Made by a program: the position numbers and the translations under genes
Source: Gammaproteobacteria bacterium
Lineage (GTDB): Bacteria; Pseudomonadota; Gammaproteobacteria; SZUA-152
Direction of reading: 5' to 3'
Assembly: GCA_011051685.1 (NCBI GenBank)
Contig: DRKQ01000082.1
Location: 1 to 41,392 of the forward strand
Length of the DNA: 41,392 bases
In this document: positions 1 through 41,392 of the stretch, piece after piece
Layout: each line of letters opens with the position of its first letter
Numbering within the stretch: the first letter of the stretch is position 1
Notes under the pieces: model-generated
The model's database searches: none
What the model was told of the DNA's origin: nothing
The model's input: only the letters and a program-made list of their open reading frames with translations

Positions 1-2
1 AC

Positions 3-200
3 GGACGACGCGCTGAATTCAGAGGCTCGAACCTGCCCAATACTGGCGGAACGGAGCTGTTTGTGTCGCCCGGCATCTTCTGGACCAAGCGTAACTTCGC
101 CATCAAGGCCGGTGTGCAGATTCCGATCGTCAGCAATTTGCACGGTCGCCAGGACAATAGCGACTACCGCACCCGGCTGATTCTGGAATGGCATTTGTGA
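3..200 (+). CDS. Outer-membrane barrel protein, C-terminal end only
   Basis: The frame is open from the left edge of the window to a TGA at 198-200, giving the last 65 residues of a protein whose start lies outside. The segment alternates polar and hydrophobic residues and ends in ...LILEWHL, like the terminal strands of an outer-membrane beta barrel. It aligns by eye with the C-terminus of the protein at 1267-2208: both have a GGT[ER]LF(V/L) stretch, then a PGI motif, a (V/I)P(I/V)V segment followed by N-L-(H/N)-G, and a D-Y-x-(T/A)-R close to the end. The two are therefore probably paralogues flanking the HMA genes. The substrate is unknown; membership of the porin/transporter-like barrel family is inferred from sequence texture only. 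Confidence 0.6.
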   Translation, partial: GRRAEFRGSNLPNTGGTELFVSPGIFWTKRNFAIKAGVQIPIVSNLHGRQDNSDYRTRLILEWHL

Positions 201-237
201 ACGTTGTTTAAGTTTAAATCGAAATGGAGGTAGGACT

Positions 238-552
238 ATGAAAAAAGTAATGGCAGCCGTTATGTTGAGTATGATTTGGAGCGCCGTGACGGTTGCAGCC
301 GGTACCGAGTACCGGATGCGCGTCGATGGTCTGGCCTGTCCCTATTGCGCCTACGGAATTGAAAAGAAGCTGAAAGAAATTGAAGGTGTCGGGAAGATCG
401 ATGTCGATCTCAACGCAGGGCTGGTGATCGTGGACGTGGCCGAAGGCACCAGCTTAACCGAGCCGCAGATGAAAACGCTGTTTCAGGACGCTGGCTTTAC
501 CTACCGCAGCATGACTGAGAAGTCGCTTGATGAGAGTGCGAAACATGAATGA
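238..552 (+). CDS. Exported HMA (heavy-metal-associated) domain protein 1
   Basis: This 104-residue protein begins with a Lys-Lys plus hydrophobic signal peptide (about residues 1-21, cleavage near VAA-GTEY). One ferredoxin-like HMA domain follows, with the metal-binding loop GLACPYCAYG (Cys34 and Cys37). HMA domains of this kind bind soft metals such as Cu(I), Hg(II) or Zn(II) and hand them to membrane transporters; the predicted location is the periplasm. The start is supported by GGAGG seven bases upstream of ATG 238. The gene lies 37 bp after a barrel gene and overlaps the next gene by 8 bp, so it is in an operon. It is a paralogue of the proteins at 971-1270 and 3236-3790, which share the C-x-[FY]-C-A-Y signature. 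It resembles MerP in size and plan, but the metal cannot be named from sequence. Confidence 0.85.
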   Translation: MKKVMAAVMLSMIWSAVTVAAGTEYRMRVDGLACPYCAYGIEKKLKEIEGVGKIDVDLNAGLVIVDVAEGTSLTEPQMKTLFQDAGFTYRSMTEKSLDESAKHE

Positions 553-946
553 AACGACAACTCGGGGCAACCCGGCATCGCGAACCACCTGGCTGACACT
601 GTTTGCTTCTACCGGCACACTGATCTGCTGTGCGTTGCCCATCATTTTTGTATCGCTGGGTTTTGGGGCCACGGTAGCCGCGCTGACCAGCAGTTTCCCG
701 CTGCTGATCACACTCAGTCTGCACAAGGCCTGGGTATTCGCGTTCTCGGGCGCGATGCTGGCCTTGTCCGGTTGGCTTATGTACCGGCCTGGAAGAGCCT
801 GCCCGACTGATCCTGAACTGGGCCAAGTGTGCAATACGACCCAAACGTGGAATCGGCGACTTTACGGGTCTTCCGTTGTCATCTGGTGTATCGGTTTCTT
901 TGCCGCGTTCCTCGCTTTACCGTTGCGAATCTGGCTGGGTCTCTGA
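545..946 (+). CDS. MerT-like small membrane protein with two cysteine pairs
   Basis: This 133-residue protein has about four hydrophobic segments. A vicinal pair (Cys28-Cys29, in LICCALP) lies in the first segment and a second pair (Cys86 and Cys96, in RACPTDPELGQVC) in the loop after the third. That is the layout of the mercuric transporter MerT (CC in TM1, C-x5-C in the cytosolic loop), compare the true MerT at 8312-8674, but the second pair is spaced wider here and overall similarity is low. Known for MerT: it passes Hg(II) from MerP through the membrane. Inferred here: a metal-ion transporter working with the HMA proteins encoded on either side. The ATG at 545 is preferred because it overlaps the upstream stop; TTG 527 and ATG 530 are in-frame alternatives. 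No strong ribosome-binding site is seen, so translation is probably coupled. Confidence 0.7.
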   Translation: MNETTTRGNPASRTTWLTLFASTGTLICCALPIIFVSLGFGATVAALTSSFPLLITLSLHKAWVFAFSGAMLALSGWLMYRPGRACPTDPELGQVCNTTQTWNRRLYGSSVVIWCIGFFAAFLALPLRIWLGL

Positions 947-970
947 AATCGTGGAAAGGAGAATCCTGCA

Positions 971-1270
971 ATGAAAATAATCCGTCATAGTATCGCTGCT
1001 CTAATGTTGCTGTTGCTGATACCCACCGCTCAGGCATCAGGGCCATCATACGCGCTTCAGGTGGATGGTCTGGCCTGTCCGTTCTGTGCCTATGGCATCG
1101 AGAAGAAATTGAGTTCCATCGAAGGGGTTGACGACACCCAGGTGAATATCAAGACGGGCGAGGTCATTGTGATCATGGCTGAAGGTGCCCCTCTCGCTGA
1201 AGATCTCGCACGCAAGAAGGTCAAGGATGCAGGCTTTACCCTGCGTGCTTTTTCTCGACGCAGCAAATGA
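971..1270 (+). CDS. Exported HMA domain protein 2
   Basis: This 99-residue protein has a signal peptide (about 1-22, cleavage near AQA-SG) and one HMA domain with the motif GLACPFCAYG (Cys36 and Cys39). AAAGGAGAA lies seven bases upstream of ATG 971. It is a close paralogue of the protein at 238-552: both read V-D-G-L-A-C-P-x-C-A-Y-G-I-E-K-K-L and both contain an I-E-G-V segment. The predicted role is a periplasmic soft-metal carrier. The stop overlaps the ATG of the barrel gene at 1267 (ATGA), so carrier and barrel are probably made together. The duplication on either side of a MerT-like gene suggests two carriers for one transporter, or one feeding the barrel; this is inference. Confidence 0.85.
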   Translation: MKIIRHSIAALMLLLLIPTAQASGPSYALQVDGLACPFCAYGIEKKLSSIEGVDDTQVNIKTGEVIVIMAEGAPLAEDLARKKVKDAGFTLRAFSRRSK

Positions 1271-2208
1271 GAACCACCATGAATCCAGATTGCGGCCGCC
1301 TGACCCTCCATGGAGTTTCCACCCTCGTTGCCTTAATGACAGGAAGTGTGGTGATTGGCACGGGGAGCGCCTGGAGCGCGCCGATTACGTTCAATACAGC
1401 GTTACCTGTCGCAAAAAATGAGTTCCTGGTACGCGAACAGTTCATTATTAACCGGTCTAGCGACGATCCAATCAGCCTGAATCGGGACCGCACCGCCAAA
1501 GCGGCGGTGTCGGTACTCGGTTACGGTGTCAACGGCAAGCTTGCGCTGTTTGGTGTGCTGCCTTACCGCGATAATGAACTGAAGTTGACGGTCGCAGGGC
1601 AGCGTATAAAACGCAGCGCCAGTGGATTCGGCGACCTTACGGTATTTGGCCGCTACACAGTGGTGCAGCGCGATCAACCCGGACGTAATTTCCGCATCGC
1701 CCCGTTTGCCGGTATCAAGGCGCCCACGGGCGATGATGACAAGCGCGATGCGACGGGCGTGTTACCTCCAAGCGTTCAGGTCGGTTCAGGTTCATGGGAT
1801 CCGTTACTCGGTGTAGTGAGCACGTATCAGACACTGGACTATCAGATTGACGGTCAGATCAGCTATCAGATCAATAACGAAGCCAACAATTTTGAGGCCG
1901 GTGATGTGGCACGGCTCGACGGTTCCCTGCAGTATCGGTTGTGGCCACGAACGCTGGGCGGGGGTGTCCCCGCATTTTTCTACGGCGTCATCGAGGCCAA
2001 CCTGATTTATCAACAGAAGAACCAGGTCAACAGCCAGTCAAACCCCGATTCCGGCGGCACCCGGCTGTTTCTGACGCCGGGTATCCAATATGTCACCCGA
2101 CGCTGGATCGCCGAGACAGCCATACAGGTTCCCGTGGTACAAAACCTCAACGGCGATGCCCTGGAAAACGACTACATCGCGCGGGTCAGTGTCCGCTTCA
2201 ATTTCTGA
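1267..2208 (+). CDS. Outer-membrane beta-barrel protein (transporter-like)
   Basis: The 313-residue protein has a signal peptide (cleavage near AWSA-PITF) followed by many short amphipathic strands and a C-terminal aromatic strand ending ...VSVRFNF, typical of outer-membrane barrels. It resembles the barrel family often labelled 'transporter' or MetA-pathway-of-phenol-degradation-like, whose substrates are largely unknown. ATG 1267 overlaps the upstream stop; ATG 1279 is an alternative that keeps the signal peptide. It is a paralogue of the partial protein at 3-200. Its place between periplasmic HMA genes suggests it gives metal or metal-bound ligands a route across the outer membrane, but nothing in the sequence proves this. 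It lacks the periplasmic helices expected of a TolC-type efflux channel. Confidence 0.7.
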   Translation: MRTTMNPDCGRLTLHGVSTLVALMTGSVVIGTGSAWSAPITFNTALPVAKNEFLVREQFIINRSSDDPISLNRDRTAKAAVSVLGYGVNGKLALFGVLPYRDNELKLTVAGQRIKRSASGFGDLTVFGRYTVVQRDQPGRNFRIAPFAGIKAPTGDDDKRDATGVLPPSVQVGSGSWDPLLGVVSTYQTLDYQIDGQISYQINNEANNFEAGDVARLDGSLQYRLWPRTLGGGVPAFFYGVIEANLIYQQKNQVNSQSNPDSGGTRLFLTPGIQYVTRRWIAETAIQVPVVQNLNGDALENDYIARVSVRFNF

Positions 2209-2232
2209 GTGAGTCGGGAGAAGGTGATAATC

Positions 2233-3210
2233 ATGGGCAAAAGGATTTTAAAAGCACTGGGCGGGGTCACCGTTGTGCTATTGGGACTGGCAGTGATTGT
2301 CTGGCTGGTATGGATACCCTCGGCACGGGAAGTCGGCTATGAGTTTGTGTCGACCTGGGGGGAACCGGGCAACGCGCCCGGTCAGTTCCATGATCCGACC
2401 GGGATCGCGGTAACGGCTACCGAAGTCTTCGTCAGTGATGCACGCAATGCCCGCATCCAGGTATTCGATTTCGACGGACACTTCAAACGTCAGTTCGGCA
2501 CCAAAGGTGACGGGCCAGGGCGACTGGGCCGCCCCATGAACCTGCGTATTGATGGCGATGAGTTATATGTGGCGGACTACTGGAACGACCGTATTCAGGT
2601 GTTCGGTCTGGATGGTGCGCCGCATCGAAGTATCGGCAAGTCAGGCAAGGATCCCGGTGAGTTCAACGCGCCGGGCGGCGTGGCGGTGGCTGGCAATGGC
2701 GACCTGTATGTCGCCGATTTCTATGGCCAGCGTATTCAGCAGCTGCATGCCGACGGGTCTTTTGTCAGGCAGTGGGGTCATACCGGCAAGGTCGGTATCC
2801 GCGCGGGTGAGTTCAATTACCCGACCGATGTAGCGCTCGCGGACGACGGAACCCTGTACGTGGCGGACGGCTATAACGACCGGGTTCAGGTGTTCAGCCC
2901 GGAAGGCCGGTTTGTGCGCAAGTGGGGTGGGCCTTTCGGTATGAATATCTTCGGCCCCTTCAATGGCTGGTTTGCCACGGTTACGCGGATCACGCTCGAT
3001 TCGAGTGGCAACGTCTTTGTGGCCGACTTCTACAATAATCGGGTGCAGAAATTTTCACCCGACGGTACTTTTCTATCCACCTTCGGTAGTAAAGGCACGG
3101 GGCCAGGCCAATTCGAAAAGGTGATTGCTGTAGCGGTAGCGCGCGACGGCACTGTTTTTGTGGCCGACTTCGCCAATAACCGCATTCAGAAATGGCAACC
3201 GAAGCCATAA
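2233..3210 (+). CDS. Membrane-anchored NHL-repeat beta-propeller protein
   Basis: The 325-residue protein starts with one transmembrane helix (about 8-30) and then six NHL repeats. Each has the pattern G-x-F/L ... P-x-x-[IV]-[AT]-[VL] ... G-x-[LVF]-[YF]-V-[AS]-D-x-x-N-x-R-[IV]-Q-x-F, ending in a Trp-Gly or Phe-Gly turn. Six repeats would close one propeller. NHL propellers are binding scaffolds; some exported bacterial ones occur near redox or metal proteins, but no catalytic residue is recognisable. The start is chosen at ATG 2233 because GGGAGAAGG lies about ten bases upstream; a GTG at 2209 would add eight residues but has no ribosome site. Within the operon it lies between the barrel and the third HMA protein. 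Topology predicts the propeller on the periplasmic side. Confidence 0.85.
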   Translation: MGKRILKALGGVTVVLLGLAVIVWLVWIPSAREVGYEFVSTWGEPGNAPGQFHDPTGIAVTATEVFVSDARNARIQVFDFDGHFKRQFGTKGDGPGRLGRPMNLRIDGDELYVADYWNDRIQVFGLDGAPHRSIGKSGKDPGEFNAPGGVAVAGNGDLYVADFYGQRIQQLHADGSFVRQWGHTGKVGIRAGEFNYPTDVALADDGTLYVADGYNDRVQVFSPEGRFVRKWGGPFGMNIFGPFNGWFATVTRITLDSSGNVFVADFYNNRVQKFSPDGTFLSTFGSKGTGPGQFEKVIAVAVARDGTVFVADFANNRIQKWQPKP

Positions 3211-3235
3211 ACCATTTAACCATTGGAGAGTCACT

Positions 3236-3790
3236 ATGCTACGAGGTTTATTGATAATGCTGACGCTTGTTGTCTGGAGCGTGAATGGATGGGCTAAAGA
3301 GTTCAATTATCAGGCGCACGTTGAGGGCATGGTTTGTGCGTTTTGTGCCTACAGTGTGAGTAAAAATATCGGCTCCTTGCCTGGAGTCGACGCCGAATCG
3401 GTAAACGTCGATCTGAAAAGTGGCCGTGTCGGCTTCAAGGCGACAAAGCAGGTTTCCCAACAGTCGCTCGAAGCGGTATTCACAGAGTCCGGCTTCAGGC
3501 TCGATAAGCTCAGTGAAATCGAGTTGCCGCCGACCAATGGCCAATCGCCGCAGGAACTCTCACTGATTCTGGACATGAGACTCGACAGTCTGGACACGGA
3601 CCGGTTTGAAGCTGTGTTCGAGGCGGTTGGAAATATCGCCGCCGGCAGCCCGTCACGTCTGGTCATCGAGGCACCCGGGTTGCTCGAAGGTAATTTACTG
3701 AAGCCTGTCCTCATGGGGCGGCAACAGGTCATGAAGGTGCGCTTTAGACCGTCGGATACCGAGTCGATTCACCTTCAGTTATATATGTAG
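3236..3790 (+). CDS. Exported HMA domain protein 3 with C-terminal extension
   Basis: This 184-residue protein has a signal peptide (about 1-20, cleavage near GWA-KEF), an HMA domain with GMVCAFCAYS (Cys34 and Cys37), and about 85 further residues absent from the two smaller paralogues. The extension is predicted to be soluble (LILDMRLDSLDTDRFEAVFEAVG...) and I do not recognise a family for it. TTGGAGAG lies just upstream of ATG 3236. The stop is followed within about 40 bases by the start of the DsrE-like gene. The larger size may give it a docking surface for the NHL or DsrE-like neighbour (inference). The retained CxxCAY loop marks it as the third member of the same carrier set. Confidence 0.8.
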   Translation: MLRGLLIMLTLVVWSVNGWAKEFNYQAHVEGMVCAFCAYSVSKNIGSLPGVDAESVNVDLKSGRVGFKATKQVSQQSLEAVFTESGFRLDKLSEIELPPTNGQSPQELSLILDMRLDSLDTDRFEAVFEAVGNIAAGSPSRLVIEAPGLLEGNLLKPVLMGRQQVMKVRFRPSDTESIHLQLYM

Positions 3791-3831
3791 TGACTCAGAT
3801 GAAGCAGAACAGTGGCCGCGAGGAAAATGCT

Positions 3832-4374
3832 ATGGCGAAGAGGCCAGGGAAATGTGTGAACAGGTTATTGGCGGTAATATTGATAGCGATCAGTATGTGG
3901 GGTGGCACAGCAGTTGCGCAGGACAAAAATGCGAGCAGTATCAAATTTCCCGGGATACCGGATGTTCCCGTACCACCCGGGATGTCCTATGACGGGTTTT
4001 TCGAAACGCATAATCCAGTCAGGGTCGTTTTCGGCGTGTCGGACCCCGGCGCCCAACTCAAGGAATCCCTCATCAATGCGGCCTATACGATCAAGTATCT
4101 CAAGCCCCGGAAAATCCCTTACCACATTCAGGTTGTCTTATATGGGAAGGCGGTTCTGTCCGCGACGCCGTTCAGTGAGGTCTACAGTGGCTACGGCCCG
4201 ATGTTCGATTCGCTACACGAGGCCGGCGTCGAATTCAAAGTCTGTAACAACTCATTGCACGCACTAAAAGTCAGCGCGGATGACTTGTATCCAGATATGG
4301 AGGTGGTTCCAGCGGGTATTCTCCAGCTCATAAAAATGCAAATGCAGGGTTATACCTACATCAGTAATCATTGA
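3832..4374 (+). CDS. Exported DsrE-family protein
   Basis: The 180-residue protein carries a clear signal peptide (cleavage near AVA-QDK) and then a DsrE/F-like fold: V-R-V-V-F-G-V-S-D at the first strand, a helix, H-I-Q-V-V-L-Y-G, and the family pattern around one cysteine (EFKVCNNSLHAL), ending V-P-A-G-I-L-Q-L ... Q-G-Y-T-Y-I. Cytosolic DsrE proteins relay sulfur; exported ones with a single cysteine are common in proteobacteria but poorly characterised. The start is set at ATG 3832 because GAGGAA sits six bases upstream; starts at 3790 (GTG) or 3799 would prefix 11-14 polar residues to the signal peptide. As the last gene of the HMA/barrel/NHL set it may supply a thiol or persulfide in the periplasm (inference). 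Confidence 0.8.
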   Translation: MAKRPGKCVNRLLAVILIAISMWGGTAVAQDKNASSIKFPGIPDVPVPPGMSYDGFFETHNPVRVVFGVSDPGAQLKESLINAAYTIKYLKPRKIPYHIQVVLYGKAVLSATPFSEVYSGYGPMFDSLHEAGVEFKVCNNSLHALKVSADDLYPDMEVVPAGILQLIKMQMQGYTYISNH

Positions 4375-4442
4375 CTGCTTCCACGCGGGGCTTCTTTGAG
4401 TCGCTGCACAAAAACCGTTATTTAGACGATTAAAAATAGTTG

Positions 4443-4473
4443 TTGACCTGGAGTCGACTCCAGGTGCCATACT
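4443..4473 (+). promoter_or_regulatory. MerR-type promoter and operator with perfect 20-bp dyad
   Basis: A -35 hexamer TTGACC (4443-4448) and a -10 CATACT (4468-4473) are separated by 19 bp, the over-long spacer typical of promoters twisted open by MerR-family activators. The spacer is covered by a perfect palindrome at 4446-4465, ACCTGGAGTC/GACTCCAGGT. As I recall it, the E. coli zntA operator has the same CTGGAGTCGACTCCAG core. It lies just ahead of the thioredoxin gene (ATG 4513). The obvious candidate activator is the MerR-family protein encoded at 5860-6255 at the far end of the same operon. Confidence 0.85.
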
Positions 4474-4512
4474 GAATTTGTGAAGAGTTTGTGGCGCAAA
4501 GGTGAAAGATTC

Positions 4513-4797
4513 ATGAGCATTAAAGTCGAAGTCTTTTCTTCCCCCGGTTGCAGCAAGTGCGGGCATGCAAAGGAGGCGCTGCGCAAACTTGTCGATGAAC
4601 TGGGCGAAGATCAAATTGATTGGCGTGAGGTCAACATCCTGGATGAACTGGACTACGCAGTTGAACTGGGTGTCCTTTCAACACCGGCCATTGCGATCAA
4701 TGGTGAACTGGTGTTCTCCGGATTACCATCAGTGCGTAAATTATGTGCAGCGTTGGAAAACCGGCCTGGAATTGAGGCCAGGCGAGATCAGGCATGA
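4513..4797 (+). CDS. Small thioredoxin/glutaredoxin-fold protein (CSKC)
   Basis: This 94-residue, single-domain thioredoxin-fold protein has no signal peptide. The active-site motif SSPGCSKCGHA gives a C-S-K-C pair in the first 16 residues, and the cis-proline loop (LSTPAIAINGELVFSG) lies near residue 60. Proteins of this type are usually annotated as thioredoxin-like or glutaredoxin-like disulfide reductases. ATG 4513 is preferred, with AGGTG eight bases upstream; a GTG at 4480 would fall at the predicted transcription start. The stop overlaps the ATG of the CcdA-like gene (ATGA), consistent with a cytoplasmic electron donor for that membrane protein. The operon is probably induced by metal through the MerR-type promoter upstream. 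Confidence 0.8.
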   Translation: MSIKVEVFSSPGCSKCGHAKEALRKLVDELGEDQIDWREVNILDELDYAVELGVLSTPAIAINGELVFSGLPSVRKLCAALENRPGIEARRDQA

Positions 4798-5853
4798 CAG
4801 CCTTGCTGCTTACCAGTGCCACCTTGCTGGGGTTGCTGGTATTTTTTGAGCCTTGTACGATCGCGACCCATACGCTGTTTTCCGTGCGTGCGCACCAACA
4901 GGCGGTGCGTCACTGTTGCCAGAATCTCTTGACGGTCTGGCTGACCCGCGTGGCCCTGCTGGTCGCCTTGTTCGTCGTCATCGTGCTGGCAACAGAGCCA
5001 CCGGTTTGGGGAGCCTACTTGCCCAGCATCATTCTGAGCGCCATTGCGATTGTCTACATTGTCTCGCGCTTTATGTACATCCCCATACCCCACCTGGCAT
5101 TTTTCACATATTGCCGGCGGGAAAGTCGCTGCCGTTCGCGGCACAACTCGGGATGACCTTGCCGGCATGCACGATTCCGTTGTTTGCAGTGGTCGCCGGT
5201 ATCGCGGCCACCCTGGATTCGGTTACGTTTGCCGCGTTGGCGGGTCTGCTGTTCGGTAGCCTGTTTACACTGCCCATGGTTGTCTCCGCCTGGCTCGGTT
5301 TACACGAGGATGGCCGTGAGTTACTTAACCGCGCCGCCCAGGGTAGTCCCTACTTGACAGCCGTCCTGTTGTTTGGTGCCGCCTTGTATCTGCTCGTACC
5401 ATCGTTGGGCATCGATACAGAAATGCTCAAGGCAACGCTCCAGCACGCCAGTTGGGCGGTATCGGTCTTGGCTTTCTGGCGGGGTTCATTTTCAGTTTTA
5501 ACCCGGTGTCTTTTGCCTCTATCCCGGTGATGCTCGCCTATGTGACCAAAGCCCATGAAGAACGCCGTGCCGTCTTGATGGGGGGTGCATTCGTGGCGGG
5601 CATGATTGTGACGCATGCCATGCTCGGCGTGACGGCCGCACTGGGCGGTGAGTGGGTACAGCACGTAATGGGAAGAGAGTGGGGTCTGTTCCTGGGTCCC
5701 TTGCTGATTGTTCTCGGTCTTATCTGGCCGGGCTGGATCAAGTTGCGGCTACTTTCGCAACACCAGAAGGCGCTTGAAATCCTTGCGGGCGTGACGCTGA
5801 TTCTGACCGGGCTTTATCTGCTCAACGAATACCTGTTTATCATAAAATATTGA
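4794..5853 (+). pseudogene. CcdA/DsbD-like thiol-redox membrane protein, two apparent frameshifts
   Basis: Three overlapping frames together encode one hydrophobic protein of about 353 residues. Piece 1 (4794-5156) has FFEPCTIATH in its first helix. Piece 2 (about 5105-5530) has TLPACTIPLF. Piece 3 (about 5452-5853) contains a further repeat, SFNPVSFASIPVML, where the usual cysteine is Val. CcdA/DsbD proteins carry electrons from cytoplasmic thioredoxin to periplasmic thiols using one Cys in TM1 and one in TM4, matching pieces 1 and 2. Each junction is repaired by adding one base: one near a T5 run at 5100-5104 and one near 5440-5455. Either the gene is decaying or the assembly has single-base deletions. 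A separate short gene starting at TTG 5452 is possible but less likely. It is translationally coupled to the thioredoxin. Confidence 0.7.
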
Positions 5854-5859
5854 GGCGCT

Positions 5860-6255
5860 ATGAAACTGTATCGTATTGGTGATATTACAAATCTCACGGG
5901 CTTGAGCGCGGATACTTTACGGTATTACGAAAAGATCGGTCTTTTGCCCCGGGTATCGCGGAGCGTATCGGGTATCCGACAATACGAAGAGCGCGATATC
6001 TCACGTTTAAGGTTCATTCAACGTGCCCAGAAAATGAATTTCAGCCTGGCAGAGATTGGCGATCTCCTGAAAATGCGTGAAAACCCCCAACACGCCCGTG
6101 ACGAGGTGCGTCAACTGGCATCAGACAAGCTGGCAGAGGTTGAAGAGCGGGTTAACGAACTGGATACACTGAGGAAAGAGTTGCAGCTGTTACTGAACCT
6201 CTGCCGTGCCAGCGAGGATGGCTGCCCGATCATTGAAAAAATAGACAGTAAATGA
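5860..6255 (+). CDS. MerR-family metal-responsive regulator
   Basis: The 131-residue protein has an N-terminal winged helix-turn-helix (YRIGDITNLTGLSADTLRYYEKIGLLP), a second wing (GIRQYEERDISRLRFIQRAQ), a dimerisation helix from about 80 to 115, and a C-terminal metal loop C-R-A-S-E-D-G-C-P-I-I-E. The loop has the two cysteines used by CueR, MerR and ZntR. The third cysteine that divalent sensors carry at the start of the dimer helix (MerR Cys82) is absent: the aligned stretch reads PQHARDEV. That favours a two-cysteine site like that of Cu(I)/Ag(I) sensors, though CueR has Ser where this has Ala. The gene is last in the operon whose promoter (4443-4473) carries a MerR-type dyad, so autoregulation is likely. 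GAGG lies four bases before ATG 5860. Confidence 0.85.
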   Translation: MKLYRIGDITNLTGLSADTLRYYEKIGLLPRVSRSVSGIRQYEERDISRLRFIQRAQKMNFSLAEIGDLLKMRENPQHARDEVRQLASDKLAEVEERVNELDTLRKELQLLLNLCRASEDGCPIIEKIDSK

Positions 6256-6325
6256 AACGTACGGTTGACCGGCATCTCTGGCAAGACAGGATAGGGTGTA
6301 TGCCCGCATTACTCCTGATCCCGCA

Positions 6326-8279
<1,954 letters not shown>

Positions 8280-8311
8280 GGGAATAGCTCCTGACAGGAT
8301 TTGTCTGTGAA

Positions 8312-8674
8312 TTATTCAAAAAAGACCAGGCCGTAATAAGGGAAAGTCAGCAGGGCGATCAGCAGTGTGGCGACAAACCAGAAAATGACGCGTTGATTAC
8401 GTCGCGTCGCCGGGACTGCGCAGGCATCGCCGGGCGCACACTGTTGCGGGACCAGATAGAGCCTTCGAAAGGCCAACGCTAAAAAGATCAAGGTGATGCC
8501 AATGAAGATGGGGCGATAGGGCTCCAGTGCGGTGAGGGTGCTGATCCAGGTGCCACCAATGCCCAGTGCCAACAGCACCAGGGGGCCAATGCAGCACAGT
8601 GATGCGCCAATAGCAGCAATGACGGCCGCGATCATGGAACCGTTTTTGGTTCTCGTTGAACTTGCTTCCGGCAT
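8312..8674 (-). CDS. merT: Mercuric ion transporter MerT
   Basis: The 120-residue inner-membrane protein has three hydrophobic helices, the vicinal pair in TM1 (GASLCCIGP, Cys27-Cys28), the conserved LEPYRPIFIG stretch before TM2, and the loop pair QQCAPGDACAVP (Cys79 and Cys85). It matches MerT in length and motif order and carries Hg(II) from MerP to MerA. The start is ATG 8674, with AGGAGA eight bases upstream; ATG 8698 is in frame but lies at about the transcription start predicted from the promoter at 8706-8737. It is the first gene of the mer operon. Confidence 0.95.
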   Translation of the reverse strand: MPEASSTRTKNGSMIAAVIAAIGASLCCIGPLVLLALGIGGTWISTLTALEPYRPIFIGITLIFLALAFRRLYLVPQQCAPGDACAVPATRRNQRVIFWFVATLLIALLTFPYYGLVFFE

Positions 8675-8705
8675 GGCGGGATCTCCTGAATTCGTCATAG
8701 AGGAA

Positions 8706-8737
8706 ATCTTAACCGCCGTACATAGGTACGGAGTCAA
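8706..8737 (-). promoter_or_regulatory. mer operator-promoter of merT-merP-merA
   Basis: On the minus strand a -35 TTGACT (8737-8732) is followed by the dyad CCGTAC-CTAT-GTACGG and a -10 at about 8711-8706 (TAAGAT; or TTAAGA one base earlier), a 19-20 bp spacer. This is the layout and half-site of the classical Tn501/Tn21 mer operator bound by MerR. The usual divergent merR is missing: an arsR gene is on the other side instead. The regulator must act from elsewhere, possibly the MerR-family gene at 5860-6255, although that protein's own promoter has different half-sites. Confidence 0.88.
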
Positions 8738-8752
8738 GCAAAAAGGATTAAT

Positions 8753-8791
8753 ATATATATGGTTGAACATATATATGGAATGACATATATT
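8753..8791 (+). promoter_or_regulatory. Probable ArsR operator (AT-rich inverted repeats)
   Basis: Three evenly placed half-sites form two overlapping inverted repeats: ATATATATG (8753-8761) with CATATATAT (8768-8776), six bases apart, and TATATATG (8770-8777) with CATATATT (8784-8791), again six bases apart. They end two bases before the arsR start codon, where an autorepressing ArsR/SmtB protein usually binds. The site lies only 16 bp from the mer -35 hexamer, so binding could also affect mer transcription. Confidence 0.65.
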
Positions 8792-8792
8792 A

Positions 8793-9152
8793 ATGCCTAT
8801 GCGCACAAGCCCGGAAATCCTCTTTCAGATGCTGGCGGACACCACAAGGCTGCGCGTTGCGGTGTTGTTGCAACGTTACGGTGAGCTATGTGTTTGTGAG
8901 CTGACCTATGCCTTGTCACTTTCACAGCCCAAGATATCGCGCCATCTCGGGCAGATGCGCGAAGCGGGACTGGTGCAGACGCGCCGCGCCGGTCGCTGGA
9001 TGTACTACCGCCTGCACCCGGGTCTGCAACCGTGGATGCAGTCTGCACTGGATTCAACCCTCGATGGCGTAGCGGAGTTGGCACCTTATAAAGAAGATGC
9101 GCAGGTGCTTGCCGAAATGCCGAACCGGCCTGGCGCGAGTTGCTGTGCCTGA
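8793..9152 (+). CDS. arsR: ArsR/SmtB-family arsenic-responsive repressor
   Basis: The 119-residue winged-helix protein contains the sensor motif GELCVCEL (Cys33 and Cys35), equivalent to the As(III)-binding ELCVCDL of R773-type ArsR, followed by the recognition helix LSQPKISRHLGQMREAGLV and wing RRAGRWMYYRL. It ends in another vicinal pair, GASCCA. ArsR releases DNA when As(III) binds these thiols. ATG 8793 is used; ATG 8799 is also possible, and neither has a good ribosome site. It is the first gene of arsR-arsI-arsC-acr3 and lies directly behind the AT-rich inverted repeats. The gene is divergent from the mer operon, where a merR would normally be. Confidence 0.93.
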   Translation: MPMRTSPEILFQMLADTTRLRVAVLLQRYGELCVCELTYALSLSQPKISRHLGQMREAGLVQTRRAGRWMYYRLHPGLQPWMQSALDSTLDGVAELAPYKEDAQVLAEMPNRPGASCCA

Positions 9153-9165
9153 CAGGAGATAGATT

Positions 9166-9612
9166 ATGAGTCGTTTACATGTTCACATCGCAGTTGATGA
9201 TCTCGATCAGAATATCCGTTTTTATTCCGCTATGTTTGGAACACAACCGAGTGTCATCAAGGAGGATTACGCCAAGTGGGACCTCGCCAATCCGGCTGTA
9301 AATTTTGCGATCTCGGCACGTGCTAAAACGCGTGGCCTCGATCACGTCGGCATACAGGCGGACAGCGCAGAAGAGCTCAAAGCGTTGCAGTCACGCCTGG
9401 AGGCCGCCGGCATCGCGGGTAAGGAACAATCCGATGCGGCCTGTTGCTATGCGCGCTCGGATAAATACTGGAGCCTTGATCCGCAAGGCATCGCCTGGGA
9501 AGCCTTTCATACACTCGACAGCATTCCAACCTTCAACGAGTCTGATGGAGAGACACCCGCGCAAGGCTGTTGCGTACCGGAGATTGGCAAGAGTGGTGGT
9601 TGCTGTTCATGA
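9166..9612 (+). CDS. arsI: ArsI/CadI-family dioxygenase-like protein (C-As lyase candidate)
   Basis: The 148-residue vicinal-oxygen-chelate protein matches the ArsI/CadI family. Predicted Fe(II) ligands are an N-terminal His (His5 or His7), His60 in GLDHVGIQ and Glu112 in IAWEAFH; the family's thiol pair is Cys93-Cys94 ([12 protein letters not shown]). ArsI cleaves the C-As bond of trivalent organoarsenicals such as MAs(III). The C-terminus is unusually cysteine-rich (GCC and GGCC), which may bind arsenical or metal. AGGAGA lies upstream of ATG 9166. The stop overlaps the arsC start. Distinguishing ArsI from the cadmium-induced homologue CadI rests on the ars context. Confidence 0.85.
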
Positions 9613-10037
9613 TGAATATCCTGTTTCTGTGCACGGGAAATTCCTGTCGCTCGCAAATGGCGGAAGGCTGGGCAAAGGCACTGGCAAATGACGACGTAAC
9701 GGTACAGTCTGCCGGCATCCAGGCACACGGCATGAACCCGCGTGCGATTACCGTGATGGCCGAGGCCGGTATCGATATCTCGGGGCAGGAATCGACCCGG
9801 GTCGATGATGCCATGCTACAGACAGCCGACCTGGTGGTAACGGTCTGCGGTCACGCTGATGAACATTGCCCGGTGCTGCCACCCGGTACGCGCAAGGAAC
9901 GCTGGCCACTGGAGGACCCGGCAAAGGCGACCGGTAGTGAAGAGGAAATCATGCAGGTCTTTCGCGCCAGTCGCGATGAGATTAAACAACGGATCACCGA
10001 TTTGCTGCAGCGCGTTCAGCAGGCGGAAAACGCATGA
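9609..10037 (+). CDS. arsC: Thioredoxin-coupled arsenate reductase ArsC
   Basis: The 142-residue protein has the low-molecular-weight phosphatase loop C-T-G-N-S-C-R-S (Cys8 to Arg14) and the downstream cysteine pair [17 protein letters not shown] (Cys80 and Cys87). Together these identify the thioredoxin-dependent arsenate reductase family (B. subtilis/pI258 type): three cysteines pass a disulfide and thioredoxin restores it. It converts As(V) to As(III) for export. ATG 9609 overlaps the arsI stop; ATG 9612 is the next in-frame codon. The stop overlaps the start of acr3 (ATGA), so the four genes form one transcript. Confidence 0.95.
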
Positions 10038-10724
10038 GTGCGCAATGCGAAACGGGGGCAAAACGCGCCACTGGCGGCGGGATGGGCTTTTTTGAACGTT
10101 ACCTGACCCTGTGGGTGGCCCTGTGCATTGTGGCCGGCATTGCACTGGGACACTTCTAATGGTGCCTTCCAGGCGGTCGGCCGACTGGAAGTGGCACAGG
10201 TTAACCTGCCGGTCGCGCTACTGGTCTGGCTGATGATCATTCCCATGCTGCTCAAGATCGACCTGCGTGCGCTGAAGGGGGTACGGGCGCACTGGCGCGG
10301 TGTCGGTGTAACGCTGTTCGTCAACTGGGCGGTGAAACCGTTTTCCATGGCGCTGCTCGGCTGGTTGTTCATCGGCTGGCTGTTTCGACCCTGGCTGCCG
10401 GCGGAGCAGATCGACAGTTACATCGCCGGTCTCATCATTCTTGCCGCCGCGCCCTGTACCGCCATGGTGTTCGTATGGAGTCACCTGTCGAAAGGAGAGC
10501 CCCATTTCACGCTGTCGCAGGTGGCGCTCAATGACGTCATCATGATCTTCGCCTTCGCCCCCATCGTCGGCCTGCTGCTTGGCCTGTCGGCCATCACCGT
10601 GCCGTGGGATACCCTGTTGCTGTCGGTGCTGGTCTATATCGTGGTGCCGCTGGTGATCGCCAATGTCTGGCGCAAAGCGTTGCTCCAGGGTGAGCACGGC
10701 TATTTGCGCCTGCAACGGGAATAA
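10034..10724 (+). pseudogene. acr3: Arsenite efflux permease Acr3, frameshifted and truncated
   Basis: Starting at ATG 10034, the frame encodes an Acr3-like N-terminus ([24 protein letters not shown]) and stops at TAA 10157-10159. The family sequence resumes at once in another frame (GAFQAVGRLEVAQVNLPVALLVW...) and runs to 10724, so there is one net +1 (or -2) shift near 10157. The conserved segments LIILAAAPCTAMVFVWSHL and SQVALNDVIM are intact, but the protein ends after about 230 residues at ...RKALLQGEHGYLRLQRE, whereas full Acr3 is about 350 and has four more helices. No continuation is seen in any frame after 10724. Without a second copy elsewhere, arsenite export by this operon is probably lost. 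Confidence 0.85.
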
Positions 10725-10823
10725 GTTCGCTGTTCCCTTCGCGTGATTTCTGGAGTACGGTTTAACTCTTGATAATTAATCAAATATTTAATGTTTCTGA
10801 GGTTACATGTAATTGGGGGATAA

Positions 10824-10847
10824 GGTCGACTCCCCGTGGGGACGCTA
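10824..10847 (+). repeat. tRNA-Glu 3'-end-like sequence (att-like site A)
   Basis: The stretch GGTCGACTCCCCG followed by TGGGGACGCTA matches, with one deletion and a few mismatches, the T-arm and acceptor end of bacterial tRNA-Glu (GGTTCGAATCCCC... GGGGACGCCA, from memory). The rest of the tRNA is absent. A similar, shorter match in the same orientation is at 40315-40337. Such 3' fragments are the usual crossover sites of elements that integrate into tRNA genes. No integrase is adjacent here. Confidence 0.45.
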
Positions 10848-10878
10848 TATTCAATTGTAACTAATTGAATTATATGAA

Positions 10879-10922
10879 ATTTAAAAACCCCGTGTTTTTA
10901 TCAAAGCACGGGGTTTTTAAAT
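10879..10922. terminator. Bidirectional Rho-independent terminator
   Basis: A 16-bp perfect stem (10879-10894 with 10907-10922) has a GC core CCCCGTG/CACGGGG and A/T runs outside it. Transcripts in either direction therefore end the hairpin with a U run (GGGGTTTTTAAA). It lies between the + strand ars operon and the convergent minus-strand signalling operon, and can serve both. Confidence 0.9.
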
Positions 10923-11157
10923 GCGCTGTTTTTCTTGAGAATTTTTTTGGGGTTCGCATCGCCTCTCGGTCGCCACCTTATCCCCTGTCCCCCTTATTAC
11001 GCCATATCTGATATCAGAAAGTAGTCCTTCCGGATGCGACTATGGAACCGCATTGAAGATTCACTCAAGGATCAACTGCGCCGCGTTATCCAGGAGAACG
11101 CGGTCATCATCAAACCGGTATTCATTGAATTGTGGAACAATTGCACCACAATGCTGA

Positions 11158-11301
11158 GCACTGCAAATTTTCTTTCGATGTATAGGTGAGCCATATCTGC
11201 GCGCCGAGATCAAGCGTGATGGTTTGCACGACAAGTGCGGTTATTGCGAAAAAGCAGGAGCCACCCTCTCAATTGGTGAGATGGCAGGCTATGCTCGGGC
11301 A
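11158..11301 (+). pseudogene. Remnant resembling a HEPN/RES N-terminal domain
   Basis: One frame reads ...FRCIGEPYLRAEIKRDG, then HDKCGYCEKAGATLSIGEMA, with a C-I-x-[DE]-x-Y-L-x-x-E-I pattern and a C-x-x-C pair. This recalls the small zinc-binding-like domain placed before RES toxins in HEPN/RES proteins. There is no start codon with a ribosome site, an in-frame TGA lies just upstream at 11155-11157, and the frame runs into the antisense of the response-regulator gene at 11302 without the RES domain. It is best read as a gene fragment left by rearrangement. The family call is from memory of the motif. Confidence 0.35.
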
Positions 11302-11835
11302 TCACACCTTGTTTTCATCCAGGTAGAAGGAGCCATCGGGTTCCCAGTCAACCTTGGTGATCCCCGGATACTTGGCTTCAAGTTCCTCCAGGGCAGTTTG
11401 CTGTCGGTCCAGTTGTTGCCGTTGCTCCCGAACCCGATCTGCCAGGCGGCGGTTTTCCACCAGTGTATCGCGATAGCTCAGCGCCTGTTCCAGGGTGGTG
11501 ACCAAATCGTAATCACTCCAGGGTTTACTGATAAAACGGTAAATGCTGGCCTCATTGATCGCCCCCAACAGGGCTTCCAGATCCGTGTAGCCGCTTATGA
11601 TCAGCCGCATGGCCTCGGGTTGTAGTTGTTTCACCTGGCTGAGGAACTGCACACCGTCCATCACCGGCATACGGTAATCTGTCAATACCAGCTCGAAATT
11701 CATGACCCGTGTGCGCCGCAATGCCTCCTCGGCACGGGTGTAGGTTTCAATCTCCCAGTTCTTTTTCCGGCCCAGTGTGCGTCGCAGGGCCTTGAGAATA
11801 TTCTCTTCATCGTCGACTAATAGAATGCGGTACAT
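11302..11835 (-). CDS. Response regulator: REC domain plus coiled-coil tail
   Basis: The 177-residue protein has a complete receiver domain at about 1-120: acidic pair LLVDDEE, phospho-acceptor Asp in LVLTDYRMPVMDG, Ser in LIISGYTD and Lys in FISKPW. A predicted coiled coil follows at 125-155 and a short tail ends ...GSFYLDENKV. There is no DNA-binding or enzymatic output domain, so it probably works by protein-protein contact, as a phosphate sink or as a partner of the kinases upstream. The SGY-T-D ... I-Y-R/K-F-[IL]-[ST]-K-P-W pattern is shared with the REC domains of the HD-GYP, EAL and REC-PAS proteins of this cluster. It is the last gene of the operon, 21 bp after the HD-GYP gene, and faces the bidirectional terminator. 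Confidence 0.9.
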   Translation of the reverse strand: MYRILLVDDEENILKALRRTLGRKKNWEIETYTRAEEALRRTRVMNFELVLTDYRMPVMDGVQFLSQVKQLQPEAMRLIISGYTDLEALLGAINEASIYRFISKPWSDYDLVTTLEQALSYRDTLVENRRLADRVREQRQQLDRQQTALEELEAKYPGITKVDWEPDGSFYLDENKV

Positions 11836-11856
11836 AATGACACCTTTGCTCTTTAC

Positions 11857-13194
11857 TTATGCGTTACGAATCGAAAGGGTGAATTCGCGATTCATGGCCT
11901 GCTCAACACTCTGCATTTTCTCGATCAATACATCACTGAGGGTATAGCCACTGGATAACAATAGAATGCCGTCCTCGGTTACCAGGTCCTGTGCCAGCAC
12001 CATGCCGCTCTGCAGTCCGCCGGTCTTTACCTGCCGGTATTGCTCCGTCCCTGTCTCCTGCTGTTCTTCATCCAGCAGGGCAAGAAAGGCATCAACCACC
12101 TGCCGGTCGTAACGCTTGCCACCGTTCTCCCGCAAAAACTGTCTGGCCTGTACGTCGGGCAAGCGCTCCGTGAGCAGGGTGCCCCGCAGCAAGTCATCAT
12201 AGTCATTAACCACCGAAAGGATGCGTGCCCCCAGGGGTATGGCTTCTCCCTTCAATCCATCCGGATAACCCTGGCCGTCATAGCGTTCATGGTGACTGCG
12301 AATCAGGCGGGTAGCTTCATGCAGGGGTTCCAGTGCCATCAGTACGGCCTGACCCATAACCGGATGTTTTTGTACTTCCCTGGTTTCATCCGCGGTCAGG
12401 GCATTGTAGGGTTTGCCTGCCAGGGAATCCGGCAGGCCGATCTTGCCGATGTCGTGCAACAGGGCGGCATAGACAAGATCCTGCTCTTCCTCGTCAGCCT
12501 TGCCCAGACGCCGCGCCAGTTTTCCCGCCAGATCCGCCACCTGCCGTGAATGTCCTGCACCTTTCCCGTTGCCCTCACGCATTTCGATCAGACTGACGAA
12601 AGTCTTGATAACGGTGGTATAGCTTTTCTTCAGTTCCTCATGGGCCAGTTCCAGGAAGCTTGCTGTTTGCTGGATTTCCGCGGTGCGTTCCGCCACCCTG
12701 GCCTCCAGCCCGGCATTGAGTTCCTTGAGTTCCTCGTTTTGCCGCTGGGTCAGCGCTACCAGCCGGCGTCGCTCCTGTTCCAGTGCGCGCTGCTGCAAGG
12801 CGCGCCTGACCTGCAGGGTGATATCGTTTTCTTCCCAGGGTTTGCTGATGTAGCTATAAATCCTGCCCTTGTTGACCGCGGCGATGGTGGAAGTGATATC
12901 GGAATATCCGGTTAACAGGATGCGCATGGTGTCGGGCCAGTGTTGCGTCACCTGCTGCAGGAATTCCGCGCCATCCATTTCCGGCATGCGCATATCGGAG
13001 ATCACCAGATCAATATTTTCCTGCTCCATAAGTGCCAGTCCCTCGGCACCTCCCTGGGCGGTAAAAATGCGGTAACCCAGAGGGCGGAATACGCGTTTTA
13101 ATGATGACAGGATGTTCGTCTCATCGTCGACGAACAACAAGGTCGCCTCTTGTTGTGGCTGTAAGGGGGGCTGTGCATTGGCTGCTGTATTCAT
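11857..13194 (-). CDS. REC-HD-GYP response regulator (c-di-GMP phosphodiesterase)
   Basis: From ATG 13194 the protein has 445 residues: receiver domain (about 17-130; Asp in LVISDMRMPEMDG, Lys in ISKPWEE), coiled coil (about 135-190), HD-GYP domain (about 195-370; GHSRQVADLA, LLHDIGKIGLPD, HHERYDGQGYPDG) and a C-terminal segment (GMVLAQDLVTEDGILLLSSG...). HD-GYP enzymes hydrolyse c-di-GMP to pGpG or GMP; the HD and GYP motifs are intact, so activity is expected. AGGGA lies eight bases upstream of ATG 13194; an in-frame GTG at 13236 overlaps the preceding stop and is the alternative start. The C-terminal segment has the same pattern as the stand-alone 107-residue protein at 21125-21448. It probably lowers c-di-GMP in response to the neighbouring kinases. 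Confidence 0.93.
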   Translation of the reverse strand: MNTAANAQPPLQPQQEATLLFVDDETNILSSLKRVFRPLGYRIFTAQGGAEGLALMEQENIDLVISDMRMPEMDGAEFLQQVTQHWPDTMRILLTGYSDITSTIAAVNKGRIYSYISKPWEENDITLQVRRALQQRALEQERRRLVALTQRQNEELKELNAGLEARVAERTAEIQQTASFLELAHEELKKSYTTVIKTFVSLIEMREGNGKGAGHSRQVADLAGKLARRLGKADEEEQDLVYAALLHDIGKIGLPDSLAGKPYNALTADETREVQKHPVMGQAVLMALEPLHEATRLIRSHHERYDGQGYPDGLKGEAIPLGARILSVVNDYDDLLRGTLLTERLPDVQARQFLRENGGKRYDRQVVDAFLALLDEEQQETGTEQYRQVKTGGLQSGMVLAQDLVTEDGILLLSSGYTLSDVLIEKMQSVEQAMNREFTLSIRNA

Positions 13195-13235
13195 TGTTGC
13201 ATTTCCCTGTCCGTTAATATCTTGCGGGGTGCGCA

Positions 13236-15758
13236 CTAAAGGCTTTCAACCTTTGCTGTCTGATTCGCGCCATCCGCCGCAGGGTTTTCTTCTTGTTCGA
13301 CCGGTTGCATGTTTGCCTGCATGTCCATGTCGTTGGCTGTTTTCTGCGCTTGCTTTTCCGGCAACCAGACGCGAAAAATCGTGCCCTGACCCGGTTTGCT
13401 CCGGACTTCAATGCGTCCACCGTGCTTGCCGATGATGCCGTAGGACAAGGATAGACCCAGCCCGGTGCCGGTACCCACCGGCTTGGTAGTAAAGAAGGGA
13501 TCGAATATCCGCTTCAGGTGTTCGGCTTCGATGCCTTTGCCGGTGTCGGAAATTTCCACCCACACCCATTCGCCTTCTGTACCTGTTCGTACCGTGATCG
13601 TGCCCCGTTGCTCGATGGCATGGGCGGCGTTGACCAGCAGGTTCATGAATACCTGGTTGAGTTGCGAGGCCAGGCACTCCACCAGGGGCAGTTCACCGTA
13701 TTCCTTCACCACTTCCGCCTTGTACTTGAGTTCGTTGTTGACGATGTTCAGGGTGCTGTCCAGCCCGCGATGCAAATCAGCCCACTGCCATTCGGCCTGA
13801 TCCACATGGGAGAAGTCCTTGAGGTCCTGCACGATCTGCTTGACCCGGTCGATGCCCTCCTGGGATTCCCTGACCAGATCCAGGACATCCTCCTTCAGAT
13901 AATCAAGATCAAGCTCTTCCTTTTTGGCGGTAATCGAGTCCCTGGTAGTAGAATCGAGGGGAGGTGATGGCTCACTGACCTCATACAGGTTCAGCATTTC
14001 AATGAGCTTTCCGGTATGACTCTGCAAGGTATTCAGATTGGAGTAGATATAGCCTACCGGATTGTTGATTTCGTGAGCGACACCGGCGGCCAGTTGGCCG
14101 ATGGATGCCATCTTCTCTGATTGCAGCAGCTGGTCCTGGGCTGCTTGCAGTTTCTCCAGGGCCTGCTTGCGTTCGCTGATGTCGGTATGCGAGCCGGCCA
14201 TGCGCACCGGGTCGCCGTCCTTGTTGCGCACGGACAGGCCGCGGCACTGAATCCAGCGGTAATCCCCCCGTTTGTCCCGCAGCCGGTACTCAACAGCAAA
14301 TGTGTCCGTACCCCCCTCCAGGCAACCAAGCCATGCCTCCAGGGCGATGCTGAGATCCTCAGGATGAATCAGATCCTGCATGGCCACAAAATCATTCGCT
14401 ATCTCGGTCTCACCGTATCCCAGCATGGTCTTCCAGCGCGGCGAAAAATAGATCTTGCCGGTTTGCAGATTCCAGTCCCAGATGCCATCCTGGGTGCCGC
14501 GTGCCACCAGTGCGAAGCGCTCCTCGCTGAGGCGTAGTGTCTCCTGTGCCCGCTTGCGTTCGGTGATGTCGTGAAGTAAAGAACGCCTCATTTGCTCGAA
14601 TGAACCGGCAAGTACGCTGAATTCGTCATTTCCGGAAACTGCAACAGGCCGGTGCAGGTCGCCTTTTGCGATTCTTTCGGAGGCCGTAGCCAGCACTTGC
14701 AGGGGCTGAAATATGCGCTTGCGGATCAGCATGATCATACTGAACATGGCGGCCAGAACTGCGGATGTTACCGCAATTAATAACGCGGTCTTCTCGGTTT
14801 CCTCCCGGTGTACTGCGGTTGTGCTCTGTTTTGTACCCAGGCTGATAGCGTCCGCTACCATCAGGATCGAGTCGATGCCGCGAGTAGCTTCGGCGAACCA
14901 CGTGGCCGCATTGACCGGGTAGGCTGTGCGCCGTTCGCTGGCGGTATACACTGCTTCACGCAGCCGCTGGTAGCGCCCCAGGAACTCCTTGTTGAGTTTG
15001 TCCACTGTTTCTTTCAGTTGTGCTCCCCGTCTGGTTCCCTCTATCTCTCGGACGAGCTGTCCCAGTTTGTTCCCCACGGTGTCCCGGTAGTATTGCAGTC
15101 TGTGTACTTCCTCTGTGAACAGTGGCCTGCCCTCGGCAATGGCCGCACCGATGATGGCCCGTTCCCGTCCTGCATACTCGCTGGCTGTGAACACGATCTC
15201 CTTGCTCAGCAGGTTGTCGTAGTATGCCCTGCCAAATTCGTCCACGGGGTCGAATGCATCGCGCCGCACCTGGGCAAGGATTGCGATGAAGGCATCCATG
15301 GTGTCGACCCACGACTCTTTGTCTCTGGAGGTGTTGTTATTGTCGAGGAGACGGTCGACAAGCGTTCTTGCATATTCCACGGCCAGCCGGCGTTTTGCGA
15401 GGTGCTGCAGACTGTCGGCCAGGGGGTGAGAGTGGGTCTGCCCGGCGATCTCCCGGGCTATGGCGAGTGCCTGGTGATAGAGACCATCGCCTGCAGCCCG
15501 CAGCTCGAGCATTTGCGCCCGCGTTTCATCCGTGAGCGTTTCCGGGTGTGAAATCAGGATGTTCGTAAGGCCGCGCTCCCTCGCTTGTATCGAGTTTGCC
15601 CGGATGACAAGGTCTGCCAGGCGGTTGGCCTGAATGAGCCAATCGGCTTTGCGGGAGGTGACCGTCAGCTCGAATGTTTCCCAGGTGATGAAACTCAGCG
15701 AGATCAACGTCATCAAGCCAAACAGCGCGAATAAAAGATGTCGGATTTTCAGGCTCAT
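13236..15758 (-). CDS. NIT-HAMP-PAS sensor histidine kinase
   Basis: This 840-residue membrane kinase has TM1 at about 8-28 and a helical periplasmic sensor of about 290 residues. That sensor contains ARERGLTNILIS and long heptad-like helices, resembling the NIT (nitrate/nitrite-sensing) domain. TM2 (about 325-345), HAMP (about 346-398) and one PAS domain (about 405-525, ending HTDISERK) follow. HisKA has the phospho-site GVAHEINNPVGYIYSN, and HATPase_c has N box NLLVNAAHAIE, G1 DTGKGIE, F box FDPFFTTKP and G2 GTGTGLGLSLSYG. All kinase motifs are intact. The C-terminal 230 or so residues are nearly the same as in the kinases at 16632-18530 and 18527-20179. The PhnD-like binding-protein gene ends one base before its start. 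Whether the ligand is nitrate is unproven. Confidence 0.92.
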   Translation of the reverse strand: MSLKIRHLLFALFGLMTLISLSFITWETFELTVTSRKADWLIQANRLADLVIRANSIQARERGLTNILISHPETLTDETRAQMLELRAAGDGLYHQALAIAREIAGQTHSHPLADSLQHLAKRRLAVEYARTLVDRLLDNNNTSRDKESWVDTMDAFIAILAQVRRDAFDPVDEFGRAYYDNLLSKEIVFTASEYAGRERAIIGAAIAEGRPLFTEEVHRLQYYRDTVGNKLGQLVREIEGTRRGAQLKETVDKLNKEFLGRYQRLREAVYTASERRTAYPVNAATWFAEATRGIDSILMVADAISLGTKQSTTAVHREETEKTALLIAVTSAVLAAMFSMIMLIRKRIFQPLQVLATASERIAKGDLHRPVAVSGNDEFSVLAGSFEQMRRSLLHDITERKRAQETLRLSEERFALVARGTQDGIWDWNLQTGKIYFSPRWKTMLGYGETEIANDFVAMQDLIHPEDLSIALEAWLGCLEGGTDTFAVEYRLRDKRGDYRWIQCRGLSVRNKDGDPVRMAGSHTDISERKQALEKLQAAQDQLLQSEKMASIGQLAAGVAHEINNPVGYIYSNLNTLQSHTGKLIEMLNLYEVSEPSPPLDSTTRDSITAKKEELDLDYLKEDVLDLVRESQEGIDRVKQIVQDLKDFSHVDQAEWQWADLHRGLDSTLNIVNNELKYKAEVVKEYGELPLVECLASQLNQVFMNLLVNAAHAIEQRGTITVRTGTEGEWVWVEISDTGKGIEAEHLKRIFDPFFTTKPVGTGTGLGLSLSYGIIGKHGGRIEVRSKPGQGTIFRVWLPEKQAQKTANDMDMQANMQPVEQEENPAADGANQTAKVESL

Positions 15759-15759
15759 A

Positions 15760-16635
15760 TCAGGGTGACTCGTTGGCCGGTTGCTTTACCAGTTCATCCA
15801 GCAGGTCGATCCCCAGTGCACGCACATCGTCCCAGTCACTGTCCTCACCTTGCTCGAAGCCCTTGATGCGGATCGCGGCCAGCAGTTTTTTACCCCGTGG
15901 ATCCCGGTCCATGGCCAGCATGGCCTGTTGCAGGCGTTGCACCACCTGTTTTGTCACGCGCGGATGGGCGGCGATGGCGTGGGGAGTATAGGGCCGGGTG
16001 GTCCACAGGATACGCAGTTGATCACTGATGGCCGGATCGACATTGTTGAAGGTGCGGATCACTCCGCCACCGGCCGGATACAGCCCACGTGCCACAGTGC
16101 GGTACACCGAGTCGTGGGAGGAGACATACTTTGGCGTAATCGCAATACCCTCGGCCCTGAACCGGGCACGCGGCAACACGCTGGCGGCAAAGGCGGCAGG
16201 CGAGGGGAAAGCCAGTGTCTGACCGTCAAATTCCCGCAACTCTCTGGCCGGACTGTCCTTGCGCACCACGATGATGCCCTTGATACGCTTGTCCCTGGTT
16301 CGGGCAAAGGCCTGGTAGCCCGGCGTCCGATGGAAGGTGGTGTAGTGATAGGGGTTCATATAGGACAGGTCATATTCTCCCGCCGCCAGGCGTTGTTCAA
16401 AGGCGGGGATATCCTGTGCGGTTCTGAAACGCAGGCGGTAGCCGGTCTGCTCACCCAGGTAATTGAGGATCGGGGTCCACAGCCGCGCCAGTTTGCTGGC
16501 CGACTGCTGCGGGACGACACCAAAGCTGAGGGTAACCGGCTCCGCCTGTGCTCCGGTCATCGCCAGGGCGGGGAAGGTGATGCCGGCCGACATCCAGATC
16601 AGCGCAGCGGCCGTGTATACGGAACAGCGCATCAT
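15760..16635 (-). CDS. PhnD-like periplasmic substrate-binding protein, no ABC partner
   Basis: The 291-residue exported protein has a signal peptide (about 1-25, cleavage near TGAQA) and the PhnD fold: VTLSFGVVPQQSASKLARLWTPILNYLGEQTGYRLRF, then DLSYMNPYHYTTF, FPSPAAFAASVLPRA and YVSSHDSVYRTVARG. PhnD-type proteins bind phosphonate, phosphite or phosphate-like anions for ABC import. There is no permease or ATPase gene here; instead it is sandwiched between two sensor kinase genes, overlapping the stop of the one upstream (start ATG 16635) and ending one base before the NIT kinase. It is therefore more likely a ligand-sensing co-receptor than a transporter part. GGAGG lies seven bases upstream of the ATG. 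Confidence 0.88.
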   Translation of the reverse strand: MMRCSVYTAAALIWMSAGITFPALAMTGAQAEPVTLSFGVVPQQSASKLARLWTPILNYLGEQTGYRLRFRTAQDIPAFEQRLAAGEYDLSYMNPYHYTTFHRTPGYQAFARTRDKRIKGIIVVRKDSPARELREFDGQTLAFPSPAAFAASVLPRARFRAEGIAITPKYVSSHDSVYRTVARGLYPAGGGVIRTFNNVDPAISDQLRILWTTRPYTPHAIAAHPRVTKQVVQRLQQAMLAMDRDPRGKKLLAAIRIKGFEQGEDSDWDDVRALGIDLLDELVKQPANESP

Positions 16636-18530
16636 CCCGCCGCCTCCATGGGTGTTTCGGTCTGGCGCACCGGCAGGCACACCCTGAAAGTGGTGCCCTG
16701 GCCCAGTACGCTGTCCACCTCGATGCGCCCACCGTGTTTTTCCACAATGCCATAGGACAGCGACAGGCCCAGCCCGGTACCGCTACCCACCGGCTTGGTG
16801 GTAAAAAAGGGATCAAAGATGCGCTTCAGGTGTTCAGGCTCAATGCCCTTGCCGGTATCACTGATCTCCACCCACACCCAGTTATCCTCGGTACCGGTGC
16901 GGAGCGTAATCACGCCACGTTCCTCCATGGCGTGGGCGGCGTTGACCAGCAGATTCATGAACACCTGGTTAAGTTGCGAGCCGATACATTCAGTAAACGG
17001 TAGCTCGCCGTACTCCCTGACTATCTCGGCCTTGTACTTGAGTTCGTTATTGACGATATTGAGCGTGCTGTCCAGACCCTGGTGGAGGTCCACCTGCTGC
17101 CACTCTCCCTCGTCCACGTGGGAGAAATCCTTCAGGTCCTGGACGATCTGTTTGACCCGGGTCAGACCTTGATGGGACTCCTGCACCAGAGCCAGTACAT
17201 CCTCTTTGAGGAAATCGATATCGGCCTGTTGTCTGGCCGAGCGGATGTTTTGCAAGGCCGGCCCGTCCAGCAAGGACTCAGCCTGTTCGTAAGCCTCCAG
17301 CACCGCCAGCAATTGCTGGACATATTTCTGCAGGGTGCCGATGTTGGAATTGACGAAGCCCACCGGGTTGTTGATCTCGTGAGCCACGCCGGCGGCCAGC
17401 TGGCCGAGGGAGGCCATCTTTTCGGATTGCAGTAACTGTTCATGGGCTTCCTGCAGGCGTTTTATCAGTGCCCGCTGTTCTTTCTGCTCGGTATGCAGGT
17501 CCGCGTTGCTCCGGTGCAACGCGCCCAGCAATTCCTTGCGCTCAAGCACACCCGCCACCTGGATGACAAACAATTGCAGCAGGCTCTCGTCCTGAACCGT
17601 GAATGCTTCATCGCCGGGTTTGTCGGCCAATAGCAGGGCGCCGTGCAGCTGGCCGTCCAGGCGTAACGGCATCAGCAGCAGGTTGCTCCTCGCCGGGCAG
17701 TTCGGGGGTGCGAACTCGCAGCCGGGACAAGCGTCCGGTGCCTGGACGCGTAGCGGATTACCTTGCGCCAACAAGGAACACAGAATCCGTTGCCTGTCAT
17801 CCAGGCAGGCAAGCTGGGGAAATTCGCCATTGACCGCACCCGGGGTGATGACTTCTCCCGGTTCACCCGCCGCATCCAGCAGGGCGAGGGTGCCGTGGTG
17901 TGCACGGGTCATCACCATGGCGTGATGCACAATCTTCTGGTAGAAGCGTGACAGGTCTTCGCTGTTGCTCAGCGAACTTTGCGCCTCGGTAATCCACATC
18001 TGCGCCTCGGACCAGACCTCCTGCTGTCGGCGCGCCTGCTGCAATTGGTTGATCTGGGCCTGTAGAACTTCCGTCCCTGCCATGTCCTGCCCGGCAGATG
18101 TGCTTGCCTGCTTGTCCAGTTTGGCCTGAAAGGCATCAAGACGCTGACGGTAAGTGCTGATGCGCAGTAAGGAATGCACCCGTGCCCGCAGTTCGGTGTT
18201 GTCCACCGGTTTGCACACAAAATCGGTCGCGCCGAGTTCAATGGCCCGGCGCCGATTGCTGCTGTCGGACCAGGCGGTCATCACGCATACCGGGACGGGC
18301 TGAGTGGCCGCCATGGCCCGGAAGCGTTCCAGGAAGGTGAAGCCATCCATCACCGGCATTGCCAGGTCCAGCAGGATCAGATCCACGGGCTGGTCGGCGA
18401 GGATGTCCAGGGCCTGCCGGCCGTGTTCCGCCTCCAGGAAGTTCAGGCCGCTGTCGCGCAGGGCTCGTTTCACCGCAGCGCGGTTCGCCGCTTCGTCCTC
18501 GATCAGTAACAGTGTCCGTTCCCTGTTCAT
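16632..18530 (-). CDS. Soluble REC-GAF-histidine kinase
   Basis: From ATG 18530, which overlaps the upstream stop, the protein has 632 residues and no membrane helix. It contains a receiver domain (about 4-120; LLIEDEA, Asp in LILLDLAMPVMDG, Lys in FVCKPVD), a coiled coil, a GAF-like domain (about 185-345) and HisKA with LAAGVAHEINNPVGFVNSN. HATPase_c follows with NLLVNAAHAME, DTGKGIE and GSGTGLGLSLSYG. The GAF-like domain has an unusual cysteine cluster, DACPGCEFAPPNCP, which might hold a metal or redox group. A receiver at the N-terminus suggests this kinase is itself controlled by phosphotransfer from another kinase, for example CheA or a paralogue. The kinase core is almost shared with the two neighbouring kinases. 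Confidence 0.92.
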   Translation of the reverse strand: MNRERTLLLIEDEAANRAAVKRALRDSGLNFLEAEHGRQALDILADQPVDLILLDLAMPVMDGFTFLERFRAMAATQPVPVCVMTAWSDSSNRRRAIELGATDFVCKPVDNTELRARVHSLLRISTYRQRLDAFQAKLDKQASTSAGQDMAGTEVLQAQINQLQQARRQQEVWSEAQMWITEAQSSLSNSEDLSRFYQKIVHHAMVMTRAHHGTLALLDAAGEPGEVITPGAVNGEFPQLACLDDRQRILCSLLAQGNPLRVQAPDACPGCEFAPPNCPARSNLLLMPLRLDGQLHGALLLADKPGDEAFTVQDESLLQLFVIQVAGVLERKELLGALHRSNADLHTEQKEQRALIKRLQEAHEQLLQSEKMASLGQLAAGVAHEINNPVGFVNSNIGTLQKYVQQLLAVLEAYEQAESLLDGPALQNIRSARQQADIDFLKEDVLALVQESHQGLTRVKQIVQDLKDFSHVDEGEWQQVDLHQGLDSTLNIVNNELKYKAEIVREYGELPFTECIGSQLNQVFMNLLVNAAHAMEERGVITLRTGTEDNWVWVEISDTGKGIEPEHLKRIFDPFFTTKPVGSGTGLGLSLSYGIVEKHGGRIEVDSVLGQGTTFRVCLPVRQTETPMEAAG

Positions 18531-20179
18531 CGGTCCATCCCCACTGCCTGTTTTCTGTCCCCTGCCACCGGCAGCCACACCCGGAAGGTGGTGCCTTTAC
18601 CCGGCTCGCTGTCCACCTCGATGCGCCCGCCATGGGCCTGGATGATGCCGTAGGACAGGGACAGGCCCAGGCCTGTGCCGCTGCCCACCGGCTTGGTGGT
18701 AAAAAAGGGATCGAAAATGCGCTTCAGGTGTTCAGGTGCAATGCCCTGGCCCGTGTCGCTGATCTCCACCCATACCCAGCCTTGCTCGCTGCCGGTACGC
18801 AGGGTGATGACCCCGTGCTCCTCGATGGCCTGGGCGGCATTCACCAGCAGGTTCATGAACACCTGGTTGAGTTGCGGCGCCTGACACACCACGGGCGGCA
18901 GTTCGCTGTACTCCCTGACCACCTCCGCCTTATACTTGAGTTCGTTGTTGACGATGTTGAGGGTGCTTTCCAGTCCCTGCTGCAGGTCGGCTGGCGCCCA
19001 TTCTCCCTCGTCCGCGTGGGAGAAGTCCTTGAGGTCCTCGACGATCTGGCGTACCCGCATTACGCCCTGCTGTGATTCAGCGAGTAGATCCGGTACGTCC
19101 TGGCGCAAGTGATCCAGCCGCACCGCCTGCTTGGCGTCATGGATGCGCTGCAAGGCCCCGTCCCCGGATTGCAACAGGGGTTCCAGCGACTCGTAGACAT
19201 CCAGTACCTGGAACAGGTCCTGTTGATATTCCTCCAGGGTGCCCAGGTTGGAACTGATGTAACCGACAGGATTGTTGATCTCGTGGGCCACGCCTGCGGC
19301 GAGTTGACCGATAGAGGCGAGTTTCTCGGATTGCAACAACTGGTTGTGGGCCTGTTCCAGTTTACGAATCAATTCTCTTTGTTGCTGTTTCTCCTGGCGT
19401 AATGCTTCATCCATTTTCTTGCGCCGCTCGAGATCGATCTGCAGTTGCCGCTGGACCTTTACCAATTCAGCGGTGCGCTGGGCAACCCGTGCTTCCAGTT
19501 CATCGTTGAAGTGGCGTAGCCGGTGTGACATGTTATTGAAGGCTTTGGCTGTCTGGGCGAGTTCATCTTTACCCTCTACCGGCACCTGAAATCCCAGATC
19601 ACCGCCGGCAACCCGCTCGGTGGCTTGTTTAAGGCTTCGCAACTGGCGGGTAAGCCAGGTTCCCAGCACGAAGGAAAACAGCGCTACCAGCCCCATTTCC
19701 ATCGCTGCGATCCCCGTGGCCCATTGACGTGCAATCGCCAGAGTCTCATAGATCTCGCCTATGGACAGCCCCAGCTCTACCCGGCCGTAGGTCGTGCCGG
19801 CGACGCGGATTTCAGCATAGGTATCGAATACACCGTCGTTGGCGTTATCAACCGCCTGATCGGCGCTAAAGGGGCGTGCCAGTTCACGGTCATCACCACC
19901 TTGTGCCAATACCACGCCGTCCATGTCCCGCACCCGTGCATAGACCAGCCCCGGATTTTTCATGACCGCCTGGACAACACTCTCCAGGGAGGCCAGGTCG
20001 GTGGCCAGCAGCGCATCCTTGGTGGTGGTGGCAAACAGGGTGGCAGTAGTGGTGGCGCGCTTGATCAGTTCCTGCTCGTTACTCCGGTGCATAAAGCCGA
20101 GCCCGGTGCTTACCAGTATCAGCAGCAGTACCGCCTCGATAGTGGCGATACCCAGGATGGTTTTGCGCCGGAAAGACAT
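18527..20179 (-). CDS. Membrane sensor histidine kinase with HAMP domain
   Basis: From ATG 20179 the protein has 550 residues: TM1 (about 10-30), a periplasmic domain of about 130 residues (single-Cache-like; LIKRATTTATLFATTTKDALLA ... VYARVRDMDG), TM2, and HAMP (GTWLTRQLRSLKQATERVAGGDLG). A long coiled coil precedes HisKA with LAAGVAHEINNPVGYISSN, and HATPase_c has NLLVNAAQAIE, DTGQGIA and GSGTGLGLSLSYG. All catalytic motifs are intact. GGGGA sits eight bases before ATG 20179; an in-frame ATG at 20194 follows the HDOD stop directly. It is the second paralogue of the kinase module found in the two downstream genes, with which it overlaps or nearly abuts. Ligand unknown. Confidence 0.92.
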   Translation of the reverse strand: MSFRRKTILGIATIEAVLLLILVSTGLGFMHRSNEQELIKRATTTATLFATTTKDALLATDLASLESVVQAVMKNPGLVYARVRDMDGVVLAQGGDDRELARPFSADQAVDNANDGVFDTYAEIRVAGTTYGRVELGLSIGEIYETLAIARQWATGIAAMEMGLVALFSFVLGTWLTRQLRSLKQATERVAGGDLGFQVPVEGKDELAQTAKAFNNMSHRLRHFNDELEARVAQRTAELVKVQRQLQIDLERRKKMDEALRQEKQQQRELIRKLEQAHNQLLQSEKLASIGQLAAGVAHEINNPVGYISSNLGTLEEYQQDLFQVLDVYESLEPLLQSGDGALQRIHDAKQAVRLDHLRQDVPDLLAESQQGVMRVRQIVEDLKDFSHADEGEWAPADLQQGLESTLNIVNNELKYKAEVVREYSELPPVVCQAPQLNQVFMNLLVNAAQAIEEHGVITLRTGSEQGWVWVEISDTGQGIAPEHLKRIFDPFFTTKPVGSGTGLGLSLSYGIIQAHGGRIEVDSEPGKGTTFRVWLPVAGDRKQAVGMDR

Positions 20180-20195
20180 GGTCGCTATCCCCATC

Positions 20196-21128
20196 TCATT
20201 CTATCGCCATGAGGTTGGTGCCGGTATTCAGTGCCTCAATTTCCGGCAGGGCAGTGCGCAGTGCTTCCCAGTCCAGTCCCACGCGCTGCATGGCCGCTAC
20301 GTCCAGGGTGGGCATCAGTGTATCCCCGCCATGGCCGATCTCCAGTCCGCGGCAGAGGATGTCGGCGACATGCACCAGGGTGGCGAACGGTATATCGGCA
20401 ACCGAATCGGGGACGTGGTGATGTTGAATGGCCTCGATAATGGCCTCCGGCAGTTTCCATTTCTGTGCCACCCTGGCTCCTACCAGGCTGTGATCGAACC
20501 CGAGTACCGCCTGTTCTGCATCTTTCAAGAGGCAATCCTGTTCGTCCCGCCAGGCCAGCACCTGGTCGAAATCAGCCGGGAAATAGACCGCCATCACCAG
20601 CTTGCCGATATCGTGCAACAGACCTGCGCTGAAGGCGGTCTCTTCATCCAGCCCGCAATGGCCGGCCAACACCCTGGTGGCCACCCCGGTACCGATGGCA
20701 TGTTGCCAAAAGCTCAGCCGGTCGAAATCCCGATCCTCGCCCGGCGGGAAATGACCCATGATGCCGGCTGCCATGACGATGTTGCGCAGGGTATGCACAC
20801 CGAGCATCATGCCCGCGTCCTTGAGGGAACCGATGTGCCGGGAAAAACCGTAAAACGGCGAGTTCACTACCCGCAACACGCGTGCTGTCAGCGCCTGGTC
20901 CTGACCGATCTTTTGCATTAACACCGTCAGCTCCACGTCACCCCGGTCAATCAGGGCCAGAACTTCGCTGACGATCACTGACAGTGCCGGCAGCTGCTGA
21001 ATTTCTTTTTCGAGTGTGACGAGAGTGAGCTGCAGGCCTGCTGAATTCTCCCCGGTGCCGGGAGACGGCGCCTGGCCTTCTTCTTGCGGCGGGGCGGTCT
21101 GCAGGGGAAATGTGGAATTGGTGCTCAC
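20196..21128 (-). CDS. HDOD domain protein
   Basis: The 310-residue protein has a disordered, Pro/Gln-rich start (about 1-35) and an HDOD domain (about 40-240): IQQLPALSVIVSEVLALI, the conserved helix QDQALTARVLRVVNSPFYG, FSAGLLHDIGKLVMA, and GFDHSLVGARVAQKWKLPE. HDOD domains are relatives of HD phosphohydrolases that occur in signalling proteins. Here the LLHDIGK stretch is kept, so an enzymatic role is not excluded, but most characterised HDOD proteins act as scaffolds. The start is GTG 21128, overlapping the upstream stop (GTGA). The position between c-di-GMP-related and kinase genes suggests an adaptor in the same pathway. Confidence 0.9.
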   Translation of the reverse strand: MSTNSTFPLQTAPPQEEGQAPSPGTGENSAGLQLTLVTLEKEIQQLPALSVIVSEVLALIDRGDVELTVLMQKIGQDQALTARVLRVVNSPFYGFSRHIGSLKDAGMMLGVHTLRNIVMAAGIMGHFPPGEDRDFDRLSFWQHAIGTGVATRVLAGHCGLDEETAFSAGLLHDIGKLVMAVYFPADFDQVLAWRDEQDCLLKDAEQAVLGFDHSLVGARVAQKWKLPEAIIEAIQHHHVPDSVADIPFATLVHVADILCRGLEIGHGGDTLMPTLDVAAMQRVGLDWEALRTALPEIEALNTGTNLMAIE

Positions 21129-21448
21129 GTTACACTTTCCCCCAGGCGGTAATCCCGCAGCAGGGTCTGCAGACGTTGCATGGAGGGATCGTCCTGCACC
21201 TTGCGAAATCGCAGTTCCAGTTGTTGTTCAAAGGTCTGTTGCAAGGTCTCCGTTTGTTCCCCCGACAGTTTGTTTTCCCGAACTATCGCCACACCCTTGA
21301 TACCCCGGCGCTGTAACAGGGCCAGGGTTTTCGTGCTGAGTTCGGTGCCCGCGGCCAACAGACGGTTACCTGTTGCATCCAGTGCATCGCGGCCCAGCGT
21401 TTCACCAGGCCGGACTTGATCCAGCGGTTGTTCGCAAATGGTCTTCAT
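21125..21448 (-). CDS. Small protein resembling the C-terminal segment of HD-GYP proteins
   Basis: The 107-residue soluble protein has no named family that I can give. Residues 11-58 read VRPGETLGRDALDATGNRLL followed by AAGTELS ... RRGIKGVAIV. This pattern (hydrophobic-G-x-x-L-x-x-D-x-x-x-x-x-G-x-x-L-L-x-x-G-x-x-L-S) also occurs at the C-terminus of the REC-HD-GYP protein of the same operon (GMVLAQDLVTEDGILLLSSG). The rest (about 60-107) is helical. Here the segment exists on its own, immediately before an HDOD gene with which it overlaps by 4 bp. A small regulatory partner of the HD/HDOD proteins is a reasonable guess; no catalytic residues are visible. Confidence 0.75.
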   Translation of the reverse strand: MKTICEQPLDQVRPGETLGRDALDATGNRLLAAGTELSTKTLALLQRRGIKGVAIVRENKLSGEQTETLQQTFEQQLELRFRKVQDDPSMQRLQTLLRDYRLGESVT

Positions 21449-21449
21449 C

Positions 21450-22313
21450 TCAGTATTCCCATTTCGTTGCAGGCTTCATTACCACCACGGTTCCCCGGGC
21501 ATAGGATGTCTGTCCCAGCCGGCAGCAACAGGCCTCCACCATTCCGGTCGAGGGGATTTTCAGCCGACAACAGTTAGCACTGCCGTTCCCGGCCTGCGTG
21601 GCCTGTTGGTGCAAGGCATAGATTTCCGCCGGCAAGGCCTGCTGCGCAGACTGTCCCACCAGAAAACCGTGTTCCCCGACCAACAGCCTGGTCGCCATAT
21701 AATTGGCCACTGCAATGCAATCATCATCACCGATTCCCAGTACGGCGATGGGTAAATGCTCCAGCATGTTCTGTGATAAACGCAGGGTGCGCAGGCTGTG
21801 CATGATTTCGCGGGTCTTTTCCGCGACGCGCCGCTCCAGGTCCTGGTTGATATCCGACAGTTCCGCGTTGGCAGCCTGCAGTTCACGCGTAAGCCGCTGG
21901 TTTTCACTCTGCAATTCGTATTGCCGGAAAGCTTCTTCGATATTGTCGCGCAGCAACTGGTCATCCCAGGGCTTGGTGAGAAATTTATAGATGGCGCCGC
22001 GGTTGATGGCGTCGGTGACACTCTTGAGCTCGGTATAGCCACTGAGGACAATACGCGCCGTATCGGGATAGCGCTCCTTGACCTGGAACAGAAACTCGGA
22101 ACCGGTCATTTGCGGCATACGCTGGTCGGTAATGATAACGCCCACTTTGTGCTGTTCCAGCAACGTCAGACCTTCCTGTCCGCTGCCGGCTGTAAGGATG
22201 CGGTAGCCATCACGGCGCAACAGGCGGTTCAGGGCATTGAGGATGTTCTCCTCGTCGTCCACCAGCAGGAGGGTGCGTTCTGTGTGTGGCTGGCTTTGTG
22301 TTGCGGTTTCCAT
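21450..22313 (-). CDS. REC-coiled coil-PAS-like response regulator with cysteine cluster
   Basis: The 287-residue protein has a receiver domain (about 14-130; LLLVDDEEN, Asp in VGVIITDQRMPQMTG, Ser in VLSGYTE, Lys in FLTKPWDD), a coiled coil (about 135-180), and a PAS-like domain (about 185-285; MLEHLPIAVLGIGDDDCIAV). The PAS part carries five cysteines in two tight groups, SANCCRLK and VEACCCRLG, which would face each other on adjacent strands. PAS domains often sense redox or bind cofactors, so a metal or thiol switch is possible (inference). There is no kinase or DNA-binding output. It lies one base from the next gene and three bases from the previous one. Confidence 0.85.
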   Translation of the reverse strand: METATQSQPHTERTLLLVDDEENILNALNRLLRRDGYRILTAGSGQEGLTLLEQHKVGVIITDQRMPQMTGSEFLFQVKERYPDTARIVLSGYTELKSVTDAINRGAIYKFLTKPWDDQLLRDNIEEAFRQYELQSENQRLTRELQAANAELSDINQDLERRVAEKTREIMHSLRTLRLSQNMLEHLPIAVLGIGDDDCIAVANYMATRLLVGEHGFLVGQSAQQALPAEIYALHQQATQAGNGSANCCRLKIPSTGMVEACCCRLGQTSYARGTVVVMKPATKWEY

Positions 22314-22316
22314 GGC

Positions 22317-24398
22317 TCAGCCCTGTGCCTTGCGTCTGATAGATATATGTGGATCCAGCCGCTGTTGTTCCAGCCATGCCGGTAATGCCTCGGCCGCGAG
22401 CGGGCGGCTGAACAGGTAGCCCTGAATCTCGTCACACCCCAGTGTGTGTAACAGCGACAGTTGCTCCCGGGTCTCGACCCCTTCGGCAATTACCCTGCGT
22501 TTGAGGTCGTGTGCCAGCGTGATAATGGCTTTGACAATGGCTGCATCTTCCGGGTCGTGGGCTGCATTGCGGATAAAGCATTGATCAATCTTGATGGTAT
22601 CGACGGGCAGTCGCTTCAGATAACTGAGCGAGGAATAGCCGGTACCGAAATCGTCTACCGCCAGTTGCAGGCCTGCGTGCCTGAGCGCTTTCAGCACCTC
22701 CAGTTTGCCGTCCACGGCATCCATCATGATGCTCTCGGTAATTTCCAGCTCCAGGTAACCCGCCTCCAGGCCGCTTTTTTCCAGACAATTCAGCACATGG
22801 CTGACCAGGTCCTGCTGCCCGAACTGGCGCGCCGACAGGTTAACTGCAATGCGCAGGGGAGGGAGGCCGGCTGCCTGCCAGGCGCTGTTCTGCATGCAGG
22901 CCTGTTGCAATACCCATGCACCCACCGGAATGATCAGGCCGGTTTCCTCCAGCAAGGGAATAAATTCCGCCGGTGAGATCAATTCACCTTCTTCCGTGCG
23001 CCAGCGCAGCAAGGCCTCGACACCGACGATTTGCCCTGTACCCAGATGTATCTGCGGCTGGTAGTACAACAGGAACTGGTTACGTTTCAGGGCGTGGCGC
23101 AGGCTGTTTTCCAGGGTGAGTCGCTCCAGTGCCCGGGTATTCATGGCGGGTGTGTAAAACTGGTAATTGTTACCCCCCCGCTCCTTGGCGCGGTACATGG
23201 CAGTATCCGCGTTTTTCATCAACGATTCGGCCTGCCCGGCATCACCGGGGTAGACACTGATACCGATGCTGGCGGTGACGAACAATTCGTGATCGTCGAG
23301 GTACAGGGGCTGCTCGATGGCGCCGAGAATCTTTTCGGCCAGCTCCGCCGCATTATCGGCGTGCGGGATGTGTGGCAGCAGGATAGTGAATTCACCCCCA
23401 CCCATACGGGCCGCGGTATCTTCCTGGCGTATGTTCCTGGTCAGCCGTCCGGCCACGCTCTGCAGCACGCGGTCGCCGACGGAATGCCCCAGGCTGTCAT
23501 TGATGTTCTTGAACCGGTCCAGGTCCAGAAAAATCACTGCAAGCATGCTGTTGTTACGTTGTGCGTGGGCCAGCGCCATGCTCAGTCGATCATCGAATAA
23601 CAGGCGGTTGGGCAGGTCGGTAAGAATATCGTGGCAGGCCTGATGCGCCAGCTGCTCCTCGTTCCTTTTCTGCTCGGTAATATCGCTGAACAGGGCCGCG
23701 TACTCGTTGACCTTGCCGTTGTCATCATGGATCGCAGTAATAGCCAGCCATTCGGGATACACCTCACCATTTTTGCGCCGATTCCATAGCTCGCCCTGCC
23801 AGTGGCCGGTGTTCAGCAGGGTCTGCCACATATCGGCATAGAACACTTTATTCTGGCGGCCGGAGTGCAGGATTTTCGGGGTCCTGCCAATAGCTTCATC
23901 AGCTGTGTAGCCTGTAATCCTGGTGAAGGCTGGATTGATCGCCAGGATAATACTCTTGGTATTGGTGATCATGATGCCTTCCAGGGTGCTTTCAAACACC
24001 CGGGTGAGCTGGTTATTTTTCCAGCTCAACTCCGAATGCTGAAAGGCCTCCTGGATATTGATGCGCATCAGTTTGTCGTCCCAGGGCTTGGTGAAATACT
24101 TGTAAATCGAACCATGGTTGATGGCGTCAGTGAACACGCTGAAGTCGGAATAGGCACTGAGCACAATGCGCACCGTCTGCGGATATAAATCCTTGACCTT
24201 CGACAGGAACTCCACCCCCGTCATGTGCGGCATGCGCTGATCGGAGATGATCACATTTACGTTGTGATCCTCCAGCAAAGCCAGGCCTTCCCGGCCACTG
24301 CCGGCGGTCAGGATACGGTAACCGTCATTATGCAGCAGGCGCCGCAAGGCCTTGAGGTTATTGGGTTCGTCATCAACCAGCAGTAGCGTGCGTTCCAT
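22317..24398 (-). CDS. REC-PAS-GGDEF(degenerate)-EAL protein (c-di-GMP phosphodiesterase)
   Basis: The 693-residue protein contains, in order, a receiver (about 1-120; Asp in VNVIISDQRMPHMTG, Lys in YFTKPWDD), PAS (about 135-255), a diguanylate-cyclase-like domain (about 260-425) and EAL (about 435-685). The cyclase motif is RMGGGEF instead of GGDEF: its catalytic Asp codon is GGT where GAT is expected. The EAL domain looks active: VGVEALLRW, NLSARQF, ELEITES, VDDFGTGYSSLSYL, D-T-I-K-I-D and AEGVET. So the protein probably degrades c-di-GMP, with the first domain at most binding GTP as a regulator. The receiver belongs to the same subtype as those of the neighbouring REC proteins and should accept phosphate from kinases of this cluster. 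Confidence 0.93.
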   Translation of the reverse strand: MERTLLLVDDEPNNLKALRRLLHNDGYRILTAGSGREGLALLEDHNVNVIISDQRMPHMTGVEFLSKVKDLYPQTVRIVLSAYSDFSVFTDAINHGSIYKYFTKPWDDKLMRINIQEAFQHSELSWKNNQLTRVFESTLEGIMITNTKSIILAINPAFTRITGYTADEAIGRTPKILHSGRQNKVFYADMWQTLLNTGHWQGELWNRRKNGEVYPEWLAITAIHDDNGKVNEYAALFSDITEQKRNEEQLAHQACHDILTDLPNRLLFDDRLSMALAHAQRNNSMLAVIFLDLDRFKNINDSLGHSVGDRVLQSVAGRLTRNIRQEDTAARMGGGEFTILLPHIPHADNAAELAEKILGAIEQPLYLDDHELFVTASIGISVYPGDAGQAESLMKNADTAMYRAKERGGNNYQFYTPAMNTRALERLTLENSLRHALKRNQFLLYYQPQIHLGTGQIVGVEALLRWRTEEGELISPAEFIPLLEETGLIIPVGAWVLQQACMQNSAWQAAGLPPLRIAVNLSARQFGQQDLVSHVLNCLEKSGLEAGYLELEITESIMMDAVDGKLEVLKALRHAGLQLAVDDFGTGYSSLSYLKRLPVDTIKIDQCFIRNAAHDPEDAAIVKAIITLAHDLKRRVIAEGVETREQLSLLHTLGCDEIQGYLFSRPLAAEALPAWLEQQRLDPHISIRRKAQG

Positions 24399-24403
24399 GG
24401 GCC

Positions 24404-26095
24404 CTACCTGTGCGGCGCCTGCCGGGATGAGTTGCCGGTGGGCACGAGTGTGAGTACCTGCCTGCCGCGGCCGGGCAGCCAGTGGTCGATCACGGTTTGC
24501 AGAACCTGCCGGTTAACAGGCTTGATGACGTAATCATCCATACCTGCCTGCAGGCAGCGCTCCCGGTCGCCACTCATGGCATTCGCGGTCAGGGCGATAA
24601 TGGGGGTGTGGTCGGCCCGCCCCGTGGTCTGCCGGGCTTCATGGGCGCGAATATGTTGTGTCGCCTGGTAACCGTCCATCACCGGCATTCGGCAAGCCAT
24701 GAAAACCAGGTCGTAGTGATTGCGGGACCACGTATCCACGGCCTGTTGACCGTTGCTGACTGTCTCGACCTCAAGTCCGCTGGCACGCAGCAAGCCGCCG
24801 GCAACGGCCTGGTCGATCGGGTCATCTTCCACCAGCAACACACGCTTGTGGCGATGCATGGACAGGGTTGGACGGGTGTCCGGGGGAGGGCTGGTCCTGG
24901 CAAGGCGGACGTTGAACCAGAAGGTGCTGCCGCGCCCGGGTGCCGAGCTGAGCCCTATCTCACCGTCCATGGCCATCACCAGTTGTTTGCAAACACTCAG
25001 TCCCTTGCTATCGCCTCCATAGATACGGATGGTGCTCTCTGCCCGGGTGAAATAATCGAGCAGGCTGTGTTGGGTCGCCGTATCGATACCCTCGCCCGTA
25101 TCATTAACTTCAAAAAGCAGGTGAACCTCATCGTCCGCCGTTTCCACCGGCAGTACGTTCAACAGCACTTCCCCCGCCGGTGTGAACTTGATGGCGTTAC
25201 TCAACAGGATCGTCAATGCCTGTCGCAGGCGCGTGGGGTCGCCGCGCACAATGAGCGGTGTCCTGGATTTGAAATGGGTAACGAAGGTCAGGCCCTTGTG
25301 GCGGGCCAGGGTTCCGAGCGGTTGTTCCAGCCCTTCAACGAGGTCTTGCAAGTCGAAGTCGATGGTTTCCAGTATCAGCTTGCCGGCCTCGGCCTTCGGG
25401 GTGTCAAGCATATCGTTGATGAGTGTCAGAAGCCGATGGCCCGAGCTGGCGATGGTTTCGAGGTAATCCCGTTGTTGCGCTTCCAGTGTGGTTTCCTGCA
25501 ACAATTCCGCCATGCCCAGTACGCCGTTCAGTGGAGTGCGCAGCGCGTGACTCATGGTGGAAAAATAGTCAGCGTTGGCTTGCTCTTTGCGCCTGGTGGC
25601 GACGAGGGCATCCTCCAATGCCAGGTTGGAAGCCAGCAGTTCCCGACGCAGACGCTCATTCTCACGCCGGATCTCGAAGTGTCGGAAAGCCTCCTCTACA
25701 TTGCTGCGCAGCAGTTCGTTATCGCAGGGCTTGGTGAGGAAGCGGTAGATGGCGCCCTCATTAATGGCTGCGGTTACCGCCTTCAGGTCGGCAAAGCCAC
25801 TGAGCATGAGACGAACGATCCCGGGATGGCGCAGTTTGACCCGGGAAAGAAACTCGACCCCGGTCATGCCGGGCATGCGTTGGTCCGAGATAATGACGCC
25901 GATGTCATGCCGCTCCAGTAGTGCCAGGCCCGCCGGACCGCTGGTGGCCGTCAGAACCTGGTAACCGCTGCGGACCAGCAGGCGTTGCAGTGCAGACAAG
26001 ACGTTTTCTTCATCGTCTACCAGCAGCAGGGTGCGCTGTTCGGCCGCGTTGGCATCGGCGCTGAATGCATTTGTACATGGAGTCCATTGTGCCAA
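24404..26095 (-). CDS. REC-HisKA-HATPase-REC hybrid, degenerate output motifs
   Basis: The 563-residue soluble protein has a first receiver (about 20-140; Asp in IGVIISDQRMPGMTG, Lys in FLTKPCDN), HisKA (FSTMSHALRTPLNGVLGMAELLQ), HATPase_c (N box LLSNAIKFTPAG, G1 NDTGEGID) and a C-terminal receiver (about 430-545). Two key sites are lost. The ATP-lid G2 box reads IYGGDSKGLSVCK instead of G-T-G-L-G-L. In the second receiver the phospho-acceptor Asp is Ala (DLVFMACRMPVMDG; codon GCT for GAT). The protein may therefore be a pseudo-hybrid that receives phosphate at the first receiver but cannot relay it. No in-frame ATG precedes the receiver; TTG 26095, ten bases after GGGAG and just past the cheB stop, is the most likely start. 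Confidence 0.85.
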   Translation of the reverse strand: MAQWTPCTNAFSADANAAEQRTLLLVDDEENVLSALQRLLVRSGYQVLTATSGPAGLALLERHDIGVIISDQRMPGMTGVEFLSRVKLRHPGIVRLMLSGFADLKAVTAAINEGAIYRFLTKPCDNELLRSNVEEAFRHFEIRRENERLRRELLASNLALEDALVATRRKEQANADYFSTMSHALRTPLNGVLGMAELLQETTLEAQQRDYLETIASSGHRLLTLINDMLDTPKAEAGKLILETIDFDLQDLVEGLEQPLGTLARHKGLTFVTHFKSRTPLIVRGDPTRLRQALTILLSNAIKFTPAGEVLLNVLPVETADDEVHLLFEVNDTGEGIDTATQHSLLDYFTRAESTIRIYGGDSKGLSVCKQLVMAMDGEIGLSSAPGRGSTFWFNVRLARTSPPPDTRPTLSMHRHKRVLLVEDDPIDQAVAGGLLRASGLEVETVSNGQQAVDTWSRNHYDLVFMACRMPVMDGYQATQHIRAHEARQTTGRADHTPIIALTANAMSGDRERCLQAGMDDYVIKPVNRQVLQTVIDHWLPGRGRQVLTLVPTGNSSRQAPHR

Positions 26096-26114
26096 GAGCT
26101 GTTTTCTCCCTTCG

Positions 26115-27239
26115 TTATCTTGCCCTGACGCGGGATGGCACGTGCTCGTTGCCGGCCGCCTGGGCAAAGCTCTGCAAGATGGTTTGGGGGATGTCGTGCA
26201 GGGCATGTACTTCCTGCACTCCACCATGATTAACTGCTTCTTTCGGCATGCCGTAGACCACGCTGGTAGTCTTGTCCTGGGCCAGGGTCCGGGCGCCGGC
26301 GTCGAACATTTCCCGCAGCCCCCTGGCACCGTCATCGCCCATGCCGGTCATGATGATGCCCAGGGCGTTCTTGCCGGCCACCTTGGCCACGGAACGGAAC
26401 AACACGTCCACCGAGGGGCGGTGGCGGCAGACCAGGGGACCGTCCTTGATCCTGACGTAATAATGGGCGCCGCTGCGCTCCAGAAGCATGTGCTTGCCGC
26501 CCGGGGCGATCAGCGCACGGCCGGGAATGACCCTGTCTTTGTCACAGGCCTCCTTGACATCGAGCTGACAAATGCCATTGAGCCGCCGGGCAAACGACTG
26601 GGTAAATTTTTCCGGCATGTGCTGCACCACCACAATGCCAGGCACCACGCGCGGCAAGGCCGGCAGTACCAGTTCCAGGGCCTGTGTGCCGCCGGTGGAA
26701 GTGCCGATAGCCACCACCTTGTCGGTGGATTCAGCCAGCGAAGTGGTGCCACCCGGCGCCAGCATGGCATCGGCTGTGAGTTTGGGTTGCACATTCAATG
26801 TGTGGCTGGCATTACGCTTGATGATTTTCAGGTTGGCGCGTGCCGCGCCACGTACCGTATCAATGAGTAGTTCTGCCGACTCCTGCAGGAAGCCCTTTAC
26901 CCCGATGGTTGGTTTGTTGATGATGTCAACCGCGCCGGCGCTCAGGGCCTGCATGGTGGTCTCCGAGCCTTTCAGGGTCAGGGTCGAGCAAATCACCACC
27001 GGGGTAGGGCGTTCCGCCATGATCTTCTTCAGGAAGGTGATGCCGTCCATACGCGGCATCTCCACGTCCAGCACGATGACGTCCGGCCACTGTTGCTTCA
27101 TGCGCTGCATGGCGAATATCGGATCGATGACGCTGCCGCACACCTCGATATCCGGCGCCGTGTCGAATACCCGGGTCAGCGCCTGTCGTACCACGGCTGA
27201 ATCGTCCACTAATAGCACTTTGATTTTTTTGCTGGTCAT
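26115..27239 (-). CDS. cheB: Chemoreceptor methylesterase CheB
   Basis: The 374-residue protein has a receiver domain (about 1-125; [10 protein letters not shown], Asp in [13 protein letters not shown], Ser/Thr in ICSTLT, Lys in INKPT), a linker, and the methylesterase domain (about 180-365) with the catalytic triad segments [12 protein letters not shown] (Ser), [10 protein letters not shown] (His) and [13 protein letters not shown] (Asp). CheB removes or deamidates receptor methyl-glutamates when phosphorylated by CheA, resetting the signal. It follows cheR by 31 bp, giving the order W-R-B. No CheD or CheZ gene is seen nearby. Confidence 0.96.
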
Positions 27240-27270
27240 TTTTCTTTTCCTGGTGACGCGTTATCACTCA

Positions 27271-28149
27271 TTACCTCTTCCGGTACACACTGGGTGCGGC
27301 CGGCTCCAGCTGCCTGGAAATGCCGGTAATGGTCTCGGTATGGCTGACAAAAAAATGGCCGCCCGGTCTCAGGCGCGACAGCAGGCGTTTAACGATCTCC
27401 TGGCGGGTCGGTGCGTCGAAATAGATCAGCACGTTGCGCAGAAAGATGGCGTCGAATTGCCCGGTTTCCTCCGGTAACGGCGCATTCAGGTTGATGTGCC
27501 GGAACTGCACCCGTTGCCGCAACCGTTTGTCGATCAGCAGGGTTCCGTGCTGGGTGCGCACCCCCTTGAGGCAATATTTTTGCAGATAGGCTTTGGGGGT
27601 ATATGAAGTCCGTTCCATGGAGTAATGTCCTGCCCGTGCTGTTACCAGTACCCGGGTGGAGATATCGGAGCCAAAAATCTCCCACGGCGACTCGCCCAGC
27701 TGATCTGCTGTCACCATGGCCATACTGTAGGCTTCTTCACCGCTGGAACAGGCTGCGCTCCAGGCGCGGAACTGGCGACCTCGTTTCCAGCCGGCCAGGA
27801 TGCCATCGCGCAGGAATTCAAAATGGGCGGGCTCACGGAACAGGTAGGTCTCGTTGGTGGTCAGCAGGTCCAGCATGACCTGGCGTTCATTCGCCAGGGT
27901 TCCGTCGATTGCCTGCTGAAAGTATTCCCCGTAGGAGGGCAGGTGGTAATGCCGGAGCCGCCTGGCCAGCCGCGAGGCCACCATCTGCTTCTTGGCCAGG
28001 GTCAATTGAATACCGACCTGTTTTTGCAAGTAGTCGCGAATGCGAAGAAATTCGTCATTGGAGATGGAAAAGACCAGCTCGCCTGCTTCGGCGGTGGCTG
28101 GTCCCTGCACCACAGGGGGCATATCCTGCGATGGCAGGGGATAAGCCAA
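27271..28149 (-). CDS. cheR: Chemoreceptor methyltransferase CheR
   Basis: The protein has a CheR N-terminal helical domain (about 30-95; LRIRDYLQKQVGIQLTLAKK) and an S-adenosylmethionine-dependent methyltransferase domain (about 100-290): TTNETYLFREPAHFEFLRD, WSAACSSGEEAYSMAM, IFGSDISTRVLVTARAG, FDAIFLRNVLIYF and SHTETI. It methylates receptor glutamates. The probable start is TTG 28149, eight bases after GGGGAAGG and directly behind the cheW stop (292 residues); ATG 28122 is the next candidate but its AGGA lies one base away. Longer starts would overlap cheW. Confidence 0.93.
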   Translation of the reverse strand: MAYPLPSQDMPPVVQGPATAEAGELVFSISNDEFLRIRDYLQKQVGIQLTLAKKQMVASRLARRLRHYHLPSYGEYFQQAIDGTLANERQVMLDLLTTNETYLFREPAHFEFLRDGILAGWKRGRQFRAWSAACSSGEEAYSMAMVTADQLGESPWEIFGSDISTRVLVTARAGHYSMERTSYTPKAYLQKYCLKGVRTQHGTLLIDKRLRQRVQFRHINLNAPLPEETGQFDAIFLRNVLIYFDAPTRQEIVKRLLSRLRPGGHFFVSHTETITGISRQLEPAAPSVYRKR

Positions 28150-28150
28150 C

Positions 28151-28723
28151 TCAGATACCTTCCCCGGACGGTTCGGATAAAGCGGTCTCTGTCGGTGTCT
28201 CAGGCTGAGCCTGGTGCTGCACCTCGTCAAGCAGGGACAACTCGTCGATGGACAATACATTGGCCACATCCAGTAACACCAGGAACTTGCCGTCGACCTT
28301 GCCCATGCCCTTGATAAAATCGGTGCGTATCCTGGCGCCGAAGCTGGGTGCCGGTTCGATATCACCAGGCGGAATCTCCAGCACCTCGTTGACACCATCC
28401 ACTATCGCACCGATGTTCAGTGTGGTTTCGCCATCCGGGATCTCGATAATGATGATACCGGTACGCTTGGTGATCCCTGCCGGTTCGCCATCGAAACGTG
28501 CCGCCAGATCCACTACCGGCACTACACTGCCGCGCAGATTGATAACGCCGCGAATGAAGGCGGGCATCATAGGCACGGTAGTCAGGTTGCCGTAGTCAAT
28601 GATTTCGCGAATGCTCAGGATCTCGATGGCATAGACCTCGCCGCCCAGGGTAAAGGTCAGAAACTGGTTCTGGTCGGCGTTGGGGTCGGCCTCTGTGTAG
28701 TTTTGTTCAGCGACTTGTGCCAT
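28151..28723 (-). CDS. cheW: Chemotaxis coupling protein CheW
   Basis: The 190-residue protein is a single CheW domain: QFLTFTLGGEVYAIEILSIREII, PAFIRGVINLRGSVVPVVDLAARF, TGIIIIEI, IGAIVDGVNEVLEIP and FIKGMGKVDGKFLVLLDV. It has about 35 extra acidic residues at the C-terminus. CheW bridges receptors and CheA. The gene lies 6 bp after the large receptor gene and abuts cheR. The acidic tail is longer than in typical CheW (about 150-165 residues) and its role is unknown. Confidence 0.95.
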   Translation of the reverse strand: MAQVAEQNYTEADPNADQNQFLTFTLGGEVYAIEILSIREIIDYGNLTTVPMMPAFIRGVINLRGSVVPVVDLAARFDGEPAGITKRTGIIIIEIPDGETTLNIGAIVDGVNEVLEIPPGDIEPAPSFGARIRTDFIKGMGKVDGKFLVLLDVANVLSIDELSLLDEVQHQAQPETPTETALSEPSGEGI

Positions 28724-28729
28724 AACCGC

Positions 28730-31543
28730 CTACCCTCCTTGTGCAAAGCTTTCGAAGTCCGACTCGTCCACGTCGGTGAATTCCGGCGCTGGCGCGACTA
28801 CGCTTGCGGACTGCCGGGTATCGTCATTGCCGGACTTCTCTGCATGGGAAGCGCCCCGGGTCGCCTTGCGCAGCCCGGCGCCCTTGCTTTCAGATTTCCG
28901 CCGTTCATCCACGCCGGCAGTTTGTTCGCCGAGGTTGAAGAAGCCCATCAACTCCTGCAAATATTCGGCCTGGGCCTGTAACTGCGTGGCCGTTGCTGCC
29001 AGTTGTTCAGAACCGGAAGCACTTTGCTGGGTGACCTGGTCAAGCTGGGCCATGGCGCTGGTGATCTGCCCCGCACCGGCGGCCTGTTCTTCGGAGGAGG
29101 CGGTAATCTCCTGCACCAGATCGGCGGTCTTGGCGATATTGGGGACCATTTCCTCCAACAGGGTGCCGGCCTTTTCGGCGATCTTTACACTGTTGCCGGC
29201 GCGGTCGCTGATCTCCTGGGCGGCAACCTGGCTGCGTTCCGCAAGCTTGCGCACCTCGGCCGCTACTACGGCAAAGCCCTTGCCATGCTCACCGGCGCGT
29301 GCTGCCTCGATAGCCGCATTCAGGGCCAGCATGTTGGTTTGATAGGCGATTTCTTCGATAATGCCGATCTTCTCGGCGATGCTCTTCATGGCGTCCACGG
29401 TCTCCGCCACCGCCTGGCCACCTTCCCTGGCCGATTTGGCCGCTTCGTTGGCGATGCCGTCGGTGATCTTGGCGTTCTCACTGTTTTGATTGATTGAGGC
29501 GCTCATCTCTTCCACCGAGGCCGAGGTTTCTTCCACGCTGGAGGCCTGTTCGCTGGCGCCCTGGCTCAGACTCCCCGCCGTGGCATTGACCTGTTCAGAG
29601 GCACTGGATATGCCGTTGGCGTTGCTGTACACATCGGTGATGACCTCCGACAGCTTGTGGATGGTAGCGTTTACGTCGTCCTTGAGCTGGGCAAAGATAC
29701 CGTAATAATCGTCGTCGATGGTCTGGGTCAGGTCGCCTTTTGCCAGGGTACGGATCACTCGCACCACGTCATTGAGACTGACCTCGGTGGTTTCCATCAC
29801 GGTATTGATGCCCCCGGCCAGACGTTCGAAAAAGCCTTCCTTGCCAGTCATATCGATACGCTGGGTGAAATCGCCCATGCCTGCCGAGGTGACGATATCA
29901 GCGATCTCGCCTTCCACGGCCACTTCATCGGTGCGGTCCGTCCACTCCACCACCGCGCCCAGTCGTTCGCCGTCCGTATCCAGCACCGGGTTGGCCACCA
30001 CGGTCATGGTGCGTCCGCCGATATTGAGGGTAGCCTCATAGGTCGAGGTCAGGCGCTCCAGCAAACCGCGCTGGTGGGCCGGGTTCTTATGGAAATCGTC
30101 AATGCAAGTCCCCATCAGGTTGTCGGCATCGAAGTTGGGCAAGTCCTTGCGGATGTCACTCTCGGCGTGTTTAAACATCTGTTGCACGGCCTTGTTCATG
30201 TAGATGATGTTGAGATCTTTGTCCGCCATCATTACGTTGGTATTGACCTGATCCAACGCCACTCGCACCCGCAGGTTCTCGGCGGCGATGAGGCGATCTT
30301 CTTCCTGGCGCTGGCGTTCGCGCTCTTCTGCCTCCAGCTCGGCGGTCTTGTCGGCCCATTCCACCACCGTTCCCAACCGCTGGCCATGCTCATCAATCAC
30401 CGGGTTGGCAATAACATCGAAGGTGCGTCCGCTGACCTCGACACGGGATTGATAGGTGGACTCAAGTTTTTCGAGCAGGCCGCGCTGGTGGGCCGGGTTC
30501 TGGTGGAAGCGATCGATACAGGCCCCTTGCAATTTGCTCGCATCAAAATCCGGGATACCTTTGCGCAGATCTTCCTGGGCGTCGGCAAACATCTGCTGAA
30601 CGGAGTCGTTCAGATAAACAATGTTGTAGTCGGTATCCGCCACCATGACATTGGTATTGACATTATCCAGCGCCACTTTGAGGCGCAGTGCGGAATCAGC
30701 CCGCTGCCGGGCGTCGTTGACCTCGAAGCCCAGCTTGATCTGCATGGACTTCAGGGCGCGCATCACATCACCGATCTCGTCAGGACGATCAATATCGATG
30801 ACCCCGTCGTAGCGACCCTCGGCGATCTCATTGAAATAGCCGATGGTCTTTTCCAGGGGGCGCAGGACCGAGCGGCCAACCAGCCAGTATAACGCCGCGC
30901 ACAACAATAACAGGGTGGCTCCCAGTCCAATCATCATCTCATGCATGGTCTCGACAAGATCCGTGTTGATGTTGGCAGTGTCTGCCGTGGCCAGCGCAGA
31001 AATATTATCGTACTGAATCAGACCAAAGGCGCCGAAGCTCAGCACCACGGTTGTTATCAGTGCATAAAGCTTTTGCCTGATGTTCATCCTGCTGAAAATG
31101 TTGAACCGTGCCGCCAGGCTCGCCTTGGGGGGCTTGCCCGCGTTGAGTTGCTGGTAAAGGGCTTCGGCCCGGGTGATCTGATCACGGCTGGGCAGGGTGC
31201 GTACCGACATGTATTCAGTTACGCGACCGTTTACGCGGACCGGGGTGACATTGGCATTGACCCAGTAGAAATCTCCGTTCTTACAGCGATTCTTGACCAC
31301 TCCGGTCCATGGTTTGCCGGCCTTGACTGAATTCCACAGATCCTGGAAGGCTGCGGGTGGCATGTCCGGGTGGCGGACCATATTGTGGTTTTTCCCGATC
31401 AGTTCATGTTCGGAAAAACCACTGATGCTTACAAAATCCGGATTGACATAAGTGATAATGCCTTTTAAGTCCGTTTTGGAGACAATGAGCTGTCCGGCTT
31501 CCAACTGAACCTCATTGTTGGTGACTGGCATGTTGCTTTTCAT
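28730..31543 (-). CDS. Large chemoreceptor with Aer-like PAS and tandem PAS repeat
   Basis: The 937-residue methyl-accepting protein starts with an Aer-like PAS (about 10-125; [33 protein letters not shown]). A membrane region with two helices (about 165-185, 205-230) and HAMP follow, then two cytoplasmic PAS-like domains (about 295-405 and 430-540). These two are clearly tandem copies: both contain V-A-L-D-x-V-N-T-N-V-M-x-A-D, C-I-D[13 protein letters not shown] and a VVEW end. A second HAMP-like stretch and the receptor signalling domain come last (hairpin tip [43 protein letters not shown]). The periplasmic loop is very short, so sensing is probably intracellular (redox, energy or a bound cofactor). 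It has no C-terminal CheR-tethering pentapeptide. The SD AGGAG lies about ten bases upstream of ATG 31543. Confidence 0.93.
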
Positions 31544-31635
31544 GACGTTGCTACTCCTTTTCCCAGGCCGGTATGGCCCTCCAATAAATGTTTAACCCTT
31601 GCAGAGCTCAGGGTCGTGTCCTTTGTGCACCCGTT

Positions 31636-33843
31636 TCAATGGGCCAGCATGGACGGCATTTCCACGCCGTCCCTGATCCGCCGGTTACCGTTCATGGCAA
31701 CCCGCTGTATTAATTCCGGGACATCAATGATCATGGCTACCTCGCCACTACCGAGGATGGTCGCCCCGCTAACGCCTTCCAGATGACTGAAGATTTTTCC
31801 CAGGGGCTTGATCACGGTCTGGTACTCGCCCAGTAGTTCGTCTACCACCAGGCCGGCCTTCTGGCCGGCGAAACTGGTGACAACAATGTTTTCGCGCCGG
31901 CTCCTGCCCCCCGTCTCCCGGAACAGTTCACCGAGATGGATAAAGGGCAAAACTTCACCACGAAGATTGATGTATTCGTTGGCCTGATCGTCGTTGGCAT
32001 GGGCGGGCAGCTCGACACACTCTTCCACCATATCCAGCGGAATGACGTAGGAAGCGTCTCCCACCCGCACCAGGAAGCCGTCGATAATCGCCAGGGTCAG
32101 CGGCAGGCGGATACTGAAGCGGCTGCCCTTGCCGGGCCGGCTTTCCACATCCACCTGACCACGCAGGGCCTCGATGTTGCGCCGCACTACATCCATGCCC
32201 ACACCACGGCCTGAAATATTGGTGACCTGTTCAGCGGTGGAGAAACCCGGTTCAAAAATCAGCCGGTAAACTTCCTGGTCAGAGAGGGACTGATTCGGGC
32301 TGACCAGACCCAGTTGCCGGGCCTTGTCCAGAATCTTGTCACGTGGCAGACCACCGCCATCGTCTTCCACCTCGATGACGATACTGCCGGAATCATGATA
32401 CGCATTGAGTTTCAGCTTGCCCCTGGCGGGTTTATTGTTTTCCTGCCGTGTTTCGGCCGACTCGATGCCGTGATCGATGGCGTTGCGCACCAGGTGCATG
32501 AGAGGATCGCCGATCTTCTCTACCACGGTCTTGTCCAGTTCCTTGTCGCTACCGCTGAGTTCCAGCTCAATATCCTTGCCCATGGACTGACTGACGTCGC
32601 GTACCACGCGCCGGAAACGGTTGAAGGTCTCGCCGATGGGCACCATGCGCAAACCCAGTCCGGTGTCACGGATGTCTTCCACCAGGCGGGACATATTCTC
32701 CAGCGATTCAATGAGTGCCGTGTCCCTGGTACGGTCGCCCAGTAGCCTGGTATTTGCGCTGGAGATCACCAGTTCACCGACCAGGTCGATGAGCTGCTCC
32801 AGTTTGTCCGCACTGACCCGGATAGACTTGTTAGCCAGGGCCTGGTTTTCCCTGACCTGTTTTTGTTTTGCAACCGCTGTTTCGATGACCTCGGGTAGTA
32901 CCACGCCTTCCCTAAGCAATACCTTGCCGATGGGTTCATCAGGCTCGGAATTGGTTTGTGTGGTTGTTTGTTGTTGCAGAGCTTCGTCGATTTCGCGTGA
33001 CGTTGTGGCGCCGCTCTTGACCAGGATCTCACCCAGGCGCTGTTGCTCATCGGTGTCGGTTTCCTCGATAACGGCTTGATACTGAGGCAGCTTTGTGAGG
33101 GGAGGGAGGATGCGTAAGCGGCAGTCATCGATAACAAACTGAAATATTTCCTCAATGGCCAGTTTATTCAGATCCGTGTCGAACTCGATTTCAAACGCCA
33201 GATAACAGCTTTCCGGATCCATATATTCTGCCGCGGGCATCTCGTCCCACAGGGTGACCAGGCTGACAATGTCGCCCTGCGTGCCCAGGTATCGAATGAA
33301 AGACTGTGGATCCATACCGTTACGCAGAACATCGTGCCCGAAGCGGATGGAGATATGCCAGTAATCGCCCTGGGCGGTATCGGCCGGTACACTCTCCCGG
33401 CCCGGATTCTCGTCGCTTGCTGCCAGATGCGGCTCCGGGACCTGCAGGGAGTCTTCCAGATAAGTGTCCAGTTGTGCCGACAGGGCACGGCCTTTTTGCT
33501 GTACTTCTGCACTACCACCGTCATGCCCGGCAACCGCCGCATCCACTAATTGCCCCATGACATCCCGGCAGGACAGCAATAGCGACAACAACTCCTGGGA
33601 AATCGCCAGTTCTCCGGCGCGCACGCGATCCAGTACGCTCTCCACTCCATGGGTAAAACCGATAAGCGCTTCGTAGGCAAACAGTCCTGCCGAGCCCTTG
33701 ATGGTGTGAGCGGCACGAAAAACGGAATTGATGTGATCCATGTCGCCCGGGTTGTTTTCCAGTTGCAGCAACGACTGCTCCATATCGTCCAGCAATTCTC
33801 CGGCTTCCGTTTCGAACAACTGTACGTCTTCATCCTGGCTCAT
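31636..33843 (-). CDS. cheA: Chemotaxis histidine kinase CheA
   Basis: The 735-residue protein has an Hpt/P1 domain (about 1-110; phospho-His in RAAHTIKGSAGLFAYEA) and a P2-like region with a poorly conserved middle (about 150-330). The dimerisation P3 starts SIRVSADKLEQLIDLVGELVI, the P4 ATPase has HLVRNAIDHGIES, VEDDGGGLP and GRGVGMDVVRRNIE, and the P5 CheW-like domain is about 590-725. All catalytic boxes are intact. One Hpt is present rather than several. ATG 33843 overlaps the stop of the STAS gene (ATGA). It should phosphorylate the CheY at 34231 and CheB, and perhaps the REC proteins further down the operon. Confidence 0.96.
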   Translation of the reverse strand: MSQDEDVQLFETEAGELLDDMEQSLLQLENNPGDMDHINSVFRAAHTIKGSAGLFAYEALIGFTHGVESVLDRVRAGELAISQELLSLLLSCRDVMGQLVDAAVAGHDGGSAEVQQKGRALSAQLDTYLEDSLQVPEPHLAASDENPGRESVPADTAQGDYWHISIRFGHDVLRNGMDPQSFIRYLGTQGDIVSLVTLWDEMPAAEYMDPESCYLAFEIEFDTDLNKLAIEEIFQFVIDDCRLRILPPLTKLPQYQAVIEETDTDEQQRLGEILVKSGATTSREIDEALQQQTTTQTNSEPDEPIGKVLLREGVVLPEVIETAVAKQKQVRENQALANKSIRVSADKLEQLIDLVGELVISSANTRLLGDRTRDTALIESLENMSRLVEDIRDTGLGLRMVPIGETFNRFRRVVRDVSQSMGKDIELELSGSDKELDKTVVEKIGDPLMHLVRNAIDHGIESAETRQENNKPARGKLKLNAYHDSGSIVIEVEDDGGGLPRDKILDKARQLGLVSPNQSLSDQEVYRLIFEPGFSTAEQVTNISGRGVGMDVVRRNIEALRGQVDVESRPGKGSRFSIRLPLTLAIIDGFLVRVGDASYVIPLDMVEECVELPAHANDDQANEYINLRGEVLPFIHLGELFRETGGRSRRENIVVTSFAGQKAGLVVDELLGEYQTVIKPLGKIFSHLEGVSGATILGSGEVAMIIDVPELIQRVAMNGNRRIRDGVEMPSMLAH

Positions 33844-34187
33844 GACAGAGGCTCTCCTGTAGATGCCTTTTCCTTGTCACAGTCTGCCAATTTCCGTTCG
33901 ACCTGCCCGGTGACGTGAAAAAGTTCGAAGACATCCTGCACGGGAAGGCTGTGGTTGTTTATTAGCAGGGTCGTTTCGTTACGATCTGCCTCACGTTTCA
34001 GTAATGCCAGCAACTGAAAACCTGCGGTGTCGAATTCCATCACCTGCGAAAGATCCAGCTCCATGGTCTGACATTTGGCCAGTTTTTGAAGCAATTTGTC
34101 TTTCAGTTCACAGGATGTATAGATGTTCATGTCGCCATCTATTTTCGCTTTGCACTTTCCCTTGCTTGTCCGTGCGGTTAAAGGCAT
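33840..34187 (-). CDS. STAS-domain protein of the chemosensory cluster
   Basis: The 115-residue protein is a single STAS domain (anti-sigma-factor-antagonist fold): CKAKIDGDMNIYTSCELKDKLL, MELDLSQVMEFDTAGFQLLALLK and VFELFHVTG. The usual phospho-serine of the D-S-x-G motif is Thr here (FDTAGFQLL), still phosphorylatable in principle. STAS genes are seen beside cheY and cheA in a number of proteobacterial clusters, where they may switch partners with a kinase or phosphatase; none of those partners is recognisable here. ATG 34187, with AAGGGAAA upstream, is preferred over a start 24 codons earlier that would overlap cheY. Confidence 0.88.
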   Translation of the reverse strand: MPLTARTSKGKCKAKIDGDMNIYTSCELKDKLLQKLAKCQTMELDLSQVMEFDTAGFQLLALLKREADRNETTLLINNHSLPVQDVFELFHVTGQVERKLADCDKEKASTGEPLS

Positions 34188-34230
34188 TTTGTTATTTCCC
34201 TTGTTTGTTCCCGTGATGTCACACTGCCTG

Positions 34231-34599
34231 TCAGGGCAAAACCAGTTTGGAGACGGCATCCAGAAGTTGCGGTGGCTGAAAAGGTTTGACTACCCATGCC
34301 TTGGCGCCCGCTGCCTTGCCTTCCTGCATCTTGCTTTGTTCTGATTCCGTGGTGAGCATGCAGATGGGGGTAAATTTATAGTTTGGCAGTTTCTTTACTT
34401 CCCTGACGAATGTAATGCCATCCATGTTGGGCATGTTGACATCGCTGATAATAAGATGAATCTTTACGCCATTGAGTTTGCTGAGCGCATCCACGCCATC
34501 TTCGGCCTGGATCACCTCGTAACCCTCGCGCTTGAGAGCAAGTCCTACGACCTGGCGGATGGACGATGAGTCATCAACAATTAGAATGGTCTTGCTCAT
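34231..34599 (-). CDS. cheY: Single-domain response regulator CheY
   Basis: The 122-residue stand-alone receiver has the acidic triad ILIVDDSSSIRQ and Asp in LIISDVNMPNMDG, Thr in CMLTTES and Lys in WVVKPFQPP, all canonical. In flagellated bacteria CheY-P binds the motor; here no flagellar gene is present, so the target is open. The tip sequence KAWVVKPF is typical of CheY from CheA systems rather than of the REC-PAS and REC-EAL proteins downstream. It lies 24 bp after the short MCP-like gene and 43 bp before the STAS gene, so it is the second gene of the operon. Confidence 0.93.
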   Translation of the reverse strand: MSKTILIVDDSSSIRQVVGLALKREGYEVIQAEDGVDALSKLNGVKIHLIISDVNMPNMDGITFVREVKKLPNYKFTPICMLTTESEQSKMQEGKAAGAKAWVVKPFQPPQLLDAVSKLVLP

Positions 34600-34623
34600 A
34601 GTATTTGTCCTGAAAAGAGATCC

Positions 34624-35835
34624 TCAAAAAAATTCCACCTGTGCCTTGACAGGTTCGTGATCGGTGATTCCCTGGTGATTCAGCTTCTGCTCGAATGTTG
34701 TATAGCTTGCCTCCATTTCATCCATCCATGACTGCATGTCGATGGGGGAGGTTTCAGCGCCGGCTTCCATGTTTTCAAGTCGCGCACGCAGCGCGTTTAT
34801 GTGTTGTATCACCTGGCTGAGGATTTGCGAGACACGATCCTGAAATTGCAATGACACCAGCACGTCCGAGATTTCGTTCTGTATACCCGTGCCCGCATCC
34901 GCCAGTTCTGCGGTTGCATCCATCAGTGAAGTAGTCACTGTTCGAAAGCTTCCCATGACGTCATGTATGGTTTCTTCTGATGCTTTTACCGATTCCTCAT
35001 CCCGCTGGGCGGATTTGTCGGTCAGATCGACTACCGTGGTCATCGAACTGGTTACATTCAGTACCAGTTCGGTGATTTTCTTGCTGGTGTCTGCCGATTC
35101 TGTCGAGAGTTTGCGTACTTCGTCTGCCACTACGGAAAAACCCCTTCCGGCCTCACCTGCCCGGGCCGCCTCGATGGTGGCGTTCAGGGAGAGCAGGTTG
35201 GTTTGTTGTGCGATCTTTCCCACCTCATCCCCCATGATCACCAGTTTCTTCATGTGTGTACTCAGTGCACGGATCTCCCTCACCATGTCCTGTTTCGCCT
35301 GTTGGGCATCGTTGAGTGCAAGGATTACTGATGCCAGTTCCGTTTCGCTTTTGTTAAACAGGCCAACAATGCCACCTTCATTACCACTCTCACCTGCATC
35401 CACTTCTTCGGTTGACCTGTGGGCGGCCGCCACGGCTTTTTCGAGGTTGAGTGCCAGATCCGAGAACCTGGTTGCCAGATCGGTAATCGCGGTTTGGGTC
35501 TGGCTGCGGGCTGTTTCAACCTGCCGTTCCCAGATATGAAAGGAATTCTGCAATAGCTCGCTGTCCTCTCGTTGTCCGGCTTCGTTATCTGTTGTGACCA
35601 ATGCCGGTGAAGACTGTTTGCTTTCCTCAATGAGTTGCGAGGCCGTTTTCGGCAACCACACTGAGATAGTGATTGCCAGCGCCAAAACAGAACCGCTTGC
35701 AGCAAGGAGCAAGGTATTAACGGGGCTGAAAACAAGCAGCAATACTGCTGCGATCACTCCCTGCAGGACAGGAGCCATCCATAACGCCCTGTAATTCAGT
35801 CTGTTGCTCATGTTGTTGTCTGCTACTGTGCCCAT
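34624..35835 (-). CDS. Short MCP-like protein, first gene of the signalling operon
   Basis: The 403-residue protein has two closely spaced N-terminal membrane helices (about 16-60) with almost no periplasmic loop, then a coiled-coil signalling domain with the receptor tip [45 protein letters not shown]-terminal helical segment contains [18 protein letters not shown]. There is no ligand domain, HAMP or pentapeptide. Such short receptors next to che genes may sense membrane or internal cues, or act as an adaptor for arrays. ATG 35835 follows AAAGGG; longer starts read through a region without coding character. The operon promoter must be upstream of 35835 but no clear -35/-10 pair was found. 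Confidence 0.9.
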
Positions 35836-36531
35836 AATTCCCTTTCCATGTATTCCTAGCCGACCATGACTATTCGAAGTGGCGCTCGCCACACTTTATC
35901 GGGTTGTCGTTACAAAACTCCATCAGATAAAGGTTGCTCATTTCTACCGTGTTAGGCTGAGTAGCCAATAAGTATTTGTCTGATGTCATAGCTGAATTTG
36001 TTGGCAACGCCTTAAGCCTTCCACGCCAGATGGCTGAAGACCTCCACAAGAAAAGGGACGCGCCTGTTGATAGCTTCAACCAGCAACGTGGTCCATTTCC
36101 TTGTGCTCTCTTTGCCTTCCATAGAGTTACGTCTGCCTTTGTTCAGATAGCATCAGCGGTTGATTTTGTGCGCTAGTGCGCAACATGCACTTCCGTTACT
36201 TGCTTACTCGGCACAGTGTCTTGCAGAGTGAATAGGGGTCTGTTGCCAATCTGACTAGGCGTTTTGATGGTGTGAGTCTAGGAGTTTGTCTGAGCGCGCT
36301 TCAGAAAATGTCTTGCCGGGTACAAAGCAGGAATGGTGTTTGATGATGAACAGGATGTGCGAAGTGGTTGGGATTCGGGTGGTTCCCGAGTTGCTGGATG
36401 CCGGGCGACCCTGACCTATGGGTACAAGCCTGGTAGGGTAATTATGAGTACATGGCCTGGATGGGCTGTGGTCGTCCGGGGTGAGTGGTTAAGCCTGATT
36501 TTGCTTCGCCGCAGAGCCTGGCTCCGGCACA
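35836..36531. other. Gene-poor interval between signalling operon and NarL-type regulator
   Basis: No convincing gene is seen in these 696 bp. A 36-codon minus-strand frame (36122 to 36012, MEGKESTRKWTTLLVEAINR...) and another of 69 codons at 35870-36079 have no recognisable family and no good ribosome site; they may be fragments of one decayed gene. A small hairpin GTGGCG-CT-CGCCAC (35879-35892) lies upstream of the operon's first start codon. The interval should contain the promoter of the 19-gene operon. Confidence 0.5.
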
Positions 36532-37272
36532 TCAGTGCGGTTCATTGGCCATTTGTGTGATCTGGTCCCGACTGACCAGGCCATTGTCGATGGCATAAAA
36601 CATCAGCTCGGCATTATTTTTCATGTGCATTTTCTTCAGGATGTTGGCCCGGTGAGCACTGACGGTCTTGGTGCTGAGTGATAATGCTTGCCCGATCTGG
36701 CTCACCTGTTTACCTGCGGCAAGCAGTTGAAAGACCTGGAGTTCCCGGTTGCTGAGCGCCTCATGAGGCACATCTCTGACGTTTGGATCCAGCGCATTGG
36801 CCAGCTTTTCCGCCAGGGCGGTGGTAATATACTTGCCACCACTGGCGACCTTGGCGACCGCCTCCAGCAACTGTTCCGGTATGCAGCCCTTGGTAAGATA
36901 CCCGGCAGCACCTGCCTTGAGTGCCCTCAAGGCATACTGGTTTTCGGTATGCATGCTCAAAATCAGCACTGCAAGCCTGGGTCGTTCGTTCTTGATCTGT
37001 TTCAGGGCTTCCAGGCCATTTTTCCCCGGCATGGAGATATCCAGCAGGACAACATCCCAGTCCTGTTCACGAATTTTCTTCAGTGCTTCGTGAGCGTTGG
37101 TGGCTTCACTTGTAGCTGCTACATCCGGGCACTCGTTCAGTAGCTGTTTCAGCCCCGCTCGTACAATAGCATGGTCATCGACAATCAATACCCTGAATTG
37201 CCTGTGATCCGGCGATTGCCTGGAGTGATCGGTTTGATGGGGTGTTTCAGGTTCCGTGACAGGTGCTCCCAT
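36532..37272 (-). CDS. NarL/FixJ-type LuxR response regulator
   Basis: From ATG 37272 (GGGAG eight bases upstream) the protein has 246 residues. It contains a receiver domain (about 28-145; LIVDDHAIVRAGLKQLL, Asp in VVLLDISMPGKNG, Ser in LILSMHTE, Lys in YLTKGC) and a LuxR-type helix-turn-helix (about 175-235; LSNRELQVFQLLAAGKQVSQI and LSTKTVSAHRANILKKMHMK). It is a typical DNA-binding partner of HisKA_3 kinases, and the kinase at 37426-40098 lies directly upstream on the same strand. Its own promoter is at 37330-37358, so it can be expressed apart from the kinase. The targets are unknown; the signalling operon just downstream is an obvious candidate. Confidence 0.94.
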   Translation of the reverse strand: MGAPVTEPETPHQTDHSRQSPDHRQFRVLIVDDHAIVRAGLKQLLNECPDVAATSEATNAHEALKKIREQDWDVVLLDISMPGKNGLEALKQIKNERPRLAVLILSMHTENQYALRALKAGAAGYLTKGCIPEQLLEAVAKVASGGKYITTALAEKLANALDPNVRDVPHEALSNRELQVFQLLAAGKQVSQIGQALSLSTKTVSAHRANILKKMHMKNNAELMFYAIDNGLVSRDQITQMANEPH

Positions 37273-37329
37273 TCGATTTTCTCCCTGGCCCGATCGCATT
37301 TTCTACGCTGCAATTCCGCCTTGAAGAAA

Positions 37330-37358
37330 ATACTACAATATGGCAGCCCTTTGATCAA
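37330..37358 (-). promoter_or_regulatory. Sigma-70-like promoter of the NarL-type regulator
   Basis: On the minus strand TTGATC (37358-37353) and TAGTAT (37335-37330) are spaced 17 bp apart, close to the consensus of a housekeeping promoter. Transcription would begin about 50 bases before the ATG at 37272. The element lies in the 153-bp gap after the kinase gene. Confidence 0.65.
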
Positions 37359-37425
37359 TAGGAGTCCGGATTAAACGCAGGGATTCAGGGGGAGATAGTT
37401 TGCAATCCCGGTTTTCCGGGGCGGG

Positions 37426-40098
37426 TCACATTTCTGCGGGACCATTAATTATCGGCAAGTGCAACATCACTGTAGTGCCCTCACCTGGACTCCCTTTGAT
37501 TTCCACAGTGCCGCCAAAGGCGATGGCGCGTTCTCTCATGCCCAAAAGACCAAAAGAGTCCTCCCGGTCCAATGCCGACAAATCGATTCCCACTCCATTG
37601 TCTGTCAACCGCATATCGATATAATCTTCCCCACTGTCTATACTCAGGGTTACCTGACTGGCTCCTGCATACCGTGCCACATTGGTCAGAGCCTCCTGCA
37701 GGATCCGAAATACTACCGTGGCGCGGTCTGTATCAAGCCGTGCCTTGTCGAGTTCAATAGAAACCTGGCACTTGATGGCATTCCTGTTCTGGAATTCCTC
37801 CATGTACCATTGTATCGCCGGGCCCAGTCCCAGTTCATCCAGCATGGCAGGCCGGAGTTCCGAGGTGATGCGTTGCACCGACTCGATAGCGGATGCAATG
37901 AGAGGAAGCATCGACAGAACCTTTCGCTGCATATCTGCCTGATCCTCAGTAATACGCTCTTGCAGCCAATGCACATCCATGTTCAATGCCGTCAGGACCT
38001 GACCGAATTCGTCATGCACATCCCGCGCAATCCGCGCCCGTTCTTCCTCCCTGACCGTTTGCAGATGAACGGCCAGATCCCGCAGCTGCTGCCGGGATGT
38101 CTCCAGTTCGCGGGTCCGTTCTGCGACCAGTTCCTCCAGATGTTCGCGGTGCCGGCGCAATTCTTCCTCGGTTTTTTTGCGCGCAGTAATATCGCTCAGG
38201 GTACTTACGATACCGATGGCCTGACCTGCATTATCCCTGATCAGGGAAACGGTGTGCTCGGTGGGAAATACCTCACCGTTTTTGCGTTTCAGTTCGAATT
38301 CAAACCGGGCGACCTCTCCCTTGTCGAAGGCCGCCTTGATGCGCTTGCCGAATTCCACAACGTGCTTGTGATCCACATGGAGCTTCGCCGTCGGTTGGCC
38401 GGCGACTTCTTCTTGCGAATAACCCAGTATGGCTTGACTGGCGGGGTTAATGTCGACCATAAATCGATCAGGAGTGGCGACCATCACCCCTTCCTCCAGG
38501 GCATTGAAAATGCCACGCTGCCACAATTCCGATTTTGTCAGAGCCTCTTGTGCGCTTTTACGTTCAGCGACTTCTATGGTCAGGGTGGCGGCCCGTTGGC
38601 GTGCTGCATGGGTGCGGTTGACCGCCATGCCCAGCAACAGGGCCAGCAACAACCCGCTGCCCAGAGTGATATCGGGCAGCAGGGAACGAGTCGCGGCCAG
38701 TAGCTCGGGCCGCGGGGCCAGACGAAGGCGCCAACGCTGGTTGTAGAAACCGACCCCGGTTTCCTGTTGCCACACTTCCTCATCCCCGGCAAAGTGGCCA
38801 CGGTGGTAGATCTCTTCCTCACCATCAAAGACGTGAATGCTATGGTTGGCCATATCGGCCATATCGGCCATATCGGCGGTGTCAGCCGTGTTAGCCATAA
38901 TCGTGTCGAATAATGCCTGGATTTTGAATACCCCCAGCATGAAACCGTCGAAGGCCTCGTCAATATAAAGAGGAATATAAACCAGGAAACCCTTGCCGCC
39001 CTGCACCAGGTCGATAGCGCGGGTGACTATGATATGGCGCTGCTTCAGCGCCATATCAAGCGCCCACCGGCGCCGGTACTCGAAACCCGAATCCAGGCCC
39101 AGGGCAGCTTCGTTGCCGGCCAGGGGCTCGATCCAGCGCACATGCAGAGAAGGATCTATCCATTCTATGGCCTGCAGGCCGGGCTGGTCGGTAATATGGC
39201 GCGCCGCGTCGCGCTGCCACTCCGTTTCGGGTGTGCCGCCGCGGTCCTCCCAGCGCCGGGCCATGCGTACCAGGGCCAGTATCTGGTGTTCGACGGACTC
39301 CTCGATCATGCGCGCCAGATGTGTGCGCTGCCTTTCGATATTCTGTTCCAGCTGGGAACGCTCCTGCGCCAGCAGTGACTGCCACAGAATCACAGCCAGG
39401 ACGGCCAGCCCGATGCTGCTCTCCAGGGCCAGGCTGCGGGACTTTCCCTGTTCCGGCCCTGTTGTTGGGCGCCACATAAAGGCCAGTAGCCCGGTCCCGA
39501 GCAGTATGAATCCACCCGCGGTACAGACAGCCATGTAGGGAGGGTGTAACCAGCCGTAGGGTGTCTCCCCGCCCGCCGCATAGCCCAGCAGGTTCCCCAG
39601 GCCCAGGGTCAAAATTCCCATGCCAAATATCCGGGCCATCAAAAAACATGCGCGCGGCCTCATCGGCCCGGACAGAGCCAGCAGGGCCAGTCCGCTCAGC
39701 AGGTGGGCCAGGGCTGTGGCCTGTGCCATACGGCCGGGAAAGGCGGATTCGGTTGTGATATCCGGCTTGAGCAGGAGTCGGTCGATGCCGAAATCAGCGC
39801 CAAGGGGATATTGCAACAGGGTTGCCAGGGCCAGCCCTGCTGACAGTCCGCCACACCCCATTGCCAGGCGCGACCGGTTATAGAGCAGCGACAACAGGCC
39901 TGTTCCGCCCAGTACAAATCCCAGTGCGGTGTTGAGCTGCATCGGCACCAGCTGTGGCCGCAACTGTACCAGGGTGGATGCGTCCATGAACCAGCCAATC
40001 ATGGCAACGCCACCCAGCAATATCACCAGGCCGCCTGCGATCTTTACTAAATAACCCAATCGGTCGGTGGCAAGATTCTTTTGCTCGGTTGTGAACAT
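37426..40098 (-). CDS. Large sensor kinase: multi-TM, CHASE-like, PAS, HisKA_3
   Basis: The 890-residue protein has seven or so N-terminal membrane helices (about 15-240) and an extracytoplasmic CHASE-like domain (about 260-495; IEWIDPSLHVRWIEPLAGNEAALG...). A further TM (about 500-520), PAS (about 550-665), a coiled coil, the HisKA_3 site EEERARIARDVHDEFGQVLTALNMD and HATPase_c (RILQEALTNVARYAGA, TDNGVGID, SFGLLGMRERA) follow. HisKA_3 kinases pair with NarL-type regulators, and one follows at 36532-37272. CHASE domains sense small extracellular ligands; the multi-TM part may sense membrane or lipid cues. A nine-base tandem repeat lies inside the CHASE-like domain (TADTADMADMADMAN). Start ATG 40098 has only a weak ribosome site. 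Confidence 0.92.
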   Translation of the reverse strand: MFTTEQKNLATDRLGYLVKIAGGLVILLGGVAMIGWFMDASTLVQLRPQLVPMQLNTALGFVLGGTGLLSLLYNRSRLAMGCGGLSAGLALATLLQYPLGADFGIDRLLLKPDITTESAFPGRMAQATALAHLLSGLALLALSGPMRPRACFLMARIFGMGILTLGLGNLLGYAAGGETPYGWLHPPYMAVCTAGGFILLGTGLLAFMWRPTTGPEQGKSRSLALESSIGLAVLAVILWQSLLAQERSQLEQNIERQRTHLARMIEESVEHQILALVRMARRWEDRGGTPETEWQRDAARHITDQPGLQAIEWIDPSLHVRWIEPLAGNEAALGLDSGFEYRRRWALDMALKQRHIIVTRAIDLVQGGKGFLVYIPLYIDEAFDGFMLGVFKIQALFDTIMANTADTADMADMADMANHSIHVFDGEEEIYHRGHFAGDEEVWQQETGVGFYNQRWRLRLAPRPELLAATRSLLPDITLGSGLLLALLLGMAVNRTHAARQRAATLTIEVAERKSAQEALTKSELWQRGIFNALEEGVMVATPDRFMVDINPASQAILGYSQEEVAGQPTAKLHVDHKHVVEFGKRIKAAFDKGEVARFEFELKRKNGEVFPTEHTVSLIRDNAGQAIGIVSTLSDITARKKTEEELRRHREHLEELVAERTRELETSRQQLRDLAVHLQTVREEERARIARDVHDEFGQVLTALNMDVHWLQERITEDQADMQRKVLSMLPLIASAIESVQRITSELRPAMLDELGLGPAIQWYMEEFQNRNAIKCQVSIELDKARLDTDRATVVFRILQEALTNVARYAGASQVTLSIDSGEDYIDMRLTDNGVGIDLSALDREDSFGLLGMRERAIAFGGTVEIKGSPGEGTTVMLHLPIINGPAEM
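38848..38892 (-). repeat. Nine-base in-frame tandem repeat inside the sensor domain
   Basis: On the + strand the unit GGCCATATC occurs three times perfectly (38848-38874), followed by two degenerate units GGCGGTGTC and AGCCGTGTT. In the kinase it encodes Ala-Asp-Met/Thr triplets, so gain or loss of units keeps the frame. Confidence 0.85.
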
Positions 40099-40296
40099 GA
40101 CAGTTTAATAGTACCTGATTATTTCCTTGTGCGTGTGAGTCGCTCTCTGCATGATGAAATCCTGATCACGCGTTACTGCTCCTGATAAACGCTCTCTGCT
40201 TACTGCAAAACCAGTCCATCAAGGACTGAGAGGCGTGTATATGAGCCAGGAGTTCGAAGCGGGGCGATCAAGTGCAGCGTCCTTGCCGAATGGTCT
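40099..40296. other. Gap upstream of the large kinase gene
   Basis: No gene is seen. The gap presumably contains the kinase promoter, but no good -35/-10 pair stands out. It ends at the recombinase remnant that begins at 40297. Confidence 0.4.
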
Positions 40297-40452
40297 CTAT
40301 GAAACAGGGTAACTGACGGCTCCCTTTGGGGACGCCATCTCATTCCTGTTTTCGATCCCGATCCTGTAGTGAATACGACACTCCAGGGAGTCGGGCTCGA
40401 GCAGGATCTTTTCCGTAAGCGTTTCCAGAAGTTCTTTCAGGGCTTCCCGGTG
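40297..40452 (-). pseudogene. 3' remnant of a probable serine recombinase gene
   Basis: A minus-strand frame without a start codon, opened by a TAA at 40455-40453, encodes 51 residues: EALKELLETLTEKILLEPDS, then LECRIHYRIGIE and NEMASPKGAVSYPVS. The amphipathic helix followed by an IHYR strand and an M-A-S-P-[KR]-G end is what I know from C-termini of resolvase-type site-specific recombinases. The ASP[KR]G part is simply the reverse-strand reading of a tRNA-Glu 3' end, because such genes can end inside their attachment site. The catalytic domain is missing. The family call is from memory and needs a search. Confidence 0.45.
40315..40337 (+). repeat. tRNA-Glu 3'-end-like sequence (att-like site B)
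   Basis: GGCTCCCTTTGGGGACGCCA (40318-40337) ends in GGGGACGCCA, identical to the 3' end of bacterial tRNA-Glu as I remember it, CCA included. The rest of the tRNA is not recognisable. It is in the same orientation as the related sequence at 10824-10847 and overlaps the recombinase remnant on the other strand. Confidence 0.5.
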
Positions 40453-40556
40453 TTATTGGATCCCTCTCCTCAAGCACTCCACTCTGAATGCGTCTGAAGT
40501 CTGACGTCTGACGAAGGTGCGGTCAATGTCACCGGGTTTTGACCGACAATGGCCTG

Positions 40557-40597
40557 AATCAAAAGCCTGCACATATTTCACGTGCAGGCTTTTGATT
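40557..40597 (-). terminator. Rho-independent terminator after the collagen-like gene
   Basis: A 16-bp perfect stem pairs 40557-40572 with 40582-40597 around a nine-base loop. On the minus strand it ends GCAGGCTTTTGATT. It lies 16 bp downstream of the stop of the minus-strand gene ending at 40613. Confidence 0.85.
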
Positions 40598-40612
40598 GAA
40601 GTGAGGGCAGGC

Positions 40613-41392
40613 TTACGGTGTGGATTGCGCGGGATCGAACTCCATCATCCAGGAGTCTCCCGGGCTGGAATTGGAGGATGTATGAATCAGCTTTACCAGT
40701 CCCACGTTGTTGGGGCAGAACCAGGAGATGTTCAGCTGATTTCCACCCGTTTGTGCGGCAGAACGACGGTTCATGATCTTGTGGCAACCCGTATAGCTTA
40801 CGCCTTGTACCGTGATATCTTCAACGGCCAGCAAGCTGCGGCTGTCGATACCGTAGTCAGTCCTGTTTGCTGCGCCGCCGCCGATGTTATCCACCAGGTC
40901 TACAGTTGATGCCGTTGCCCAGGTCATGCCGACAGCCATCGCATTATGACGGAACACAAATCCGGGGTTGATGGTGACGGTGTGATTTAAAGTCGTTGTA
41001 TCCGTCTCGTAGTTTTCCCTTCCGATAAGGGCGTTATCACCGGCTGTGTCGTAGCTGAAATGCAATACCTGGTGTCTGACCACTGCCCCTGACAAAGTGC
41101 GTTGGCGAACCACGTCAACCGTGCCGGTGGTCGCGCTGGTCGGATTGCGGGTAAACGTGCGGGTCTCTTTATCCCAGTTTCCTGTAGGGTGTGTAACGAT
41201 AAAGACTTTCTGGCTCCAGGCAGATGTACCAAAACCTGCCCATGAATGGGTAACAACTCCTGCGCCATCAGCTCCAGCAGGCCCTTGTGGTCCCGCAGGC
41301 CCCTGAGGGCCGGTCGGACCAGCCGGACCGGTGCTGCCGACAGCACCATTCGTGCCGGCCGGGCCTTGTGGTCCAGCAGGCCCCTGTGATCC
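40613..41392 (-). CDS. Collagen-like Gly-X-Y repeat protein, C-terminal part
   Basis: The frame is open from the right edge to TAA 40615-40613, giving 259 residues of a protein whose start lies outside. The first 40 or so visible residues are uninterrupted Gly-X-Y triplets rich in Pro, Gln and Ala (GPAGPQGPAG repeated; GSTGPAGPTGPQ). A globular domain of about 215 residues follows (HSWAGFGTSAWSQKVFIV ... NHTVTINPGFVFRHNAMAVG ... ending SWMMEFDPAQSTP) which I do not recognise. Bacterial collagen-like proteins form trimeric stalks on cell surfaces or phage tail fibres. Four Cys-poor beta-rich segments suggest a C-terminal head or trimerisation domain. A terminator follows directly, so this is the last gene of its transcript. 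Confidence 0.8.
   Translation of the reverse strand, partial: GSQGPAGPQGPAGTNGAVGSTGPAGPTGPQGPAGPQGPAGADGAGVVTHSWAGFGTSAWSQKVFIVTHPTGNWDKETRTFTRNPTSATTGTVDVVRQRTLSGAVVRHQVLHFSYDTAGDNALIGRENYETDTTTLNHTVTINPGFVFRHNAMAVGMTWATASTVDLVDNIGGGAANRTDYGIDSRSLLAVEDITVQGVSYTGCHKIMNRRSAAQTGGNQLNISWFCPNNVGLVKLIHTSSNSSPGDSWMMEFDPAQSTP

Follow-up and report, generated by a model that had tools for sequence, protein, structure and literature searches.

A run of 19 genes in a gammaproteobacterial contig joins a chemosensory core to sensor kinases and enzymes of c-di-GMP turnover, which raises the question of whether these genes form one undivided signalling machine, as an earlier note on this DNA had proposed, or separable modules under common transcription. 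The window, i.e., the whole stretch of DNA analyzed, comprised 41,392 nucleotides of contig DRKQ01000082.1 (Table 1). According to the reading preferred here, to which we give about even chances, the run consists of an F8-like non-flagellar system (module 1) and an independent module of receivers, HDOD protein, kinases and HD-GYP protein (module 2), united in one probable operon with a proposed c-di-GMP/phosphatase circuit. The sensing array of module 1 is of an already known kind. The new points suggested by the sequence are two overlooked features: the short MCP, nominally a receptor, has a phosphatase-like site of CheZ type, and the clade's CheA, the central kinase, has an MshEN-like motif resembling those that bind c-di-GMP.

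Table 1. Features of the 19-gene run and its flanks, in the direction of transcription
Feature	Position	Strand	Basis and remarks
CHASE-PAS-HisKA_3 sensor kinase	37426..40098	-	Pfam; upstream companion of core
LuxR-type response regulator	36532..37299	-	Pfam; upstream companion of core
Short MCP, McpA/CttP-like	34624..35835	-	Pfam MCPsignal 2.2e-29; CheZ 9.3e-4, under cut-off
CheZ-like motif QFQDRVSQ	34825..34848	-	aa 349-356, numbering from 422-aa ORF
C-terminal peptide QVEFF	34627..34641	-	alignment rows end x-[IVL]-x-[FL]-F
CheY	34231..34599	-	Pfam Response_reg 1.5e-27
STAS domain protein	33840..34187	-	Pfam STAS_2 6e-10; ORF opens 34259, best start 34187
CheA: P1, P2-like, MshEN-like linker, P3-P5	31636..33843	-	Pfam; tree
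MshEN-like motif pair in CheA	32857..33039	-	aa 269-329; NCBIfam NF053729 3.3e-8 (aa 304-330), under cut-off
Long MCP: PAS, membrane segment, HAMP, PAS, PAS, HAMP, 34-heptad signalling domain	28730..31543	-	Pfam
CheW	28151..28723	-	Pfam 1.9e-37
CheR	27271..28149	-	Pfam 2.6e-49; ORF opens 28398, best start near 28149
CheB	26115..27239	-	Pfam 6.9e-65
REC-HK-REC hybrid	24404..26095	-	Pfam; residue audit
REC-PAS-GGDEF(degenerate)-EAL	22317..24398	-	Pfam; residue audit
KPW-type receiver with C-terminal extension	21450..22313	-	Pfam
107-aa conserved protein	21125..21448	-	no Pfam match; adjoins HDOD in L092, L093, L088, L235, L236
HDOD protein	20196..21128	-	Pfam 4.5e-57
HAMP sensor kinase	18527..20194	-	Pfam
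REC-GAF sensor kinase	16632..18530	-	Pfam
PhnD-like periplasmic binding protein	15760..16635	-	Pfam Phosphonate-bd 1e-66
NIT-HAMP-PAS sensor kinase	13236..15758	-	Pfam
REC-HD-GYP, intact HHERYDGQGYP	11857..13236	-	Pfam; residue audit
KPW-type receiver, last gene	11302..11835	-	Pfam
Terminator-like hairpin, strong, palindromic, 20-pair	10879-10922	.	beyond last gene

The minus strand carries all 19 genes, arranged as the earlier note describes, from the first gene's best ATG (35835, preceded by ATGGAAAGGG) to the end of the last gene (11302). With the likely starts, the widest gap was 92 bp, between cheA and the long MCP gene, and 4-bp overlaps were found at four junctions (STAS/cheA, 107-aa protein/HDOD, HAMP kinase/REC-GAF kinase and REC-GAF kinase/PhnD); a strong hairpin followed the last gene. 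A promoter scan found a single, weak sigma-70-like site inside the run on the minus strand (23995-23968). Where the first gene ends, a terminator-like hairpin, likewise weak (34654-34637), counts against a single transcript. The same scan found no sigma-70-like site upstream of the first gene, and Rfam and tRNA scans gave no match. Bare counts of such signals were discarded as uninformative (terminator-like, 21 versus 15.4 expected, sd 3.9, and 10 versus 15.9; promoter-like, below shuffles). Overall, the run is a probable transcription unit linking the CheA system with the kinases and c-di-GMP enzymes, as had been suggested. Genes for flagella, pili, CheZ or CheD were absent from the run, in agreement with the earlier note, although the absence of CheZ holds for the gene and not for the motif, which the short MCP carries. 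Elsewhere in the genome, a separate cheZ adjoins a cheA (contig C102) and fliM lies on contig C85, so the source organism is probably flagellated and has its own F6 system. The CHASE-PAS kinase and LuxR-type regulator upstream of the run (40098-36532) are neighbours of the core in several relatives as well.

Analysis of the eight core genes of module 1 was based on 50 loci (L024-L073; the weak L074 and L075 were left out of the 52 listed), 25 of which contained matches to all eight, and the same layout was present in further genomes. The long MCP differed from the 36-heptad Tar by one symmetric heptad deletion, and it carried a CheR-tether-like DFESF four residues short of its C-terminus (EFTRF, LFTGF and HFDAF in relatives). 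The 34-heptad receptor class is assigned to F8 in PMC11253619. In a quick tree, 64 CheAs formed one clade (SH-aLRT 99) adjoining the F7 clade that contains E. coli, with cheZ-linked CheAs outside; the tree contained no named F8 CheA reference, and placement of the clade in F8 is tentative. Module 1 is a chemosensory system of wide distribution, with F7 as its sister and F8 as its best match; F9 (V. cholerae cluster I) as its class found no support in the parts of the literature consulted. The PAS-bearing 34-heptad receptor, CheW and CheA would form an array in which CheA phosphorylates CheY and CheB; against the step to CheY, a two-hybrid assay detected no interaction of the P. syringae F8 pair CheA1-CheY1 (PMC11253619).

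The MshEN-like segment is situated between P2 and P3 of CheA. The published 24-residue MshEN pattern was found at least once in the linker of 28 of the 66 group CheAs and in none of the 40 others (the two sets being divided at 43% identity to the window CheA, and the others including near-duplicates, namely, E. coli CheA twice and one Xanthomonas CheA twice), while a looser pattern of our own was found at least once in 36 of the 66; these are the frequencies in an unchosen set. Both copies fitted in one of 66 by the published pattern and in nine of 66 by the looser one. The window CheA contains one strict copy, with motif II fitting the published pattern and motif I having Thr at position 12, and the motifs are separated by 11 residues, versus the five expected for MshEN (53-residue domain, PMC10519070). 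Its NF053729 score was 33.2 bits, versus a cut-off of 38. This family was detected in 33 of 40 group members of set A4, a frequency that is overstated because the set was hand-chosen from the 66 and omits most motif-less members; Pfam MshEN gave no match in A4 at E 0.01. In set A5 (20 of the 40 other CheAs), NF053729 was absent among the best 25 families listed, the last of which had six members, so that this absence falls short of a true zero. In the background of 5527 ORFs, the MshEN pattern occurred one or more times in 30, which include some of these same CheAs, and never as a pair, so that the background is uninformative on pairs. It should be noted that most members from Pseudomonas have lost the motif, as has L024, the nearest relative. 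We infer a putative c-di-GMP-reading CheA with a two-way link, in which the operon's enzymes would change the c-di-GMP level and CheA would read it, binding at the MshEN-like segment tuning CheA activity or coupling.

The short MCP consists of a hydrophobic hairpin, an intact MCP signalling tip, the CheZ-like motif and a conserved C-terminal peptide. It resembles McpA/CttP in that the hairpin lacks a ligand domain (judged by eye), the gene adjoins cheY and the C-terminus has a non-aromatic second position. With the CheZ motif defined as AxxFQ with D-x-x-x-Q (after PMC7750401), QFQDxxxQ was found in 37 of 37 short-MCP homologues (set A1 omits L056, a near copy of L055), the Q, F, Q, D and Q of the motif being invariant in the alignment; the A of AxxFQ was the consensus, with S in the window. 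The motif was present in 39 of 112 ORFs with an MCP tip, all of the short type, and in none of the 73 other MCP ORFs; beyond short MCPs it occurred in the set of 5527 ORFs only in seven CheZ ORFs (these counts include duplicates, L090 being L026 and L004 the window). Short ORFs without an MCP tip carry it too (L164, L188 and L249), another 13 having it in the form QFYDxxxQ. In L154, the D and Q were kept and the F and Q changed. The hhalign comparison with CheZ gave 79% (E 1.6e-5) with gap-free alignment of the motifs, and the tail profile of the short MCP retrieved real CheZ genes: of its matches of CheZ size, six were sampled and all six proved to be CheZ. The loci from the motif-built profile were its best matches, so that the motif in 28 of 30 was to be expected; the independent part of this result is the cheY match within the fetched stretch in 25 of those 28.

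Several results pointed the other way. The window short MCP did not reach the gathering cut-off of Pfam CheZ (19.6 versus 30.7 bits), and no more than 15 of the 37 homologues matched that family at E 0.1. In a search of the tail profile against all PDB chains, helical proteins with no relation to CheZ scored better than CheZ itself (1kmi_Z; 12th of 14, E 2.9), which was counted against the CheZ link. The CheY-binding C-terminal peptide of CheZ (DDLLxSLGF) is absent, the window protein ending in a different conserved peptide. An McpA-like gene was not found upstream of cheY in genome G060, nor in seven of the 44 loci with enough upstream sequence (L027, L040, L061, L062, L064, L065 and L069). 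In the preferred reading, the McpA-like short MCP would act as a membrane-anchored phosphatase that strips phosphate from CheY through the D-x-x-x-Q pair and replaces CheZ. The broader proposition, that the McpA/CttP "chemoreceptors" of F7 and F8 clusters are CheY phosphatases embedded in a receptor and make up a second CheZ-type family, occurring also as free short proteins, and that the CheA of the clade reads c-di-GMP directly, is considered doubtful.

Downstream of cheB, the three histidine kinases counted earlier proved to be four besides CheA, the REC-HK-REC hybrid being the extra one. In the window, this hybrid is degenerate (HALRTP, DSKGLS, Asp replaced by Ala in the second REC) and looks inactive; the intact L088 rules out a conserved pseudokinase as a general feature, but decay has occurred repeatedly (HA is found in L092 too, and in L090 the His is replaced by Tyr). 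The protein previously called EAL does contain that domain, but is in full a REC-PAS-GGDEF-EAL protein reading GGGEF; degeneracy as a conserved feature was likewise rejected, as L092 reads GGDEF. Lowering of c-di-GMP, another part of the original proposal, is plausible in the window, where the catalytic residues of EAL and HD-GYP are intact and the GGDEF is degenerate, but the L092 orthologue has an intact GGDEF domain. Module 2 comprises the KPW receiver, HDOD protein, kinases, REC-HD-GYP protein and receiver, and its PhnD-like gene adjoins the HAMP kinase gene also in L093 and L241. Its kinases, for which the PhnD-like protein would serve as a co-sensor in the periplasm, would phosphorylate the KPW receivers and thereby switch the EAL and HD-GYP phosphodiesterases, so that c-di-GMP level and CheA output would be linked in a closed loop.

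The notion of an undivided machine was not supported by comparison with relatives. The chemosensory half often occurs alone; stretches of six other genomes contain module 2, in full or in part, with no che cluster; and in the relative G059 the chemosensory half is accompanied by the hybrid kinase but not by module 2. Together with the module's own kinases, these distributions count in favour of two unrelated modules sharing a promoter, where the array has its own CheY target and co-transcription provides shared timing only, a real possibility, though short of an even one. Against it, two relatives show the join within a single contig: in G060 it extends from cheY to HD-GYP, and in G057 from cheR and cheB to the HAMP kinase (HD-GYP was not found on that contig). 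G058 fits it with matching pieces on separate contigs. All may, however, derive from one event; G146 and G057 are apparently one genome, as are G135 and G060. The suggested check of neighbourhood conservation supported the join, and it also found each module without the other. The MshEN-like motif in CheA likewise speaks against mere shared timing.

It is very unlikely that the STAS protein, in the manner of HsbA or SiaC, controls a diguanylate cyclase in a partner switch on which CheA acts. Neither a PP2C nor an anti-sigma kinase was among the Pfam matches of the run, and at what we take to be the phospho-serine position the window has Ala (DTAG), one relative having Ser (DTSG). The arrangement of the STAS gene, the core match directly 5' of cheA in 39 of 50 loci, is in line with such a switch, as are the anti-sigma antagonists of F7 clusters (PMC7184735). 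Rather unlikely, too, is the role that the literature proposes for McpA, in which the short MCP would be a plain accessory receptor entering the F6 flagellar array, with FQDxxxQ a structural element of the helical bundle. McpA is reported with F6 arrays, in Shewanella as clustering with the F6 kinase (PMC9855816 and PMC7184735), the MCP tip is intact and CheZ does not stand out in the PDB profile search; opposed to this are the sharing of the motif with CheZ, its presence in tip-less ORFs and its restriction among MCP-tip ORFs to the short type.

If the broader proposition, of phosphatases embedded in receptors and a c-di-GMP-reading CheA, is true, the operon would be a closed circuit, in which the c-di-GMP enzymes set the gain of the CheA array and its own receptor quenches the signal. 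A c-di-GMP-reading CheA would unite two major bacterial signalling systems within one protein and, standing beside c-di-GMP enzymes, could help to explain the P. syringae F8 mutants, in which attachment rather than chemotaxis is affected.

Among known systems, the short MCP resembles CheZ in having FQ-DxxxQ in a predicted helix and a conserved hydrophobic C-terminal peptide past a linker, but its motif is embedded in a membrane-anchored MCP and lies under the Pfam cut-off, and its C-terminal peptide is another. In Wsp (ACF), the receiver is a diguanylate cyclase; the run differs from Wsp in its phosphodiesterases and extra kinases and in a putative c-di-GMP reader in CheA. Wsp and the P. aeruginosa CheA-DipA link likewise couple a chemosensory kinase to c-di-GMP turnover (PMC11253619). 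The CheA segment shares 24-residue RLGxxL-type motifs with MshEN (PMC5013675, where CheA is already named among MshEN partners), whereas its spacer is longer, two full motifs are rare and the motif is degenerate in part of the clade. F7 (Che2/Aer2-McpA; PMC7184735) has in common with the run an mcpA-like gene in a cheY-cheA cluster, a PAS-bearing receptor, STAS genes and no cheZ; the run differs in lacking cheD, in 34 rather than 36 heptads and in a CheA of the sister clade with an MshEN-like linker. The closest likeness in class is to F8, P. syringae cluster II, through the 34-heptad receptor, a possibly CheR-tether-like C-terminus of the long MCP and a CheA clade adjoining F7; an F8 cheA mutant is described there as changed in attachment and swimming and not in chemotaxis (PMC11253619). 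The STAS gene, the McpA-like receptor with a CheZ-like motif and the downstream c-di-GMP/kinase module may set the run apart from cluster II.

The earlier note had described 19 genes on a single strand, and this was confirmed: 19 consecutive minus-strand genes were found in the order described, with the claimed 4-bp start/stop overlaps at four junctions and a largest gap of 92 bp when the likely start codons were used. The promoter scan revealed a single weak minus-strand site inside the run and no site upstream of the first gene, which encodes the McpA/CttP-like short MCP. The minus-strand terminator-like hairpins detected in the run by the terminator scan were all within genes; the one at the extreme end of the first gene could serve as an attenuator, and a hairpin of 20 pairs was located 3' of the last gene. 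Judging from this layout, the run is likely a single transcription unit. The window is the complete contig C82 of a 3.36-Mb genome in 308 contigs, in which a cheZ adjoining a cheA (C102), fliM (C85) and an F7-like cheA (C242) were located on other contigs. The content of the left end of the window was unrelated to the operon.

Features of the window (genes numbered in order of transcription)
Feature	Position	Strand
19-gene run	35835-11302	minus
1, short MCP		minus
2, CheY		minus
3, STAS		minus
4, CheA		minus
5, PAS/HAMP-rich MCP (long MCP)		minus
6, CheW		minus
7, CheR		minus
8, CheB		minus
9, REC-HK-REC hybrid kinase	24404-26095	minus
10, REC-PAS-GGDEF-EAL		minus
11, KPW receiver		minus
12, 107-aa protein		minus
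13, HDOD		minus
14, HAMP kinase		minus
15, REC-GAF kinase		minus
16, PhnD-like protein		minus
17, NIT-HAMP-PAS kinase		minus
18, REC-HD-GYP		minus
19, KPW receiver		minus
Hairpin at end of gene 1	34654-34637	minus
Hairpin 3' of gene 19	10879-10922	
Pyridine-nucleotide reductase with HMA domain (mercuric-reductase-like), MerR regulator, HMA, NHL-repeat, DsrE and SBF-family genes	971-10724	

A CheA peptide-pattern scan of 84,980 species genomes yielded 52 loci, and 50 were counted after two weak ones had been left out. All eight core genes, or module 1 (short MCP, cheY, STAS, cheA, long MCP, cheW, cheR and cheB), were matched at 25 of the 50 loci, several of the 50 ending at contig ends, and STAS was the core match immediately preceding cheA at 39; at a number of loci, a CHASE-type kinase and a LuxR regulator were found upstream. 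The same core layout was also present in genomes of the window's class, Gammaproteobacteria as judged from its nearest named relatives, and module 1 is a known kind of system. In a quick tree built from 100 CheA cores (LG+G4, midpoint root, program warning on some long branches), one clade comprised 64 members, the window CheA among them (SH-aLRT 99); its sister clade held E. coli CheA (F7), and the cheZ-linked CheAs fell outside. The long MCP had exactly one heptad per helix less than the 36-heptad Tar, i.e., it was of the 34H type. Since 34H receptors were previously assigned to F8 (PMC11253619) and the CheA clade stands beside F7, the core was called F8-like, a class only inferred because the tree was one without a named F8 CheA. 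In some Pseudomonas, the F8-like cluster occurred in two or three copies, tandem or dispersed (L047, L059; P. gingeri L053/L159/L160). Two loci titled Bordetella parapertussis (L030) and Klebsiella pneumoniae (L037) were from metagenome bins, their CheAs grouped with that of a betaproteobacterial bin in the tree, and these organism labels may be wrong.

The earlier note had read the whole run as one signalling machine, which held only in part. Six genomes (L235-L240) had genes of module 2 (KPW receiver, HDOD and kinase; KPW is a label coined here after a motif common to these receivers) grouped together, in stretches 5.7-20 kb long that contained no che cluster; the 107-aa protein was not present in all of them, and REC-HD-GYP with a KPW receiver was present in some. 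All six module 2 elements were found in L235 and L236, the latter with one CheA-like ORF of 111 aa beside them. Module 2 is therefore separable from module 1. The modules were joined on one contig in genomes G060 (L088, L089; cheY through HD-GYP) and G057 (L092; from cheR and cheB to the HAMP kinase, beyond which PhnD, HD-GYP and the last receiver were not found). G058 carried the corresponding segments split between contigs (L025; L093, KPW receiver to PhnD), and G059 the core and hybrid kinase without module 2. Thus, the separate occurrence of subsets, which the earlier note had named as a result that would refute its reading, was seen in many genomes but not in those with the join. At L241, a PhnD-like binding protein again adjoined a HAMP kinase, with no che match in the stretch; this recurrence suggests a binding-protein/kinase sensory pair.

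The residue audit found the EAL and HD-GYP residues of the window intact, whereas the GGDEF site read GGGEF, compared with GGDEF in orthologue L092. The hybrid kinase of the window had lost H-box, G2-box and second-receiver residues; single H-box residues were lost in L092 and L090, and L088 was intact. The same kinase has decayed repeatedly, and differently in the window than in L090 and L092.

The short MCP comprised a hydrophobic hairpin followed by a normal MCP tip, with no ligand-binding domain found by Pfam, and carried QFQDRVSQ 109 residues past the tip. Across 37 homologues, reaching down to 20% identity to the window protein, the invariant positions were tip residues together with Q349, F350, Q351, D352, Q356, Y397, H406 and F422. 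The CheZ motif is AxxFQ followed by DxxxQ (PMC7750401), with AQDFQDLTGQ in E. coli CheZ; its A is S in the window protein and is kept in the short-MCP consensus. The pattern [QD]FQDxxxQ was found in 39 of 112 MCP-tip ORFs, all of the short type, and was absent from the other 73; in the rest of the 5527-ORF set, it occurred in seven ORFs, all with CheZ-type ends. Profile comparison of the motif-bearing tail with CheZ gave 66 gap-free columns with the motifs in register (79%, E = 1.6e-5; 48% with the whole protein). With an E-value limit of 0.1, Pfam CheZ matched 15 of the 37 short MCPs (best 5.2e-6); the next family, a coiled coil, matched five (best 1.3e-5). The tail profile, from which CheZ sequences had been left out, had matches in 95 of 274 Gammaproteobacteria genomes, and six sampled matches of CheZ size (252-336 aa) were all CheZ, located between cheY and cheA. 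Two results spoke against the CheZ link: the window protein scored under the Pfam cut-off, and CheZ ranked 12th (E = 2.9) when every PDB chain was searched. Homologue L154 retained D and Q of the motif and had lost F and Q. In PMC7184735, the function of McpA is described as "unclear" and its "highly conserved" C-terminus as one of "unclear biological role"; a cheY and no cheZ is given there for F7 stages 1 and 2. Shewanella McpA is reported to cluster with the F6 kinase (PMC9855816). A CheZ-like site in McpA was not found in the literature searched, outside which most subscription journals lay. The window's own genome also encodes an MCP upstream of the F7-like cheY-cheA (L155:1773-3527, C242), ending in GIELF and without FQDxxxQ, and a second McpA-like protein (L261:2336-3562, C207; 409 aa), which carries LQFEDMTRQ and terminates in VELF. 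Close to the latter lie ORFs with weak similarity to the HAMP kinase and the KPW receiver of the window.

Three short ORFs that lack an MCP tip also carried FQDxxxQ (L164, L188 and L249), L164 adjoining a cheY of an F7-type cluster. Of the 16 short proteins examined, 13 had the variant QFYDxxxQ (L193, L194, L250-L255, L257-L260 and L262; 167-236 aa), and 12 of these had [IVF]E[LF]F as their C-terminus. A cheR match was located near seven of these 13 ORFs, with cheB at six of the seven, and the fetched stretch held no che gene at six. Among the proteins scanned, Pfam and NCBIfam gave no convincing name for the tipless ORFs; the QFYDxxxQ ORFs look like a free CheZ-type family.

The P2-P3 linker of the window CheA contained RLGEILVKSGATTSREIDEALQQQ and PIGKVLLREGVVLPEVIETAVAKQ. 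The NCBIfam MshE-related c-di-GMP motif scored 3.3e-8 and 33.2 bits there, below the cut-off of 38, and was found in 33 of 40 CheA members (best 8.7e-12) hand-chosen with a bias to motif carriers. The published relaxed MshEN pattern (PMC5013675) occurred at least once in the linker of 28 of 66 CheAs of the group versus 0 of 40 other CheAs; two full copies were rare (1/66, or 9/66 by a looser pattern of our own), and the motif was gone in most Pseudomonas members and the nearest relative, L024. The segment was named MshEN-like because the spacer between copies was 11 residues rather than the 5 of MshEN and Pfam had no MshEN match in the 40 chosen CheAs; a c-di-GMP role is putative. CheA was already named among MshEN partners (PMC5013675), and a text search of PMC10782961, on CheA architectures, for MshEN and c-di-GMP was empty.

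Composition, order, motifs and conservation were observed; in the mechanism judged most likely, each activity and interaction is a prediction. The PAS receptor array would drive CheA, which would have CheY and CheB as its phosphorylation targets; dephosphorylation of CheY would fall to the short MCP, anchored at the membrane and perhaps part of the array; c-di-GMP would tune CheA, and the module 2 kinases would set the c-di-GMP level via EAL and HD-GYP. A non-flagellar CheY target is favoured by analogy because of the P. syringae F8 data (PMC11253619), in which a cheA mutant was altered in attachment, Congo red uptake and swimming with chemotaxis unaltered, CheA bound WspR in a two-hybrid test, no interaction of CheA with its own CheY was detected, and no FliM binding by CheY was seen. 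The main value of the run lies in two testable points unseen in the earlier note, the CheZ-like and MshEN-like motifs. The run, whose composition that note could match to no described system, is real and conserved in part, and is a variation on a known kind of system rather than a new kind.
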